From: Desulfosudis oleivorans | GTDB taxonomy: Bacteria; Desulfobacterota; Desulfobacteria; Desulfobacterales; SURF-7 | Reading direction: 5' to 3' | Assembly: GCA_020723305.1 (NCBI GenBank) | Contig: DYJC01000007.1 | Span: 124,001 to 188,000, forward strand | DNA length: 64,000 nt | In this document: positions 1 to 64,000 of the stretch, in pieces | Numbering within the stretch: position 1 is the first letter of the stretch | Layout of the letters: every line of letters starts with the position of its first letter | Translations under genes and position numbers: made by a program | The notes under the pieces: generated by a model | What the model was told of the DNA's origin: nothing | The model's database searches: none | Seen by the model: the letters and a program-made list of their open reading frames with translations, nothing else

Positions 1-3
1 ACA

Positions 4-501
4 ATGAAGATGACAAATAGCCTTCTACTATTTTTTGTACTACTGATTCTTTTGATTGCCGAAGCGCATGCAACGGATCTCTCACAGTCGGCAAAAGATG
101 AATGGATGTCCATGACTGCTGAAGAAAAAGCCGCATTCCGGAATCGATACAAAAGCTGGAAATCCCTGCCGGAAGCAACACAACAGGAAATCAGACAAAA
201 TTTTGCGAAATTCAAAAATCTTCCGCCGGATGAAAGAATGAGAATCAAACAAAACTATTCTCATTTTCAATCGCTTGCTCCGGAACAAAAAAAGCAAATC
301 AGAAACAACTTCTCCCGATGGCAACGACTTCCCCTGGAAAGAAAAAACCAGCTTCGAGAAAAATTTATCCAATTCCAGAAGCTCAATCCAGAACAGAAAA
401 AAAGTTTGATAACCCGTTATCAAAAATGGAAAAAAATGTCTCCTGAGGAGAAAAAAAAACACAAAGGTAGGATTCGACAAATCAGACAAAACAGGAAGTA
501 A
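4..501 (+). CDS. DUF3106-type periplasmic repeat protein
   Basis: 165-aa secreted protein. Residues 1-23 form a typical signal peptide (basic start, Leu/Phe-rich core, cleavage after AHA). The rest is about five degenerate 20-24-residue repeats in the style of LPPDERMRIKQNYSHFQ, with alternating Pro-Glu-(E/Q)-(R/K) and hydrophobic/aromatic positions. This is the hallmark of DUF3106 proteins, whose biochemical role is unknown. The repeats are Lys/Arg/Gln-rich and predicted helical. The gene ends 9 bp from the convergent stop of the HAD/AIRS gene. The start lies only 3 bases into the window, so upstream signals and a longer start cannot be judged. A second ATG follows two codons later. Confidence 0.75.
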   Translation: MKMTNSLLLFFVLLILLIAEAHATDLSQSAKDEWMSMTAEEKAAFRNRYKSWKSLPEATQQEIRQNFAKFKNLPPDERMRIKQNYSHFQSLAPEQKKQIRNNFSRWQRLPLERKNQLREKFIQFQKLNPEQKKSLITRYQKWKKMSPEEKKKHKGRIRQIRQNRK

Positions 502-510
502 GGGATTTTA

Positions 511-2124
511 TCATAAGACCCTTGTGATTTCATCGGCTTGAAAACAAGGCCATGTTGTTTTTTCCCCTTTCTTAAAGGCTTCAACGCCTGCCCCGGGTTG
601 CCCCACTTCCCCGATACAGGTGATATCAATGCCTGCACTTTTTACTTTCTCAATCAACTCCGGACAAACCTCCTTGCGGCAACAGATCAGAAGCATTCCC
701 GAGCCGATAAGTCCAAGCGGATCCAAATGCAGTTTTTTACAAAAGATCTCTGTCATTGGATAAAATGGAATCTTTTCCATATGGATTCTGAGTTTTTGAT
801 CACCGGCTATGGAGAGTTCCGTTATTGCCGTTGCCAACCCGCCTTCGGTAACATCATGCATGGCCGATATTCCCCCATGTTCTGCGGCAATCCCCGCCTC
901 TTTAATAATACTGATCTCTTCTTTCAGTTTTATTCCCGACTCAATCTGCTCCTGACTTAAACCCATTTTTCGTAATCGGTCAGAAAGCTCTCCGGCAATG
1001 ATCGCCGTGCCTTCAACAGCAACTCTTTTGGTTATCAGAATCTGATCGCCCTCCTGCATCCGGCGTTTATCAATCAACTTATCTATTTCAACTGTTCCCG
1101 CCAGCATTCCAATGGCAATCGGACGATTCACGGCACTGGTTATCTCCGTGTGCCCTCCGCATAACGAAATCCCCCATTTCCGGCAGACCATTTTTAATTC
1201 ATTCATTATAAAAAGAGCGGATGAGGGTGTCGTTCCCACAGGGAACAATAGCGTGTTTAACATCCATCGCGGTTTTGCACCAGCAGTTGCAATATCATTT
1301 GCATTGATCAGTACGGTATAGTATCCGATATCATTTGTGACAAAAGTGATCGGGTCCGATTTCATGACCAGAACCGCTTCACCCCTTGCCTTTACCGCCA
1401 CCGTATCCTCACCGATTCCCGGCGGAATGATAATATCCGGGTCATGCAAATCCAGACCCTCCAAAAAGGTTGCCAAAAACTCACCTGGCATTTTTCCAGG
1501 CAGCATGGGTAATCCCAGACGAACAATTTCAATAATATCCAGCAATCGTGAAATGACAAAATCGCTTTCTGCACAAAACGATATATTTACATCCGGATGC
1601 CGCAGGAGAGCCGTTACAGCTCCAGCCTGTTTCCCGGCCTCTATATCATAAATATAATCACCAACAACCAGTATCTCTGTTGGTTGAACAGCAAATTTTT
1701 CAGCTGCAAACCTTACCCCATCACCACTTGGTTTTGGTTTCAAATCATCATCCCGTGTAATGACCAGATGGAAATCATCGATTCTCAGGGTATGAAAATT
1801 TTCAAGTGCTCTTTGAATGGGCCGAAGTCCATTGCGACTGATCAATCCGACTGGAAGATTGCAAGATTGCAGAAAACGAAAAACAGTGTCCACATCCAGA
1901 TTGGGCACCGATCTTTCAGCACCTTCCATTTCAAATCGAGTCAGGATTTCCACAATATGATTCCTCTGATCACGATTTTGCAGTGTATCAATAAATTCCA
2001 GAATGGATTTGTTCTCAGGACAACGGATCGCTCTCCGAATCTCCGAAAAATCAAGCGCTCCCGGATTGGTCAATGTCCCATCAAAATCAAAAAGAACACC
2101 TTTAATTGTGAATCCCCTGTTCAT
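511..2124 (-). CDS. Fusion of HAD-family phosphatase and AIR-synthase/HypE-like domain
   Basis: 537 aa from ATG 2124, which has an AGGTG ribosome site about 7 nt upstream; an in-frame TTG at 2157 would add 11 residues. The N-terminal ~200 residues are a HAD hydrolase: LFDFDGTLTN (nucleophile Asp motif), GLISRNG (motif II), KPKPSGDG (motif III Lys) and VVGDYIYDIEAG (motif IV Asp pair). The C-terminal ~330 residues are an AIR-synthase-related fold as in HypE, ThiL and SelD: PPGIGEDTVAV, NANDIATAGAKP, CGGHTEIT and HDVTEGGLATAI, the conserved ATP/Mg motifs. HAD enzymes remove phosphate and AIRS-type enzymes transfer it, so the fusion suggests consecutive phosphorylation chemistry on a small molecule. 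The substrate cannot be told. It is not hypE itself, and the nearby hypAB are separate on the other strand. Confidence 0.82.
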   Translation of the reverse strand: MNRGFTIKGVLFDFDGTLTNPGALDFSEIRRAIRCPENKSILEFIDTLQNRDQRNHIVEILTRFEMEGAERSVPNLDVDTVFRFLQSCNLPVGLISRNGLRPIQRALENFHTLRIDDFHLVITRDDDLKPKPSGDGVRFAAEKFAVQPTEILVVGDYIYDIEAGKQAGAVTALLRHPDVNISFCAESDFVISRLLDIIEIVRLGLPMLPGKMPGEFLATFLEGLDLHDPDIIIPPGIGEDTVAVKARGEAVLVMKSDPITFVTNDIGYYTVLINANDIATAGAKPRWMLNTLLFPVGTTPSSALFIMNELKMVCRKWGISLCGGHTEITSAVNRPIAIGMLAGTVEIDKLIDKRRMQEGDQILITKRVAVEGTAIIAGELSDRLRKMGLSQEQIESGIKLKEEISIIKEAGIAAEHGGISAMHDVTEGGLATAITELSIAGDQKLRIHMEKIPFYPMTEIFCKKLHLDPLGLIGSGMLLICCRKEVCPELIEKVKSAGIDITCIGEVGQPGAGVEAFKKGEKTTWPCFQADEITRVL

Positions 2125-2362
2125 TGCGATACACCTGATCACTCTATTCAAATCCAAAACCAGCGAATCATAAATACATTTCAGTATGTTTTATGTAAAT
2201 CACCATATAAGCTCGGTATGGGTTTGGCAAATAAAAAGAGATGAAACAAATTATAGGATTCCCCCCGTCAGACTATACTTGAATTAAAGGGTTGAATTAC
2301 TACCCATTTATTGATAGAAGTGATTTAAATCCACATTTAAGCATAAAATATCAATAAAACAA

Positions 2363-2376
2363 ATGATTGCAATCAT
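2363..2376. promoter_or_regulatory. 14-bp perfect palindrome upstream of HEAT gene
   Basis: ATGATTGCAATCAT reads the same on both strands and lies 24 bp before the HEAT-repeat gene start, in an AT-rich 240-bp divergent spacer. Its position fits an operator or a repressor-bound core promoter. No regulator is identified. Confidence 0.35.
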
Positions 2377-2400
2377 ACAAGCAATCCATTAAACTCCTGA

Positions 2401-4686
2401 ATGACGGAAAAACAAAAAAAAATTCAAGATCCGCTCCGAAAAACCAACAAGCCGACAGCTGATTCATTCCCTGATATTGCTTGTATCGCGGACGCTATCA
2501 GTGAACTGAACATTACACGAAAAAATGTTCTGATCTATCCGGATGAACATGCCCAGATTCAGAGCAGCATTACACGCTCTTTCGATGCATTGTATCGATT
2601 TTTTACCACCAGCTCCAAATTACTCGTTACTATCACGGATAAGGCCTTGATTATCGGGAATGAAGTCCTTGATCCCCACAACAAACGATTCAAAGAGTTC
2701 GCAGACTCTTTACGGCAGCATGAAATTGTTTCGATAGCATTTTTAAAAGGACTGGAAAAAGATGAAATCCTCCGGTTTTTCCGTTTGATTGCTGCCAGGC
2801 CGGAAACGATTAGAAAGCAGGGAGGTATTGAAAAGGCTGTCAGGGGAAACACCCTTTTTCATATTGAGATTAAAACCATCGATTTCAGCAAACTTCATCT
2901 TACGGAAGAAACAAAAATTATTGTTGATCAGACCAATAAAAAAACGGAAATCGATTCAAACAGCACCTGGCACAAGCTGGTCATGAGTTTGGTTTCAGGT
3001 ATAATTACAGACTCTGAACTGGGAGTTGACCTTTTTGATATGCGTCAAGTTCCCCCTGTAGAGCTTGCAAAATTTCTGAACGATCAGAAACTGGATTCCA
3101 TACATTCCGCAAGGGTGTTCGAGCAGTTGTTTCAAATAAGTCTTAATAAAATTGAACAAGTAGAGACAGACAGCCCGCAAACTTCCCAACATTTCGATAA
3201 TATAAACATACTTCTTCAGGAGCTTAATCCAAAACTGCGTAGCCAATTTCTATCCATTACATTTCAGCATTGTAACCTCGAACCGGATCAGCTAAAATCC
3301 CAAAAACGAATAGGTGGTCTCCAGGAACATTTTATCATTGAAATGATGCGGCAAGCCAATGATCAAGAGCAAGAAATATCACCGTCCCTAATTGATTTTG
3401 TCCAAAAAATTGCAAATATCAAAGATTTATCCTCCTCTTCCTGGAACCAAAAACAGGATTCTTTAAAAAACCGCCCTGAAATACAACCGGAAGAGGTGGA
3501 AACCTTATTCAAACGGGAGTCCTACGAAAAATATGTTACCGAAGAATATGGGGATATGCTTTCTGATCTTGCAGCAACCGGCCAGGCAGAAGTCACTCTT
3601 GACCCAAAACAGTTTTCCATTGAACAACACCTGGAAACGCTTGAGGAGAAAAATTTAGATTTCCAGATTGGCAGAGTGCTCATTGCCTTCATGAATGAAA
3701 ATATTGAACCGGATGAATATCTGGATTATTCCAAAAGATTAATATCTATTTTTAATGAGATCAGTATTTCGAGTAATGAAGATTTCCTTTTTTTAAAGGA
3801 AATCTTCTTAAACTTCAAACTGCATGCCATTCATAAATCCAACCCTGAACTTCAATCCATTGCTAAAAACTCTATAAACGAGATCGAAAAGCCGCTTTTC
3901 TTCTCCAGGGCAGTGGACGCCTTTGACAAGCTGGGAGAACAGGAAAATGGCGAGGCAATTGATTTTCTGGTTTTACTCGGCCCCAAAATTGTTCCAGAAC
4001 TTGTTAATATGTTTGCAAAATATGAATCCCCAAAAAACGGGATTCACCTCATCAACCTTCTTTCCAACTTTAGCGAAGCTGCCTGCAATGAGATAAAAAA
4101 AAGAATTCATGATCCCAGACCTTCTTATGTAAAAAATCTTGTTATCCTGACTCGAGAAATCGGCAATATCGAAATTGCGCCATACCTTGATCATTTGCTG
4201 GATCATAATGATGAAGAGATCAAACTGGAAACCCTTTCAGCTCTTTTACAATTTAATAACCCAAAAGCGGGAAAATTTCTTTGTCAGCTGCTAAGCTCAA
4301 ATCAACCCGGAATCGTATCCCAGGCAATTCAGCTGTCCAGTCGTTATAAGGTTCAGGAAGCAGCAGAACATATCGTTAAAATGATTCGGAATCCAGCCTT
4401 ATTCAGATCTGCAATACAAAAAAATGAGAATCTGATCATCGCACTGGGAAACATTGGCAATCCGGTTGTTATTCCGTTTCTGGAGAATCTTGCTAAAACC
4501 TCCTTTACTTTTTTTCCAAAATCATTGTCTAAAATGAAACAGACCATTTTTGAAACCCTTGGCCAGTATCCAGATGAAGTCATTTCTCCCTTGCTCAAAA
4601 TCGGAATTCAAATAAAAGACAAAAAAATAAATGAAATCTGCAAACAATATTTTAAAAATATTCAAAACAAGAATCAATTTGAGTAA
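2401..4686 (+). CDS. HEAT-repeat protein with N-terminal domain shared with the adjacent HD-GYP protein
   Basis: 761 aa, cytoplasmic, with no signal peptide or membrane segment. Residues ~35-175 align by eye with residues ~8-135 of the downstream HD-GYP protein: a YPDEHAQIQ/FEHPQVKRY-like motif, then LVTITDKALIIGNEV against LIVVGNNLVFRNQTI, then a helix ending in IAFLKGL or ISFLSNL. The middle is helical and charged. Residues ~500-760 are HEAT-like helical pairs (for example IGNIEIAPYLDHLLDHNDEEIKLETLSALLQ-type and LGNIGNPVVIPFLENLAK-type units), a protein-protein interaction scaffold. It is separated from the HD-GYP gene by 38 bp and very probably co-transcribed. A scaffold or regulator for c-di-GMP turnover is inference. 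The ATG has only a weak ribosome site. Confidence 0.75.
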   Translation: MTEKQKKIQDPLRKTNKPTADSFPDIACIADAISELNITRKNVLIYPDEHAQIQSSITRSFDALYRFFTTSSKLLVTITDKALIIGNEVLDPHNKRFKEFADSLRQHEIVSIAFLKGLEKDEILRFFRLIAARPETIRKQGGIEKAVRGNTLFHIEIKTIDFSKLHLTEETKIIVDQTNKKTEIDSNSTWHKLVMSLVSGIITDSELGVDLFDMRQVPPVELAKFLNDQKLDSIHSARVFEQLFQISLNKIEQVETDSPQTSQHFDNINILLQELNPKLRSQFLSITFQHCNLEPDQLKSQKRIGGLQEHFIIEMMRQANDQEQEISPSLIDFVQKIANIKDLSSSSWNQKQDSLKNRPEIQPEEVETLFKRESYEKYVTEEYGDMLSDLAATGQAEVTLDPKQFSIEQHLETLEEKNLDFQIGRVLIAFMNENIEPDEYLDYSKRLISIFNEISISSNEDFLFLKEIFLNFKLHAIHKSNPELQSIAKNSINEIEKPLFFSRAVDAFDKLGEQENGEAIDFLVLLGPKIVPELVNMFAKYESPKNGIHLINLLSNFSEAACNEIKKRIHDPRPSYVKNLVILTREIGNIEIAPYLDHLLDHNDEEIKLETLSALLQFNNPKAGKFLCQLLSSNQPGIVSQAIQLSSRYKVQEAAEHIVKMIRNPALFRSAIQKNENLIIALGNIGNPVVIPFLENLAKTSFTFFPKSLSKMKQTIFETLGQYPDEVISPLLKIGIQIKDKKINEICKQYFKNIQNKNQFE

Positions 4687-4724
4687 CTTGAGAATCCATA
4701 ACCCAAAAAAATAAATTACCCGAT

Positions 4725-5870
4725 ATGGCTGAATTAGAACATAAAAATGAGCTGGCCCAGATTATTAAAACCTTTAATGCCGCAATCATCAGTTCACGAT
4801 TGTATTCCTTTGAACATCCTCAGGTCAAACGGTATATTGAGGAAACATTTATCGAACTGGATCGTCTTCTTATGATTCGACAGGAGATCACCCTGATTGT
4901 CGTTGGCAATAATCTTGTTTTCCGCAATCAAACCATTCAAGGAAACGGGCCGAACATCAGACAATTTATCAATATTTTACAGGAAAAAAAAATTGACCGC
5001 ATTTCTTTTCTTTCAAACCTTCCAAAGTCCGGCTTATATGCGCTGATACAAGACCTCTCCTCCTCCAAAACAAGTGAATTGAAAAGCACTGAACATATCA
5101 AACTGGGAAAGGTTGAGGTCAAAGTCGAAGACGATCCCTTTTCCCAGGATCAATTGTCGTCCGAAGAGTATTCGGAAAAAATGGATCAACTGCTTTCACT
5201 TCGCGACACAACTCTCCAGGAAATTAAAGAAATATACAACGGTATTAAACAGTTTAAAAAAAGAATTGATATCCGTGGTATTGAAAATATGGTGTCGACA
5301 TTTATGAAAGGATTTGTTCATGGTATCAACCCCATCAGCATGTTGGCCACACTCAAATCAGCGGATGAGTATACCTTCACCCATGTGATCAATGTCTGTA
5401 TTCTCACCATGAGTCAGGCGGAATCTCTTGGCTTTTCAGGTGAAAAATTATTTCAAATCGGGGTTGCTTCGGTTATGCATGATGCCGGAAAACTATTCAT
5501 ACCTGAAGAGATACTGAACAAGCCAGGCACGCTGACACTTGAAGAAAGAGCGATCATTGAAACCCATACAACCAAAGGAGCCCGATACATACTTGGACTT
5601 AAAGATATTCCCCAGGTTGCTGTTTTAGGCGCTTTGGAACATCATATAAGATATGATGGGACCGGTTATCCGGCCATGCAGAAAAAATGGAGTCCGAATA
5701 TCGTCAGCCAGATGATTGCCATTGCGGATGTTTTTGATGCGATGAGAAGTCGAAGATCCTATAAAGAACCGAAATCAAAAGAATCGATTATTAAAATTCT
5801 ACAGGAAGACAAAGGCACTGCATTTAATCCATTTCTGGTGGATAATTTTATCAAATTGATCAAAGGGTAA
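4725..5870 (+). CDS. HD-GYP domain c-di-GMP phosphodiesterase-like protein
   Basis: 381 aa. The C-terminal half is an HD-GYP domain. His252-Asp253 (MHDAGK) forms the metal-binding HD pair, followed by the conserved IPEEILNKPGTLT segment, ETHTTKGARYI, EHH(IRYDGTGYP) with Gly314-Tyr315-Pro316, and the closing IADVFDAMRSRRSYK. Families with this set of residues hydrolyse cyclic di-GMP at a bi- or trinuclear metal centre. The N-terminal ~135 residues are not a known receiver domain and match the N terminus of the upstream HEAT protein. The two genes form a likely operon. No membrane segment is present. Confidence 0.9.
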   Translation: MAELEHKNELAQIIKTFNAAIISSRLYSFEHPQVKRYIEETFIELDRLLMIRQEITLIVVGNNLVFRNQTIQGNGPNIRQFINILQEKKIDRISFLSNLPKSGLYALIQDLSSSKTSELKSTEHIKLGKVEVKVEDDPFSQDQLSSEEYSEKMDQLLSLRDTTLQEIKEIYNGIKQFKKRIDIRGIENMVSTFMKGFVHGINPISMLATLKSADEYTFTHVINVCILTMSQAESLGFSGEKLFQIGVASVMHDAGKLFIPEEILNKPGTLTLEERAIIETHTTKGARYILGLKDIPQVAVLGALEHHIRYDGTGYPAMQKKWSPNIVSQMIAIADVFDAMRSRRSYKEPKSKESIIKILQEDKGTAFNPFLVDNFIKLIKG

Positions 5871-5877
5871 AAATATC

Positions 5878-6054
5878 TCACTTGAATACCGCAACAATCT
5901 CATAAGACTGCTTTTGATAAAAATCATCCGCAATATAAAAAACACCCCCTTCTGAAATAAAAAAATCATTCCGATCTTTATCAAAAACAACAGATAGGGG
6001 GTTTTTTTCACTGGAAAGCTGTCTGGCAATTTTTATCGCTTCTTCTCTTGTCAT
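5878..6054 (-). CDS. Small hypothetical protein (58 aa)
   Basis: ATG at 6054 reads MTREEAIKIARQLSSEK and ends YEIVAVFK at 5878. The composition is protein-like: an amphipathic N-terminal helix, then alternating beta-type segments (PLSVVFDKDRNDFFI, EGGVFYIADDFY). The stop lies 8 bp from the convergent HD-GYP stop. No strong ribosome site is visible. The N-terminal REEAIKIA helix is common in short PepSY-like or regulatory proteins, but no family can be assigned. Coding status is inferred from composition and the exact fit in the gap. Confidence 0.5.
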   Translation of the reverse strand: MTREEAIKIARQLSSEKNPLSVVFDKDRNDFFISEGGVFYIADDFYQKQSYEIVAVFK

Positions 6055-6280
6055 TTTATTCAGTAAATTATTATGATAAATACCTAAAACATTTAATAAT
6101 TACATTCGATGTGGTTTTGAACTAGCAACAATGGTGCCAGAGTGGATAAAAAAATATAAGGAAAAGAAAAACCTCTTCAGAGCCCGTTGTTCAACGTTTT
6201 TAAACCCTGAAACAGTTCTGATTAGCTATGCAGGACATCTCATATTATGAAAAAAAATACCGTAATAGTGGAATTCTTCG

Positions 6281-6847
6281 TTATGTTCTCTTTTTAATCT
6301 TTCTCAATTTGACCTGTATCCAGTCCTTGATCCGATCCATTTTATTGGGCGCATCAAACCGGATCACGCATTCTGCCTTTTTGTCTGATTTAACGCTTTC
6401 TGCTTTTATCACATATGGCCCCGGTGGTATTGTATCCCGAACAATGGTCGGTTTATTATCCGCTGGATCCAGATCCAGTTTCAATAATTCCAACATCTTT
6501 ATTTCTTTGCTGATAATAATCTTAAACCCGCCCGTATCACTGACAAGCCAGGTGTTAATCGGAATCGTAATTTTTTCTTTCTCAGCTCCGCCAACAATAT
6601 TGACAACTACCGAGTCACCTGGATCAAACCCAAGCCCCCCAATCTCAATAGGTGTTTTTAGCATTGTCGCTATCCCCAGACTGACAACATATGGCTCCAC
6701 TGCAATCTGAGGGCCTGGATAGTTGGTAAAAAGGCCTTCGATCTCCTTTTTCTTCGGAGTGCAGCCGCAAATCATTAGCATGAAAATGACAAGCATCCAC
6801 AACGTGAAGCCACATCTCTTCCCTTCGATATGTTGAAATAAAACCAT
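6281..6847 (-). CDS. Predicted lipoprotein, function unknown
   Basis: 188 aa. A hydrophobic N-terminal segment ends in the lipobox MICGC (Cys about residue 28), so the mature protein should be lipid-anchored. The remaining ~160 residues look beta-rich: PIEIGGLGFDPGDSVVV and IPINTWLVSDTGGFKIII resemble an Ig-like or adhesion-type beta fold, and the segment TIPPGPYVIKAES is typical of secreted beta-sandwich modules. An AAGGAG site stands 7 nt before the ATG. It lies 28 bp downstream of the UspA stop on the same strand and may be in its transcript. Confidence 0.7.
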   Translation of the reverse strand: MVLFQHIEGKRCGFTLWMLVIFMLMICGCTPKKKEIEGLFTNYPGPQIAVEPYVVSLGIATMLKTPIEIGGLGFDPGDSVVVNIVGGAEKEKITIPINTWLVSDTGGFKIIISKEIKMLELLKLDLDPADNKPTIVRDTIPPGPYVIKAESVKSDKKAECVIRFDAPNKMDRIKDWIQVKLRKIKKRT

Positions 6848-6875
6848 TTTTTTCTCCTTATTACTTGTATCCGAA

Positions 6876-7349
6876 CTAATTCACAATCAGCACAGAGATA
6901 TCCTTTACAGAATGAAGCACTTTTTGCGAAACACTTCCCAGAAAAAATTCCTGTATTCCGGAAAGGCCCCTCCTGCCCATAACAATAATGTTGTAACCCG
7001 TAGCGAACTCAATGATATCCCTGGCAATTCCTTTTTTCTGGAGCTGTGATTCGATAGTAATATTTTCCGCCCGAAAACCAGCCTGTAGCAGAATCAACCG
7101 GGCTTTCTGTTGCGCCCTTTCCACAATCGTTTTTTGATGTTCCTCTATCTCAGAAAAACTTTCCTGCTGAGCCATAAAGTATGGAGTCAGCTCAGGATGG
7201 TTCATTTTAAAGGCAGAAACCGTATCCTGCAGAACGCTGAAAAGCGTAATCTGATGCCCTGGATTGAATATTTCTGCAACCTGCTCCACCGCACGCATGG
7301 CATTTTCCGAGTCATCAAATGCAATTAATATTTTTTTAATTTTCCCCAT
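6876..7349 (-). CDS. Universal stress protein, UspA family
   Basis: 157 aa from ATG 7349, chosen because AAGGAGG lies just upstream and the family starts at MGKIKKILIAFDDS; a longer reading from 7478 is not needed. It has one Usp domain: IAFDDSENAMRAVE at the N terminus and the ATP-binding signature GRRGLSGIQEFFLGSVSQ (G-x2-G-x9-G-S) near the C terminus. ATP-binding Usp proteins act in stress or dormancy signalling in the cytoplasm. It is transcribed divergently from hypAB. A second Usp gene lies at 26.4 kb. Confidence 0.92.
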   Translation of the reverse strand: MGKIKKILIAFDDSENAMRAVEQVAEIFNPGHQITLFSVLQDTVSAFKMNHPELTPYFMAQQESFSEIEEHQKTIVERAQQKARLILLQAGFRAENITIESQLQKKGIARDIIEFATGYNIIVMGRRGLSGIQEFFLGSVSQKVLHSVKDISVLIVN

Positions 7350-7546
7350 ATATCCTCCTTTTATTATAACCAGTTTCAGCATGAACTGTATTTTTTCAAA
7401 ACAATAGCGGTTCAACCAGCAGGTTCTGAAGTGATTATCATCAATTCCATAAAAAGTATCAAGAAATTTATTGCACACAACTCATGGAAAAAACCTGATT
7501 TCTTTAAAAAATAAACCTCATGGGAAAATTCTGTAAAAAAAGAAAG

Positions 7547-7575
7547 TTGAAATCCATTTCTTTCAGCTTTATATA
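7547..7575 (+). promoter_or_regulatory. Sigma70-type promoter for hypAB
   Basis: TTGAAA at 7547-7552 and TATATA at 7570-7575, separated by 17 bp, about 25 nt before the hypA ribosome site. Both boxes are close to consensus. Confidence 0.5.
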
Positions 7576-7608
7576 GAGACAAGAAAAATAATCAATAAAG
7601 GAATGCAA

Positions 7609-7959
7609 ATGCATGAACTTCAAGTAACCGAAAGCATTTTAAACATCGCGCTGAAATACTCTCCGGCAAACAAAGTAAAAAAAATTATTGCAATCCATCT
7701 GACCATAGGAGAACTCTCTGAGCTGGAAAATGAATGGATCCAGCGCTACTTCGATTACCTGAGCAAAGGAACGATAGCCCAGGAAGCCAAACTTGTAATT
7801 GAGAGGTCGCCAATTCGGATGAAATGTGATTCCTGTAATCATGAATTCCAAATTAAAAGAGATGATATCAGAAACATCGAATGCCCCCAATGCAACCAAA
7901 AAAAGTGCACCCTTACTGCAGGGAGAGAATACCATATCAAGCACATGGAGGTAATGTAA
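7609..7959 (+). CDS. hypA: Hydrogenase maturation nickel metallochaperone HypA
   Basis: 116 aa. HypA binds nickel through an N-terminal Met-His and hands it to the [NiFe]-hydrogenase large subunit together with HypB. The ATG at 7609 gives the canonical MHELQVTESIL start (Met1-His2-Glu3), with AAAGGA about 6 nt upstream; the ATG two codons earlier would bury the nickel site. The zinc site is intact: CDSC about residue 73 and CPQC about residue 92. The stop overlaps the hypB start (TAATG). No hypC, D, E or F or hydrogenase structural genes are in the window. Confidence 0.95.
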   Translation: MHELQVTESILNIALKYSPANKVKKIIAIHLTIGELSELENEWIQRYFDYLSKGTIAQEAKLVIERSPIRMKCDSCNHEFQIKRDDIRNIECPQCNQKKCTLTAGREYHIKHMEVM

Positions 7960-8633
7960 TGGAAGAAATCAGACTTATCGAAATAAAGGAAGAGATCCAT
8001 ACAGACAATACGATCAAAGCAACCCTACTGAGAAAAAATCTTTCGAAATCAAAAACCTTTCTACTGAACCTCATGTCCTCTCCTGGTGCCGGAAAGACAA
8101 CCACAATTTTAAAAACAATCGAAGCCATGGGAGGGAAAATTCGCACCGGTGTTATTGAGGCTGATATTGATTCCATGGTGGATGCAGAAAAAATTGCTGC
8201 AAAAGGGATTGCTGCTGTTCAACTCAGAACCGGCGGATTCTGTCACCTTGACGCATCCATGGTTGAAAAGGGGCTGGAGGGCCTGAATCTTGATAACCTG
8301 GATCTGGTAATAATCGAAAATGTGGGAAATCTTGTCTGTCCAGCTGAATTCGATACCGGAGCCATTAAAAACGTTATGATATTAAGTGTACCGGAAGGCG
8401 ATGACAAGCCCCTTAAATATCCCCTGATGTTCACGGTATGTGATGTTCTGTTGATCAATAAGATCGACTATCTGCCTCTTTCCGATTTTGATGTTGCTGC
8501 GGCAGAAGCCAGAGCAAAGAATCTGAACCCGAACATTGAAATTTTTCAAATCTCATCCAAAACAGGAGAGGGTATTAAGGCTTGGGCGGAATGGCTGCTA
8601 AAAGAAGTAACCGGTTTTTTAAATCAACCGTAA
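7959..8633 (+). CDS. hypB: Hydrogenase nickel incorporation GTPase HypB
   Basis: 224 aa from ATG 7959, one base overlapping hypA, with GGAGGT before it. P-loop GTPase: SSPGAGKTTT (G1), EADID (G2/G3 region), the metal-site segment GGFCHLDASM, NVGNLVCPAEFD with the second metal Cys, and the NKIDYLPL guanine-recognition motif (NKxD). HypB uses GTP hydrolysis to drive nickel insertion. The N terminus lacks the His-rich nickel-storage stretch seen in some HypBs. It is followed by an 81-bp gap to the convergent tamA stop. Confidence 0.96.
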   Translation: MEEIRLIEIKEEIHTDNTIKATLLRKNLSKSKTFLLNLMSSPGAGKTTTILKTIEAMGGKIRTGVIEADIDSMVDAEKIAAKGIAAVQLRTGGFCHLDASMVEKGLEGLNLDNLDLVIIENVGNLVCPAEFDTGAIKNVMILSVPEGDDKPLKYPLMFTVCDVLLINKIDYLPLSDFDVAAAEARAKNLNPNIEIFQISSKTGEGIKAWAEWLLKEVTGFLNQP

Positions 8634-8714
8634 AACATTTTTTCATATTTGATGACGAAAAGCGGAATCCAAAAATCGTTTACAAATTTTTAGTCACTCC
8701 GGGATTCAGTCTGA

Positions 8715-11552
8715 TCAAAAGGTGTATCCGATTGTGAAATAGAATCTGCCTTTCTCTTCGTCTGTTTCTATCTTATCCAGTTTATGCCCGTATTGTACTC
8801 CGATCGGGCAATAGGGTGTAAGGTATCTCAGACTGATGCCCATGGAGGATCGAAATGAATCCGACCCCTCGTCAATCAAAGCATTTCGCACACTGCCGAT
8901 ATCATAAAATGGTGATAGTTCCAGATTGAATCCAATATCAAAACGGCTTTCTATACTTCCGACGATTTCGGTTCGCCCGCCCAAGGCATCCCCTGTTTGA
9001 TCAATCCTGAGACGGTTTTCATCATATCCCCTTACACTGGAAAGACCCCCTAAAAAAAACAGTTGATCTTCCGATATGACGCTATTGTCTCCTGAAGGAA
9101 CAATATGACCGATTCTTCCCCGGGTTGCGAAAACAACCCGTTCAAGGATCTGAAAATACAATCTGGCTTCATACCGGTATTTAATAAAATTATCCAAAGA
9201 ATTCTCAAGGCCTTTGGAAAAATCAACTCCAATCGAAGAAAAAAATCCCCTCCGGGGCCGGATAAAGGAATCAACTGAATTGTAAACAAGAGAAGGACTG
9301 GTGACCATAATCCCCCTTGGGTCATAAACTTCTTCATCGCTGTCAGCAAGAGATTCCCCGTCTCGCAGATACTGCTCTTTTCTTTCATATCCGATAACCA
9401 GATTGGCAGACAAGTTATGAGGCAACTTCCGTAAAAATGAAACCGTCAAACCATAGCTCTCTGTACCAAAGCTCTTATTCAACTCTTCCCGTTTTTCCCA
9501 GAACAGGTTTGTAACAGCTGAAATACGGGTATCCAGTAAATGGGGTTCTGCTAATCCCAATTCACCATGGTAGCCAATCTGGCTGGCCTCCAGACCGATC
9601 CACACTTCCTTATTCAATCCAAAAAGATTCAGGTCACTCAGCCGGGTTTTCAGATACAATTGCCGGGAAGTATCATAGCCGATACTGGCTTGCGCAGCAT
9701 ATGGTTTTTTTTCCTCAACCTCCACCAGAAAATCGACTTCCTCAGAGGTCTCTTTTAATCCGACCGGTTTGACCCTTGCTGTCTTAAATGCATTTATATT
9801 CTGAACATTTCGCTGGCCTTCAATCATTTTCATCATTGAAAACGGCTTTCCTTCTTCAAGGGAAAATTCTTTTTCAACAACCTGTTTCTCTGTTCTGAAA
9901 TTCCCGACCGTTAATACTTTTCCAGTGCTAACGTGAATTCCTTGAGAAATTTCATAGGTGATACGCGCCTCCCCTTTTTGTCTGTCTATGATCCTTTCCG
10001 CCTGAATCTTGACATGAGGATAACCCATCTCCGAGATATGCATCGAAAGCTTGTTTTGATCATTTTCAAGCATGTATTCTCTGAAGGGATCACCAGGTTT
10101 CATGGCAAGTATTTTCATAACCTGATCTTCCGACAAGCCAGACAAACCCTTGAACGATATGGATGAAACAAGAATTCGCTGCCCTTCATGAATTCTCAAA
10201 CAGATATCCGCATATTTTTCCTTTTGATCCTGACTTTTGGTCCAGACAATTTCTTCATCAACCTTTACATCAAGATATCCCTCTCTCAAATACAGTGTAA
10301 TCACTCCCTGAATATCATCATCCAATACCTGTTTATTGAATTCACCGGCTGTCAGCAGCCCCTGTGTATTGGTTATAATCTGTTTTCGAATCTCTTCTTC
10401 AACAATAAACCGGTTCCCGGTAACCTTCAAACCCGTAACAATCGACCTTTCTCCTTCCTCAATGGTGAAGCAGATTCTGCGACGATTCTCTCCATCGATA
10501 TTTTCGATTATACTTTCCGGATTTACCTGGCAATCCATATACCCTTTTTTATAATATCGATCACGGATCATTCGAGCTGTTTTTCGAATCCAAAAATTAT
10601 TTGCCATACCCTCTCTGAACAACTGCAAATCCTCTTTTAAAGTCCAATCCCAGAACTGATCGTTTCCCTTGAATTGGATCTCATATAAAGGGCCTTCTGA
10701 TATCTGTAAAACAATCCGAACCTTTTGGGTAAGATCATCCTTTATCACCACAGGAGTGATGGCTGCTTCCGGGTAATCATTATTTCGATAGAAGGTTAAA
10801 AGGTTTTTCACGTCCTCATCCAACTCTTTCTTCTGATAACGACTCATACTTCCAGGCAGAAAAGAGGCTTTCCAGGTTTGCAACCGCATCTTGAGACGAA
10901 CACCTGAAAAAGACCGGTTTCCCTGAAGCGACACATCATCTATCTTGAAAAAATCACCTTTGCGCAAATCCACATAAAGCACATAATGGCCGCTATCCTT
11001 ATCCTGTATTGATTGAATTGTAACTTCCGGTGAAATATATCCCTGATCTTTCAGTAACTGGACGATCGATTCACTTTGTTCCGGTAGTTTTTCCTCCTGA
11101 AACGCATCCCCCGTATAAACGGTCATGTTGTTGAGAACCTCGCGTTCGAATAAAGGAAAATTTCCTGCGATTTTTATATCCTGTATCCGGGGTATGATTC
11201 TCAATTCAAAGTAAATATCCAACTCTCCCGCAGTATTCTTTTTTGTTTGAACTTCTTCGATAGCAAACAATTTCGTTGATTCAAGGTTGTTGATCGTTTG
11301 ATCCATTTCCCGGGATGAAAATATGCTCCCCCTTTTCATCTGAATCCGGCTTTTTGCAACCTTCTTCCAGGCGTCTGTATCACTGTCGGATCCCAAGATT
11401 TCAATATATATTTCTCCAACCCGTGATCCTTCATCATGAATCATCTGCCTATCGTCTGAGAATGCATGACCGAAACAAAAAAAAACAATTCCGATACACA
11501 GCCATAATAATCCATTGACAAAGAAAAACTTGTATTTTCCGGGCCGGCTCAT
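8715..11552 (-). CDS. tamA: Omp85-family outer-membrane assembly factor (TamA-like, long)
   Basis: 945 aa with an N-terminal signal peptide (hydrophobic segment ending at GHAFS). Residues ~45-580 hold a string of POTRA domains, with repeated KIDDVSLQGNRSFSG- and VTGLKVTGNRFIVEEEIR-type units. I count about six to seven, more than the three of E. coli TamA or five of BamA. The C-terminal ~360 residues form the beta-barrel, with FLGGLSSVRGYDENRL (the RGF/Y lid-lock region), PIGVQYGHKL and a terminal aromatic IGYTF. It lies 3 bp downstream of tamB on the same strand, so the two act together in outer-membrane protein or lipid delivery. The length leaves open a BamA-like paralogue. Confidence 0.85.
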   Translation of the reverse strand: MSRPGKYKFFFVNGLLWLCIGIVFFCFGHAFSDDRQMIHDEGSRVGEIYIEILGSDSDTDAWKKVAKSRIQMKRGSIFSSREMDQTINNLESTKLFAIEEVQTKKNTAGELDIYFELRIIPRIQDIKIAGNFPLFEREVLNNMTVYTGDAFQEEKLPEQSESIVQLLKDQGYISPEVTIQSIQDKDSGHYVLYVDLRKGDFFKIDDVSLQGNRSFSGVRLKMRLQTWKASFLPGSMSRYQKKELDEDVKNLLTFYRNNDYPEAAITPVVIKDDLTQKVRIVLQISEGPLYEIQFKGNDQFWDWTLKEDLQLFREGMANNFWIRKTARMIRDRYYKKGYMDCQVNPESIIENIDGENRRRICFTIEEGERSIVTGLKVTGNRFIVEEEIRKQIITNTQGLLTAGEFNKQVLDDDIQGVITLYLREGYLDVKVDEEIVWTKSQDQKEKYADICLRIHEGQRILVSSISFKGLSGLSEDQVMKILAMKPGDPFREYMLENDQNKLSMHISEMGYPHVKIQAERIIDRQKGEARITYEISQGIHVSTGKVLTVGNFRTEKQVVEKEFSLEEGKPFSMMKMIEGQRNVQNINAFKTARVKPVGLKETSEEVDFLVEVEEKKPYAAQASIGYDTSRQLYLKTRLSDLNLFGLNKEVWIGLEASQIGYHGELGLAEPHLLDTRISAVTNLFWEKREELNKSFGTESYGLTVSFLRKLPHNLSANLVIGYERKEQYLRDGESLADSDEEVYDPRGIMVTSPSLVYNSVDSFIRPRRGFFSSIGVDFSKGLENSLDNFIKYRYEARLYFQILERVVFATRGRIGHIVPSGDNSVISEDQLFFLGGLSSVRGYDENRLRIDQTGDALGGRTEIVGSIESRFDIGFNLELSPFYDIGSVRNALIDEGSDSFRSSMGISLRYLTPYCPIGVQYGHKLDKIETDEEKGRFYFTIGYTF

Positions 11553-11555
11553 GTT

Positions 11556-14500
11556 TTATCGAAACTCCAACCGATACTGCAACTCACCGCCATAATCTCC
11601 CTCAGAGTCCTGATATGCTTCCAGCATGACATTTTCAAAAAAACGGTATTCGGTTATCGCTTTCTGAATGACCTTACTGTTCATTGTTGCAATACCATAT
11701 TTGACCATGATCTGTCGGGAAAGCTCCTTTCCGACTTCTACTTTCACCTGACTTAGGTTTGAATCTGTTGAACTTTTCTGATATTCCATCTCAACAGAAT
11801 CCAAGCCTGTCTCCTTCTTCACATTTTCCTGAAGCTGGTTCGCGAGTAATCCTGCAAGAATACCAGCAGGAGAAGAAGAAGATTGTCCTTCCTCTCCTTC
11901 AACAAACTCCTGTACGGTTTTTCCAAATACAAGCAGAGAAAGAATATCCCCATCCTGAAGAGCAGGCTCCGATTGTAATATGATTTTCAAATTCTCAGGC
12001 ACCCCGGTTATTGAAAGAAATATTTTCCATTCCCGGATTTGTGCATTTCCTTCCAGTTCAATCCGGGGTTCAATCTCATAAGGGTTTATAAAATCAATCA
12101 ACCCTCTTGTTACCTCAAACGACTTGCCCTGATAAGTGATCACGCCTGATTCCACTACTGCACGGCCTGTAAACACAGGTTGACTTACATTCCCTTGAAT
12201 ATGAATATCCGGTTTCAACGCAATGATGGCGATATTGTTATCCACCATAAAAGGATTTCTGTTTTTGATATCAATATCCAGTTCAATTCTGTCCAGAAAC
12301 GAAGTTGTTGTTTTCCGGTCATATTCTTGTTCATGTTTCCGGGATCTCCGGGGTACCATGTTGAGTGGATTCAGATCAACTTCCCTTGAGTATACACCCT
12401 CCAGGATGATCAAATCTCCGGATAACTCCATTCTCTTCCGATCTCCTTTGAGTTGAAGCTCCGCATTCATCAGTGCTTCCAGATTCGGCATATAAAACGG
12501 AAGGGAATACCCCTTCAGCGTAAGATTCGTCACCAAATCCGGATAACGGTTTAAGCCAATGGAACCGTTCAGGGTAACCTTGCCGGATTCAAACCGGCCG
12601 CGAATATCTTTCACTCTGATCATTTCCGGTGTGATGATGACAAATCCATCCACTTCACGGATCTTTTCAGAAAAGTATGGAAGCTGCCCCTGGACTTTCT
12701 GAATTTCAAGGTTTGACCTGAATTGGGGTTGATCCCATGGCCCGGTGATGGATGCATCTGCCAGAAAAACTCCTTTTACATCCGATATCTCATCCGATAG
12801 AAGTTCTACCATTTTCGCCGGCAGTTTTCCGGCTAAATCCACATCAATCGATCCGTGAAAATCCGCTTTTCCCTTGAAATCCAGAAAACCATCTTCGATA
12901 AAAAAAAGACGGGTATCCGGGATGCCCAATATTCCTTTTTCCAGACCAACGGAAAGACTGCCCATATGGAGTAATTTTTTCTGCTCCCAGAAAATCTTCA
13001 AATCTGAAAAATCAGCCTTCATGACAATCTCGTCAAGTGATTGATAGCTTCCTGAGATATCGAATCTCGCTCCCACAGAACCGGATAAACCATCCAGACC
13101 GACGTTATTAAACCAGGATTCCAGCTGAATTTCATTGAATTGAGCAAAAGCATTCAACTCCTTTGTTCTTACATTCACTTCCGCCTTCATTGCTGTATTT
13201 TGATCTGACTGGAGGCTTACTTTCCCGTCTGCCAGATCTATTTTTGCAACCAGCGGTTCAAGCTGATTTTGATTCAATTGCAGAGATGTAAAACCGATTT
13301 CTCCGGAACACGCTGGATTTTTAAAACCGCCTGTGCCCTTGATCGCAAAAATGAACTGCGCTTTTCCCCAGTCTCTGAAGGACAGGCTGTCAATATGGTT
13401 CAATGAAATCCCTTTTGTAACCGCTTTAAAATCATACTGATTCTGGTATATAGAAGTCCATCCATCCAACTGGATTTCTTCTCCTTCCGGAAACGCTATC
13501 CGGCTTTTATCCATATAGATTCTTTGCTTATCCGCATGCATCTTCACATTGACAGCTTTTGCTTTTTGCCCGTATATATCGATATCTTGTCCGGTAATAT
13601 ATACACTTCCTTCCGGATGGATCAAATCACCGGATATCGACCCCTGGACTGCATATCTGCCTTTTAGTTGGGGCAAAAAATCTTCTGAAAATATTTTTTC
13701 ACCTTGGATCTCCGCATCAATTTGGGGTTCTTCCAACAATCGATTGGACTCCGGAATTTTGATTGCCCCGGACAGATTCAGTTCGGATTGAAAATTTTGG
13801 ATTTGAGCAGAATCAACAGAAAGAACCCCCTTGGAAAAGAGATAATCCAGCGAAACATTTCCTATGCAAACACCGTGGTATTGAATATCATTTGCTTTTA
13901 CAAATCCTTTTACGACCATATCTTCCAGTTTTCCGGACAGGGTTGCCTCCAAATTCAAATCACCCTGAAGGTCTTCAATGAATTGTATGGAAAAACCACT
14001 TGCAGGAAAACTTATTGCAGAAGAGAGAGACGCTTCCACCTCTCCGGAAGAGGAATCGATTCTTCCGTTTCCGGATAACTGATTCTTTCCTGTGCTGATT
14101 GTAACCTCCGGAATGGTAATATGATGCTTGTTATACTTTATGATTGCGGAAAGAAGCGTATCCGATATCTCAAGGATGTTTTCCTTCCGTAAATTTTTAA
14201 TAAAAGACTCCAGTGAAATCATTCCGGAGCGTCTCGTTGATGAAAAGCCCTTGCCGGTTATCTCAAACCCGGGCTGAAAAATCCCTGATGTCCCGTTTAA
14301 AAAACTCAACTGTGCCTTGGTACGGGCAGGATGAAATGAACCTGCAAAGCGGTAATCAATTTCATCGACATCAACGAAATCGGATAAAAATCCTCTGGGA
14401 AATGCCTTTTGTACATTCATATTCCCATTTGCATTCAAACTTCCAAAAGGCATAATCAGTGATGCCTTTTCAATCTTCACCGTTCCGTTATCCAGATGAC

Positions 14501-15470
14501 AAAAGAGTTCTGCCTGATCAATCCGGGTTCCCATGACATCTCCATTCAGACATCTTGCCAACATATCAATACCCGGATTGGCCAGGGAACCCTTTATGGA
14601 GCCTTTCACAGCAATGATTCCATGTACTTCATCATATAGTAAAAAAGATCTCAGAATGTCATTGATCTCTCCATCGATCTCAATTTCCAGCTCCGGCTGG
14701 AATTGATCGAAAACATCTGTAATACTTCCACTTGCTTTTACACGGCTTCCATTTTTGGTTATCAGGTTTATTGAAAGCGGTGACAATTGATTGTGAGAAA
14801 GTCTGGTTTTCAAGCAGACCGAGTCAAGCTGAGATCGAATGCTTTCTAGAAAAACCTCTCCACCGGAAAGCTCAATAGAAAGCACGGCCTCTTCTTTCAG
14901 CAGATCGGCTTTTTGAACTTCTATCCCTATCTTCGGCAAAATTATCCGTGTATTGGAACTGGAGTGGTATTGCAGTTCTCCTCCTTGCAGTATGGCGTTC
15001 TCAATTTTCACATTCAGAGGGAATCCCGGTACGGAGGTTCCTTCAGATGCTTCTTCATTTTTTACCAGACTCTTGATCAGGTTCAGCTCGCCGGTCTCAT
15101 CTTCATACAGTTGTACTTCCGGATTTTTGAATACGGCCTTCTCGAAAGTCAGGATTCCGAGTGGAATGTCTATCCAGGATATCTTTAAAAAAAGATGTGG
15201 CACGGAAATGACATCTTTCCCATCCAGATCTTTTAATCGCAGACTCTCCATCTCGATCGATCCGGAAAAAATGGAAACCTTATGTTTTCCCCATTGTATC
15301 GTACCAGGGATGCTTTTATTAATTTCAGACTGAATCATTTGTCCGGCATAATCTGTATGAAAAAAATAATAAGCCGCAAAAAGAGAAAAGAATAATAAAC
15401 TCCCTGACAGGATACAGCCAACTAATTTGGTTTTCACCAATTTTCTCAAAACAAACCTGCCGTTATGCAC
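11556..15470 (-). CDS. tamB: Translocation and assembly module protein TamB (AsmA-like)
   Basis: 1304 aa. One N-terminal membrane anchor (residues ~13-37) precedes a very long repeated beta-strand body (LSGGEVFLESIRSQLDS-like units, GSIKGSLANPGIDM, GSISGDLIHPEGSVYI). The C-terminal DUF490/TamB domain (~1000-1304) contains PVFTGRAVVESGVITYQG, GLIDFINPYEIEPRIEL, LSLLVFGKTVQEF and MVKYGIATMNSK. TamB proteins span the periplasm as a hydrophobic groove. The start is GTG at 15470. It is first in the two-gene unit with tamA; three bases separate them. Confidence 0.93.
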   Translation of the reverse strand: MHNGRFVLRKLVKTKLVGCILSGSLLFFSLFAAYYFFHTDYAGQMIQSEINKSIPGTIQWGKHKVSIFSGSIEMESLRLKDLDGKDVISVPHLFLKISWIDIPLGILTFEKAVFKNPEVQLYEDETGELNLIKSLVKNEEASEGTSVPGFPLNVKIENAILQGGELQYHSSSNTRIILPKIGIEVQKADLLKEEAVLSIELSGGEVFLESIRSQLDSVCLKTRLSHNQLSPLSINLITKNGSRVKASGSITDVFDQFQPELEIEIDGEINDILRSFLLYDEVHGIIAVKGSIKGSLANPGIDMLARCLNGDVMGTRIDQAELFCHLDNGTVKIEKASLIMPFGSLNANGNMNVQKAFPRGFLSDFVDVDEIDYRFAGSFHPARTKAQLSFLNGTSGIFQPGFEITGKGFSSTRRSGMISLESFIKNLRKENILEISDTLLSAIIKYNKHHITIPEVTISTGKNQLSGNGRIDSSSGEVEASLSSAISFPASGFSIQFIEDLQGDLNLEATLSGKLEDMVVKGFVKANDIQYHGVCIGNVSLDYLFSKGVLSVDSAQIQNFQSELNLSGAIKIPESNRLLEEPQIDAEIQGEKIFSEDFLPQLKGRYAVQGSISGDLIHPEGSVYITGQDIDIYGQKAKAVNVKMHADKQRIYMDKSRIAFPEGEEIQLDGWTSIYQNQYDFKAVTKGISLNHIDSLSFRDWGKAQFIFAIKGTGGFKNPACSGEIGFTSLQLNQNQLEPLVAKIDLADGKVSLQSDQNTAMKAEVNVRTKELNAFAQFNEIQLESWFNNVGLDGLSGSVGARFDISGSYQSLDEIVMKADFSDLKIFWEQKKLLHMGSLSVGLEKGILGIPDTRLFFIEDGFLDFKGKADFHGSIDVDLAGKLPAKMVELLSDEISDVKGVFLADASITGPWDQPQFRSNLEIQKVQGQLPYFSEKIREVDGFVIITPEMIRVKDIRGRFESGKVTLNGSIGLNRYPDLVTNLTLKGYSLPFYMPNLEALMNAELQLKGDRKRMELSGDLIILEGVYSREVDLNPLNMVPRRSRKHEQEYDRKTTTSFLDRIELDIDIKNRNPFMVDNNIAIIALKPDIHIQGNVSQPVFTGRAVVESGVITYQGKSFEVTRGLIDFINPYEIEPRIELEGNAQIREWKIFLSITGVPENLKIILQSEPALQDGDILSLLVFGKTVQEFVEGEEGQSSSSPAGILAGLLANQLQENVKKETGLDSVEMEYQKSSTDSNLSQVKVEVGKELSRQIMVKYGIATMNSKVIQKAITEYRFFENVMLEAYQDSEGDYGGELQYRLEFR

Positions 15471-15655
15471 ATACGATTGAAAGATTACCCGATAAATTGA
15501 ACTTCTTTATTCTACAGGAAAACATCTGTAAAAAAAACGCCTCAATTTTGATATATACCATAAATGTTTAAAATACTATATATTGATAAAAAAATTGACA
15601 TGAAACAATATATTGTGATATTGCCTCTGCCAAATAATCATCCAAGGGGTGCAAC

Positions 15656-15820
15656 ATGGTCACTGCAGACGAACTCAGGGTCTTGAATCACATCATCGAG
15701 GATATGGAAGATCATCCGGAATGTATTCAGCTTTCTCCGGTAGAAATGGATAAAATACTGGAAGAGTATGATCAAATCAGCATCCGGGAACGATACTTTT
15801 TCAATGCGCCTAAATTATAA
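15656..15820 (+). CDS. Small hypothetical protein (54 aa)
   Basis: ATG at 15656 with AAGGGG 6 nt upstream. The protein starts MVTADELRVLNHIIEDME and ends FFNAPKL. It is acidic and predicted to form two amphipathic helices (ADELRVLNHIIEDMED; SPVEMDKILEEYDQI). A TTGACA box lies at 15595-15600 with a weak GATATT-like -10 about 16 bp on, so a dedicated promoter is plausible. No family is recognised. It stands alone between divergent tamB and a convergent isomerase-like gene. Confidence 0.6.
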   Translation: MVTADELRVLNHIIEDMEDHPECIQLSPVEMDKILEEYDQISIRERYFFNAPKL

Positions 15821-15842
15821 TTGATTTTTTTTGCGTTGGTTT

Positions 15843-16664
15843 TTATATTGTTTCCAAACAGCTGAAAATATCTTTCAGGTATGCAAGGCTAAGCCAAAGA
15901 TCCTTTTCCTCATGTGGCTCCAATGTAATTATGGGCAGCGTTTTCCTTTTTCTTAAAAAATCAGTTAACGGAGAAAAATCAATCCCTCCCTTTCCCATTG
16001 GAAGATGTTCATCTCTTTCTCCATGATTGTCATGCAAATGAAGCTGGCCCACATAAGGCCCAAGAACATTCACCCAGGATAAAAACGGAGTCTTTCCGAA
16101 AACAGCCTGATGGCCCATATCCAAACAAAGGCCTACCTGATATTGTCGCAACCTTTCAAAAAAAGGCAACATTACACCCGGCAATTGCTCGTAAACATTC
16201 TCAAGCATGAGCATAGATCCGGCCTTCTGGATCGCTTCACCAAACCATTTCCACATTTCCATACTTTGCTCAAACCAGGACTCCTTGAGATACCCATATC
16301 GATCTTCCTCATAACCCAAATGACAGACCACTGATTTCGGTTTGAGTATCGGAACAAGCTTTAAGACCTGTTCAAAACGATGACGGGTGATTCCCCTTAT
16401 CCCTGGATCAGGCGAACCAGGAGACAAATCCAGAAATGGGCCGTGAACGGTTATGGACCGTTTGTTCCGATGAAAAGGAAGGACAACCTCCCTTATCTCC
16501 GAAATGGAAAAATTTTCCAACGCATCCGCATCCAGACCGATTTCCGGATTCATTCCGATTTTTAGAAAAAGGTCCGAATAGGTTTCATGCAACATTCTGA
16601 AAGGAACATTTACCTGCACAGCATCAATTATTTTTTGATCAATGTCCATCCCATAGATTCCCAT
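15843..16664 (-). CDS. Sugar-phosphate isomerase/epimerase-like TIM barrel protein
   Basis: 273 aa, matching the xylose-isomerase-like TIM barrel/AP-endonuclease-2 superfamily. Visible motifs are SITVHGPFLDLSPG (strand 2 His), VVCHLGY (strand 3 His), LMLENVYE (metal Glu), VGLCLDMGHQAVFG (metal Asp-His), LHLHDNHGERDEHLPMGKG (metal His and the glycine after it) and ITLEPH (last strand Glu). The full set of putative metal ligands suggests an active enzyme, but the substrate is unknown. The ATG at 16664 has no clear ribosome site; a second ATG five codons in is possible. Confidence 0.82.
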   Translation of the reverse strand: MGIYGMDIDQKIIDAVQVNVPFRMLHETYSDLFLKIGMNPEIGLDADALENFSISEIREVVLPFHRNKRSITVHGPFLDLSPGSPDPGIRGITRHRFEQVLKLVPILKPKSVVCHLGYEEDRYGYLKESWFEQSMEMWKWFGEAIQKAGSMLMLENVYEQLPGVMLPFFERLRQYQVGLCLDMGHQAVFGKTPFLSWVNVLGPYVGQLHLHDNHGERDEHLPMGKGGIDFSPLTDFLRKRKTLPIITLEPHEEKDLWLSLAYLKDIFSCLETI

Positions 16665-16870
16665 ATGAAAAAAACACCATCCGATATTTTCACGATACGG
16701 TTCAACAACACCATAAATAAGTCAAGAGATAAATCAATGAGATTACCATCACTGCTTGTAAATTTGATAGTTGATCTCTTGCCATCTGGTAACTGTAAAA
16801 AAAAATACTGCCTATATCCATATTTCAGCGTAAAATATTTGGCTATTCTGAATAAAGACAACAAATAAGC

Positions 16871-16900
16871 TTGACAATAAAAAAAAACAGGTGCTATTTT
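16871..16900 (+). promoter_or_regulatory. Sigma70-type promoter for the lipoprotein gene at 16961
   Basis: Perfect TTGACA at 16871-16876, 18-bp spacer, then TGC-TATTTT (extended -10) at 16892-16900, followed by AT-rich sequence. It is 61 bp before the start codon. Confidence 0.55.
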
Positions 16901-16960
16901 ATAATTATAATAATGTAATAATTATGCTATGAACACTGTTCTCTGCCAAGGGCTGATAAT

Positions 16961-17425
16961 ATGAGATTTAGACACCTCCTCCTATATATGACATGCATTA
17001 TTACAGTATCAATCTCCTTCGGATGCTCTCATTCAAAACCAAGTACGGAAAAAATCGCCGAAACGAATATTAAACCACCCCTCATCACAAACGTTCAATC
17101 CTGTCGAATCATAGAAAACGATTATGTTGCAAGTACATCTCTCAATCTCAGAGAAAAAGGTACTTTCAGGATTACGGTTAATGACAAAAATCCAAATATT
17201 AAAAAACTGTTTATCCGAGGTTATTTTCCCAGAGAATCAGAACTTCATAGCATTGAATATGGCCCCCTTGAGGTCGATGCCCATGATAAAAAACGAACCA
17301 CTTTCTACTTAAAAGATCCGATAATTTTTGAAGGGGATCCAGGCGACTGGTTATTCGAAGTACAGGTCGAGGATGAAAACAACAATCTGAGCAACAAATA
17401 TCGATTCCACGTGATTCTCCGCTAA
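16961..17425 (+). CDS. Predicted lipoprotein, function unknown
   Basis: 154 aa. The N-terminal signal ends with the lipobox ISFGC (Cys about residue 22). The mature ~130 residues look like a single beta-sandwich: FRITVNDKNPNIKKLFIRGYFP and GDWLFEVQVEDENNNLSNKYRFHVIL resemble an Ig-like or Reeler-type fold that often sits on periplasmic sensors. No catalytic motif is visible. It has its own promoter and ends 69 bp before a palindromic repeat element. Confidence 0.7.
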   Translation: MRFRHLLLYMTCIITVSISFGCSHSKPSTEKIAETNIKPPLITNVQSCRIIENDYVASTSLNLREKGTFRITVNDKNPNIKKLFIRGYFPRESELHSIEYGPLEVDAHDKKRTTFYLKDPIIFEGDPGDWLFEVQVEDENNNLSNKYRFHVILR

Positions 17426-17494
17426 AGAAATTAATCTGAAACAAATTTCCATATGGAGTACGTTATTGTATCTAAAACTATGTAGTACACAAAC

Positions 17495-17616
17495 GAGCCA
17501 ATTTCAAAACGATTATAGAGCGTCACACCGGCCAAAGTCTGTGCTCAGAAAAGAGCTGAAAATACTGAATTTTAGTTTTCGCCGGAACCACAACAAGAGA
17601 CTTTTGAAATTGGCTC
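17495..17616. repeat. MITE-like palindromic element, copy 1
   Basis: 122 bp with terminal inverted repeats GAGCCAATTTCAAAA / TTTTGAAATTGGCTC. It is flanked by the 4-bp direct repeat AAAC (17491-17494 and 17617-17620). An inner inverted pair based on CCGGC(C/G)AAA and TTTCGCCGG (Cs and Gs partly changed in this copy) makes the whole unit fold on itself. Same orientation as copy 5. It carries no gene. Confidence 0.88.
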
Positions 17617-17649
17617 AAACGATCATTTTTATCAATAAAAGGGGGAACC

Positions 17650-19653
17650 ATGAAAGACCCGATCCTTGTTCCGATTCGAATCAATCAACTTGAAATTAAA
17701 AATCGAATTTACATGCCGGCCATGCATCTTGGTATGGCCGACAATTATTACATTACAAATCAACTTTTAGATTTTTATGCTGAGCGTGCAAGAGGCGGGG
17801 CGGGTATGATCACTGTCGGATATGCCACAATCGATGAGCTTTCCGGAAATCCACAGGTTATCGGTGCTCATCATGATGACTTTATCCCAGGTCTTTCCAA
17901 GCTTGCGGAAGCAATTAATCAGAATGGTGCCCGATCCGCAGTTCAGTTAAACCATTCCGGACGATACAATCACTCTTTTTTTCTGAACGGCAAACAGCCG
18001 GTTGCCCCATCTGCTATTGCTTCCCGGCTAACCCGGGAAACACCGAAAGCCTTGGATAAAGTAGAAATCAAGGAGATTATCAACCGATTTGCCGATGCTG
18101 CTCAGCGGGTTCAAAAAGCAGGCTTTGATGCTGTAGAGGTGCTGAGCGGAACAGGATACCTGATCAGTGAATTCCTCTCTCCCCTTACCAATCAGAGGGA
18201 AGATGAGTATGGAGGCCCCCTGGAAAACAGAATGCGGTTCGGCCTTGAAATCATGGCTGCCATCCGGAAAAAAGTCGGCCCGGATTTCCCGCTGATTGTC
18301 CGCATGAACGGCAATGATTTCATGCCGGGAGGCCAGGGCCGGCATGAATTGAAAAAATATGCGAAAGCACTTTCCGATTCGGGAAATGTCAATGCGCTCT
18401 GCATTAATGTGGGATGGCATGAAGCCCGGGTACCTCAAATTGTCACATCCGTTCCCCGCGGAGTTTTCGGATACCTGAGCCGCGGTATCAAGGAGCAGGT
18501 TACCATTCCCGTAATTGCAAGCCATCGAATCAATGACCCCCAAACCGCACGCGAAATGATCGGCAATGGAATGTGTGATATGGTTGCGATGGGAAGAAGT
18601 CTGATTGCCGATCCTTACCTGCCGGAAAAAATAAAATCCGGACGTGAAAATGAAATGATTCACTGCATTGCCTGTGCCCAGGGATGTTTTGATAATCTGT
18701 TTAAATTGAAATCTGTTGAATGTCTCTGCAATCCGCGGGCTGGGCATGAAAAAGAAACACAGATATCCAAAACCGACAAACCCAAAAAAGTAATGGTAAT
18801 CGGAGGAGGAGCTGCCGGAATGAGTGCTGCATTGGCAGCCGGTGAACGCGGTCATCAGGTTACATTATATGAAAAATCAGATCGCCTGGGCGGACAATTG
18901 TTTCTGGCAGCCGCCCCTCCTGGAAGAGATGAATTCGCAATACTGGCAAATGATCTTTCCAGGCAGGTGATGAAGAGCAGCATACAAACCGTCCTGAACG
19001 CAGAAGTGGATGAAACCCTTCTGGAAAAAGAAAGGCCGGATGAGGTCATACTGGCAACCGGTGCAGAACCTATCGTCCCACCGATACCGGGCCTGAATCT
19101 GCCGCATGTGGTGCAAGCCTGGGATGTGTTGCAGGATAAAATCTACACCGGTAAAAATGTGGTTGTGATCGGCGGGGGCGCGGTCGGCGTTGAAACCGCC
19201 ATGTTCCTTGCGGAAAAAGGCACCCTTTCCGGCGAGGATGTAAAATTTCTCCTGACCAATCACGCAGAAGATCCTGAAACCCTGTGCGATTTAGCGACAA
19301 GAGGCACGAAAAATATTATCCTGATTGAAATGATGGAAGCCATTGGAAAAGATATCGGCAAATCAACCAAATGGTGCATGTTCCAGGAAATGGAACGAAG
19401 TCGAATTGACCGACGGATCGGTACCAAAGCGCTTGAAATCACCAAAACCGGTGTAAAAGTCCAGTCCGGAGATAAAATTGAAGAAATACAAGCAGATACA
19501 GTTGTGATTGCCGCGGGCTCCAAACCGCTGAACGTACTTTCCGAGGTATTGAAGAAAAAAGGGATCTCTTTCCGGACAACTGGGGATGCAGACCATGTTG
19601 CCCAGGCCATTGATGCCATACACAACGGCTTTTCCGCTGGAAAGAGCATTTGA
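17650..19653 (+). CDS. NADH:flavin oxidoreductase / 2,4-dienoyl-CoA reductase-like FMN-FeS-FAD enzyme
   Basis: 667 aa. Residues 1-~340 form an Old-Yellow-Enzyme barrel (NRIYMPAMHLGMAD, QLNHSGRY, GYLISEFLSPLTNQREDEYGG, DMVAMGRSLIADPYLP). A 4Fe-4S site follows (CIACAQGC then CLCNPRAG). Residues ~378-667 form an FAD/NAD module with GGGAAGMSAALAA and GGGAVGVETAMFLAEKG nucleotide folds. This is the architecture of FadH and trimethylamine-dehydrogenase-like enzymes, which pass hydride from NAD(P)H through FAD, FeS and FMN to a conjugated double bond. The substrate cannot be read from sequence. A strong ribosome site (AAAGGGGG) precedes the ATG. A hairpin terminator follows 10 bp after the stop. Confidence 0.9.
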   Translation: MKDPILVPIRINQLEIKNRIYMPAMHLGMADNYYITNQLLDFYAERARGGAGMITVGYATIDELSGNPQVIGAHHDDFIPGLSKLAEAINQNGARSAVQLNHSGRYNHSFFLNGKQPVAPSAIASRLTRETPKALDKVEIKEIINRFADAAQRVQKAGFDAVEVLSGTGYLISEFLSPLTNQREDEYGGPLENRMRFGLEIMAAIRKKVGPDFPLIVRMNGNDFMPGGQGRHELKKYAKALSDSGNVNALCINVGWHEARVPQIVTSVPRGVFGYLSRGIKEQVTIPVIASHRINDPQTAREMIGNGMCDMVAMGRSLIADPYLPEKIKSGRENEMIHCIACAQGCFDNLFKLKSVECLCNPRAGHEKETQISKTDKPKKVMVIGGGAAGMSAALAAGERGHQVTLYEKSDRLGGQLFLAAAPPGRDEFAILANDLSRQVMKSSIQTVLNAEVDETLLEKERPDEVILATGAEPIVPPIPGLNLPHVVQAWDVLQDKIYTGKNVVVIGGGAVGVETAMFLAEKGTLSGEDVKFLLTNHAEDPETLCDLATRGTKNIILIEMMEAIGKDIGKSTKWCMFQEMERSRIDRRIGTKALEITKTGVKVQSGDKIEEIQADTVVIAAGSKPLNVLSEVLKKKGISFRTTGDADHVAQAIDAIHNGFSAGKSI

Positions 19654-19662
19654 CAAGACAGA

Positions 19663-19698
19663 AAAAAGCCATGTCTGACATCCGGACGTGGCTTTTTG
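19663..19698 (+). terminator. Rho-independent terminator after the flavin oxidoreductase gene
   Basis: Stem AAAAAGCCATGTC pairs with GACGTGGCTTTTT (one U-G wobble) around a 9-10-nt loop and is followed by GTTTT. The A-rich 5' arm also makes it usable in reverse. Confidence 0.75.
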
Positions 19699-19720
19699 TT
19701 TTACATGCAAAGTGGAGAAA

Positions 19721-20512
19721 ATGATTAAGATGGGCCGGATACCATTTGTTGTGACAATACTGGGATCGGGAACCTGTGTCCCGTCCTTGACACGCAGCGC
19801 ATGCTCCGTTCTCATGGAAATCGGTAATCAAAAATTATTGTTTGATTCCGGACCGGGAACCATGAGGCGGTTGCTGGAGGCGGGTGTCACCATTTATGAT
19901 ATTTCACATATCTTTTACAGCCACCTCCATCCTGATCACACCGGTGAGCTGGTGCCGTTTTTGTTTTCCACCAAATATGCAAACTTCAGCCTGAGAAAAA
20001 CACCGCTGACCATACTTGCCGGCGTCGGTTTTTCCCGTTTTCATAAAAAACTGGAAGAGGTGTACGGACAATGGATAAAATTGGAGAATGATTTTCTGAA
20101 TATTATCGAACTGGATAACACGGACAAGGATTTCATCCGATTTCCGGATTTCTCCGTTCACTCTATCCCGGTAAAGCACAACGATGAAAGCCTTGCTTTT
20201 AAAATTGCCGCCCCGGATGGAAGAACGGTTGTCTATTCCGGAGATACCGATTATACCCCCAATCTGGCTGATATCGCTGCCGGAACCGATCTTTTCATCT
20301 GTGAATCCGCGTTGCCGGATGAGTTGAAAGTCCCCGGACACCTCACACCTTCCCTTGCCGGAAAAATAGCGTCGGAATCCAGGACGAAAAAACTGCTGCT
20401 GACTCATTTTTATCCGGAATGTGAAAAAGTTGATATTGCAAAAGAGTGCCGCAAAACCTATAGTGGCGATCTCTTGCTTGCAGAGGATTTAATGAAAATT
20501 GAGATTTTATGA
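19721..20512 (+). CDS. Metallo-beta-lactamase fold hydrolase, ribonuclease Z-like
   Basis: 263 aa from ATG 19721, which follows TGGAG at a proper distance; an ATG three codons later is a close alternative. Motifs: ILGSGTCVPSLTRSACSVLME (RNase Z-like entry), YSHLHPDHTGEL (HxHxDH metal site), VKHNDESLAFKI, VVYSGDTDYTP (metal Asp) and LLLTHFYPECE (final His). Relatives are tRNA 3'-endonucleases or phosphodiesterases; the protein is slightly short for RNase Z and lacks an obvious exosite, so the substrate is open. It overlaps the next gene by 4 bp (ATGA) and starts the tetrapyrrole cluster. Confidence 0.87.
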   Translation: MIKMGRIPFVVTILGSGTCVPSLTRSACSVLMEIGNQKLLFDSGPGTMRRLLEAGVTIYDISHIFYSHLHPDHTGELVPFLFSTKYANFSLRKTPLTILAGVGFSRFHKKLEEVYGQWIKLENDFLNIIELDNTDKDFIRFPDFSVHSIPVKHNDESLAFKIAAPDGRTVVYSGDTDYTPNLADIAAGTDLFICESALPDELKVPGHLTPSLAGKIASESRTKKLLLTHFYPECEKVDIAKECRKTYSGDLLLAEDLMKIEIL

Positions 20513-21180
20513 AATATTACCCTGTCAATCTGGATATCCGAGGTCGAAAATGCCTTGTTGTGGGAGGCGGAGATGTAGGGACGCGGAAAGTAATCATGCT
20601 CGTCAAGTGTGGCGCAAAGGTTACGGTTGTCAGCCCGGTTATATCTTCCAAGCTGGCGGATCTTTCAGCAAAAGGGGTTATCCAAATATTGCAGCGGGAA
20701 TACTGCTCATCGGATGTAAAGGACATGTTCCTCGTCATTGGAGCAACCAGTGATGAGAAAGTAAACCTCCGGATCAGTAAAGATGCTGAACAGAAGAACC
20801 TTCTATGTAACATTGCGGACGTTCCAAAAGCATGCAATTTTATTTTACCTGCAATTGTCAAAAGGGGAGATCTGATCATAGCGATCTCCACTTCCGGAAA
20901 CAGCCCGGCTTTTGCCAAAAAACTGCGGGAAAATCTCGAAAAACAGTTTGGAGAAGAATATGCCATTCTTCTGAATTTGATGGGGGCGATTCGAAAAAAA
21001 CTGCTCGCCCAGGCCCACGAACCTGAGGCACATAAACACTTATTTGAACAGCTTCTCGACGCAAAGATATTGGACATGATACGGGAGAAAAAAATAGAGG
21101 ATATCAATAACCTGTTATTGAAAACCCTTGGAAAGGGATATATATTTGACACATTACTCCCCGACAAAACAAATCAATAA
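20509..21180 (+). CDS. Precorrin-2 dehydrogenase / sirohydrochlorin ferrochelatase-type protein
   Basis: 223 aa, matching the N-terminal module of CysG or yeast Met8. It has an NAD-binding GGGDVGTRKVIMLVKCGAKVTVV, then DVPKACNFILPAIVKRGDLIIAISTSGNSPA, the family core containing the catalytic Asp region. It oxidises precorrin-2 to sirohydrochlorin, and some relatives insert iron. There is no fused uroporphyrinogen methyltransferase. Start ATG 20509 overlaps the previous stop by 4 bp. With hemA two genes on, it fits siroheme synthesis and siroheme-dependent heme synthesis as in sulfate reducers (inference). Confidence 0.93.
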   Translation: MKYYPVNLDIRGRKCLVVGGGDVGTRKVIMLVKCGAKVTVVSPVISSKLADLSAKGVIQILQREYCSSDVKDMFLVIGATSDEKVNLRISKDAEQKNLLCNIADVPKACNFILPAIVKRGDLIIAISTSGNSPAFAKKLRENLEKQFGEEYAILLNLMGAIRKKLLAQAHEPEAHKHLFEQLLDAKILDMIREKKIEDINNLLLKTLGKGYIFDTLLPDKTNQ

Positions 21181-21190
21181 TTGAGGGATC

Positions 21191-22009
21191 ATGGAAAGTA
21201 TCAATCTTATAGTCATCCTGTTCTATTTATCCAGCACCGCATTCTATGCCGCTTATTTTATAAAACAGAAAGATTTTTTGCATCACATTGGTTATTATCT
21301 TCTTTTTACAGGTTTTATCATTCATATCCTGAGTATAGGAACTCGGTATACCAGCACTGGAATTTATCCAGCAGGCAATCTTAAAGAAAACCTGTCGATT
21401 GCATCCGGAGCGATCGCAGGGGTCTTCTTATTGCTGAAATATAAATTTCACCTCAAAATATTAGGAACCTATACTGCACCATTATCGGCCATTGTGATGA
21501 TCATCTCTTTTTTTCTGCCAGGCTATCCACCTGAACCCAACATGGTTTTTAAGAATTTCTGGCTCATTACCCATGTATCGATTATTTTTATCGGGGAAGC
21601 CTCCTTTGCTCTGGCTTGTGGTGCCGGCATGCTTTACCTGGCCCAGGAACACGCCATTAAAACGAAAAATCATGGCTTTTTTTACAAACGTCTTCCCTCC
21701 CTGGATCTGATTGACTCCACTGGACATGCTTGTATCGTTGTCGGTTTTACCCTGTTAACCATCGGTCTTATTATCGGATCCATCTATGCCAAATCCGTTT
21801 GGGGACGATTTTGGTCCTGGGATCCAAAAGAGGTATGGTCAATGATCTCATGGCTTCTGTATGCAGCCCTTCTCCATCAGCGACTGACAATGGGATGGAG
21901 AGGACGAAGAGCAGCCATTATGTCAATCATTGGCTTTGCTGCACTGATGTTTACTTTTTTTGGGGTGAATTTTCTGTTAACCGGTCATCATGGTGAATTT
22001 ACAAAATAA
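21191..22009 (+). CDS. ccsA: Cytochrome c assembly protein CcsA/HemX family
   Basis: 272 aa, about eight membrane helices. The tryptophan-rich heme-handling motif WGRFWSWDPKEVWS lies in the C-terminal third, with conserved histidines near HIGYYLLFTGFIIH and NFLLTGHHGEF. CcsA handles heme for c-type cytochromes with CcsB; the HemX subgroup next to hemA may instead stabilise glutamyl-tRNA reductase. GAGGGATC precedes the ATG. The position between precorrin-2 dehydrogenase and hemA is classic for HemX-type members, so which role applies is unsure. Confidence 0.9.
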   Translation: MESINLIVILFYLSSTAFYAAYFIKQKDFLHHIGYYLLFTGFIIHILSIGTRYTSTGIYPAGNLKENLSIASGAIAGVFLLLKYKFHLKILGTYTAPLSAIVMIISFFLPGYPPEPNMVFKNFWLITHVSIIFIGEASFALACGAGMLYLAQEHAIKTKNHGFFYKRLPSLDLIDSTGHACIVVGFTLLTIGLIIGSIYAKSVWGRFWSWDPKEVWSMISWLLYAALLHQRLTMGWRGRRAAIMSIIGFAALMFTFFGVNFLLTGHHGEFTK

Positions 22010-22016
22010 TAACAAA

Positions 22017-23285
22017 ATGCATGAGATTGTATTACTGGGACTAAATCATATAACCGCACCTGTAGAGCTTCGGGAGTGCCTTGCTTTTTCCAGCCAGGAG
22101 GCAATTGATTCCCTTGGTTTGCTTGGCAAGGACCCGGCAGTCAATGAGCTTCTCATTTTCTCCACCTGCAATCGTGTAGAAATTCTGATGACCTCCACAG
22201 ACATCCCTGCAGCGATTCATGCTGCAAAAACCCACATTTCAAAATTCAAAAACATTGAACAGGGAAAATATGAAAAGGCACTGTATATACTTCAAGGGGA
22301 AGATGCCATCAAACATGTGTTTCGGGTGGCATCCAGCCTGGATTCAATGATCATCGGAGAACCCCAAATCCTGGGGCAGATCAAAGAAGCCTACCGGATC
22401 GCAACGGAGAACAAAACATCCGGCGTGATCTTAAACCGGTTGCTACACCGTACCTTTTTTGTGGCTAAAAAGGTACGAACGGAAACCGGAATCGGAGGAA
22501 GTGCGGTATCCATCAGTTACGCGGCCGTGGAATTGGGGAAAAAAATCTTTGGCAGCCTCGAAGGAAAAAAGGTTCTTATGATTGGTGCTGGTGAAATGGT
22601 AGAACTGGCTGTAGAGCATATCATTCAAAACCGGGCTTCCGAAATCTATGTGGCCAATCGGACTTTTCGACGAGCAGTCGAACTTGCGGATCGCTTTCAG
22701 GGGAAAGCCCTTCGTTTCGAAGAAATTCCAGATAGCTTGAAATCGGTTGATATCATTATCAGTTCTACAGGCTCACCGGATTTTATCATCTCCTGTGATA
22801 TGGTGAAAGAAAACATGAGACTGAGAAAAAACCGCCCTATCTTTTTCATTGATATTGCGGTTCCCCGCGATATTGACCCTGCGATCAATCGAATCAGCAA
22901 TGCTTATGTATATGACATCGATGACCTGAAAAGCGTTATTGATGAAAACCTGGAAGAACGAAAAAAAGAAGCGGTCAAAGGCGAAAGAATTGTAGATGAA
23001 GCCGTCATCAAATTTATGGAATGGTATAAAAATCTGGAAGTGGTACCTACGATTGTCTCCATGAAAAACAAGCTTGATGTGATTGTAAAATCAGAAATCG
23101 AAAAAACCCAATCCACTTTAAAACACCTGCCCGAGGCAGACCTGAAAGTTATAAACCGAATGACAGACTCGATCATTAAAAGATTTATGCATGACCCGAC
23201 CCTCTTCCTGAAAGGCAATGGATGCCATGGAGATAAAGCAATCTACCTGGATGCAACACGAAAGCTGTTCAAACTGGATGAATAG
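22017..23285 (+). CDS. hemA: Glutamyl-tRNA reductase
   Basis: 422 aa from ATG 22017 (MHEIVLLGLNHITAPVELRE, the usual start). An in-frame ATG at 21990 would add nine residues and overlap ccsA; neither has a good ribosome site. Catalytic Cys in STCNRVEI, then GEPQILGQIKEAY, the NADPH fold with IGAGEMVELAVEHI, VANRTFRRAVELA, IDIAVPRDIDP, and a C-terminal dimerisation helix. It makes glutamate-1-semialdehyde from Glu-tRNA, the first step of the C5 tetrapyrrole route. Last gene of the 19.7-23.3 kb unit. Confidence 0.97.
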   Translation: MHEIVLLGLNHITAPVELRECLAFSSQEAIDSLGLLGKDPAVNELLIFSTCNRVEILMTSTDIPAAIHAAKTHISKFKNIEQGKYEKALYILQGEDAIKHVFRVASSLDSMIIGEPQILGQIKEAYRIATENKTSGVILNRLLHRTFFVAKKVRTETGIGGSAVSISYAAVELGKKIFGSLEGKKVLMIGAGEMVELAVEHIIQNRASEIYVANRTFRRAVELADRFQGKALRFEEIPDSLKSVDIIISSTGSPDFIISCDMVKENMRLRKNRPIFFIDIAVPRDIDPAINRISNAYVYDIDDLKSVIDENLEERKKEAVKGERIVDEAVIKFMEWYKNLEVVPTIVSMKNKLDVIVKSEIEKTQSTLKHLPEADLKVINRMTDSIIKRFMHDPTLFLKGNGCHGDKAIYLDATRKLFKLDE

Positions 23286-23440
23286 ATCGATCAGGAAAAA
23301 AGGGCAGGGTTGCTCTATACTGATAAAATCCGGAATTCATTTTATTCTTTACAAAAACATTTTTAATTGATAATTTTTTTATTCTTTATGCCTGTTCGAT
23401 ACATTATCAAGAATGAACCAACATTGTAAAGGTTTTTGCC

Positions 23441-23803
23441 ATGAAAAAAAAAGATCTTGAATTTTTTAAAGAACTTCTGACACAAAGGCTGGAAGACCTT
23501 TTGCATCAGGCGGATGATACGGTATCCGGTATGACCGATCAAAAAGAAAACTTCCCGGATCCTACGGATAGAGCTTCCCATGAATCCAATCGAAATTTCA
23601 TGCTCCGAATTCGGGACAGAGAGCATAAACTCATTAAGAAAATAAGGAATGCCCTGGAACGTATTGAAAACGGAACTTTTGGCATCTGCGAACAATGCGA
23701 AGAGGAAATTTCCATTGAACGATTAAAAGCGCGCCCGGTTACCACTCAATGTATCGATTGTAAAAGCAAAGAGGAGGCATTAGAGAAAGCCCTTGGATTA
23801 TGA
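23441..23803 (+). CDS. dksA: RNA polymerase-binding transcription factor DksA
   Basis: 120 aa. A coiled-coil N terminus has the acidic tip NFPDPTDRASHE (the DxxDxA tip that enters the RNA-polymerase secondary channel). A C-terminal four-cysteine zinc finger follows (CEQC about residue 83 and CIDC about residue 104). DksA with ppGpp reprograms promoters under starvation. It is about 30 residues shorter than E. coli DksA at the N terminus, as is usual in this lineage. An AAAGG site lies upstream. The stop overlaps the in-frame upstream extension of the PHP gene. Confidence 0.92.
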   Translation: MKKKDLEFFKELLTQRLEDLLHQADDTVSGMTDQKENFPDPTDRASHESNRNFMLRIRDREHKLIKKIRNALERIENGTFGICEQCEEEISIERLKARPVTTQCIDCKSKEEALEKALGL

Positions 23804-23807
23804 TGAG

Positions 23808-24665
23808 ATGCAGGGAATCGATCTTCATATCCACTCCACAGCTTCTGACGGTACACTGACACCACATGAAATTTTATTACTGGCCGAACAGCTCGGTATC
23901 AGAGCGATCTCAATAACCGACCATGATACGATCGAAGGTACCGAACAAGCTGTTTTACATAAAAAAACCTTATCCCTTGAATTTATTACCGGGGTTGAAA
24001 TCAGTTCAAACCCCCCATTTTCACTTCCATCTACCGGGAGTCTCCATATTCTGGGATATGGCATTCAAACCAACCATTTGGGATTATTAACTGCTCTCAA
24101 TCGTCTCCAGACCTCCAGAAAAAATAGAAATCCGGAAATACTCAAACGACTTGCAGACATGGGAATCCGGATTACCCCTGAAGAAATTAGAAAAACAGTT
24201 GGCCCAGGCCAGATCGGAAGGCCCCATATCGCTCAGGTATTGATTGCCAAAGGGATTGTTCAAGATATGGATGATGCATTTGAAATATACCTTGGGAAAA
24301 ACCGCCCTGCATATATTGAAAAATATCGAATCGAGTGTGAATATGCAATACAACTGATCCTGAGCGCCGGTGGCATACCGGTACTCGCCCATCCCGGCAT
24401 CATCAAGACCGCTGACCCGGATGGTTTGTCCTTTCTTGTCGCAACATTGAAAGAAATGGGACTGATGGGCATTGAGGTTTATTATCCAGGTCATTCCAAA
24501 GCCCAGACCCATCAATATCTGCAACTTGCGCAGGACAAGGATCTATTGGTAACCGGAGGCACGGATTTTCATGGCGCAATGCATCCGGACATTCAAATGG
24601 GAAAAGGACGGGGTGATACTTTTGTACCCTATTCACTTTATGAGAAACTGATTGAAAAAATATGA
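23808..24665 (+). CDS. PHP-domain phosphoesterase (YciV/TrpH type)
   Basis: 285 aa from ATG 23808 (MQGIDLHIHSTASDGTL); a TTG at 23793 nearer the GAGGAGG site is possible. PHP metal motifs: DLHIHS, ITDHDTIEG, GVEIS, PVLAHPG and TGGTDFHG. Relatives are 3',5'-nucleotide bisphosphate phosphatases or 5'-3' exoribonucleases acting on short RNA. It lies between dksA and rnc, and its stop overlaps the rnc start by 4 bp, consistent with an RNA-related job (inference). Confidence 0.9.
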   Translation: MQGIDLHIHSTASDGTLTPHEILLLAEQLGIRAISITDHDTIEGTEQAVLHKKTLSLEFITGVEISSNPPFSLPSTGSLHILGYGIQTNHLGLLTALNRLQTSRKNRNPEILKRLADMGIRITPEEIRKTVGPGQIGRPHIAQVLIAKGIVQDMDDAFEIYLGKNRPAYIEKYRIECEYAIQLILSAGGIPVLAHPGIIKTADPDGLSFLVATLKEMGLMGIEVYYPGHSKAQTHQYLQLAQDKDLLVTGGTDFHGAMHPDIQMGKGRGDTFVPYSLYEKLIEKI

Positions 24666-25360
24666 TTTCAGAATTAGAAAACAATATAAAATTTATTTTT
24701 ATCGATAAAAATTTAGTGAAAACAGCTTTATGTCATAGCTCCTATATAAACGAGCAAACCGATGAAAATCTTGCGGACAATGAAAAATTGGAATTCTTGG
24801 GAGATGCGGTTTTAAACCTGGCTGCCGGTCATTTGCTCATGGATCACTTTCCGGATCTGAATGAAGGAGATCTCTCCAGAATGCGTGCGAATCTTGTGAA
24901 TGAAACCAGGCTTGCTTCGATTGCACGAACCATGAATCTTGGAAAATTTATCAAACTTGGAAAAGGCGAGATTCAAACCCAAGGGCATGAAAAAAACTCT
25001 ATTCTTGCAGATGCATATGAAGCCCTTATTGCTGCTGTTTACCTGGATAAAGGGTTTGATGCTGCCTTTCAACTTGTGAAATCACACTTCACTCCCTTGC
25101 TGGATTCAATTTCAAAGCCATTGGATAACATTGACTATAAAAGCAGACTGCAGGAAATTGTCCAGGTTTCTCACAAATCCATCCCTTTGTATCAAATCAT
25201 TGAAGAAAACGGACCGGATCATGATAAGACATTTACCGCACAACTTAAAGTTAAAGACATTATCACCCTTGGATCAGGGAAAAGCAAAAAAATGGCTGAG
25301 CAGGAAGCTGCGAAACAGGCCCTGATCATTCTTGAAAAATCAGCCCCAGATGAACCATAA
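24662..25360 (+). CDS. rnc: Ribonuclease III
   Basis: 232 aa. Endonuclease domain with the signature NEKLEFLGDAVLNLAAGHLL (catalytic Glu/Asp), then DLSRMRANLVNE and LADAYEALIAAVYLDKGF with the second acidic pair. A C-terminal dsRNA-binding domain starts about residue 155 (DYKSRLQEIVQ) and contains AEQEAAKQALIILE. It cuts double-stranded RNA in rRNA and mRNA processing. ATGA overlap with the PHP gene, and overlapped by the radical SAM gene; era lies 7.6 kb on rather than adjacent. Confidence 0.96.
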   Translation: MISELENNIKFIFIDKNLVKTALCHSSYINEQTDENLADNEKLEFLGDAVLNLAAGHLLMDHFPDLNEGDLSRMRANLVNETRLASIARTMNLGKFIKLGKGEIQTQGHEKNSILADAYEALIAAVYLDKGFDAAFQLVKSHFTPLLDSISKPLDNIDYKSRLQEIVQVSHKSIPLYQIIEENGPDHDKTFTAQLKVKDIITLGSGKSKKMAEQEAAKQALIILEKSAPDEP

Positions 25361-26387
25361 GAAACCACCTTTTATCATACCCATATTTCTGCCCCATCAG
25401 GGATGTCCGCATCAGTGTACCTTCTGTAACCAAAACACCATTTCAGGTACTCCATCCAGGTTGCCTTCAAAAAGCTCCCTGACCAAAGAAATCAACAAAT
25501 ATCTTTCCTTTAACAGAGATACAAAAAAAGAGGTTCAGATTGCGTTCTACGGTGGAAATTTTTTAGGACTCCCATTGCAATTGATAACCTCATTGCTGGA
25601 TGAGGCCGAAACATTTATTCTATCTGGACAAGTGAATAGTATCCGTTTCTCAACCCGACCGGATACAATCAATCACCAGATCCTGGATCAACTGGCGAAC
25701 TATACGGTATCCACAATTGAACTGGGTGCCCAGTCCATGGATGACCAGATACTTACCCTCTCAAACCGAGGCCATACGGCAAACGACACATTCAGAGCTA
25801 CAAATTTAATTCAGGAAAAGAAATTTCACCTGGGATTACAGATGATGACCGGCCTGCCCGGCGATAATGGAAAACAATCCATTGAAACCGCTCACCAGAT
25901 CGCTGCCTTGTCTCCTGATTTTGTTAGAATTTATCCGACAGTTGTTTTATCAAAGAGTCCGCTTGCACAATTTTTTAAAAGAGGTGACTACAATCCCATG
26001 TCCCTTGAAGAAAGTGTAAAACTAGTGGCGAAAATCTATCCCATATTCATGGAAAAAAATATCCCGGTTATCCGGATGGGACTACAGGCTTCCGATGGAT
26101 TGGAAGATCATGGAGGCATCCTGGCAGGCCCTTACCATCCGGCATTTGGGCATCTGGTGTTTTCAGAAATTTTTCTTGAAAAGATTAAAATACAGTTACG
26201 GAATGAAAAGGATACGACAGGCAGGCATCTTATTCTTCATGTTCATTCTAAAAGCGTTTCAAAAATAAGAGGATTGAACAATCAAAATATAACGAAATTA
26301 CAAAAAATGTTCCAATTGGAATCCATCCGTGTTTTGGCGGATGATTCAATACCAAAAGATCAACTTACCATGGATATCAGCGGTTGA
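25350..26387 (+). CDS. Radical SAM protein, Elp3/MiaB-like core
   Basis: 345 aa from ATG 25350, inside the rnc 3' end; an upstream TTG at 25332 is less likely. Starts FIIPIFLPHQGCPHQCTFC: the Cys-x3-Cys-x2-Cys site for the 4Fe-4S cluster that cleaves S-adenosylmethionine. Then FYGGNFLGLP, FSTRPDTIN, ELGAQSMDDQIL, GLQMMTGLPGD and FVRIYPTVVL, the Elp3-like barrel order. There is no TRAM or acetyltransferase domain. The substrate is unknown. The stop is 24 bp from the convergent usp stop. Confidence 0.88.
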   Translation: MNHKKPPFIIPIFLPHQGCPHQCTFCNQNTISGTPSRLPSKSSLTKEINKYLSFNRDTKKEVQIAFYGGNFLGLPLQLITSLLDEAETFILSGQVNSIRFSTRPDTINHQILDQLANYTVSTIELGAQSMDDQILTLSNRGHTANDTFRATNLIQEKKFHLGLQMMTGLPGDNGKQSIETAHQIAALSPDFVRIYPTVVLSKSPLAQFFKRGDYNPMSLEESVKLVAKIYPIFMEKNIPVIRMGLQASDGLEDHGGILAGPYHPAFGHLVFSEIFLEKIKIQLRNEKDTTGRHLILHVHSKSVSKIRGLNNQNITKLQKMFQLESIRVLADDSIPKDQLTMDISG

Positions 26388-26411
26388 GAAACACCATCCG
26401 TTGCAGGAGGA

Positions 26412-26948
26412 TCAATCTGTTTTTTCCTTCGGAAGTCTGACCATCATCACAGGCACATGGGATCTTTTTAATACCTGTTCAACGGTTGCTCCGATCCCTT
26501 TATCCGTATCATTTACCTGCCCATAGCCACCAATTACAATCAGGCCACAGTTTTTTTCATTTACCTGAGTCAGAATTTCATCTACAGGGTTTCCGGATTT
26601 AATCAGTATTTCATCTTTAATAAAACCCTCTTCTCCAAAACAAGAGTTTTCTCCCTGACAAAAATGGCTGAGCACTCTTCGAATGGTCTCGCTCTGTCTT
26701 TTTTTACCAATTAACGCTTCCCGGGCATCAATCTGGCTCTGCTTCTTGACTTCTTCCCACTGTTTTTCACCTTCGTCACCGGCCAGCTTTTCATCCAGAC
26801 CCGGTTCATTGGACTCCACATGCAAAATAATCAATTGTGCTTCATATAAATTTGCAAGACTGACCGCATACGCAAAAGCATGGCGTGCATTTTCGGAAAG
26901 ATCTGTTGCAAAAAGAATTCTGTCAATTTCAACTTTGGGAAGCGCCAT
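26412..26948 (-). CDS. Universal stress protein, UspA family
   Basis: 178 aa with one Usp domain carrying a ~25-residue charged insertion (KLAGDEGEKQWEEVKKQS). Starts ALPKVEIDRILFATDLSENA; the ATP loop variant GGYGQVNDTDKGIGATVEQVL keeps G-x2-G then G-(A/S)-T. AGGAG lies upstream. It is related to but clearly different from the Usp at 6.9 kb. It lies downstream of the PBP1A gene on the same strand, 143 bp away. Confidence 0.9.
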   Translation of the reverse strand: MALPKVEIDRILFATDLSENARHAFAYAVSLANLYEAQLIILHVESNEPGLDEKLAGDEGEKQWEEVKKQSQIDAREALIGKKRQSETIRRVLSHFCQGENSCFGEEGFIKDEILIKSGNPVDEILTQVNEKNCGLIVIGGYGQVNDTDKGIGATVEQVLKRSHVPVMMVRLPKEKTD

Positions 26949-27091
26949 TCATATTCTCCTGCTTGTGATGAACACAATACAATTACTTTTGTTTAATGCT
27001 GTACGACAGGTTCTGAGTTATCAAGTTAAACGCTTTGCTTCAACAGGAATTTATAAAACAAACTGTAAATCCTTAAAAATTATAAATGACC

Positions 27092-29455
27092 TTAAAAATC
27101 GGTTTTGAAAAAATGTTCGGCTTCTGTCATGGAATCCGCTTTCTGGGAATACTCTGTCGGAACGGTTCCTTCTTTAAAGCATTCAAATATTGTTCTTTTT
27201 GACTCAGGAATGGGAAGTTTTCCCGTGTCGGCATCAATTTGTGCAAATACAACGTCTTTGGGCACCTCGAAAACTCGAACCGGCTTACCCTCCAGGATTC
27301 TTTGCATAAACCCGAGCCAGATCGGACTTGCCGCCCTTGAGCCGGTTTCTCCCTTCCCCAAAGTCCGTTCATCATCAAACCCGACCCATGTACCTGTAAC
27401 ATACTCTGGAGTATATCCAACAAACCATGCATCAAACAGGTCATTGGTTGTTCCGGTTTTACCTGCTACAGGGCGATTTAGAGCCGCAACACGTCTGCCT
27501 GTACCATTTTTCACAACACCTTCCAGCAGACTGGTCATAACATAAGCTGTGCTTTCACTGATCACTCTCTCCCTTTTGGGAAGATTTTCTTCAAGAACAG
27601 TCCCGTCACGATCCACAATTTTCGTAATAAATATCGGATCCACCCGATTTCCAGCATTGGCAAACACCGAATAGGCATTCACGATTTCGAGAAGTGATAC
27701 GCCGGAAGATCCCAGTGCGATAGACAAATTATGGCTTAAATTGGATGTAATCCCTAATTTGGCCGCATATTTGATCGCATAGTCAACTCCGATGCCCTGC
27801 AAAATCTTGATGGTCACAATATTGTGAGACTGCTCCAGTGCATTTCTCAGCAGGGTAGGTCCAAAAAATTTATCCTCATAATTTTTGGGTTTCCAGGTAA
27901 AATCATGTTCTATATTCCTGAATACAATAGGCGTATCTAAAATTTCAGTTGCTGCTGTATATCCTTTATCAAGAGCTGCTGCATAAATAATGGGTTTAAA
28001 AGCAGACCCAGGCTGGCGTCTGGATTGGAATGCACGGTTGAACTGGCTTTTTTGAAAACTTTTCCCCCCGACCATTGCCTTGACATAGCCGGTTTCCGCT
28101 TCAATACACAAAAGGGCCGACTCCGCGATCGGATCCTGTTCCAGGGAACATTCCCAGAAATCCTCCTTTTCAGACCTGGCTGTTAATTCAACCTTAACCA
28201 CATCCCCAATACGAAGTGCGCCGTTCGGTTTCCCTGTCCAGGACAGTCCTTCATTTTTAATCCTGCCAAGTCTGTTACCGATTCGAACTGTGACAAATGA
28301 ATTGATATCATCGACATCGATTACAATTGCCTGCGTTATTGATCCCGGCTCCAGGAAGGTTGTATCCATCGCTCCTTGAAGCTCCAGAGTAAAACCTTCG
28401 ATTTCATCTTGTGGCAGATGACGAATCGGCCCACGATATCCATGGCGTTTGTCCAATTCCCTGAGGCCTTTCTCGATTTCCCGGGCTGCAATTTTCTGCA
28501 TGTCTACGTTGACTGCTGTGTATATTTTGAAACCTTCATTATACAAGGCAGCTTCCCCATATTTTTTCTCAATATAGCGCCTGACATGTTCCGTATACCA
28601 GGGCACTTCTTCGATATACAAATTTTTACGGGGTTTGATATCCAGCTTTGTGTTTATGGCTTCCGTGGCTTGAATATTCGTGATATACCCTTCCGCAAGC
28701 ATCCGGTTCAAAACATATATCTGCCGTTTTCTCGCCCGGTCCGGGTATCGGAATGGAGAGTACCGGCTCGGTGCCTGAGGCAGCCCGGCAAGAACCGCAC
28801 ATTCCGCCAGATTCAGTTCCTGAACCGACTTTCCGAAATAATTTTCTGCTGCCGCTTCAATTCCATAAGCACCATGTCCAAGATAAATCTGATTCAGATA
28901 CAGAAACAAGATTTCATCCTTTGTAAATCTTTTATCAATCCGATAGGAGAGAATCGCCTCTTTTATTTTCCGGGCATAACTCCTCTCCGGGGTAAGCAAA
29001 AAAGATTTTGTAACTTGCTGCGTGATGGTGCTTCCACCCTGAACAATTTCCCCGGCTTCGATATTTTTAAACATCGCCCGGATCACACTTAAAAAATCAA
29101 TACCTTTATGTTTGTAAAACCGGGAATCTTCAGCCGCGACAAAGGCATCAATCAGCATTTTCGGCGTTTGAGAAAAAGGAACCAGTATTCGACGCTCTTT
29201 ACAAAACTCGGCTATCTTTTTCCCATCATCGGAATATACCATTGTAACCAAAGGGGGGAAATAATCCTTAAGAGAGGTTATTTTGGGTAAATTTTCCTGA
29301 AGATAATAGTAATACCCTGTGGCTGTCAATCCGCCACAAATAAATAACAAAATCATCATATAAAGGAAAAGGCGGAAAATTCGTGCCCCAAACCCTTTTT
29401 CTTCCTTATGAGCTCGCTTTTCCAATATCTGTGACAAACTTTTCTTTTTGGTCAT
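27092..29455 (-). CDS. Bifunctional penicillin-binding protein 1A
   Basis: 787 aa. N-terminal membrane anchor (residues ~28-52). Glycosyltransferase-51 domain with catalytic Glu109 in AAEDSRFYKHKGID and GGSTITQQVTKS. An OB-like linker precedes the transpeptidase with Ser484-x-x-Lys487 (RQPGSAFKP), a SxN-type motif near SHNIVT, and KTGTTNDLFDAWFVGY (KTG). It polymerises and cross-links peptidoglycan in the periplasm. Complete length for the PBP1A class. Upstream lies a 416-bp gap with MITE copy 2. Confidence 0.95.
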   Translation of the reverse strand: MTKKKSLSQILEKRAHKEEKGFGARIFRLFLYMMILLFICGGLTATGYYYYLQENLPKITSLKDYFPPLVTMVYSDDGKKIAEFCKERRILVPFSQTPKMLIDAFVAAEDSRFYKHKGIDFLSVIRAMFKNIEAGEIVQGGSTITQQVTKSFLLTPERSYARKIKEAILSYRIDKRFTKDEILFLYLNQIYLGHGAYGIEAAAENYFGKSVQELNLAECAVLAGLPQAPSRYSPFRYPDRARKRQIYVLNRMLAEGYITNIQATEAINTKLDIKPRKNLYIEEVPWYTEHVRRYIEKKYGEAALYNEGFKIYTAVNVDMQKIAAREIEKGLRELDKRHGYRGPIRHLPQDEIEGFTLELQGAMDTTFLEPGSITQAIVIDVDDINSFVTVRIGNRLGRIKNEGLSWTGKPNGALRIGDVVKVELTARSEKEDFWECSLEQDPIAESALLCIEAETGYVKAMVGGKSFQKSQFNRAFQSRRQPGSAFKPIIYAAALDKGYTAATEILDTPIVFRNIEHDFTWKPKNYEDKFFGPTLLRNALEQSHNIVTIKILQGIGVDYAIKYAAKLGITSNLSHNLSIALGSSGVSLLEIVNAYSVFANAGNRVDPIFITKIVDRDGTVLEENLPKRERVISESTAYVMTSLLEGVVKNGTGRRVAALNRPVAGKTGTTNDLFDAWFVGYTPEYVTGTWVGFDDERTLGKGETGSRAASPIWLGFMQRILEGKPVRVFEVPKDVVFAQIDADTGKLPIPESKRTIFECFKEGTVPTEYSQKADSMTEAEHFFKTDF

Positions 29456-29871
29456 ATATCCATACCGAACATAAAATTATTGTCTAAGAAATTAACCGGT
29501 TATTAAGCTTTTCTTGGTATCAGATATCACTTTATTAAGCAAGACGGGATTCCTGACCGGAATTTAATTGTTTGCAAAACCATTGAATACAAAATATACG
29601 ATTGAGCCAATTTCAAAAGTTTGTTGTTGTCGTTCCGGCGAAAACAAGAATCCAGTATTTTCAACTCTTTTTTGGGCACTGGCTTTCGCCGATGTGAAGC
29701 TTTTTAATAGTTTTAAAATTGACTCGATTTTCTCATTTTTCATTCAAAATGGTTATATGGTTATATTGAATCCTGTTTTTCGTTTACGGAAAACAAATTG
29801 ACAATAACCCGGATATTACTTTAAAAAAAGATTTTTTACAAAAAGTAAGAATTTTTGGTACAAAGGGGAGT
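29456..29871. other. Intergenic region between pbp1A and hisI
   Basis: 416 bp divergent spacer. It holds MITE copy 2 (29604-29725) and otherwise AT-rich sequence. A TTGACA box at 29798-29803 with TTTAAA 16 bp on could start hisI transcription, but the -10 is weak. No coding signal is visible. Confidence 0.6.
29604..29725. repeat. MITE-like palindromic element, copy 2
   Basis: 122 bp, opposite orientation to copy 1. The left end is GAGCCAATTTCAAAA and the right end is mutated (TTTTAAAATTGACTC). It is flanked by the 4-bp direct repeat GATT (29600-29603 and 29726-29729). The inner pair CCGGCGAAA / TTTCGCCGA is nearly intact. Confidence 0.85.
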
Positions 29872-30255
29872 ATGATGGCGGTAAAACTTGATTTCAGCAA
29901 ATTGGATGGACTTCTTCCGGCAATTGCACAGGATTATGAGACCGGTGAAGTGCTAATGCTTGCATTCATGAATGAAGAAGCCTGGGAATCCACTCTTTCC
30001 ACCGGAAGGGCAACATACTATAGCCGCAGTCGTCAAAAGCTCTGGATCAAGGGGGAGACTTCCGGTCATGTTCAAATGGTCAAAGAGATCCGTATTGACT
30101 GTGACAATGATACGGTTCTTCTGAAAGTCAAACAGGTTGGAGATGCTGCCTGCCATACGGGATATCAGTCATGTTTTTACAGAAAAATTGAGAACGGTTC
30201 CATTCAAATTTCAGGAAAGCTTATTTTCGATCCCAAGGAGGTTTATAAAAAATGA
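29872..30255 (+). CDS. hisI: Phosphoribosyl-AMP cyclohydrolase
   Basis: 127 aa. Single-domain HisI (no fused HisE): [36 protein letters not shown] is the conserved core. The metal ligands are DCDNDT and the cysteines in [13 protein letters not shown]. Third step of histidine synthesis. AAGGGGAG lies just before tandem ATGs, and the second (29875) has better spacing. The stop overlaps hisG by 4 bp. First gene of the packed run up to 34.7 kb. Confidence 0.96.
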
Positions 30256-31127
30256 AAAATATATTAAAACTGGGAATCCCCAAAGGAAGCCTCCAGGATG
30301 CGACAATCGCTCTGTTCCGGCGTTCAGGATGGAAAATTTCCGTCAGCGGAAGAAGTTATTTCCCGGAAATCAACGATGACTCCATCAATTGTGCCTTATG
30401 CCGTGCCCAGGAGATGTCCAACCATGTTCAAAACGGAACGCTGGATGCCGGGCTTACCGGCAAAGACTGGATTGCTGAAAACAAATCAGACATTCATGTG
30501 GTCTCCGATCTTGTTTATTCCAAGGTAAGTGCCCGCCCGGCTCGCTGGGTGCTTGCAGTTGCCTATGACTCGCCGGTAAAAACCCTGAAGGATCTGGAAG
30601 GAAAAACCATTTCCACGGAACTGGTTGGTTTTACAAAAAGGTATTTTAAAGAACGGGGTGTCAATGTTAATGTTGAATTTTCATGGGGAGCCACGGAGGC
30701 CAAAGTGGTCTCCGGTCTCGCAGATGCCATTGTCGAGATTACTGAAACTGAAAGCACGATCAAAGCGCATGGTTTGAGAATTATCCATGAACTCATGCAA
30801 ACCAACACCCAGTTGATTGCAAACCATGACGCATGGAAAGATCCCTGCAAAAGGGAAAAAATCGAACAGATTGCCCTGCTGTTAAAAGGATCATTGCTGG
30901 GTGAAAAGCTTGTTGGACTCAAAATGAATGTTCCGGAAACAAAAATCAAAGCCATCGTGGCTTTATTACCCAGCCTCAATGCGCCCACGGTTGCCCACCT
31001 GTATCAGTCAGATTGGTTTTCCGTGGAGACCGTGGTTGATTCCGGGGAAGTCAGAAGGCTGATTCCCAAACTGCTGAAAGCCGGTGCCGAAGGGATTATT
31101 GAATATCCTCTGAATAAGGTTGTCTGA
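30252..31127 (+). CDS. hisG: ATP phosphoribosyltransferase (long form)
   Basis: 291 aa, the long HisG form with its own C-terminal regulatory ACT-like domain (~215-291), so no HisZ is needed. Visible: [31 protein letters not shown], and the PRPP loop region [23 protein letters not shown] with TETGSTL-like [11 protein letters not shown]. Catalyses the first committed step of histidine synthesis and is feedback-inhibited by histidine in this class. AAGGAGG precedes the ATG. Confidence 0.96.
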
Positions 31128-31158
31128 GCTGACTTTTATAAACCAACAGGAGGGATAC

Positions 31159-32316
31159 GTGAGCCATATTGCAAAAAGGGCAACTGAAATGCCGCCCTTC
31201 ATTGTCATGGATGTTCTTGAGCGTGCCCAGGCAATGGAACGGGAAGGGATTCATGTTATCCATCTAGAGGTCGGCGAGCCGGATTTTAATACCCCGCAAT
31301 GTATCCGGGAACGGGCTATCCAGGCTTTTGAACAGGGGCACACCCATTATACGCACAGCCTTGGCAGTCTGGATCTAAGGGAAGCGATTTGTGCATATTA
31401 TGATCGAACCTACAAGGTTCAAATCCATCCGGATCAGATCCTGATCACCTCCGGTACATCACCTGCCATGTTTCTCCTTTTTTCTGCACTGCTTGAACCC
31501 GGTGAAGAGGTGATTGTTTCCGATCCCCACTATGCCTGCTATCCCAATTTTATTCGTTTCCTGCAGGGGAAGCCTGTATTTGTTCCGGTACATGAAGAAG
31601 ATGGATTTCAATACCGGCCGGATGAGATTCAAAAAAAAATCTCTTCCAGAACCAAAGCCATCTTTATCAACTCCCCGTCCAATCCGACCGGAAACCTGCT
31701 CTCCGAAAAACGGATGAAGGCCATTGCTGATTTTTCTCCCTGCATCATCTCGGACGAGATCTATCACGGCCTGGTGTATGAAGACCGGGCCCATTCCATT
31801 CTGGAATTCACGGACAACTGTTTTGTGTTGAATGGTTTTTCCAAGCTGTATGCCATGACCGGACTGAGACTGGGTTACATCATTGCTCCCAGACCATTCA
31901 TTCGCCCCATGCAGAAAATCCAGCAAAACTTTTTTATCTCCGCAAACTCGGTTGTCCAACAAGCTGGAATTGCCGCACTGGAACAGGCGGATGATGATGT
32001 CGAAAAAATGAAAACCATTTATAATGAACGCCGGCTCTATATGATCGGTCGGCTTCAAAAAATGGGTTTTGGAATCACTGTACCCCCGACAGGCGCTTTT
32101 TATATATTTGCCAATGCCAAACATCTTTCCGATGATTCCTATAAACTGGCTTTTCACATTCTGGAAAATGCCCATGTGGGTGTTACGCCGGGTATTGATT
32201 TTGGAAAAAACGGGGAAGGATATATCCGGTTTTCCTATGCCAGCTCCATGGAAAAGATCAAGGAAGGCATGGACCGGATTGAACACTACCTCAAACAGTA
32301 TAATGGAAATCCATGA
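31159..32316 (+). CDS. Pyridoxal-phosphate aminotransferase, class I/II
   Basis: 385 aa from GTG 31159, preceded by AGGAGGGA at ideal distance; an upstream in-frame TTG at 31120 overlaps hisG and is rejected. Fold type I aminotransferase: HLEVGEPDFNTP, TSGTSPAMFLLFSALLEPGEEV, SPSNPTGNLLS, SDEIYHGLVYED, the PLP lysine in NGFSKLYAMTGLRLGY and the closing RFSYASSMEKIKEG (substrate-carboxylate Arg). It resembles aspartate or LL-diaminopimelate-type aminotransferases; location with hisIG makes histidinol-phosphate activity conceivable but unproven. The stop overlaps engB by 4 bp. Confidence 0.92.
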   Translation: MSHIAKRATEMPPFIVMDVLERAQAMEREGIHVIHLEVGEPDFNTPQCIRERAIQAFEQGHTHYTHSLGSLDLREAICAYYDRTYKVQIHPDQILITSGTSPAMFLLFSALLEPGEEVIVSDPHYACYPNFIRFLQGKPVFVPVHEEDGFQYRPDEIQKKISSRTKAIFINSPSNPTGNLLSEKRMKAIADFSPCIISDEIYHGLVYEDRAHSILEFTDNCFVLNGFSKLYAMTGLRLGYIIAPRPFIRPMQKIQQNFFISANSVVQQAGIAALEQADDDVEKMKTIYNERRLYMIGRLQKMGFGITVPPTGAFYIFANAKHLSDDSYKLAFHILENAHVGVTPGIDFGKNGEGYIRFSYASSMEKIKEGMDRIEHYLKQYNGNP

Positions 32317-32936
32317 TCATCAAATCCGCTGAATTTGTCACAAGTGCCGTCAAAAAAGACCAATACCCGCCTGCTGAACTGCCGGAAATCGCTTTTGCCG
32401 GAAAATCCAATGTGGGAAAATCTTCTCTGATCAACACACTCTTAAACCGGAAACAGCTTGTGAAAACCAGTTCAACTCCCGGAAGAACGCAGCTCATCAA
32501 TTTTTTCCGGATAAACGATGCCCTGATGTTTGTGGATCTGCCGGGGTTCGGTTACGCCCGTGTGCCTGAAAAAATCAGAAAAGAGTGGGGCCCCATGATT
32601 GAAACTTACATTACCAGCCGGGAAACCCTGCGAGGCGTAGTTCTGATCATGGACATCCGCCGCAATCCAGGTGAGCATGAATTTGATTTGATGGATTGGC
32701 TGTCCCATCATCATATCCCCTGCCTGCCGGTCATGACCAAAGCAGATAAACTCAAAAAAAACGCTCGGATATTGCAGCATCAAAAGGCAGCGGAACTCCT
32801 TGGAATGGAGCAGAATGACCTTCTTCTTTTTTCAGCAAAGTCCCGTCAGGGAAGGGAGATGGTCTGGGATGAAATCACCCGTCTGGTTCAGCCGGACATC
32901 TTGCTTGAAACCCCTCAGACAGACGATGAGCAATAA
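32313..32936 (+). CDS. engB: Ribosome biogenesis GTPase EngB (YsxC/YihA)
   Basis: 207 aa. GTPase motifs: FAGKSNVGKSSLINTLL (G1), TPGRTQLINFF (G2), FVDLPGFGYA (G3), TKADKL (G4) and FSAKSRQGREM (G5). Required for assembly of the large ribosomal subunit. ATGA overlap with the aminotransferase gene; era follows 11 bp later, so two ribosome-assembly GTPases share the operon. Confidence 0.96.
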   Translation: MIIKSAEFVTSAVKKDQYPPAELPEIAFAGKSNVGKSSLINTLLNRKQLVKTSSTPGRTQLINFFRINDALMFVDLPGFGYARVPEKIRKEWGPMIETYITSRETLRGVVLIMDIRRNPGEHEFDLMDWLSHHHIPCLPVMTKADKLKKNARILQHQKAAELLGMEQNDLLLFSAKSRQGREMVWDEITRLVQPDILLETPQTDDEQ

Positions 32937-32947
32937 AGGGAACCTGA

Positions 32948-33862
32948 ATGAATCATTCTGATAACAATCCGACAAAAAATTTCAAGTCCGGATTTATCAC
33001 CATCACCGGAGCGCCCAATTCCGGAAAATCAACCCTGCTGAACCATCTTCTTGGAGAAAAAATTTCCATTACCTCCAAAAAACCCCAGACCACCCGGAAC
33101 CGCATCCTCGGGGTGGTTCACCGGCCTGTGGCCCAATTGATTTTTCTCGATACACCCGGCGTTCACAAACCCAAGGACCCGCTGAGCATCCGGATGGTAG
33201 ATGAAGCAGTTGCCGCCATAAGTGACGGAGATCTGGTTCTGGTCATAGCAGATGTCTCGAAACCACTACCCGACTCTGAAGCTTTCATGCTTCAACAACT
33301 CGAACCCGTCAAAAAACCGGTTCTTCTTGCCCTGAACAAAATCGATCTGATTCCAAAAAACCAGGTTCTGATGTTTATCGATCAATGGTCCAAAGCTTAC
33401 CCGTTTAAGGCGATCATTCCGATTTCCGCCAAGCATGATATCCAGATCGATGAATTGCTGTCCCAGATGGAAGCCCTTCTGCCTCAGGGCCCGCCGTTCT
33501 TTCCGGAAGAAACCCTGACAGATGCTCCGGAGCGGTTTATTGTTGCAGAAATGATCCGGGAAAAAGTGTTCCGGCTTACCGGCCAGGAAGTTCCCTATTC
33601 CACGGCTGTCACCATTGATCAGTTTTCAGAGGAAAAAAATGGGGCACTGATCCGGATACATGCCACGATCCACCTGGAACGGGACTCCCAGAAAGGTATC
33701 GTCATTGGAAAGAGCGGAAGCAAACTGAAAAAAATCGGAGAGGATGCCCGGAAAGATATTGAAAAACTGCTGGGAACAAAAGTCTTTTTAAAACTGTTTG
33801 TCCGAATTCAAAAAAACTGGAGCAGGGATACCAAGGCCTTGCAAAAATTTGGCTATTCATGA
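32948..33862 (+). CDS. era: GTPase Era
   Basis: 304 aa. N-terminal GTPase (GAPNSGKSTLLNHLLGEKISITSKKPQTTR, DTPGVH, NKIDLI, SAKHDIQIDELL) followed by a C-terminal KH domain with GIVIGKSGSKLKKIGEDARKDIE. Era binds the 16S rRNA 3' end and checks 30S maturation. AAAGGGA precedes the ATG. The stop overlaps the ATP-grasp gene by 4 bp. Confidence 0.97.
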   Translation: MNHSDNNPTKNFKSGFITITGAPNSGKSTLLNHLLGEKISITSKKPQTTRNRILGVVHRPVAQLIFLDTPGVHKPKDPLSIRMVDEAVAAISDGDLVLVIADVSKPLPDSEAFMLQQLEPVKKPVLLALNKIDLIPKNQVLMFIDQWSKAYPFKAIIPISAKHDIQIDELLSQMEALLPQGPPFFPEETLTDAPERFIVAEMIREKVFRLTGQEVPYSTAVTIDQFSEEKNGALIRIHATIHLERDSQKGIVIGKSGSKLKKIGEDARKDIEKLLGTKVFLKLFVRIQKNWSRDTKALQKFGYS

Positions 33863-34704
33863 TTCTCTCTTTTCACCCCTGCTTTGAATCCGATGTCAAT
33901 ATTCTCTGCGCCGGACGACCTCCGGATGACTCGGATCAGGCTGCGATTCAAACAGCAGATGCGGTGATCCTTCCCCAGGGATGCAGAAAAGAGCTTTTTG
34001 ACATGGCAACCCGACGTTGCAGACATGTTTTTCCGGATTACCATGCCCGATTTCAGTATCCGGGAAAAACAGGGCAGATCAGACTGTTTGAGCAGATGAA
34101 TGTCCCTCATCCCCGGACAACTACTTTTAACGATATCCATCAGTATCATCAGAATACCCGATCCAATCCAGTGAACCAATTATTTCCCTTTCCGCTGGTA
34201 TTCAAATTCAACTGGGGAGGAGAAGGAGAAACCGTATTTTTGATCCGCAACCCCGCTGAGCTGGAACATCAGATCCAAAAGGCGGAACTGTTTGAAAAAA
34301 ACCATCAAAAAGGATTTCTGATTCAGGAATACATCCCGACGGATCAGAAAGTGCTCCGGGTAGTGGTTATCGGAACCTGTTATCAATCCTACTGGCGAAT
34401 TCAGGAATCTCCGGAAAAATTTTCAACCAGTCTTTCTTCCGGTGCCCGGATCGACCATGAAAGAGATCCGAATCTTCAACAAAAAGCAATCCAAGCTGCA
34501 CAAGCTTTTTGTCAAAAAACCAGCATCAACCTGGCTGGATTTGATCTTCTTTTTTCAACAAAAGAAAATCCGGACGTTCCCCTCTTCCTGGAAATCAATT
34601 ATTTTTTTGGTCGAAAGGGTCTGGGCGGTTCAGAACGATTTTATGAACTTCTGAATAGCCAGATTAAAGACTGGATTGATGCGCTGCCGAAATCATTGGA
34701 ATAA
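33859..34704 (+). CDS. ATP-grasp domain protein (RimK/glutathione-synthase-like)
   Basis: 281 aa. Residues ~70-275 form an ATP-grasp fold: GKTGQIRLFEQMNVPHPRT, FPLVFKFNWGGEGETVFLI (first ATP lysine and glycine loop), FLIQEYIPTDQKVLRVVVIG, then FDLLFSTKENPDVPLFLEINYFFGRKGL with the metal Glu/Asn pair. Such enzymes join a carboxylate to an amine through an acyl-phosphate. The substrate is unknown. Tight overlap with era suggests co-expression and perhaps ribosome- or translation-linked modification, as RimK does (inference). No terminator is visible in the next 100 bp. Confidence 0.82.
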   Translation: MILSFHPCFESDVNILCAGRPPDDSDQAAIQTADAVILPQGCRKELFDMATRRCRHVFPDYHARFQYPGKTGQIRLFEQMNVPHPRTTTFNDIHQYHQNTRSNPVNQLFPFPLVFKFNWGGEGETVFLIRNPAELEHQIQKAELFEKNHQKGFLIQEYIPTDQKVLRVVVIGTCYQSYWRIQESPEKFSTSLSSGARIDHERDPNLQQKAIQAAQAFCQKTSINLAGFDLLFSTKENPDVPLFLEINYFFGRKGLGGSERFYELLNSQIKDWIDALPKSLE

Positions 34705-34811
34705 AAAAGTCTATCTTCCCGTTTCCGCTTTTGACTTTTCTATTTCTAATCATTCACGGCTATAAATCGAATTGCAGTTTACTATTCATTCATCAAATCT
34801 GTCTTGAAATC

Positions 34812-34875
34812 GGGGAAGGTCGAATGCTGGATCGAGTTCGAGAGTTTGATTTAACAGACTGAAAGGAACGATAAT
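34812..34875 (+). repeat. Hairpin-bearing direct repeat R1 left of the RAYT element
   Basis: About 64 bp closely matching R2 at 34971, with only a few substitutions and one indel. It contains GTCGAA...TTCGA(G/C), able to form a small hairpin, then TTTGATTTAACAGACTGAAAGG. REP-like in size and association with the transposase gene. Confidence 0.75.
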
Positions 34876-34970
34876 AGAATTATAGGAATTATAGGGAATT
34901 ATAGGGACGTTGTTGACAAATTATACAAAATATTTTATAGTTGAGAACATAAGGGATGCGGCGAGAAATA

Positions 34971-35033
34971 GGGGAAGGTCGAATGTCGGATCGAGTTCGA
35001 CATGTTTGATTTAACAGACTGAAAGGGATGATA
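34971..35033 (+). repeat. Hairpin-bearing direct repeat R2, just before the RAYT gene
   Basis: Near copy of R1. GTCGAA and TTCGAC form a perfect 6-bp stem around a 12-nt loop. The 3' part holds the transposase ribosome site, so the hairpin could also affect its translation. Confidence 0.72.
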
Positions 35034-35035
35034 AA

Positions 35036-36004
35036 ATGCCAAGAGGAGCAAGGCTGGACGCGCCCGGAACATTGCATCATGTGATTCTTCGAGGTATTGA
35101 AAAACAAAAAATTATTGACGACGACAATGACCGGGAAAACTTTACAAACCGAATGGGTGAAATCGCACTGGATACAGGCACATCCATCTATGCGTGGGCA
35201 CTGATGACCAACCACGCGCATATATTACTTCGCAGCAGTGGTATCAGCCTTCCAACATTCATGCGCCGTTTTCTTTCCGGTTATGCTGTATCCTATAATC
35301 GAAGGCACAATCGTTACGGTCACTTATTTCAGAATCGCTATAAATCGATTATCTGTGAAGAAGATCCCTATTTTATGGAACTGGTGCGGTATATTCATTT
35401 GAACCCTTTAAGAACCGGCATGGTGGAGGACATGGTTGGACTTGACGCGTACAAATGGTGCGGGCATTCGGTAGTGATGAACCGGTTTAAAAACAACTGG
35501 CAGGACAGGGAATATGTTTTACAATGTTTTGGCAGGAAAGAAAGAGAAGCAAAAAGATCGTATCGCGCATTTGTTAAAAAAGGAATTGCAATCGGAAAAA
35601 GACACGACCTGACAGGCGGAGGATTGATCCGATCCATGGGCGGATGGTCTGCTGTAAAAGCCATGAGAAAGAATGGAATCCAAGAGGAGAGCGACAACAG
35701 GATACTCGGTGGCGGGAATTTTGTTTCCGAAGTGATCAGCCAGGCAGAAGAAAAGATCAAATATCAGATGTCTGCCGAAGATCTCAAAAAACGCATCAGG
35801 GAAGAAATCGAATACTATTGTTCTAAGGAAAAAATATCCCCAGACTTGCTCCGGTCAGGAAGCCGTATCGGCCGGCTGCCTAAAATAAGAAAAGAGATTG
35901 CAGTAAACCTTATTCACAATTTTGGAATATCGCTGGCTGAAACCGCACGACAATTGGGTATATCCACATCCGGTGTCGCGCAAATCATAAGGCGGGGAAC
36001 TTGA
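35036..36004 (+). CDS. REP-associated tyrosine transposase (RAYT, IS200-like)
   Basis: 322 aa. N-terminal Y1-transposase domain: PGTLHHVILRGIEKQKI, WALMTNHAHILLRS (the HUH metal motif His-Ala-His), a catalytic-tyrosine region in DPYFMELVRYIHLNPLRTGM. The C-terminal ~80 residues resemble the DnaA-type helix-turn-helix found in many RAYTs (IRKEIAVNLIHNFGISLAETARQLGISTSGVAQII). The enzyme should nick single-stranded DNA at hairpins. The reading frame appears intact. It lies inside the 26-bp inverted repeats and is preceded by R2. Confidence 0.9.
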   Translation: MPRGARLDAPGTLHHVILRGIEKQKIIDDDNDRENFTNRMGEIALDTGTSIYAWALMTNHAHILLRSSGISLPTFMRRFLSGYAVSYNRRHNRYGHLFQNRYKSIICEEDPYFMELVRYIHLNPLRTGMVEDMVGLDAYKWCGHSVVMNRFKNNWQDREYVLQCFGRKEREAKRSYRAFVKKGIAIGKRHDLTGGGLIRSMGGWSAVKAMRKNGIQEESDNRILGGGNFVSEVISQAEEKIKYQMSAEDLKKRIREEIEYYCSKEKISPDLLRSGSRIGRLPKIRKEIAVNLIHNFGISLAETARQLGISTSGVAQIIRRGT

Positions 36005-36035
36005 GTTTGTATAATTTGTCAACAACGTCCCCTAT

Positions 36036-36261
36036 ATTGCATGGTCGTGATATTCACAATAAACGGCTTTTGGGTCAATTCCCTTGTCCTGTCGATGGCC
36101 TCACGCAACCCATCCCCGGTGTTATAGTTTCCGGATGTGAGATTCCCCATGGCCCCGGTATTGCTGATCGCTGCTGCCAGCTCAGGAGTTGCCAGCCATA
36201 ACATCCCGCCGCATTGAATGGGATACTGTATTCCAAAGAGCGTCGTAATTCTCGTTTTCAT
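36036..36261 (-). pseudogene. Truncated nitronate monooxygenase (N-terminal fragment)
   Basis: ATG 36261 with AAAGGA upstream begins MKTRITTLFGIQYPIQCGGM, LATPELAAAISNTGAMGNLTSGN and KPFIVNITTM, the FMN-barrel start of the nitronate monooxygenase/2-nitropropane dioxygenase family. After about 73 residues homology stops exactly where the RAYT inverted repeat begins. The remaining ~250 residues are not found on the other side of the element, so the insertion was accompanied by deletion. Confidence 0.8.
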
Positions 36262-36639
36262 GTAAATTATCCTTTCGCATCTATCCGTTGTTCATTTTTA
36301 TCTGGTGGATGTATTTCAGAAATTCTCCACGGATTTCTCGTCGATCATAATGTGAATAGCCCCATTCATTTCTGGTTACCAAAATATATTTGCATGGCCT
36401 TGAAGTGTCAATACGTTAATTCCTGCTGGTTTTCCGGAAAGATTGTAATTTGATTTCAAATCCTGTAATATGCGTTCTTCAATATGATGTTATCATAATA
36501 TTTATTTCCTTTTGAAAGGGATTCAAACCTGTTTTCAGAGCTGTCTGATCAACAGGAAATGATCTGCTGCAGCATCGTGATGCAGATTCAATATATTGAA
36601 CCATAACTGTCCGATCAAAACCAGAGGCATGTTATCAAT
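36262..36639. other. Intergenic region upstream of the cyclase gene
   Basis: 378 bp between the divergent NMO remnant and the cyclase gene. AT-rich, no open frame of note, no repeat element. Promoters of both genes should lie here but none is clear. Confidence 0.5.
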
Positions 36640-39495
36640 ATGAATTCAAATGGATTTAAAACCAGTAAAAGAATCGGGGAATACCTTGCTTGTGATCCAA
36701 AACAGATCCGGCAAGCCCTGAATGGCCAGAAAAAAATATCCGGCACGGATATTAAACCTCTTCTGGGTGAAATACTGGTTCAGGAAGGAACCATTACCCA
36801 GGATGCCCTGCAAAAGGCGATTCTTCAGCAGCGCCTGGACCGACTTCAGCAATGTGAAATTTTTTCAAACCTCAATAGCAATGACTTGATGGCTCTTCGC
36901 GAATGCGCCTGTGAAATTACCCTTGAGCCCCATCAGGAATTTATCACCCAGGATCAGCCTGGAGATTGCTTTTATGTCCTGATTGAAGGATTGGCCGAGG
37001 TGTTTCGAAAAGATGAGTATGGAGAAGAAGTTCTTCTGGGCAGGATTGAATCTTCGGATTGTATTGGTGAGATGGGTTATTTCAGCGATGGGAAAAGAAT
37101 TGCTTCCGTAAGAACCCTCCGGAAATCCTATCTTCTGAAAATCAAATACAATGATTTCAAAAAACTTTTACCGATTTCCCCGACACTTGCCCTGAATTTT
37201 CTGGAACTTGTCACCAACCGTTTAAGGCAGGCCAATTACCGGTACCAGCAATCCGTGATTAAAAAAAGAAAAGCGGAGATTTCTTTACAGTATATCTGTG
37301 AATTCATGGACATGAATGAAATTATCAGCCTTCGAATCAGCATGGAGCAACAGATCGAACGGATTATTACAACCGCCAGCAAGGTAATGAACGCTGAACG
37401 TGCAACCCTGTTTCTGGTGGATAAATTCTCCGGCGATTTATGGGCAATGTTTGCAGAAGGAGTGAAACAAAAAGAGATACGTGTTCCAATCGGCAAGGGG
37501 GTTGCCGGATGGGTGGCAAAAAATGAAAAGATTTTGAATATCTCAGATGCCTATTCAGACAGACGCTTTGACACATCCATTGATCAACAGATCGGTTTTC
37601 GAACCCGCAATATTCTTTGTGGGCCTTTAAAAAACTTACAGGGAGAGCTTCTGGGTGTCATTCAGGTTTTGAATAAAAAAGAGGGGAGCTTTCAAAAAAT
37701 TGATGAAACTTTATTCAAGGCATTCAGCTATCAGAGCGCCATTTCTGTTGAAAATCATAACTTGTATCGAAAATTACTGGAAGACCACGAAAAGATGGCG
37801 ATTCTTTTTGATATCTCCATGTCGATCGCACACACCCTGGATCTGGATACGCTTTTTGTAAAAATTGTCGATAAAATTTCAGAGATTCTGAACGCGGAAA
37901 GAAGCTCTCTTTTCCTCATCGATCCGAAAACCAATGAGCTGTGGTCCAAGGTTGCCCAGCAATCTGAATTAACGGAAATCCGGTTTCCAGCGGAAAAAGG
38001 TCTGGCCGGTTATGTCACCCAGACCGGTCAGATTCTAAACATTGAAAATGCCTATCAGGACCCGCGATTTCTTCCCATCGTGGATAATCAGACCGGTTTT
38101 TACACCAGAACAGTGCTTTGTGTTCCCGTCATAAACCGGAATGGGGAAATCATCGGTGTTGCAGAAGCCATGAACAGGAAAGAAGGCAAATTTGTTCAAG
38201 AGGATGAAACGCTGCTGAAGACAATTGTTTCTCAGGTATCGGTGGCTCTGGAAAACGCCCAGCTTTATGGGCGTACACTGGAAATGAAAAATTATCTTGC
38301 CAGTGTTCAAAACAGTATCACCAACAGTATCATCACCATCAACAATCAATGGAAGATTGTTACCGTCAATCAGCGTGCGGAATCGCTTTTCCATAGAACT
38401 CAGGATCAAATGATCCAGCAGGATATTCGTCAGATTATCCACTCCGGTAATGAAAGCCTTGTTGCAACAATCCATCGCGCCATAACCAACCATATGGCGG
38501 TTGTCGAATATGATGTGCCTCTCTTACTTCCAACCTGCGAAGAACAATATATCAATCTGAATTTTTTCCCTCTCCTGGACCACCGGAAGGAGCGTCAGGG
38601 AACCGTGCTGATCTTTGAAAATATCACCTCTGAAAAAAGGATGAAAAATACCCTGATACGGTATATGGCCAAGGACATTGTTGAAACCATCCTGGATGAT
38701 CCTGTCCAGCAGCGGCTGGGCGGCACGCGAAGCAAAGCAACCATTATGTTTTCAGATATCCGGGGATACACCGGTATTACCGAAAACCTGACCGCCGAAC
38801 AGACGGTCGCGTTTCTGAATGAATACTTCCGGCTGATGGTGGATGTGATTTTCGAAAACAAAGGCGTACTGGATAAGTTTATCGGGGATGGAATCATGTC
38901 GGTCTTTGGTGTCCCCTATACAAAAGAGGATGATACCATCCGTGCGGTGCGGACTGCTTTGCAGATGAGACAAAATCTGAATGCCTTCAATGCCGCCAAA
39001 AAAAAACACGGGGGAAAACCGATCCATATCGGTATTGGAATCTGTACCGGAGAGGTAATCTCCGGCAATATCGGATCTGAAAGGCGCATGGACTTCACCG
39101 TTATCGGTGATGGCGTGAATGTCGCATCCCGTATTGAAAACCTGACAAAATATTATGGTGCGGACATCCTGATCACCGGTTCCACCCATGAGGAGATCAA
39201 AGATCATTTTACCACCAGATTGATCGATAACGTCCGGGTAAAAGGGAAAACCAAACCCATCCGGATTTTTGAGGTGATCGGCGAGGGTCACATCCCATTA
39301 TCCATAGCCGAAAGCTATTTCTGTCAGGGAAGGGATTTGTATGATCAAAAAAAATTCAGTCAAGCCGCTGATTTGTTTCGAAAGGGAATTATTGACGACC
39401 CTCCCTGCCAGGTTTTTCTGGAAAGATGCAAACAATTCATTCAATCCCCTCCTCCTTCAAACTGGAATGGAATATGGGTGTTACATGGAAAATAA
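36640..39495 (+). CDS. Multi-sensor class III adenylate/guanylate cyclase
   Basis: 951 aa, soluble. Order of parts: residues ~35-65 resemble the helical N-terminal unit of type II secretion/pilus ATPases ([20 protein letters not shown]); ~75-195 cyclic-nucleotide-binding domain ([29 protein letters not shown]); ~225-370 and ~385-545 two GAF domains; ~550-665 PAS; ~695-880 cyclase catalytic domain with metal Asp706 ([10 protein letters not shown]) and Asp750 ([11 protein letters not shown]) and NVASRIE for the transition state; a short TPR-like tail. All catalytic residues are present. cAMP binding at the N terminus suggests feedback. Monocistronic. Confidence 0.92.
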
Positions 39496-39541
39496 TCGAG
39501 GTTGAATATCGAATATCGGTTTTTTTTATACAAAACAGAAT

Positions 39542-41212
39542 CTAAAATTGAGTGATGTGCTTCATCTCTTTCAGACGATGGCTGATCTCCAGATAACAGG
39601 AAAACGCCTTGCCGGCCTCTTCAAAAGGATCCCGGAAATAGGAGCGTATTTTTGTAAGCGGGAATCGGCCTTTTTTAACTGCATAATATAGTTTGTTGCC
39701 CAGCATATACCCGAGCTGGGTGCTGAACACCAACGGCAGAATCGAACGATTTCGATACTGGGGTTCAAATTTCCGGTAAAAATCCTCCGGATTCCCGGTC
39801 TGCCGCTGAAGTGCATAGTGTTGCAGAATGAATCTTGCCACCTGTGAAATCATCGAATCAGTCTTTTGATATTCATCCCGTTTCATCTGGCCCAGCAACC
39901 TTCTGAGAGAGTTTTCCGAATGGGCTTTACGCTTTTCATTGATAAACTTGCTTCCGAAAAATCCCAGACATTCGGTGATCACATTCCAGTAAAACCGGTC
40001 AAACAGGTTCAGGTCTGCAGTCAGACGGCCGCGGCAGACCGCATTCACAAAATGGCTAGCCTCCTCGGCGGCCATGTTCAGATTGGAATTGGGCAGATAA
40101 ATTAAATACGCCTCTTTTCCTTCCTGCTCATATTCCAGAAGAAACCCTTCCCCGCTTTTCATCTTCTCCTTGATCAACCGGATTTTCCCCTTGACCGCCG
40201 GCATATCATGAATCAAATCCATAAAATCAAGGTTATTGGCATAATACACATTCAATTGTTCCAAAACCTGGGGATACAGGTCCAGTTTCAGAATGGATGC
40301 AAGATCGGATGCGATATCCTGGACCGACAGCCCGCTCCCTTCAGGACCGTCTTCAGCCCACTCCCCGTGGACTGGATAATATGCGTCTTCGGAGTATTCC
40401 AGCCAATTCAGATAAGACTGAACTTTGTTGGCCGGCATGGTGTTCATGACACAAAAACTGTTTTCACTGATCCGGATGACATCGGATTCCTCGATTCCCT
40501 GTTCACACATTTTCCAGAAAAGGTTTTCCGCATTCTGATAAACAATGACACTCCGGATCTGAATATCCAGGAGAACCAGCAGTTGTTCCACCTCTTTCGG
40601 AAGATGGCTTGGAGAAACATGAAAATCACCATCCACCACATAAATCAGCTTTCCCGGATTTTTCAGTAATGTTTTTGAAATCACTTTTGCCGCATACCGG
40701 TCCCGGTCTCTTATTCCACCGATTCCTTCACCGGGATCGGAATTGATCCCAATGATCGGAATCCCATGATCCTGACAAAAACAAATAATCGGGCTCCAGT
40801 TCTGCCAACTAAAAGGCCATTTTTTCCGATAATCGATTTTCCGGATAAAAACTCCCTCGGAAAGATCACCATCCATAAAGGCATCGATATATTTCTGGTC
40901 CATGCCGTAGAACATCTCCAGACAGAGAATCATCTCCCGTTTTCCCTGGATTTCCCGAAGAATACGCAAGACACACCTCTGCGACTGTCGCAGCGTATGG
41001 TAATCCCCATGAAATACCAGGTCTGCTCCGGAAACCTTTTTAATCAAATCTGTTTTGGTTGAAATGCCCTGATAATCCTTTAAAAAATCAAAATATTCCT
41101 TTTCATAGGTTTCGACCGCAGGATTATACTCCAGGCTGTCACGAACCAGCTTGACATTTTTCCAATAGTTCTTTTTTTGAATTTGAATGAGCTCTTTCCG
41201 CAATATGGACAT
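39542..41212 (-). CDS. ChaN-domain protein, heme-binding lipoprotein-like N terminus
   Basis: 556 aa. Residues ~60-260 match the ChaN/DUF399 family (LVFHGDYHTLRQSQR, MILCLEMFYGMDQKYIDAFMDG, GIPIIGINSDPGEGIG, YVVDGDFHVSPSHLP). Members are linked to iron or heme handling in other bacteria. There is no signal peptide or lipobox, so this one appears cytoplasmic. The C-terminal ~300 residues are helical and unassigned, with YLNWLEYSEDAYYP and AEEASHFVNAVCRGR. The family is usually ~250-300 aa, so the C-terminal extension is unusual. Function unknown. Confidence 0.78.
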   Translation of the reverse strand: MSILRKELIQIQKKNYWKNVKLVRDSLEYNPAVETYEKEYFDFLKDYQGISTKTDLIKKVSGADLVFHGDYHTLRQSQRCVLRILREIQGKREMILCLEMFYGMDQKYIDAFMDGDLSEGVFIRKIDYRKKWPFSWQNWSPIICFCQDHGIPIIGINSDPGEGIGGIRDRDRYAAKVISKTLLKNPGKLIYVVDGDFHVSPSHLPKEVEQLLVLLDIQIRSVIVYQNAENLFWKMCEQGIEESDVIRISENSFCVMNTMPANKVQSYLNWLEYSEDAYYPVHGEWAEDGPEGSGLSVQDIASDLASILKLDLYPQVLEQLNVYYANNLDFMDLIHDMPAVKGKIRLIKEKMKSGEGFLLEYEQEGKEAYLIYLPNSNLNMAAEEASHFVNAVCRGRLTADLNLFDRFYWNVITECLGFFGSKFINEKRKAHSENSLRRLLGQMKRDEYQKTDSMISQVARFILQHYALQRQTGNPEDFYRKFEPQYRNRSILPLVFSTQLGYMLGNKLYYAVKKGRFPLTKIRSYFRDPFEEAGKAFSCYLEISHRLKEMKHITQF

Positions 41213-41641
41213 CAGAGGGGGGGTGTCCTTTTATCCGATGGATGCAAATCAAACAACCACACGATTTCATCAAACAAATGAGCCAATTTCAAAAGTCTCT
41301 TGTTGTAGTTCCGGCGAAAACTAAAATCCAGTATTTTCGGCTCTTTTCTGAGCACTGACTTTCGCCGGTGTGACGCTTTATAATCGTTTTGAAATTGGCT
41401 CAAATGATATAAAAATTTTCTCTAAGCGATACGGATATGTTACTATCCAGACAAATATTTTTCAACCTGAAAAAAATTCCGGAAACAGCTCTTTCAATCC
41501 GGATATTTTTTTGATACAATACACTGTAATTGAATGGTTCTGATATCACTCTTCAATTGCATTGCAGCCACTTACATTAAACATTTTTCTGAACCAATCC
41601 AGAACAGACAGTCCCGGAATTTCAATACAGGAGGTTTCTCT
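41213..41641. other. Intergenic region between ChaN-domain gene and cheX
   Basis: 429 bp. Contains MITE copy 3 (41280-41401), then AT-rich leader. An open stretch in frame with cheX from 41534 is probably untranslated, because the AGGAGG site points to the GTG at 41642. Confidence 0.55.
41280..41401. repeat. MITE-like palindromic element, copy 3
   Basis: 122 bp with intact ends GAGCCAATTTCAAAA / TTTTGAAATTGGCTC. Flanked by AAAT on both sides (41276-41279 and 41402-41405). Inner pair CCGGCGAAA / TTTCGCCGG perfect. Best-preserved copy. Confidence 0.9.
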
Positions 41642-42280
41642 GTGGATGCCAATATGATTAACACATTTCTCAAGGCAACGCTGGAAATCATTCATGATGT
41701 GGCCCACCTCAGTTATAAAGTCCATAAAATATACAAAAAAAAAGATGAAAAAGGCATAGGTGATGTTACAGGAATCATTGGTTTGAAGGGCTCCGGTAAA
41801 GGTACAGTCGCAGTCACCTTTGATCAGAGTACGATTTTATATATTGTCTCAAAAATATTGGACATGGACACCAAGGATATTGGTGAAGATATCGTGATCG
41901 ATACGGTTGCTGAACTGGCTAATATGATCACCGGACGGGCGATACGCATTCTGGCGGAAAAAGGATTTGATCTTGATTTAACACTCCCGACAGTTGTCCA
42001 TGGCCCTGATCACAAAGTTGTTCATCAAGCCAGCGGCCCTATAATCGTGATCCCCTATTCATCTGAGCAGGGAAATTTTACAGTTGAATTCTCATTTAAC
42101 CCGGATATGAAACCAGAGTTACCCCAACCAGACACAAAAAAAACGGATACCAAATCCAGTAATGGTGACATGGATCATCTTTCAAAAACCGTAACCCCTC
42201 CTTCCATTAACAAGCCTTCCGAATCCAAGGATTCCGTAAATAAGGCCTCTAACAGCTGGGGAATGCCGGAAACCGGATAA
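41642..42280 (+). CDS. cheX: CheX-family chemotaxis phosphatase
   Basis: 212 aa from GTG 41642, with AGGAGG 7 nt before it. Residues ~1-155 are a CheC/CheX-type domain: DVTGIIGLKGSGKGTVAVTFDQ, then AELANMITGRAI with the catalytic Glu-x2-Asn pair, and GPIIVIPYSSEQGNFTVEFSF. CheX dephosphorylates CheY-like receivers. The last ~55 residues are a Pro/Ser/Lys-rich disordered tail (PELPQPDTKKTDTKSS) not typical of CheX. No other che genes are nearby, so its partner receiver is elsewhere. Confidence 0.87.
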   Translation: MDANMINTFLKATLEIIHDVAHLSYKVHKIYKKKDEKGIGDVTGIIGLKGSGKGTVAVTFDQSTILYIVSKILDMDTKDIGEDIVIDTVAELANMITGRAIRILAEKGFDLDLTLPTVVHGPDHKVVHQASGPIIVIPYSSEQGNFTVEFSFNPDMKPELPQPDTKKTDTKSSNGDMDHLSKTVTPPSINKPSESKDSVNKASNSWGMPETG

Positions 42281-42357
42281 CTGTCCTGACAACCTCCATA
42301 TTGTGTTTTCACATATTGATGTTTTTATTTATTTCAGGAAGCAACACCGGAGCTAAC

Positions 42358-43269
42358 ATGAAATATAGATTGAAAAATACCGCCACACTGTTTGAAACCA
42401 TAATGGTCATCTATAAAGGGATTTCAAAACAAAAGGCCAAGCAGATAATCAAATATTCAGAGTTCCTGATGAATGGGAAAAATATTGGTCGGCATCCAAA
42501 ACTGGTTATCGAAACAGGCAGTGAGCTTGTAATTATTCCAATGGAAAAAAGCCGAAATGAAACCCAGGCTCCTACAGAAAGAAACCCTGTGGCCATCCAT
42601 TTCGAGGATTCTCATCTGATTATTGCCCGTAAACCAGCCGGAATTTTATCGTGCGGGAACAAGGAACTAGTAATCAATAATTCATACCATAAACTTCTGG
42701 AAGCGTTTCTCACGGAACGCGATGGAAAAAAAACCAGACTCTGGGTTATTCATCGGCTCGACAGGGAAGTAGAAGGATTGCTGATGTTTGCAAAGTCTGA
42801 AAAACTTCAGAAGCAGATAAAAGATAAATGGAAAGAGGTCAATAAAAAATATATCGCTCTTACCGAGAACAGACCTGATCCCCCGGAGGGGATCATTGAA
42901 AACTGGCTGAAGGATACTTCTGCCCGGAAGGTTATTGCCTGTCCAAAGGAAACCCCTGGCAGCAGGTATGCAAAAACGGAATATGCTTTTATCAGAAATG
43001 AAAGGCCTTACCATCTGGTTGAAATCAAATTACATACCGGGAGGAAAAACCAGATCCGTGTACATCTGGCAGGAATTCACTGCCCTGTTGTCGGCGACCG
43101 GAAATATGGTGCGGATTCAACCTTTATCCGGCAAATCCGTCTGGCAGCCTTTTTTCTCGAATTTCAACATCCTGTGACAAAAAATATAATATCGGTTCAG
43201 TACACACCCTCTCAACGTTTTTTCAAACCTTCAACAACTTCTGATGAGAATTACAAGATAACCGGTTAA
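42358..43269 (+). CDS. RluA-family pseudouridine synthase
   Basis: 303 aa from ATG 42358 with CGGAG upstream; an ATG at 42301 opens a hydrophobic leader that is probably not translated. An N-terminal S4-like RNA-binding unit (~10-60: GISKQKAKQIIKYSEFLMNGK) precedes the catalytic domain with IARKPAGILSCG, the active-site Asp in HRLDREVEGLLMFAKS, LHTGRKNQIRVHLA and VVGDRKYG. Isomerises uridine in rRNA or tRNA. Which site cannot be told. Confidence 0.92.
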   Translation: MKYRLKNTATLFETIMVIYKGISKQKAKQIIKYSEFLMNGKNIGRHPKLVIETGSELVIIPMEKSRNETQAPTERNPVAIHFEDSHLIIARKPAGILSCGNKELVINNSYHKLLEAFLTERDGKKTRLWVIHRLDREVEGLLMFAKSEKLQKQIKDKWKEVNKKYIALTENRPDPPEGIIENWLKDTSARKVIACPKETPGSRYAKTEYAFIRNERPYHLVEIKLHTGRKNQIRVHLAGIHCPVVGDRKYGADSTFIRQIRLAAFFLEFQHPVTKNIISVQYTPSQRFFKPSTTSDENYKITG

Positions 43270-43271
43270 AT

Positions 43272-43574
43272 TCACATCCCCTCAATCAGTCTGGAATACT
43301 CCTTGAGAGTGCGAATGGATTCCATTGTCATCTGGAAAAAAAACCAGGAAAGAACAAGTATACCGACGGTAAGCCCGATCTTCCATGCCTGGGTTGTTTG
43401 CGGCCGCCACCAGATCAGGGGTAACGCCAGCGGCCCCACACAACAGACAGCAATGATAATAAAAGATTTTCGGAAATACCATTGGATTTTTTCCTCAAGA
43501 AACTCATTGCAGTGTTTACACTTTATCGCTTCATCTTGAATTTCTTCAGCACAGAAAGGACACTTTTTCATCAT
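43272..43574 (-). CDS. Small zinc-ribbon membrane protein
   Basis: 100 aa. N-terminal double-zinc-ribbon style [18 protein letters not shown] (two Cys-x2-Cys pairs), then two hydrophobic segments ([33 protein letters not shown]). Common small membrane protein type of unknown role. Tandem ATG start (43574 or 43571). Its stop lies 2 bp from the convergent RluA stop. Confidence 0.78.
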
Positions 43575-43630
43575 AACCTCTCCTGGTTAGTGGATTATGC
43601 TTACCTTTGATAAACAAAAGATCATATGGA

Positions 43631-44326
43631 TTACTCATTGTTCTGTTTCAGGAATGTAAGAATGTTATCCATCATCCGGTTTATTGTCTGGTAATTCTCA
43701 GGCTTTACTGAAAAAATTTCTTCCTCGGTTTGTACATATTGAGAGGGTATTAATTCATCGCGGCAGTGAAAAACCATTTTCCCTGCTGACTCTGGTGTGG
43801 TTTCAAGATGAAACTGCAATCCAATAGCCGACCTGCCGATTTGAAACGCCTGGTTTTCACATCCTTTGCTTCCAGCCAGACGGATTGCTCCGGCCGGCAG
43901 ATCAAAAGTCTCACCATGCCAGTGGAAAACTTCCATGGATGCCGGAAAGCTGAAAATTGAACGATCCGTCAGTGATACCCCATTTATTGGATACCACCCG
44001 ATCTCCTTTACGGGATTCCGATATACCTTTGCTCCCATTGCGCTTGCAATGAGTTGTGCACCCAGACAGATGCCCAGAACCGGTTTTCCAGAACCGATCA
44101 TGTCGCAAATGAACTGCTTCTCCCGTGCAAGCCAGGGGAACATATCCTCATCATTGACACTCATAGGCCCGCCCATCACAACAAGCAGATCAATTGTGTT
44201 GGTATCCGGCAGGTCATCGGACTCAAAAAACTTTGTGCTTGTTATCCGATACCCGGCCTTTTCAAGCCATGATTCGATGCTGCCAAGACCTTCGAATGGG
44301 ACATGCTGGAAATAATGTGCGTGCAT
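43631..44326 (-). CDS. Class I glutamine amidotransferase-like protein
   Basis: 231 aa, stand-alone GATase-1 domain: VVMGGPMSVNDE, catalytic Cys in LGICLGAQLIASAMGAKVY, FHWHGETFDLP, and the His/Glu part in GLQFHLETTPES. Related to GMP-synthase-like amidotransferases acting without a fused synthase; some act as gamma-glutamyl hydrolases. AAGGAG precedes the ATG. MITE copy 4 lies just upstream, between it and the DUF6125-like gene. Confidence 0.9.
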   Translation of the reverse strand: MHAHYFQHVPFEGLGSIESWLEKAGYRITSTKFFESDDLPDTNTIDLLVVMGGPMSVNDEDMFPWLAREKQFICDMIGSGKPVLGICLGAQLIASAMGAKVYRNPVKEIGWYPINGVSLTDRSIFSFPASMEVFHWHGETFDLPAGAIRLAGSKGCENQAFQIGRSAIGLQFHLETTPESAGKMVFHCRDELIPSQYVQTEEEIFSVKPENYQTINRMMDNILTFLKQNNE

Positions 44327-44379
44327 TTGTTCTCCTTTTCATTACTACTATTTGCAATAACCAGAAATATAAATCCCTT

Positions 44380-44500
44380 GAGCTAATTTCAAAAGTCTGT
44401 TGTTGTAGTTCCGGCGAAAACAAGAATCCCTATTTTCGGCTCTTTTCTGGGCACCGACTTTCGCCGGTGTGACGCTTTTTAATAGTTTTGAAATTAGCTC
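44380..44500. repeat. MITE-like palindromic element, copy 4
   Basis: 121 bp. Both ends carry the compensating change GAGCTAATTTCAAAA / TTTTGAAATTAGCTC, so pairing is kept. Flanked by CCTT (44376-44379 and 44501-44504). It begins 7 bp after the stop of the minus-strand gene at 44508. Confidence 0.88.
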
Positions 44501-44507
44501 CCTTTTG

Positions 44508-45284
44508 TTAAAAATCAAGCTCAGCAGAAGCCATGGTAACCACGGGGATAGTAAACCGCCAGGCGCAATACCACTCTTCCGGATGTTTATCCGGCGGACA
44601 TCCCACACATTCTGTTTGAATCCGGCTGTCGATTGTACGGGCAAACGTGGTGTATTCAACCATACCGCCGGATTTGCAGGGATAATCATCCAGATTCTTC
44701 CGTTTCCTCGCGGATTGCACGCGGCATTCATTCATCTGAAAAAGAAGACTGTTTGCACTTTCTTCCACAATGGATTGGATATTGATGCAGGCATACAGTC
44801 TGAAATTCAATGCTTTTTTTAACCCCTCCAGCCCTGGATTTTCCGGAAGACCCAGTAATCCTTTAATTGCCGTAGCTTCAAAAGGTGAAAAATACTGCCA
44901 GCATGCATCATTACATGCCTTGGCCTCTTTCATGCTGCTTGAAAATTCGACCGCCTGAAACCAGACGCCATCGTTTGCCAGCCAGTTGATGGCTGTACTT
45001 TTCATTATATCATTCATTTGGTCTTCATTCATTTCCAGCAAAGATGCGGGAATGCCATCCTGTGGATTTCCACCAAAAGCGGTTACAAACCGTTTCAGTT
45101 GAATGGAAAAACTCTTTCGGGTCGCCTCGTTCAGAATGATCATGGCTTTTTCAACTCCCATCCGATTTCGAACCTCTGAAAACCACAAGGCATAGTGAAC
45201 CATAATCCGCTGAAACATATCCAGAAGATGCTCTGTTTTTTGTGGCTGTTGCAAATCATCCATAGTATCGGGAACTTTGTTCAT
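44508..45284 (-). CDS. Cysteine-containing cytosolic protein, DUF6125-like
   Basis: 258 aa from ATG 45284 (a TTG one codon upstream sits nearer the GGAG site). Helical, soluble: MFQRIMVHYALWFSEVRNRMGVEKAMIIL-type start, then KACNDACWQYFSPFEATAIK, LYACINIQSIVEES, MNECRVQSARKRKNLDDYPCKSGGMVEY and TECVGCPPDKHPEEWYCAWRF. About eight conserved-looking cysteines suggest metal binding. It resembles DUF6125 proteins common in sulfate reducers and clostridia; this is from memory of the pattern. Function unknown. Two AACC-N4-GGTT palindromes lie 98-122 bp upstream. Confidence 0.65.
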   Translation of the reverse strand: MNKVPDTMDDLQQPQKTEHLLDMFQRIMVHYALWFSEVRNRMGVEKAMIILNEATRKSFSIQLKRFVTAFGGNPQDGIPASLLEMNEDQMNDIMKSTAINWLANDGVWFQAVEFSSSMKEAKACNDACWQYFSPFEATAIKGLLGLPENPGLEGLKKALNFRLYACINIQSIVEESANSLLFQMNECRVQSARKRKNLDDYPCKSGGMVEYTTFARTIDSRIQTECVGCPPDKHPEEWYCAWRFTIPVVTMASAELDF

Positions 45285-45381
45285 CAATTATATCTCCATT
45301 GTTACCCTGTTTAATCTGTAACCGATTCGCCCCCAAAAGGCTCCGGTCTTTGAAGAGAATTCAGATCGGATGGAAATTTTT

Positions 45382-45406
45382 AACCATATGGTTAAACCTT
45401 GTGGTT
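45382..45406. promoter_or_regulatory. Two tandem AACC-N4-GGTT palindromes (candidate operator)
   Basis: AACCATATGGTT at 45382-45393 (inside the perfect 14-mer TAACCATATGGTTA) and AACCTTGTGGTT at 45395-45406. The centres are 13 bp apart; a further AACCAT half-site follows at about 45430. They lie in the 248-bp divergent spacer between the DUF6125-like and the kynurenine-formamidase-like genes, so either or both could be controlled. Confidence 0.5.
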
Positions 45407-45532
45407 GAATTTTTTACTATCAAAAAATTAACCATGTCAAGGAGATTTCTCTTTTAAAAATATGCCATGTGACATAATCTGTGCTGCATCGATACTGTAT
45501 AAAAGGACTAATTTAGAGAGAAGCCGCAATCC

Positions 45533-46174
45533 ATGAAGACAATAGATTTAAGCCATACAATCTCCATTGAAACACCGGTTTATCCCGGAACAGAACCCCC
45601 CGTTTTTTCAACTCCCTGTACAATTGAAAATCAGGGTTTTTTGGAGAAAAGGATTACCCTGTTTTCCCATACCGGTACACATATGGATGCACCCTCCCAT
45701 ATTCTTTCGGATGGAAAATCTCTTGACCGGTTTCCAGCAGAAAAATTCATGGGCAAAGCAGCTGTAATCAACCTCACCCATATTGACCGGTTGGAAATAA
45801 CATACCGTGATCTTATCCAATATGAATCACTTATCATGAAAATCGATTTTCTTCTGCTCTATACCGGATGGTACCTGAAATGGGGGAAAGATGACTATTT
45901 CAAGGAATATCCTGTTCTGACAGCAGAGGCTGCCAGGTGGCTGGCTGGGTTTCCGTTAAAGGGAATCGGCGTGGATATGATTTCCGTTGACCGGACAGAC
46001 ACGGACACCTATCCGATACATCGGATTTTATTACAAAATGAAATCCTCCTTGTTGAAAATCTGACAGCTCTTTCGGAACTCCCGGACATGATTTTTTCTT
46101 TTTGCTGCTTTCCGCTCAAAATTAAGGATGCGGATGGATCCCCGGTACGGGCAACGGCCCTGACATCAGAATAA
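45533..46174 (+). CDS. Cyclase/kynurenine-formamidase family metal hydrolase
   Basis: 213 aa, full family length. Metal-binding motif HTGTHMDAPSHI near residue 46, preceded by DLSHTISIETPVYPG, and followed by LLLYTGWYLKWG and GIGVDMISVDRTDTD...HRILLQNEILLVENL. Family members open or form amide and lactone rings (kynurenine formamidase, isatin hydrolase). No kyn genes are nearby, so the substrate is unknown. No strong ribosome site. Confidence 0.88.
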   Translation: MKTIDLSHTISIETPVYPGTEPPVFSTPCTIENQGFLEKRITLFSHTGTHMDAPSHILSDGKSLDRFPAEKFMGKAAVINLTHIDRLEITYRDLIQYESLIMKIDFLLLYTGWYLKWGKDDYFKEYPVLTAEAARWLAGFPLKGIGVDMISVDRTDTDTYPIHRILLQNEILLVENLTALSELPDMIFSFCCFPLKIKDADGSPVRATALTSE

Positions 46175-46226
46175 TTGTTCCTTTTTCATATCACCTTAAA
46201 TCTCATCCAGATTGTTCGGAAAATAA

Positions 46227-47798
46227 TTACACCACCTGTTTTTCGAAAAAAACACAATTACGACCCTGTTTTTTGGCCTGATACAGGGCATTATCCGCTT
46301 CCTTGATAAGCTCTTCCGGTAATAACTCCTGAACCGGAATTCTGCTGGCGACTCCCAGACTCAATGTAACATAACTGTCCGCCTTGGAATATTCATGGGG
46401 GATTTTGAGTTCGGCTATGATTTTCCGGACCTTTTCTGCAACATGGATTGCGCCGGATAGTTCCGTATCCGGCAGAATCAGGGCAAACTCTTCTCCTCCG
46501 TAGCGTGCAGCCAAATCGGAAGATCGTTTTGCCACCAGATGGATGGCCCGGGCAACAGTCTGAAGGCAGCCATCCCCTTCCTGATGCCCATAGTTATCAT
46601 TGTAAAACTTGAAAAAATCGATATCACATAATATCAATGATATTGGTTTCCGGTCCCGCTTCATCCGGTTCCACTCATTGGCAAGGTGCTCATCAAACCG
46701 CCTTCGATTGGGTATCTGCGTCAATCCATCCATGATAGCAAGGCGATGCAGTTCCTTGTTGGCTTCCTGCAAAGCATCTTCCGCACGTTTCCTTTCACTG
46801 TCATCAAAAATAGATCCATCCAGCCACAATGGCTGGCCAAGCTCACTGAAAATAGCCTGACCCTTTTCAATAAACCAGCGAATACGGTTGCCGGCATCGA
46901 TAATACGATATTCAACATGGATGGACTTCATGGGGTCCAGCCCTTCCTGAATCGCTTTGTCCACTTTTTCAAGGTCATCCGGATGAATGATACTGCGGTA
47001 GGATCGTACCCGGTTCCGGATGAAAAAGGATGGAGGAAATCCCGTAATCTCCTCAATCATTTCAGAAATATATTCCAGAGTCCATTCACTATCGATTCGA
47101 AAACGATATACGGCCCCGGGAAGGTTTGCCACAAGAGAGCGGAACTGCTCTTCACTTTCATGAAGGGCCTCGGACATCATTTGCCGCTCTTCCAACTGAA
47201 CATTCAACTGATCGATCGTTTCCTGAAGTTCCCTTGTCTGTGCAGCTACCTGTTCCTTCAGTCCCTCATGTATAACCTTCAATTTTTCTTCTGCTTTTTT
47301 CCGTTCCGTTATCTCCATTTCCAGTTTTGCTACTGCTTCTTTTAGCTTTTCCGTTCTCTGTTTTACTTTTTCCTCCAGATTTTCATTGGCGTCCCTCAAT
47401 GCCAATTCAACCTTTTTTCTTTCCAGAGAATAGCAGATGGATCTTTTTAGAAGATCACTATCAATCCTGCCCTTTAAAAAACAATCCTGTGCCCCCTCCC
47501 TCAACACCGGATTAGCCAGTTCCTGATTTTCCATTCCAGTCAAAACAATAACCGGCAGCTCCGGAGCCTGATCCCGCAAGATCAAATATGTATCGATGTT
47601 TTTACTGTCCGGCAGATTGAGATCCAGAAAAACAATATGAAAATCCATATTTTTAATATTGTTTAAACCGCTGGATAAGGAATTTGCCACATGAACATCA
47701 TAGATCGGACAGCCTTCTTTAGAGAGCAATTTTTGTATCAACATCGCATCCGATGGATTATCTTCAATCAACAATAATTTTATCGGTATTGTTTCCAT
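46227..47798 (-). CDS. Response regulator with PAS and GGDEF (diguanylate cyclase)
   Basis: 523 aa. Residues 5-125 receiver domain (LLIEDNPSDAMLIQ, phospho-Asp in VFLDLNLPDS, VLTG, K near FLKGRID). A long coiled coil ~135-220 (LEEKVKQRTEKLKEAVAKLE) precedes a PAS domain ~222-345 and a GGDEF domain ~355-520 with RYGGEEFALILPDTE, the active signature, and LILCDIDFFKFYND. It makes c-di-GMP in response to a phosphorelay and a PAS signal. The I-site RxxD is not evident. No kinase is adjacent. Confidence 0.93.
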   Translation of the reverse strand: METIPIKLLLIEDNPSDAMLIQKLLSKEGCPIYDVHVANSLSSGLNNIKNMDFHIVFLDLNLPDSKNIDTYLILRDQAPELPVIVLTGMENQELANPVLREGAQDCFLKGRIDSDLLKRSICYSLERKKVELALRDANENLEEKVKQRTEKLKEAVAKLEMEITERKKAEEKLKVIHEGLKEQVAAQTRELQETIDQLNVQLEERQMMSEALHESEEQFRSLVANLPGAVYRFRIDSEWTLEYISEMIEEITGFPPSFFIRNRVRSYRSIIHPDDLEKVDKAIQEGLDPMKSIHVEYRIIDAGNRIRWFIEKGQAIFSELGQPLWLDGSIFDDSERKRAEDALQEANKELHRLAIMDGLTQIPNRRRFDEHLANEWNRMKRDRKPISLILCDIDFFKFYNDNYGHQEGDGCLQTVARAIHLVAKRSSDLAARYGGEEFALILPDTELSGAIHVAEKVRKIIAELKIPHEYSKADSYVTLSLGVASRIPVQELLPEELIKEADNALYQAKKQGRNCVFFEKQVV

Positions 47799-48014
47799 AA
47801 TAATATAAAAATATTACAAACTAACAGGAGATCCAAATTCCATTTGTGGAGTCATATTCCAACTTTTTCAGATTTGGATTTTAAACGATTTGAAGGAAAA
47901 AACTGAATGATGTTTTAAGATACTACGTTATCCGGTATTATGCAATCTTTTTAGAATGTAATAATTTCGCCCTCCATTAAATCTGCTTTGCAAATTTCCA
48001 GTACATCCTTAGCT

Positions 48015-48206
48015 TTAATCATTGCCTATGATACTCGTCTTACTCTCTTCTAATAATGAATAATTAAGATTCTCGTAAAACCTTAAATCCAACCGCATTA
48101 ATTCAAGAAATTCCTTCATTTCCTTTTTGATGGATGAATATATGAGATCGGCAGAAAATTGATTCTTTTTGATATTCAAGTAAATATTTGATATGGGTTT
48201 TGCCAA
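48015..48206 (-). CDS. Hypothetical small protein or gene remnant
   Basis: 63 aa from a TTG; the open frame continues upstream for about 14 more codons without a better start. Reads AKPISNIYLNIKKNQFSADL and MKEFLELMRLDLRFYENLN, amphipathic and protein-like. The stop overlaps the ATG of a 23-codon frame with a DRTGG-like start. Not recognised; it may be a decayed domain. Confidence 0.3.
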   Translation of the reverse strand: MAKPISNIYLNIKKNQFSADLIYSSIKKEMKEFLELMRLDLRFYENLNYSLLEESKTSIIGND

Positions 48207-48475
48207 ACCTACGACAACCCAATTTAAATTTCGATAAGAAGACTTTCGACTTTATCCAACAACCCGGGACCCTGATAGATCCCATGGATTATTATTTGAA
48301 AATCGTCACAGATAAGCGGGAAAGTTGCTTATATCAAAATGAGGCGGGCGAGTGTATTGAAAATGATTATATATTCACTCTGTGTCCAAAAAAGAACCGG
48401 TACAGCTTCTTGAAACGCTATATTAGAACTGCTCTCCATATGGCCGTTGCTCATAAAAGGAAGAGAGGTGATTAA
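48188..48475 (+). CDS. Hypothetical protein, possibly truncated
   Basis: 95 aa. Contains spaced cysteines (ESCLYQNEAGECIENDYIFTLC-type spacing) and a basic C terminus ending AHKRKRGD. No family is recognised and no ribosome site is visible. The last codons overlap the ribosome site of the PNPOx gene. Confidence 0.3.
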   Translation: MIWVLPNLRQPNLNFDKKTFDFIQQPGTLIDPMDYYLKIVTDKRESCLYQNEAGECIENDYIFTLCPKKNRYSFLKRYIRTALHMAVAHKRKRGD

Positions 48476-48482
48476 ATTGTCC

Positions 48483-48932
48483 ATGGATAGAACTACGAAA
48501 ATCCGCAATAAAATAGAAGAACTTTTCATCAGCCGGAAACTGGCAGTACTGGCGACGAGCGATGCCGGGCAGCCCTATACCAGCCTGGTTGCCTTCTGGG
48601 GAACAAAGGACTTGAAGTATCTTTATTTCGTAACCTCCAAAACCACCCGTAAATTTGCCAACCTTTCAAACGATAACCGGGTATCCATGCTCATCAACAA
48701 TACCATCAACGCAGATAATGATTTTCATGATGCAATATCGGTTACCGCTATCGGAGGATCAGAGGAGATTACCGGCTCTCTGAAAGAAAAAATATTACGC
48801 CATTACTTAAACAGGCTCCCCTTTTTGGAAGAATTTGCCCGGTCTCCTACCTGCGCCCTGATCCAAGTAACCGTAGTCTCCTACTATATGGTCGAAAAAT
48901 TTCAAAGTGTTATGGAACTTCATATAAAATAA
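48483..48932 (+). CDS. Pyridoxamine 5'-phosphate oxidase-fold flavoprotein
   Basis: 149 aa from ATG 48483; a TTG at 48477 is better spaced from the GAGAGGTGA site and may be the real start. PNPOx-like split barrel: LAVLATSDAGQPYTSLVAFW, YLYFVTSKTTRKFANLSNDNRVSMLI, AISVTAIGGSEEI and a C-terminal LIQVTVVSYYMVEKFQ. Members bind FMN or F420. The role is unknown. A decayed paralogue type lies 0.6 kb downstream. Confidence 0.85.
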   Translation: MDRTTKIRNKIEELFISRKLAVLATSDAGQPYTSLVAFWGTKDLKYLYFVTSKTTRKFANLSNDNRVSMLINNTINADNDFHDAISVTAIGGSEEITGSLKEKILRHYLNRLPFLEEFARSPTCALIQVTVVSYYMVEKFQSVMELHIK

Positions 48933-49025
48933 TGAAACAGATATTGCTTCTCCAAAATGTCACCTTCCATCACCAAAGCCTCATGGTGTGTTTGATTGAG
49001 TCCGTACATGGATTGAACCAGTGGA

Positions 49026-49418
49026 GTGGACATAGGGATACGACTATTCGGTCAGTTCTATAACGATACGGTTCATCCGGATGATCCCTATGAATTTATG
49101 AACCTGCTCACCGGCAGCAAACTGGCCAGTCTGGAGCGCAACCGCCTGATGATGGAAATAGCGGAAATGGTCAGAAACGATCCGGATGTAAAAGGCCAGG
49201 TCCGGCTGGGGGAGGTGAAATTTACTCACCAGGAATTTCAGGCCAAACTGGATTCATTTGTTGAACAGTATGGTGACCTGTCCTGTGCGGTTACAGGGGG
49301 GACTCAATGTGCCACGGATGTTACTCCTTTATTGGCCCTGATTCGGACCGGCGATCAGATTACCGTTGACGGATTTTTGGGTATTGTCACGATTTCCCGA
49401 CCTGAAGCCCTAAAATAA
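49026..49418 (+). pseudogene. Remnant of a PEP-synthase/PPDK-like gene
   Basis: 131 codons open from a GTG. YEFMNLLTGSKLASLERNRL, MAEMV-type helices and FQAKLDSFVEQYGDLS resemble the linker of phosphoenolpyruvate-synthase-like enzymes. TGDQITVDGFLGIVTI is the end of their phosphohistidine (mobile) domain. The ATP-binding domain, phosphohistidine loop and catalytic barrel are missing. An internal in-frame deletion joining linker to the domain end is the simplest reading. Confidence 0.55.
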
Positions 49419-49554
49419 AAATCATTTACAAATCGGTTTTTATCCATATCTTTTGCTAACGGCTTCATGGAAAATAAGATTCGAGTGATTTCAAAATGAA
49501 CCGACCATACCGCTGACCTGAAAATCAAACCGGCAGCAAAAAGGAGGATTGCGA

Positions 49555-49768
49555 ATGAATTTACAAGAATGCTTTGAAAATACAAGAGGGATAAGGATAC
49601 CGGGGCAAGCGGCTGTTCCTGACGAAAATCAAAGAGGAAACCGACCCGGATCTGATCCAATCCTTGTGCCGCCGTTGTTACCCCAATGAACTTCAGGTCC
49701 AGGAACCGCGTTTTCTCGTGGTGTTCAAGGTTGACAAAGAGTTGCCTTTGATTGGCCCTGGTAAGTGA
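49555..49768 (+). pseudogene. Decayed PNPOx-family gene (internal deletion and frame change)
   Basis: AAGGAGG then ATG 49555 reads MNLQECFENTRGI. The middle (~60-70 residues) is missing, and a different frame continues GKRLFLTKIKEETDPDLIQS, EPRFLVVFKVDKELPLIG to a stop at 49768. Both ends match the ~140-aa pyridoxamine-phosphate-oxidase-like proteins of sulfate reducers, so this is one gene after deletion. The intact ribosome site suggests recent decay. Confidence 0.7.
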
Positions 49769-49801
49769 AACCGGAATAATCCATATTGCAGGAGGTGTTG
49801 A

Positions 49802-49867
49802 ATGTCTTACGATTTTACGGCCAATGAAATTTTTGAGGTGGCTATTCGAATAGAAGAAGGTGGATAA
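49802..49867 (+). pseudogene. N-terminal stub of a rubrerythrin/ferritin-like gene
   Basis: A strong AGGAGGTG site precedes ATG 49802. The 21 residues MSYDFTANEIFEVAIRIEEG match the start of rubrerythrin-type ferritin-like proteins (a first helix with the pattern EIFE-A--IE), then a stop. The di-iron helices are absent. Confidence 0.55.
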
Positions 49868-49979
49868 AGTTAATCGCATGGTGCAATGAAAAACACTTAA
49901 ATTGAATCGAGTACTTACTTCAGCGTTAATAACGCTCTCCATGGGTCAAGGTGCTTGTAAACAGAGAAAAAACAGATTA

Positions 49980-50663
49980 ATGAAAATTGTACTGACAAAT
50001 GATGATGGGTTTAATGAACCTGGCCTGATTGAGCTGGCAAAACAAGTGAAACGCATGGGAGAGATCATGATCGTTGCACCTAAAAAACCTCAATCCATTG
50101 CCGGACACCGGGTTACACTCAAAGACCCGATACCGGTTGAGCAGGTTTCGGAAAATGAATACATCGTAGATGGTTCCCCCGCGGATTGTACACGCCTGGC
50201 TTTGAAAAAATTTATGCCGGATGCACATTGGGTGATCGCAGGTATCAATCCAGGTGCCAATCTGGGTACAGACGTTTACCAGTCCGGTACAGTTGCCGCA
50301 GCGCGTGAGGCTGCCATCCTTGGTTGCAAAGCGATCGCTGTATCCCAGTACATCGCACCAAACCAGAAAATTGATTGGGAAATCACCGGGCAGTATGCTT
50401 CGCGAATTCTTTCCATCATAATGGGGAAAAAACTGGATTCCGGAAATTTCTGGAATATCAATCTCCCCCATCCGATTCATGACCTATCCATCCTCGAATA
50501 TAACGAGTGTGATCTGGATAAAAAACCACACATGTTTGATTTTAAAATTGAAAATGGTCAGTATCGATATTCAGGAATTTTTCATAACCGGCCCCGCACC
50601 CAAGGGCGGGATATTGATATCTGTCTGTCCGGAAAAATCGCAGTGTCTAAAATAGAAATTTAA
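49980..50663 (+). CDS. surE: 5'/3'-nucleotidase SurE
   Basis: 227 aa from ATG 49980 (MKIVLTNDDGFNEPGL, the usual start; a longer frame opens at 49902). Metal-site NDD, then VAPKKPQSIAGHRVTL, VDGSPADCTRLAL, GINPGANLGTDVYQSGTVAAAREAAILG and NINLPH. Dephosphorylates nucleoside monophosphates and acts in stationary-phase survival. Standing alone, without the usual pcm or nlpD neighbours. MITE copy 5 begins 7 bp after its stop. Confidence 0.95.
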   Translation: MKIVLTNDDGFNEPGLIELAKQVKRMGEIMIVAPKKPQSIAGHRVTLKDPIPVEQVSENEYIVDGSPADCTRLALKKFMPDAHWVIAGINPGANLGTDVYQSGTVAAAREAAILGCKAIAVSQYIAPNQKIDWEITGQYASRILSIIMGKKLDSGNFWNINLPHPIHDLSILEYNECDLDKKPHMFDFKIENGQYRYSGIFHNRPRTQGRDIDICLSGKIAVSKIEI

Positions 50664-50670
50664 TCTGAAT

Positions 50671-50792
50671 GAGCCAATTTCAAAACTATTAAAAAGCGTC
50701 ACACCGGCGAAGGTCAGTGCCCCAAAAAGAGCCGAAAATACTGGATTATAGTTTTCGCCGGAACTACAACAATAGACTTTTGAAATTGGCTC
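50671..50792. repeat. MITE-like palindromic element, copy 5
   Basis: 122 bp, same orientation as copy 1, intact ends GAGCCAATTTCAAAA / TTTTGAAATTGGCTC. Flanked by the 5-bp direct repeat TGAAT (50666-50670 and 50793-50797). The inner pair CCGGCGAA / TTCGCCGG is kept. Confidence 0.9.
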
Positions 50793-50825
50793 TGAATGTT
50801 TGCATAAAATACAGGCGGGGAAAAG

Positions 50826-51395
50826 ATGAAATATTGTTCGAATTGTGGAAATTTGCTTGAATGGATGATCCCTCCGGGCGATGATCGGCCCCGTCATGTC
50901 TGTCAAAGCTGTGAAACGGTCCACTACCGGAATCCGAAAATGGTTGTCGGCTGCATTCCGGAATGGCAGGAAAAAATCATACTGTGCCGCCGCAATATTG
51001 AGCCGAAGAAAGGTTTATGGACGCTTCCTGCCGGTTTTCTTGAGAACGGTGAGACCATCATTGACGGAGCCATTCGGGAAACACGGGAGGAAACCGGTGC
51101 AACCGTGGTGGAACTGAAGCCTTATCTGCTTTTCGACATTGTTCATATTCAGCAAATGTATATGATGTTCCGGTCCCGCCTGCTATCCCCTGAATTCCAC
51201 AGTACACCGGAAAGTTCTGAAGTAAACCTGTTCTTTCAGAAAGAGATCCCGTGGGGGGAGATTGCCTTTCGGGTCATTGATAAAACATTGCAAATTTATT
51301 TTAACGATAAGCAATCCGGAAAATTCGACTTTCAAATACAGAAGATTGATGGAGTTTCATCGAATTACAATGATAGCAAAGGCATATATAGATAA
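50826..51395 (+). CDS. Nudix hydrolase with N-terminal zinc ribbon
   Basis: 189 aa. Zinc ribbon CSNCGNLL...CQSCETVHY at residues 4-33, as in NudC-type enzymes. The Nudix box GFLENGETIIDGAIRETREETGA is complete (G-x5-E-x7-REx2EEx-G). Followed by LFDIVHIQQMYMMFRSRL and a tail. NudC-like proteins hydrolyse NADH or similar dinucleotides; without the SQPWPFPxS motif of NudC the substrate stays open. The last ~15 residues may be altered where the following remnant begins. Confidence 0.9.
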   Translation: MKYCSNCGNLLEWMIPPGDDRPRHVCQSCETVHYRNPKMVVGCIPEWQEKIILCRRNIEPKKGLWTLPAGFLENGETIIDGAIRETREETGATVVELKPYLLFDIVHIQQMYMMFRSRLLSPEFHSTPESSEVNLFFQKEIPWGEIAFRVIDKTLQIYFNDKQSGKFDFQIQKIDGVSSNYNDSKGIYR

Positions 51396-51750
51396 GGGAA
51401 CCCGAAGAAGTCAAACTTTTGGATAGTGTAGAAAACACTTTTTCCTGCCAGGGATGGCACTATTACCTGATTGCCAATCTAGATCGTTTAAAAAAAACCC
51501 CACTTAAGATGAAGCTCATTTTTCCATCAAGACTCGATTACTATAGTTTTCGAATCCGCCCCTTGGACACCCCGCAGAAAACATATTGAAGCTTCGACTT
51601 GAATTCGATAGCTGGATTATTCGTCTGTTTGCACCTCATTTGGATATCACTTATGATAAAACGAAAAGGAAAATAGTCGAATATTTAGGACCCTCAAACA
51701 TCCTTACGGACAAAGGTGAAATTCAAAATGTGTACATCTTTTACGAATGA
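51395..51750 (+). pseudogene. Frameshifted C-terminal remnant of an unidentified protein
   Basis: Frame one reads EEVKLLDSVENTFSCQGWHY, LKKTPLKMKLIFPSRLDYYS then stops near 51588. The adjacent frame continues ILKLRLEFDSWIIRLFAPHL, KIVEYLGPSNILTDKGEIQN to a stop at 51750. Composition is clearly protein-like across the shift and no start is present. The second half recalls periplasmic beta-rich proteins of the DUF3108 type; not certain. Confidence 0.55.
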
Positions 51751-51779
51751 TGAACTCTGCAGCAAGATCGGTCATGTTT

Positions 51780-53045
51780 TCATGTCCCATTTTTCTGTTG
51801 TTTTTCATTCTGTTTATGGAGCAGGCGAACCTTTCCCAGTCGTTTTAGCGCCGAAAGGGAGAAGGCCGTCGATAGCGCTAACGGTAAGGCAGAGCGAACA
51901 GCACGGCTTGATAAGTGAAGACCCTTTTGTGCGATACCTGCCGGGTCAAAATCCATCATGACCTTCTGGAATACGGCTTCTTTCAATGAGCTGAGCACAC
52001 TGCCTGCAAGAACAAATTCGCCTGCAATGACATAGGTGTCCAAATCTCCGAACGATACGATGATAGGTTTCGGCCATGGTTTATATGGATGCAGTTCTTT
52101 CCCTTTGCTCAGCCGCTTGATATTCAACGCTGAACATACGCCCATGTCCATGGCATGATAGGCCTGTTTGGATTTGATATCCGGCACATCGGCCGCATCT
52201 CCGGCAAAAAAAACATTTTTATAGAAACGATGTTGAAGCGTGATAGAGACAGGCGCCCATTGTTCGGCGGTTTCGGTGAACCCTGATAACAATAAGAGAG
52301 GATGCGGTTTTGCCCCGGCCGTCCAGATGGTTAAATCTGATTTTAACCGCTTCCCATTTGTCAGAAAAACAGTCTTACGTGTAACTTTTTTTACAGATGC
52401 TTCGGTGATGAATTCAACCGGGTAGGAACCGCAATGTTTCCGGATTTCGGAATCGATATCAGCCGGAATTTCATTGAGCAGACGGGTTTTTCTTTCAATG
52501 AGCTGGATACGAATTCGCTTTATATTTCGAACCTTGCGGAGAATCTCTCCGAGAGCTTCAATGCCTTCGGTACCCCCGCCGACGATAACAATATGAGAAA
52601 GGGTTTTTGCTTTGGTAAAATGTTTCAATTGTTCCCCGATAAACCGGCAGTTTTCAATGCTGGAAAATGACACCGCATGGGTATCCGCACCCGGCACCCC
52701 AAAAGTGTTTTTCACTCCGCCAATAGCCACAATGCAGAAATCGTAATGCAATGCCTTCCCATTCTTCATAATGACCATATTCTTTTCCGGCAGGATTTGT
52801 ACCACACGATCCCGAATGAACCGATGTCCCGAACGCTGAACAATCCTGGGACTGGATAGTTTTAATAGCGAAGGTGTCTTGACCCCGGAGACAAGTTCGT
52901 GAATACCCGGTAAATATTCAAACCAGGCAGTCGGGTCAATCACAATCACCGTAAACTGTTTTGATAATGTGGCGGCGGCTTTTAACCCGCCGAAATTTGC
53001 CCCGATGATGATAACTGTTGGCCTGTCTTTCCTTTTAACAACCAC
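51780..53045 (-). CDS. NDH-2-like FAD-dependent pyridine nucleotide oxidoreductase
   Basis: 421 aa from GTG 53045. FAD motif VIIIGANFGGLKAAATLSK at the N terminus; NAD motif IVIVGGGTEGIEALGEIL about residue 155; ATG-like IWTAGAKPHP and NVFFAGDAADVP (FAD-ribityl Asp). The C-terminal ~60 residues are hydrophobic/amphipathic as in type II NADH dehydrogenases and sulfide:quinone reductases, but the paired redox cysteines of the latter are absent. It probably passes electrons from NADH to quinone at the membrane (inference). An unidentified remnant overlaps its 5' end. Confidence 0.83.
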   Translation of the reverse strand: MVVKRKDRPTVIIIGANFGGLKAAATLSKQFTVIVIDPTAWFEYLPGIHELVSGVKTPSLLKLSSPRIVQRSGHRFIRDRVVQILPEKNMVIMKNGKALHYDFCIVAIGGVKNTFGVPGADTHAVSFSSIENCRFIGEQLKHFTKAKTLSHIVIVGGGTEGIEALGEILRKVRNIKRIRIQLIERKTRLLNEIPADIDSEIRKHCGSYPVEFITEASVKKVTRKTVFLTNGKRLKSDLTIWTAGAKPHPLLLLSGFTETAEQWAPVSITLQHRFYKNVFFAGDAADVPDIKSKQAYHAMDMGVCSALNIKRLSKGKELHPYKPWPKPIIVSFGDLDTYVIAGEFVLAGSVLSSLKEAVFQKVMMDFDPAGIAQKGLHLSSRAVRSALPLALSTAFSLSALKRLGKVRLLHKQNEKQQKNGT

Positions 53046-53267
53046 CGCGGTCAGCCCCCTTTCTCAATAGAAATTTCAGCGAAGATCGCTTCGAACACCT
53101 TCCCGATTTACGGTTACTGTTCATCAGATCATCCAGCAAGAAGCTGTAAAGCTCAGGATTGAAACCAACGTTCACTGGCACATCCCCCATACCATGTCCA
53201 CGGCAACCAGTGCAAGCGGCCGGTTGTCAATGCTGGTTAGGTTTGTCGGATCATAGGTTCCATACAT
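53035..53267 (-). pseudogene. Frameshifted remnant of an unidentified gene
   Basis: ATG 53267 reads MYGTYDPTNLTSIDNRPLAL, VAVDMVWG, then a one-base shift allows VPVNVGFNPELYSFLLDDLM to a stop at 53035, 11 bp inside the oxidoreductase gene. Protein-like on both sides of the shift; family not recognised. Confidence 0.4.
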
Positions 53268-53359
53268 CCGGCGCCTTGCTGATTTACAACTGTAATGTCC
53301 TCATTAATAAGCGAATTGAGTTGCCATGCATTTATTTTTTTACTATAAATTGACAAAAA

Positions 53360-53371
53360 GATGTATACATC
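53360..53371. promoter_or_regulatory. 12-bp perfect palindrome upstream of DUF523 gene
   Basis: GATGTATACATC, 57 bp before the start codon, next to a TTGACA box (53350-53355). Position fits an operator near the promoter. No regulator is identified. Confidence 0.35.
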
Positions 53372-53428
53372 ATTCTGGAGCTACCCTGCATCACGGATCT
53401 TACATGAAACCCAAAAAATGAGGATCGT

Positions 53429-54379
53429 ATGAACGAAAAACTAAAGATTGGTGTAAGTCACTGCTTGTTGGGAGAGCGCGTCCGCTATGACGGTCAGCAT
53501 CAGCTGGATCGTTTCATTGTGAACACCTTGGGACAATATGTCGAATTTGTGCCGGTTTGTCCGGAAGTGGAATGCGGACTTCCGGTGCCGCGGGAAGCCA
53601 TGCGTCTGGTAGGTGATTCAGCCGCACCCCGCCTTTTAACCCGCAAGACGGAAGTGGATCACACTCAGAGAATGCAGCAATGGGCGAATCAGCGCGTTCG
53701 TGATTTGGAAAAAAAAGATTTATGTGGATTTATTTTTAAAGGCAAGTCGCCCAGCAGTGGCATGGAACGGGTGAAAGTTTACGGGGATGATGGGATGGTT
53801 CAAAAGATTGGTGTGGGGCTTTTTGCGCGGGCCTTCATGGAACATTTTCCCCGCATTCCGGTTGAAGAAGACGGGCGTCTGCATGATGTTGGCTTGAGGG
53901 AGAACTTTATTATCCGTATTTTTACACTCAAACGATGGCGTGAGGTCATGCAGGAAAAAAAGACACCCGGCAATCTGGTTGCTTTTCATACACGGCATAA
54001 ATTGCTGCTGATGTCCCACAGCCCCAAACACTACAGAGAAATGGGCAAATGGGTTGCTGATGTCAAGTCCAAGCCTGCAGAACAGCAATATGACCAGTAC
54101 GAAGTACTTCTGCTGGAGGCATTGCAGTTGAAAAATACCATAAAGAAACATGTGAATGTTCTGCAGCACATGATGGGCTATTTTAAAAAGGATCTGTCAC
54201 CGGATGAGAAGCGGGAATTGCTGGAAATCATCGGCCAATACAAGGATAGTCTGGTTCCGCTGATTGTTCCGCTGACATTGATCAACCATTATGTGAGAAA
54301 ATATAATCAAGCCTATCTCAGGGAGCAGATTTATTTACATCCGCATCCGCAAGAGCTTAAACTTCGGAATCATGTTTAG
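53429..54379 (+). CDS. DUF523-DUF1722 protein (YbgA-like)
   Basis: 316 aa. Residues ~5-150 DUF523 (KIGVSHCLLGERVRYDGQHQ, PVCPEVECGLPVPREAMRL, CGFIFKGKSPSSGMERVKVY) with conserved cysteines. Residues ~190-310 DUF1722 (FHTRHKLLLMSHSPKHYREMG, YFKKDLSPDEKRELLEIIG, YLREQIYLHPHPQELKLRN). The same fusion is widespread and is often near photolyase or transcription regulators, but the biochemical role is unknown. AGGATCGT precedes the ATG. Confidence 0.92.
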   Translation: MNEKLKIGVSHCLLGERVRYDGQHQLDRFIVNTLGQYVEFVPVCPEVECGLPVPREAMRLVGDSAAPRLLTRKTEVDHTQRMQQWANQRVRDLEKKDLCGFIFKGKSPSSGMERVKVYGDDGMVQKIGVGLFARAFMEHFPRIPVEEDGRLHDVGLRENFIIRIFTLKRWREVMQEKKTPGNLVAFHTRHKLLLMSHSPKHYREMGKWVADVKSKPAEQQYDQYEVLLLEALQLKNTIKKHVNVLQHMMGYFKKDLSPDEKRELLEIIGQYKDSLVPLIVPLTLINHYVRKYNQAYLREQIYLHPHPQELKLRNHV

Positions 54380-54527
54380 AATTTCTTACATAGCAACCTT
54401 CCCTTTGAAGGCGTAGTTCATTATAAAAACCACAAAACGGTCCCATGAAAAGTATTTCCATAATATTATAAATAGTTATACAAATATTCAGTTCTAAAAA
54501 AGGGATTTTTCCAATTTAAAATTTTTA

Positions 54528-56060
54528 TTAAAAACGGGTCTTCCGATCCAGACTTCGGTATTGAATCGCTTCTGCAATATGGTTTGACTGGATGTCGGTC
54601 TGAGCCTCGAGATCAGCAATGGTGCGGGCGATTTTCAGGATGCGGTAATATGCCCGTGTAGACAGATTCAGTTTGTCAATTGCAGTCATGAGCAGTTTTT
54701 CGGAATCCGGTTGAATCGGGCAATTTTTCTGGACCAGCTTGCTGCCCATGCGGCTGTTGCTGTAGATTTTTGTTTGTTGATACCGGTTTCTCTGAATGTT
54801 TCTAGCCTTGACCACGCGTTCCCGAATCAATTCAGAAGTCTCAGCAGGTTTCTGATAGAATAGATCCTTGTAGGGAACAGCCGGAACCTCAATCTGGATA
54901 TCAATTCGATCCAGAAGCGGGCCGGATATACGAGCCCGGTAATTAGCGATCTGCTGATGGGTGCATTTGCAGGCATGCCGGATATCGGAAAAAAACCCGC
55001 ACGGACAGGGATTCATGGCTGCGATCAGCATAAAATTGGAGGGATAGGTTATGGTTGTAAGCGCTCTGGATATGGTTACCTGCTGATCTTCCAGGGGCTG
55101 CCTCAGCACTTCCAGAACATGTTTTTTGAATTCCGGAAGCTCGTCCAGAAAAAGAACACCATTATGAGCCAAACTCACCTCGCCGGGTTTCGGGGTATGC
55201 CCGCCCCCGATCAGTCCAGCATCGGATATGGTGTGGTGGGGAGACCGGAAAGGCCTTTCAGTAACCAGAGACTGACCATTTTTCAACGCCCCTGTAACAG
55301 AATAGATGGAGGTGGTTTCGATTGCTTCATCAAAAAGCAGCGGAGGCAAAATGGACGGCAGTCTCCTTGCGAGCATGGTTTTTCCGGAGCCGGGTGGTCC
55401 GGTCATGATTAAATTATGTCCTCCGGCTGCTGCGATCTCCAATGCTCTCTTTGCATGTTCCTGGCCGACAACCTCGGAAAAATCATTATCTGTTATGTGG
55501 GTGATGTTTTTCTGAGGAATCGGATTCATTTCTTCCGGTTGAATGATATTGGTTCCCTGAAAAAAATCAACGGATTGATAAAGGGTTCGGACAGCGAAAA
55601 CCGGTATTCCCCTGACAACCGCCGCTTCTTTCCGGTTTTCCCAGGGAACCATGATTCCGGAATAGTTTGCTTTTTTGGCAGCCAAGGCCATGGGCAGAGA
55701 GCCCTTGACCGGCTTGATTCTCCCGTCCAGCGACAGCTCGCCCAGAATCAGATACCGGCATAAAATCTCCTGGGATATCAATCCAGTGGCGGACAGGATG
55801 CCCAGTGCAATCGGAAGGTCAAATCCGGTTCCTTCTTTTTTCAGGTCTGCCGGTGCAAGATTCACGGTGATGCGGTCATGGGGAAAGGTGTATCCGGAGT
55901 TTGTAATGGCGGATTTTACCCTTTCCTTGCTCTCTTTTACTGCGGTTTCCGCCAGCCCTACGGTTGTGAAAGATGGAAGTCCATGAGAAATATCAATCTC
56001 AACCTCCACAAGACAGGCATCTATTCCGATAACCGTGCTGCTCAGCACCTTTGCAAGCAT
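54528..56060 (-). CDS. YifB/ComM-family Mg-chelatase-like AAA+ ATPase
   Basis: 510 aa. N-terminal Lon-like domain (VEVEIDISHGLPSFTTVGLAETAVKESKERV; DRITVNLAPADLKKEGTGFDLPIA). Walker A MTGPPGSGKTMLARRLPSILP about residue 220, Walker B VLFLDELPEF, a zinc-type CPCGFFSDIRHACKC cluster, and the C-terminal Mg-chelatase helix LNLSTRAYYRILKIARTIADL. ComM relatives are branch-migration helicases in natural transformation. Full length. Monocistronic. Confidence 0.95.
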   Translation of the reverse strand: MLAKVLSSTVIGIDACLVEVEIDISHGLPSFTTVGLAETAVKESKERVKSAITNSGYTFPHDRITVNLAPADLKKEGTGFDLPIALGILSATGLISQEILCRYLILGELSLDGRIKPVKGSLPMALAAKKANYSGIMVPWENRKEAAVVRGIPVFAVRTLYQSVDFFQGTNIIQPEEMNPIPQKNITHITDNDFSEVVGQEHAKRALEIAAAGGHNLIMTGPPGSGKTMLARRLPSILPPLLFDEAIETTSIYSVTGALKNGQSLVTERPFRSPHHTISDAGLIGGGHTPKPGEVSLAHNGVLFLDELPEFKKHVLEVLRQPLEDQQVTISRALTTITYPSNFMLIAAMNPCPCGFFSDIRHACKCTHQQIANYRARISGPLLDRIDIQIEVPAVPYKDLFYQKPAETSELIRERVVKARNIQRNRYQQTKIYSNSRMGSKLVQKNCPIQPDSEKLLMTAIDKLNLSTRAYYRILKIARTIADLEAQTDIQSNHIAEAIQYRSLDRKTRF

Positions 56061-56370
56061 ATTATTTTCCGTATTTCGTAATGATTTTCATGTTTATCTT
56101 TGGTGAGTAAGATAATTGAAATAAACTCAAATAGTCAACATATTAATAAAGGATTCATTCATGAAATCGTCATTTCCCTGTTTTTTCAGGCTGGGTCGAG
56201 CTTTCAATATATGTAGTATTCCTTTGTTATGGATTTCCGCAGCAGGAAAGATGAGGCCTCCTTTTTTCTTTATGGTTATTCAAATTTGTGATAAATGGGT
56301 TTAAATATCTGATTTTACGTTTTCGGATTGAATATAAACAATGATATGCCGGATTGAAATCAATTGATTC
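56061..56370. other. Intergenic region between yifB and lpxC
   Basis: 310 bp divergent spacer, AT-rich. No open frame, repeat or clear promoter was recognised. Confidence 0.5.
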
Positions 56371-57300
56371 ATGAAAGGCGTTTGGAAGAAGATGCAATAT
56401 AATCAAAGAACGATCGCAAAACCGATTTCCTGCTCCGGTGTAGGAGTTCATTCCGGCAAAGAGGTAAAACTTACAATAAAGCCGGCGCCTGCAAACCACG
56501 GTATTAAGTTTGTGAGAACAGACCTGCCGGCTTCTCCTGAGATTCCGGCTCTTTTTAATATGGTCGTTGATACAAGCCTTGCGACGGTAATCGGAAACGA
56601 AGGAGTAATCGTTTCCACAATTGAACATCTGATGGCTTGTCTGGCTGGTTTTTCAATCGAAAATGCCCTGATTGAACTGGATAATTATGAGATGCCGATT
56701 CTGGATGGCAGCTCCGCGGTTTATGCAAAAATGATTAAAGAAGCCGGTATCCAGGAACTTCCGGAGCTTAGATATTTTTTTATTGTCAATAAACCCATTG
56801 AACTCAAAGAAAATGACAAATCGGTTATTGCTTATCCATCATCCACTCGGAAAATTACCTGTACTATCGATTTTCCGCACCCCCTGATTCAGACGCAAAC
56901 CCTGTCATTGACTTTGACGGATGAGGTTTTTGAACGGGAAATCAGCAAGGCCAGAACCTTTGGCTTCCTGCATGAAATTGAATACCTTAAGCGATACGGG
57001 TTGGCCAGGGGCGCATCTCTGGAAACCGGTGTAGCGATCGATGAAACAAAGATCCTGAATAAAGAAGGGTTACGATTTACAGATGAGTTTGTCCGTCATA
57101 AAATTCTCGATTGTATCGGGGATTTTTCTCTGCTTGGCATGCCGATTCTTGGGCATATTGTCACCAATAAATCCGGGCATGCGTTTAATCATGCTTTTTT
57201 ACAAACTTTTTTTGAAAATAAAGACTCCTGGGATACCCGAGCTATCGAAGGCTTTTCAGGCAATGATGCCCTTTCTTCGAAATCACTTGCCATTTCATAG
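56371..57300 (+). CDS. lpxC: UDP-3-O-acyl-N-acetylglucosamine deacetylase
   Basis: 309 aa from ATG 56371; an ATG at 56392 directly follows GGAAGAAG and gives the usual MQYNQRTIAKPISCSGVGVHSG start. Zinc site and catalysis: STIEHLMACLAG (His), DEFVRHKILDCIGDFSLLG (His and Asp) and SGHAFNHAFLQ (His). It commits UDP-acyl-GlcNAc to lipid A synthesis, so the organism has lipopolysaccharide. Other lpx genes are not in the window. Confidence 0.96.
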   Translation: MKGVWKKMQYNQRTIAKPISCSGVGVHSGKEVKLTIKPAPANHGIKFVRTDLPASPEIPALFNMVVDTSLATVIGNEGVIVSTIEHLMACLAGFSIENALIELDNYEMPILDGSSAVYAKMIKEAGIQELPELRYFFIVNKPIELKENDKSVIAYPSSTRKITCTIDFPHPLIQTQTLSLTLTDEVFEREISKARTFGFLHEIEYLKRYGLARGASLETGVAIDETKILNKEGLRFTDEFVRHKILDCIGDFSLLGMPILGHIVTNKSGHAFNHAFLQTFFENKDSWDTRAIEGFSGNDALSSKSLAIS

Positions 57301-57430
57301 ACGATTCGTTATGAATCAAGCTTATTAGATTTGGAAACAATAGTTTGCTGGAAAGTCTATGGAAGATTGGGATTGATTTTATGAATGGAATCGGATTTCG
57401 CGTCAAAGAAAGACCATTCTGCAGGAAGCG

Positions 57431-58003
57431 ATGTTTACAAAAAAAATCTTTACAAAAATAATATGCTATATATTCATTGGCCTTTTTGTCATACAGGGAA
57501 ATGGTATTGCCCAGGATGCAGCTCTGAACAATATTATCATCAACAATACTCGGGATGATCTGCTGCTGTATCTTGCTGTTGAAGGTGCTTTCCGGGAAAA
57601 AATGAAGAAGGCAATCATAAGTGGGGTTCCTGCTTCTTTTTCTTTTTACGTAATGTTGTTTCGCTATCGAGGATTTTGGCTGGATGAAAAAATAACAGAT
57701 ATCGAAGTAACGCACACCATGAAATATGATAACCTGAAAAAGGAGTATACGGTCAGCCGGTCTTGGGAATCCGAATCCCAGGTGACAACAAAATCCTTTG
57801 AAGAAGCCCAAAAACTGATGTGTGAGATTAAAGGCATGCACCTTGTATCCCTCTCAAGGCTGACAAAAGGGACGGAATATCAAATAAAAGCAAAAGCCGA
57901 ACTCAGCAAGATGACATTGCCTCTTTATCTCCATTATGTTTTGTTTTTCGTGTCATTATGGGATTTTGAGACAGACTGGTATACGATTGACTTTACATAC
58001 TAG
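57431..58003 (+). CDS. DUF4390 domain secreted protein
   Basis: 190 aa with a signal peptide (residues 1-~28, ending GIAQD). Mature part fits DUF4390: NNTRDDLLLYLAVEGAFREK, VPASFSFYVMLFRYRGFWLD, KYDNLKKEYTVSR and a C-terminal VSLWDFETDWYTIDFTY. It precedes an NtrY-like kinase by 53 bp, a pairing typical of Desulfobacterota, so it may be a periplasmic partner of that sensor (inference). Confidence 0.85.
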   Translation: MFTKKIFTKIICYIFIGLFVIQGNGIAQDAALNNIIINNTRDDLLLYLAVEGAFREKMKKAIISGVPASFSFYVMLFRYRGFWLDEKITDIEVTHTMKYDNLKKEYTVSRSWESESQVTTKSFEEAQKLMCEIKGMHLVSLSRLTKGTEYQIKAKAELSKMTLPLYLHYVLFFVSLWDFETDWYTIDFTY

Positions 58004-58056
58004 TTCACATGGAGAAAATACCATAACAGGCAACCCAAATCAGGCTCCCGAAAAAG

Positions 58057-60303
58057 ATGTTGACCCGTAAAAACCGCCGAAAAGTCATTCCATCAATCTC
58101 AGAAGATGAGATCAAGAGACGAAAACGGGAATATCTTATTATCATCGGGATTATCATTTTTTTCCCTATCCTCACTTTTTTTGAAACCCGCATTATCTAT
58201 TTTGGAACCGATTTTCCGATTTCCAACACAGTCTTGATGTTTTCTTTGATCAACATCAATCTGCTGTTGTTGATCTTATTAATTTTTCTTGTTTTTCGAA
58301 ATCTTGTAAAACTGCTCTATGACCGGAGACGCAGAGTCACCGGTGCAAAGCTCAGAACACGGCTGGTTATCGCATTTATTTCTCTTTCCCTGCTGCCGAC
58401 AATCGTTCTTTTTTTCTTTGCCATGAATTTTATCACCACCAGCATTGAATTCTGGTTTAATGTGCCGGTGGAAAAGGCACTCGAGAATTCATTATCGGTT
58501 GGAAGAAGCCTGTACCAGTATGTTGAGGATAACAACTTGTTTTTCCTTGAAAAAACAGCATACCAGATCAGCACAAAGAAGCTGCTGAGTCCGGACAAAC
58601 AAAAAACATTCACCCGATACGTTCAGGTTGTCCAGCGTGAATTCAACCATCATGCTGTTGAAGTTTATGATGCCAATGCAAAAAGGCTGACCTATGCATT
58701 GTCTCCGCTTCTGGAAAAAAGAGGATTGGAGGTATTAGCGCCGGAAAAAATTTTAAAAGAAACATTAAACAATAATATTAAGACCATTTCAGAAGAAATC
58801 AACATTGGTGAACTGGTTCGCACGGTTGTTTCCATCCCCTATGGGGCAAAAAGGATTGATACAATCGGTTATGTTGCAATCAGCACCATCATCTCAAGAG
58901 ATTTGTCCCGCAACATGGCTTCTATTTCAAGGGGATTTGAAGAATACCAGCAGATTAAAATGCTGAAACGGCCCATTCAAACGACCTATTATATCAGTTT
59001 ATCCATTGTAGCACTTCTGGTGTTATTCTGTGCGGTGTGGTTTGGCTTCTATCTGGCAAAGTCCATTACCATACCGATCATGAGGCTGGCAGAAGGAACA
59101 CGCCGGGTAGCGGAAGGTGATTTGAGTTTTAATATTGAACAGATCGCAGATGATGAAATCGGGAGTCTTGTAAATTCATTCAATAAAATGACAGGAGACC
59201 TCCGGGTAGGAAGAGAGCAACTGGAACTTTCCGCAAGAATGCTTCATGAACAGAACGATGAGATCGAGGAACAGCGGCAATACATGGAAATTGTTCTTAA
59301 AAATGTATCTGCCGGAGTAATCTCGTTGAACAAGGGCGGATTTATCACCACAATCAATAAATCCGCTGAAAAAATGCTCGGCATTCGGCCGGAACAGATT
59401 ATAGGCAAAAGCTATAAAAATCTGTTAAAAGGAGAGTTCCTAGATCTAGCCAATGATACAATTGAAAAAATGACCAATTCCCGCGATAACAGCATTGTTC
59501 TGCCCCACAAACTGACCATTGACGGAAAATCCAGGAGTTTCCTGGTGCATCTGAATGCCTTAAAGGATGATCTGGACCGGCATATGGGGATTGTTCTGGT
59601 GATCGATGACCTGACGGAGCTGGAAAAAGCACAACGCATGGCAGCCTGGAGGGAGGTTGCCAGAAGGATTGCTCATGAGGTGAAGAATCCTCTTACCCCC
59701 ATATCTCTTTCTGCGCAGCGTCTGAAAAGAAAATATTCCGGTCGGGTGGCGGATCCGATTTTTGACGAATGTACCCGAACCATTATTGATCATGTGGATT
59801 TGATTCGTAACCTGGTGAATGAGTTTTCAACCTTTGCAAGATTCCCTGGCGCCAATCCAAAACCCTGCGAGTTACCTCCGATTATAGACGAAACAGTTGC
59901 TCTGTATCGGGAGGGCCATAGAAATATCAATTTTGATATTCATATTTCAGATAACATACCCAAGTTGCAATTGGATCGTCAGCAGATCAAACAAGCCATG
60001 ATCAATCTCGTGGACAATGCCATAGCCTCGATAATGCATATCGCCCCTGATGGAGACATTACCATATCGGTGATGCATGATCCGATTTTGAATCTGGTCA
60101 GGCTGGAGATAAGCGATACTGGTACGGGTATTTCCGATCAGGAAAAAACCAGATTGTTTGAACCCTATTTTTCCACCAAAAAAACAGGTATGGGTCTTGG
60201 CCTTACGATTGTCAGTACCATCATCACAGATCATAATGGTTTGATCAGCGTTCAGGACAATCATCCCAGGGGGGCAAAGTTTGTTATTGAGATTCCCGTA
60301 TAA
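58057..60303 (+). CDS. ntrY: NtrY-like membrane sensor histidine kinase
   Basis: 748 aa. About four hydrophobic segments (~27-47, ~58-85, ~108-130, ~310-335) with a periplasmic sensory loop between the third and fourth. HAMP ~330-385 (SITIPIMRLAEGTRRVAEGD), PAS ~405-515, then HisKA with His540 in RRIAHEVKNPLTPIS and an ATPase domain (NLVDNAIASI, SDTGTGIS, GMGLGLTIV). Should phosphorylate the adjacent NtrX-like regulator, 42 bp downstream. Membrane-located. The signal is unknown. Confidence 0.94.
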   Translation: MLTRKNRRKVIPSISEDEIKRRKREYLIIIGIIIFFPILTFFETRIIYFGTDFPISNTVLMFSLININLLLLILLIFLVFRNLVKLLYDRRRRVTGAKLRTRLVIAFISLSLLPTIVLFFFAMNFITTSIEFWFNVPVEKALENSLSVGRSLYQYVEDNNLFFLEKTAYQISTKKLLSPDKQKTFTRYVQVVQREFNHHAVEVYDANAKRLTYALSPLLEKRGLEVLAPEKILKETLNNNIKTISEEINIGELVRTVVSIPYGAKRIDTIGYVAISTIISRDLSRNMASISRGFEEYQQIKMLKRPIQTTYYISLSIVALLVLFCAVWFGFYLAKSITIPIMRLAEGTRRVAEGDLSFNIEQIADDEIGSLVNSFNKMTGDLRVGREQLELSARMLHEQNDEIEEQRQYMEIVLKNVSAGVISLNKGGFITTINKSAEKMLGIRPEQIIGKSYKNLLKGEFLDLANDTIEKMTNSRDNSIVLPHKLTIDGKSRSFLVHLNALKDDLDRHMGIVLVIDDLTELEKAQRMAAWREVARRIAHEVKNPLTPISLSAQRLKRKYSGRVADPIFDECTRTIIDHVDLIRNLVNEFSTFARFPGANPKPCELPPIIDETVALYREGHRNINFDIHISDNIPKLQLDRQQIKQAMINLVDNAIASIMHIAPDGDITISVMHDPILNLVRLEISDTGTGISDQEKTRLFEPYFSTKKTGMGLGLTIVSTIITDHNGLISVQDNHPRGAKFVIEIPV

Positions 60304-60345
60304 AAGGAGAGGATCGCTTATTATAAAGAGAGGAGTATGTAGAAA

Positions 60346-61704
60346 ATGTTTCCAACAATATTGATTGTTGATGATGAACCTTCCATCCAGAAATCGTTGA
60401 GCGGGCTTCTTCTGGATGAAGGGTTTGAGGTCATCATGGCCTCCAATGGTTATGAGGCATTGAAAATTATCGATGAAGAGTCTCCGGATCTTGTGTTATT
60501 GGACATCTGGATGCCTGGAATTGATGGAATTGAAACCTTGAAGGAGATCAAAAAAAAGAATCCTCATCTGCAGGTTATTATGATCACAGGGCATGGCACA
60601 ATAGAAACCGCGGTCAAGGCAACCAAGTTTGGTGCGTTTGATTTTATTGAAAAACCATTATCCATCGATAAAGTGATTGTGGCCATTAACAATGCGTTAA
60701 ATTTCCGCCGCCTTGAAGAAGAAAATTGTTACCTTCGAAAAAAGACCCTTGAGAAAAATTCAATTGACGGTAACAGCCCACCGATTCAACAATTAAAAAG
60801 GCAGATTTCAGTTGCAGCACCTACCGATGCGTGGATCATGCTAACCGGTGAAAATGGAACTGGTAAGGAACTTGTTGCTCGAACCATCCATCACTTAAGC
60901 AATCGATCCGAACATCCGTTGATTGACGTCAACTGCGCTGCAATACCGGATGAGCTGATTGAAAGTGAATTGTTCGGCCATGAAAAAAGTGTTTTTCCCG
61001 GTACACAGGCAAAATCAAGGGGAAAATTTGAACTGGCCAACAAAGGGACAATATTTTTGGATGAAATCGGGGATATGAGTCTGAAGACCCAGTCAAAAAT
61101 ACTCCGCGTCCTTCAGGAACAGAAGTTCCAACGTGTTGGTGGAAGCAGGGTTTTACATATTGATGTCCGCGTAATCGCGGCAAGTAATAAAGATATTGAA
61201 AAAGAGATTGAAAAAGGGAATTTCAGGGAAGACCTGTTTTTCCGTCTCAATGTAATTCCCATTGAAATCCCTGCATTGCGGGATCGTGTTGAAGACATTC
61301 CATCACTTGTGAATACTTTTCTTGAAAAATGTGCAACCCAGTATCAAAGCAGCAAAAAAACGATCGACCAGGAAGCGCTGGATATGCTGATGCGGTATTC
61401 CTGGCCTGGAAATGTCCGGGAGTTGAAAAATCTTGTGGAAAGGCTGGCGATTATGGTGGAGGAGGAAAAGATAGAATCCCATCATATTCCCAATCCGTAT
61501 AATATTAAAATGGAAAAAGAACCGGATTCACTGGATATCCGTTTGTTTTCCATAAACAGCTTAAAGAAAGCAAAGAAAGTATTTGAAGAAGAATTTATCC
61601 GGAAAAAACTGATGGAAAACAATAATGATGTAAAAAAGACTGCCAGGAGGCTGGGTGTTGAAAAAGATCAATTGGACAAGAAGCTGGACAACTTGAGATC
61701 ATAA
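60346..61704 (+). CDS. ntrX: NtrX-like AAA+ response regulator with degenerate GAFTGA loop
   Basis: 452 aa. Receiver 1-120 (LIVDDEPSIQK, phospho-Asp in VLLDIWMPG), AAA+ domain ~140-375 (Walker A GENGTGKE, Walker B GTIFLDEIGDM, R-finger region FREDLFFRLNVIPIEIPALRDR), and a C-terminal Fis-like helix-turn-helix (VKKTARRLGVEKDQLDKKL). The loop that normally reads GAFTGA and touches sigma54 is SVFPGT (residues 215-220, after FGHEK), so sigma54 activation may be lost while ATPase parts stay. Partner of the upstream kinase. Confidence 0.93.
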   Translation: MFPTILIVDDEPSIQKSLSGLLLDEGFEVIMASNGYEALKIIDEESPDLVLLDIWMPGIDGIETLKEIKKKNPHLQVIMITGHGTIETAVKATKFGAFDFIEKPLSIDKVIVAINNALNFRRLEEENCYLRKKTLEKNSIDGNSPPIQQLKRQISVAAPTDAWIMLTGENGTGKELVARTIHHLSNRSEHPLIDVNCAAIPDELIESELFGHEKSVFPGTQAKSRGKFELANKGTIFLDEIGDMSLKTQSKILRVLQEQKFQRVGGSRVLHIDVRVIAASNKDIEKEIEKGNFREDLFFRLNVIPIEIPALRDRVEDIPSLVNTFLEKCATQYQSSKKTIDQEALDMLMRYSWPGNVRELKNLVERLAIMVEEEKIESHHIPNPYNIKMEKEPDSLDIRLFSINSLKKAKKVFEEEFIRKKLMENNNDVKKTARRLGVEKDQLDKKLDNLRS

Positions 61705-61705
61705 A

Positions 61706-62290
61706 ATGGGATTGCGTGTGATCAGCGGCAACCAACGGGGAAGAAAACTGTTGACAGTAAAGGGGATGAATACAAGGCCCACCGCAGACCGGATGCGTGA
61801 ATCCCTGTTCAATATTCTGTCATCCCGGGTGATCGGAGCACATGTTCTGGATCTGTTTGCCGGGACCGGAGCGCTTGGAATTGAGGCGCTGAGTCGTGGC
61901 GCAACATCAGCTGTTTTTATTGATAAAGAAAAGACAGCTCTTTCCATAATCGAAAGAAATATAGAAATATGCGGTTTAGGAGAGCAGTCAAGGGTTTTGA
62001 AATGGGATATCGCGATCAATTTAAAGTGTCTGAAAGGAAGGATGCCAAAATTTGATACTGTGTTTATGGATCCGCCCTATGATAAAGGCTTTGTTCAAAA
62101 AGCCCTGGCCAATCTATACCAAAGCAGTTCAGTAACAAATGGTTCGATTATTGTTGTGGAACATTCGCCGGCGGAGCAGGTGCCTGAAAATTTTTTGGGC
62201 TTTGAAATGACGGATCAGAGAAGATACGGTAGAACCTGTTTTTCATTTTTAGATGTTCAACTATCAGCAGAAAAGGAAATAACCACCTGA
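61706..62290 (+). CDS. rsmD: 16S rRNA (guanine(966)-N(2))-methyltransferase RsmD
   Basis: 194 aa. Starts GLRVISGNQRGRKL, then TRPTADRMRESLFNIL, SAM site DLFAGTGALGIEALSRGA, and catalytic FMDPPYDKG. Methylates small-subunit rRNA. Starts 2 bp after ntrX and its stop overlaps the coaD start by one base (TGATG), the common rsmD-coaD pair. Confidence 0.95.
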   Translation: MGLRVISGNQRGRKLLTVKGMNTRPTADRMRESLFNILSSRVIGAHVLDLFAGTGALGIEALSRGATSAVFIDKEKTALSIIERNIEICGLGEQSRVLKWDIAINLKCLKGRMPKFDTVFMDPPYDKGFVQKALANLYQSSSVTNGSIIVVEHSPAEQVPENFLGFEMTDQRRYGRTCFSFLDVQLSAEKEITT

Positions 62291-62781
62291 TGAAGAAAAA
62301 AATTGCAATTTATCCGGGATCGTTTGACCCTCCCACCAATGGGCATCTCGATATTATTGAAAGAGGATTGGAGTTATTTGATGGTGTGATTGTGTCCATC
62401 ATGCACAATCCAGCCAAACAATCCCTGTTTACTCTTGAAGAGCGTATAGAATTGCTGAGAGAGATCACAAAAACATTTTCAAATATTGAAATCGATTCAT
62501 CGGATGGGCTGGTAGTGGATTATGCAGTGAAACGGAATGCCCATGCAATCTTGAGGGGGATGCGGGCGGTTTCCGATTTTGAGTATGAGTTTCAAATGGC
62601 CCTCATGAACAGACGGTTGAACCGTGATATACAGACGGTATTTCTGATGACAGGGCTCCGGTGGATATTTATCAGCTCATCCATCATTAAAGAGGCGGCG
62701 CGTTTTGGCGGAGATGTGTCGGATATGGTGCCGGCCGCGGTTTATCGAAAACTGAAAGAGAAATTCCCTTTGATGAAGTAA
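62290..62781 (+). CDS. coaD: Phosphopantetheine adenylyltransferase
   Basis: 163 aa. Nucleotidyltransferase start IAIYPGSFDPPTNGHLDII (the T/HxGH motif), HAILRGMRAVSDFEYEFQMALMNR, and FISSSIIKEAARFGGDVSDMVP (the ISSS-x-x-K-type motif). Makes dephospho-CoA, the fourth step from pantothenate. Full length; 9 bp before the LysR gene. Confidence 0.97.
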   Translation: MKKKIAIYPGSFDPPTNGHLDIIERGLELFDGVIVSIMHNPAKQSLFTLEERIELLREITKTFSNIEIDSSDGLVVDYAVKRNAHAILRGMRAVSDFEYEFQMALMNRRLNRDIQTVFLMTGLRWIFISSSIIKEAARFGGDVSDMVPAAVYRKLKEKFPLMK

Positions 62782-62790
62782 GGTGATTGT

Positions 62791-63699
62791 ATGAATTTAT
62801 GGCAGCTTCATATCTTTTGTAAGGTGATTGAACTGAAAAGTTTTTCAAAGACAGGTGAGATCATTCATCTGTCTCAACCTACCATCAGTACGCATATCAA
62901 GGATCTGGAAAGTTATTTTGGCTGTCAATTGATCGACCGGATGGGAAAACAGGCAATTCCGACAAAGGCCGGAGAACTTCTTTATGGATATGCACGCCGG
63001 CTTTTATTGCTCAGTGAGGAGACCAAAAGCGCAATTGCTGCTTTTAAAGGAAAGCTGACGGGAAGACTTATTATTGGCGGGAGTACGATCCCGGGTGGAT
63101 ATCTCCTTCCCAAAGTAATCGGAGAGTTCACGAAACAATACAAAGATGTGTCTGTGTCCATATCGATCAGTGATACCCGGAAAATTGTAGAGGATACTCA
63201 AAACGGATTGATCGAGTTTGGAATTGTCGGCGGAAAAACGTTCATTAAAGGGATTGTTCAGGAAAAACTGATGGAAGATGATATGCGCCTGATTGTTCCG
63301 GCCGATCACAAGTGGGCTTTGAAAAAAAGCGTGACCATTCCAATGCTTCAGAAAGAACCATTCCTGATTCGCGAACAGGGTTCGGGCACACTTTCTTCCC
63401 TGAAGAACAGTCTGTCCAAAATTCATATGGATCTTGAATCTTTCAATATCATTGCAGAGATGGGAAGCACAACCGCTGTTATCCAGGGAATCAAAAACCG
63501 GATCGGGGTTTCCATCCTCTCCCCGATAGCCATCCAGGAAGAGCTTAAGGCCGGCTCCCTGTCCGCGCTTACAGTTGAGGGCCTTGATTTAAAGCGGAGC
63601 TTTTATCTCATCCGTCATGGACAGCGAACCGCCTCACCGATTGGTCACACATTTATCCGGTTTCTTCATGAAACCGTGGAATCATTGGTCAACGCATAA
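62791..63699 (+). CDS. LysR-type regulator, selenium-metabolism-associated type
   Basis: 302 aa. Winged HTH 1-60 (LWQLHIFCKVIELKSFSKTGEIIHLSQPTISTHIKDLE) and a two-lobe effector domain ~92-297 (IGGSTIPGGYLLPKVIGEF, EFGIVGGKT, FLIREQGSGT). The GGSTIPGGYLLPK segment is characteristic of the subgroup named for association with selenium metabolism in anaerobes; no selenium genes are in the window, so the role is inferred. AAGGTGAT precedes the ATG. Possibly read through from coaD. Confidence 0.85.
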   Translation: MNLWQLHIFCKVIELKSFSKTGEIIHLSQPTISTHIKDLESYFGCQLIDRMGKQAIPTKAGELLYGYARRLLLLSEETKSAIAAFKGKLTGRLIIGGSTIPGGYLLPKVIGEFTKQYKDVSVSISISDTRKIVEDTQNGLIEFGIVGGKTFIKGIVQEKLMEDDMRLIVPADHKWALKKSVTIPMLQKEPFLIREQGSGTLSSLKNSLSKIHMDLESFNIIAEMGSTTAVIQGIKNRIGVSILSPIAIQEELKAGSLSALTVEGLDLKRSFYLIRHGQRTASPIGHTFIRFLHETVESLVNA

Positions 63700-63728
63700 C
63701 ATACATAAGGAACAGCCTGGTCCCGCGG

Positions 63729-64000
63729 TCATGGCATCTTCAGGATAGAAGAATTTTTTAGCAATCCTTTTGGCAGCCTGGGCAAGGCAAGGGTTCCCTG
63801 ATGGTTGTAAGGTACATCGAACAGTCCCATACCAACCGTTCCCGATATTTCATAGCTGTGGGTATCCTGTTTTGCTACTTCAGACACGGAACGAAACAAC
63901 TCCAGATAATTGATGCGGATGGGCAACTCCACTGCCTGGGCGTCGTTTGCGGGCAGATGGATTGATGCCGGATAATCGCCTTTGATAAAATCCCGGCCGT
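63729..64000 (-). CDS. LEA type 2 (WHy-domain) protein, C-terminal part
   Basis: Open on the minus strand from the window edge to the stop at 63729, about 90 codons. Reads IHLPANDAQAVELPIRINYL, SYEISGTVGMGLFDVPYNHQ and TLALPRLPKG, the end of a LEA-2/WHy beta-sandwich domain (a ...GT...VP...G-L-LP closing pattern). Such bacterial proteins are usually lipoproteins. The start and any lipobox lie outside the window. Confidence 0.65.
   Translation of the reverse strand, partial: GRDFIKGDYPASIHLPANDAQAVELPIRINYLELFRSVSEVAKQDTHSYEISGTVGMGLFDVPYNHQGTLALPRLPKGLLKNSSILKMP

Follow-up and report, generated by a model that had tools for sequence, protein, structure and literature searches.

Short inverted-repeat elements with target site duplications in Desulfosudis oleivorans, with REP-like cores in longer copies and relatives sharing the same ends

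Two kinds of described repeats stand closest to the element considered here. On the one hand, bacterial MITEs are characterised as short, multicopy and mostly intergenic sequences with terminal inverted repeats (TIRs) and direct repeats (PMC10969869). On the other hand, the CGTC REPs, as presented in PMC3733652, consist of an 8-bp stem, a 4-bp loop and a CCA tail, occur in pairs and have no known transposase of their own; by the criteria laid down there, the tag CGTC is often changed to TGTC, the stem spans 8-9 bp, the loop 4-5 bp and the tail is mostly CCA. In Halothiobacillus neapolitanus, this source places CGTC-1 dimers inside 41-bp palindromes, and Di Nocera et al. (2013) leave open whether RAYTs or other transposases act on CGTC REPs (PMC3733652). 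Respective to these systems, the copies reported below are very probably MITEs, whose TIRs would be recognised by a DDE transposase acting in trans and whose longer forms would carry REPs as passengers.

Copies in the window and in the host genome

The window, i.e., the whole stretch of 64,000 nucleotides analysed, is part of contig C28 in an assembly of 5.40 Mb and 47 contigs. Its five copies are bounded by a TIR of 15 bp, namely GAGCCAATTTCAAAA, exact at both ends in copies 1, 3 and 5, and are listed here with two further features and with their target site duplications (TSDs):

17495-17616, plus strand: copy 1, 122 bp, exact 15-bp TIRs, TSD AAAC at 17491-17494 and 17617-17620
29604-29725, minus strand: copy 2, 122 bp, two mismatches in one TIR, TSD GATT at 29600-29603 and 29726-29729
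35036-36004, in the window: tyrosine-type (Y1) transposase gene
41280-41401, minus strand: copy 3, 122 bp, exact TIRs, TSD AAAT at 41276-41279 and 41402-41405
44380-44500, minus strand: copy 4, 121 bp, one mismatch per TIR, TSD CCTT at 44376-44379 and 44501-44504
45397-45403, no strand: empty site in the own genome, where the sister genome G002 has a 143-bp copy
50671-50792, plus strand: copy 5, 122 bp, exact TIRs, TSD TGAAT (5 bp) at 50666-50670 and 50793-50797

Alignment and TIR matching confirmed the five copies of 121-122 bp with 15-bp TIRs that the first-pass annotation had claimed, all five aligning over their full length; the two orientations it had described were borne out, copies 1 and 5 lying one way and copies 2, 3 and 4 the opposite, the flanking repeats it had listed (AAAC, GATT, AAAT, CCTT and TGAAT) were all present and, as it had held that the copies encode nothing, no gene was seen in them, the open reading frames (ORFs) overlapping some copies being mechanical calls only. 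Taken alone and with up to three mismatches, the TIR was mildly enriched in the window, with 16 sites, 10 of them ends of the five copies, vs a shuffle mean of 7.1, a number matched by one of 100 shuffles.

At the scale of the genome, GAGCCAATTTYAAAA gave 260 matches (124 forward, 136 reverse) and its reversed control none. A profile built from 65 copies was then applied to a sample of 864 kb (C41:1-400000, C45:1-400000 and the window), where length, and not copy content, decided the choice of C41 and C45, both already known to hold copies. This search returned 52 places, i.e., 48 full-length copies and 4 partial ones, from which roughly 325 places can be extrapolated for the genome. The lengths of the 48 sampled copies fell into three groups, namely 34 of 120-122 bp, 10 of 141-143 bp (one of which became 144 bp after end adjustment) and 4 of 165-166 bp, while the 92 distinct copies collected in the own genome ranged from 100 to 166 bp. 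The element sits mostly between genes, since 40 of the 48 sampled copies showed less than 20% overlap with greedily called ORFs, vs 8.1% of random 125-bp stretches; overlap above 80% was found for 4 of the 48.

Direct repeats flank most copies. Among 65 copies having end pairs with at most three mismatches each and four together, and 60 flanking bases on either side, 55 showed a TSD of 4 or 5 bp (49 of 4 bp and 6 of 5 bp), where shuffling gave means of 1.4 and 0.2, respectively. In the sample, the five window copies included, the comparison with chance over genomic copies that had been set beforehand gave 39 of 48, far above the 1.14+0.13, i.e., about 1.3, obtained by shuffling, and 9 of the 48 had no perfect TSD. 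In the union of the sets, 73 of 92 distinct copies had a TSD; the 67 duplications of four bases comprised 49 different sequences, with 71% A+T as a raw composition figure.

Insertion was further documented by comparing the region 38500-51400 of the window, comprising copies 3, 4 and 5, with three genomes of the same genus. The site of copy 3 is empty in G002 and G003, where the joined flanks match through the junction (87% over 117 bases and 78% over 93 bases, respectively) and the aligned empty sites have a single AAAT. The site of copy 5 is empty in G003, with a junction match of 91% over 34 bases, the target itself having diverged. No clean empty site was found for copy 4 in this comparison, as both sisters are without a larger stretch having the copy at its edge. 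Conversely, the 143-bp copy that G002 carries at the site empty in the own genome (45397-45403) is flanked, by eye, by the duplication CTTTT/CTTGT with one mismatch. Of the three window copies compared, two thus have clean empty sites; together with the reverse case, the polymorphism between sister species, which the first-pass annotation had pointed to as a check, runs in both directions within 38500-51400.

These data also bear on the view that selection maintains the copies as a functional RNA or an attenuator and that they are not mobile. Placement between genes would suit such a role, as would folding, since a full-length copy (L041), folded as DNA, reached a z of -8.6 and the predicted DNA folding of the window copies gave z values of -3.6, about -0.7, -5.7, -3.9 and -4.9, i.e., four of the five between -3.6 and -5.7. 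The remaining copy (z -0.66) folds no better than shuffles, though, no Rfam match at gathering scores was obtained for the window and nine related loci, and presence or absence of the copies differs between sister species, so that selection on an RNA is a very improbable explanation.

Length forms and CGTC REP hairpins

In the consensus of the 141-143 bp copies, a TIR is followed by a CGTC-tagged hairpin, a spacer, a second hairpin, inverted and tagged TGTC, and the other TIR. These hairpins were assessed by a strict test following the criteria of PMC3733652, with 7-8 of 8 stem pairs and the stem sequence left free. Among 26 copies of 141-144 bp, 11 contained at least one strict CGTC REP, in 6 of them in both arms, and 15 failed the test; a strict REP was found in 4 of 58 copies of 120-123 bp, in none of 6 copies of 165-166 bp and in none of the shuffled copies. 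Considering perfect stems (8 of 8 pairs) in the 864-kb sample, 16 of 17 CGTC REPs were inside the element, the sole one outside having a 5-base loop. Cores matching the ATTCC and CACC patterns with up to two mismatches were inside the element in 54 of 54 cases, a count biased toward the element as both patterns were taken from it, and a shorter 14-mer occurred 34 times inside and 14 times outside. One of these outside matches, located 77 bases away from a copy, resembles a REP. The first-pass annotation had missed the REP cores of the longer copies, as well as the order-wide occurrence of the TIR described below.

The two main forms differ in mean identity, namely 85% for the long class (n=9) and 90% for the short class (n=34), and this lower identity of the long class, together with its intact REPs, points to the direction from 143 to 122 bp; the 122-bp form, now the most frequent one, is thus probably a deletion derivative of the 142-143 bp form, and its REP hairpins have probably decayed for the most part. 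Respective to length, TSDs in the union were present in 50 of 58 copies of 120-123 bp, 18 of 25 of 141-143 bp and 5 of 9 others; the higher share of copies without TSD in the long form (7 of 25 vs 8 of 58) fits an older long form as a comparison of raw counts.

The Y1 gene of the window raises the question of whether a REP- or BIME-like repeat is moved here by a tyrosine (Y1) REP-associated transposase. The genome indeed has seven Y1 matches, one of them at 35036-36004, and in some long copies the core conforms to CGTC REPs. Y1 transposition, though, is not expected to leave TSDs, whereas these are the rule in the present element (39/48 in the sample, 73/92 in the union) and by themselves largely refute this origin. 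Moreover, the CGTC-like core pattern is found in none of the seven Y1 loci, one of which, L081, holds a copy of the element, and 54 of the 58 short copies are without an intact REP yet 50 of the 58 have TSDs. As such, mobility by Y1 appears highly unlikely, and transposition seems to depend on the TIRs rather than on the REPs.

Relatives across the order and the search for a transposase

In a first search, 8 of 59 genomes matched, the own genome included, some over short stretches only. Exact TIRs numbered 204, 97 and 1 in three other genomes of the genus, and the exact TIR was found in 65 of 389 genomes of the order, probably Desulfobacterales, where the places taken were the first per genome among the matches listed. 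As seven control matches appeared in the same 389-genome table, weight was given to the genomes having at least two TIR matches, 30 of the 389 as counted by hand. Several single matches in other genomes look like chance occurrences inside ORFs.

Outside the genus, places with a second TIR 65-235 bp away supplied 78 elements. A TSD was present in 49 of them (46 of 4 bp, 3 of 5 bp), vs a mean of 1.6 and a maximum of 6 in shuffles, and 38 of the 78 were exactly 142 bp long. Most have another core, 62 of the 78 fitting a different "type B" core under a loose motif criterion; CGTC REP-like cores occurred in 4 of the 78, all from G014, while CGTC REPs near the TIR were also found in G055, G170 and G001. 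A GCACGCAGTGAAGC-like module was present in 10 of the 78, with both core types, and long copies of the own genome have it too. By eye, one type-B copy occurs in the own genome. The same TIR, mostly with other cores, thus occurs across the order.

This modularity, together with the REP dimers inside "target palindromes" described in PMC3733652, would be in keeping with REPs as invaders, i.e., with CGTC REP pairs inserted repeatedly into an existing palindrome for which the TIR element was a mere target. Yet the TSDs lie outside the TIRs, which indicates that the whole unit moved, and the alignment of the five window copies spans them from end to end, so that repeated invasion is improbable; in a variant of this scenario, a single early insertion of REPs into a TIR element may have been followed by the spread of the whole.

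Returning to a MITE moved in trans, a transposase with these TIRs was found neither in the own genome nor among the loci of other genomes examined, and several candidates were rejected. The sole DDE_Tnp_1 match in the own genome is IS1634, whose 3.5-kb locus has no such end within four mismatches. DUF772-type IS, which we take to be IS1182/IS5, had no match in the own genome, and 28 loci from 15 genomes, a few cut by contig ends, were without an end pair flanked by equal sequences; similarly, IS701 (DDE_5) had no own-genome match, and no such ends were found on an element in any of the 30 loci examined in 20 genomes. The locus L310, combining IS701 with a DruA-like domain and sharing 23 bp with a type-B MITE end, was rejected as it has its own ends: the IS701-typical ends TACTACAGCGA at 892 and 3175 lie inside the GAGCC end at 3266, which is therefore a neighbour. 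A TIR pair spanning 1916 bp in L041 was resolved as a 142-bp copy plus a separate end, its two ORFs being ordinary by eye, and in loci of other genomes with an exact TIR and no second end nearby, no transposase was recognisable by eye in the ORFs.

Outside these genomes, the TIR plus CG matched six viral contigs, which by eye resemble chance or coding matches, and four other viral searches gave 0, 0, 0 and one IS701 relative. In the plasmid search, neither the element nor the G026 ends found a match and the G151 and G127 ends each had one weak match of 28-29 bases, while a search of genome contigs with the end pattern returned three stretches, all from the two assemblies supplying the pattern. 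Several spellings of the TIR sequence were not found in the literature searched, to which this statement is confined.

Truncated contigs give a hint of an autonomous IS with the same ends in G026, G151 and G127. Contigs break off inside a TIR in all three, namely after 87 bases for three contigs of G026 and after 86 for a fourth, after 138-140 bases for two of G151 and after 137-140 bases for two of G127; within each genome the contig ends are identical, except for the fourth G026 end, which is a different sequence. The contig names beginning with k87 (G026) and k141 (G151), these positions suggest that contigs break one assembly k-mer inside a repeat starting at the TIR. No overlap is seen by eye between the two G026 sequences and, if they are the ends of one element, its length would exceed about 170 bp; one of them could conceivably encode a C-terminus.

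Proposed mechanism and known systems

The MITE family is well supported and its mechanism appears ordinary as far as the data go. The proposal of the first-pass annotation that the copies form a non-autonomous transposable family is upheld by the TSD excess and the empty sites between sister species; its placing of the mobilising transposase outside the window seems right, the Y1 gene of the window not fitting the TSDs, and the partner searches likewise gave no name for the IS family, which it could not name. In the proposed mechanism, (i) a DDE-type transposase supplied in trans would recognise the 15-bp TIRs, (ii) insertion would be mostly intergenic and proceed through a staggered cut of 4 or, in some cases, 5 bp, (iii) the 142-143 bp form would be the older, with a core of two inverted CGTC-tagged REP hairpins whose tags point outward, (iv) these hairpins would travel as passengers, and (v) loss of about 21 bp of core would have led to the 122-bp form, with REP hairpins mostly decayed.

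Its interest lies in the REP core of the longer copies and in the modular relatives sharing the TIR. A REP pair within a mobile element suggests a travel route for a widespread bacterial REP whose means of spreading was unknown, and finding nearly all intact CGTC REPs of the sample inside an element with TIRs and TSDs makes this route concrete and testable. That CGTC REPs spread generally as passengers of DDE-moved TIR elements, and not by a lost REP transposase, is a tentative extension that we consider rather unlikely; if true, dispersal of the CGTC REP superfamily would be explained by MITE transposition. One TIR with several cores in many genera also offers a good system in which to find one transposase serving modular MITEs.

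Compared with bacterial MITEs as characterised in PMC10969869, the present element is likewise short, multicopy and mostly intergenic, with TIRs and direct repeats, and it recalls by description the Chunjie MITE of Geobacter uraniireducens, which varies in size and sequence (PMC10969869). In contrast to MITEs in general, as that source depicts them, two CGTC-tagged REPs in inverted arrangement make up the core of its long copies, several different cores across an order share one TIR, and no parent IS was found here. With the CGTC REPs as set out in PMC3733652, the cores share the CGTC/TGTC tag, stem, loop, CCA tail and pairing, but here they reside inside a TIR element making TSDs (16 of 17 in the sample). 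While the arm sequence differs and section 7 of PMC3733652 mentions no target duplications, the CGTC-1 dimers of Halothiobacillus neapolitanus, i.e., a REP pair likewise framed by inverted arms, constitute the nearest precedent found.

Contig ends and the autonomous partner

In three other genomes, contigs end about 87 or 140 bases into the terminal inverted repeat (TIR) of the non-autonomous element (MITE), at the following loci:
L149-L151, L175, L198, L200, L196 and L355 (genomes G026, G151 and G127), contigs ending inside the TIR
These ends are likely to represent collapsed multicopy elements and constitute the best lead towards the autonomous partner of the MITE, presumably a DDE transposase element with the same ends. 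In the own genome, there is only one DDE_Tnp_1 match:
L083 (C28:51308-54763), IS1634-family transposase of 559 aa
The ends of the MITE were sought at this locus and none was found.

The tyrosine-type (Y1) transposase gene

The window carries a gene matching the REP-associated tyrosine transposase model under its cut-off (57 against 80 bits), and a pair of direct repeats, each roughly 70 bp long, lies immediately upstream of it:
35036-36004, + strand, Y1 transposase gene
34806-34874 and 34965-35034, direct repeats
The repeats, 92-94% alike and spaced by 159-160 bp, are possibly linked to the substrate of the Y1 transposase.

Other elements and insertion sites

On contig C1 of the own genome, the flanks of two MITE copies (L043 and L044) have CCGGAATGGTGA-like sequence in common, which may reflect insertion into one kind of repeat. 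Elsewhere, two further elements were observed:
L281 9097-9238 (own genome, C41:269097-269238), 142-bp element with a TIR of the MITE's kind
L310 892-3175 (genome G107), IS701 element
By eye, the core of the former looks type-B, as in many elements with the same TIR outside the genus, and a perfect target site duplication is absent there. In the latter, the transposase frame is fused to a DruA-like domain, which, going by its Pfam name, belongs to the Druantia defence family.
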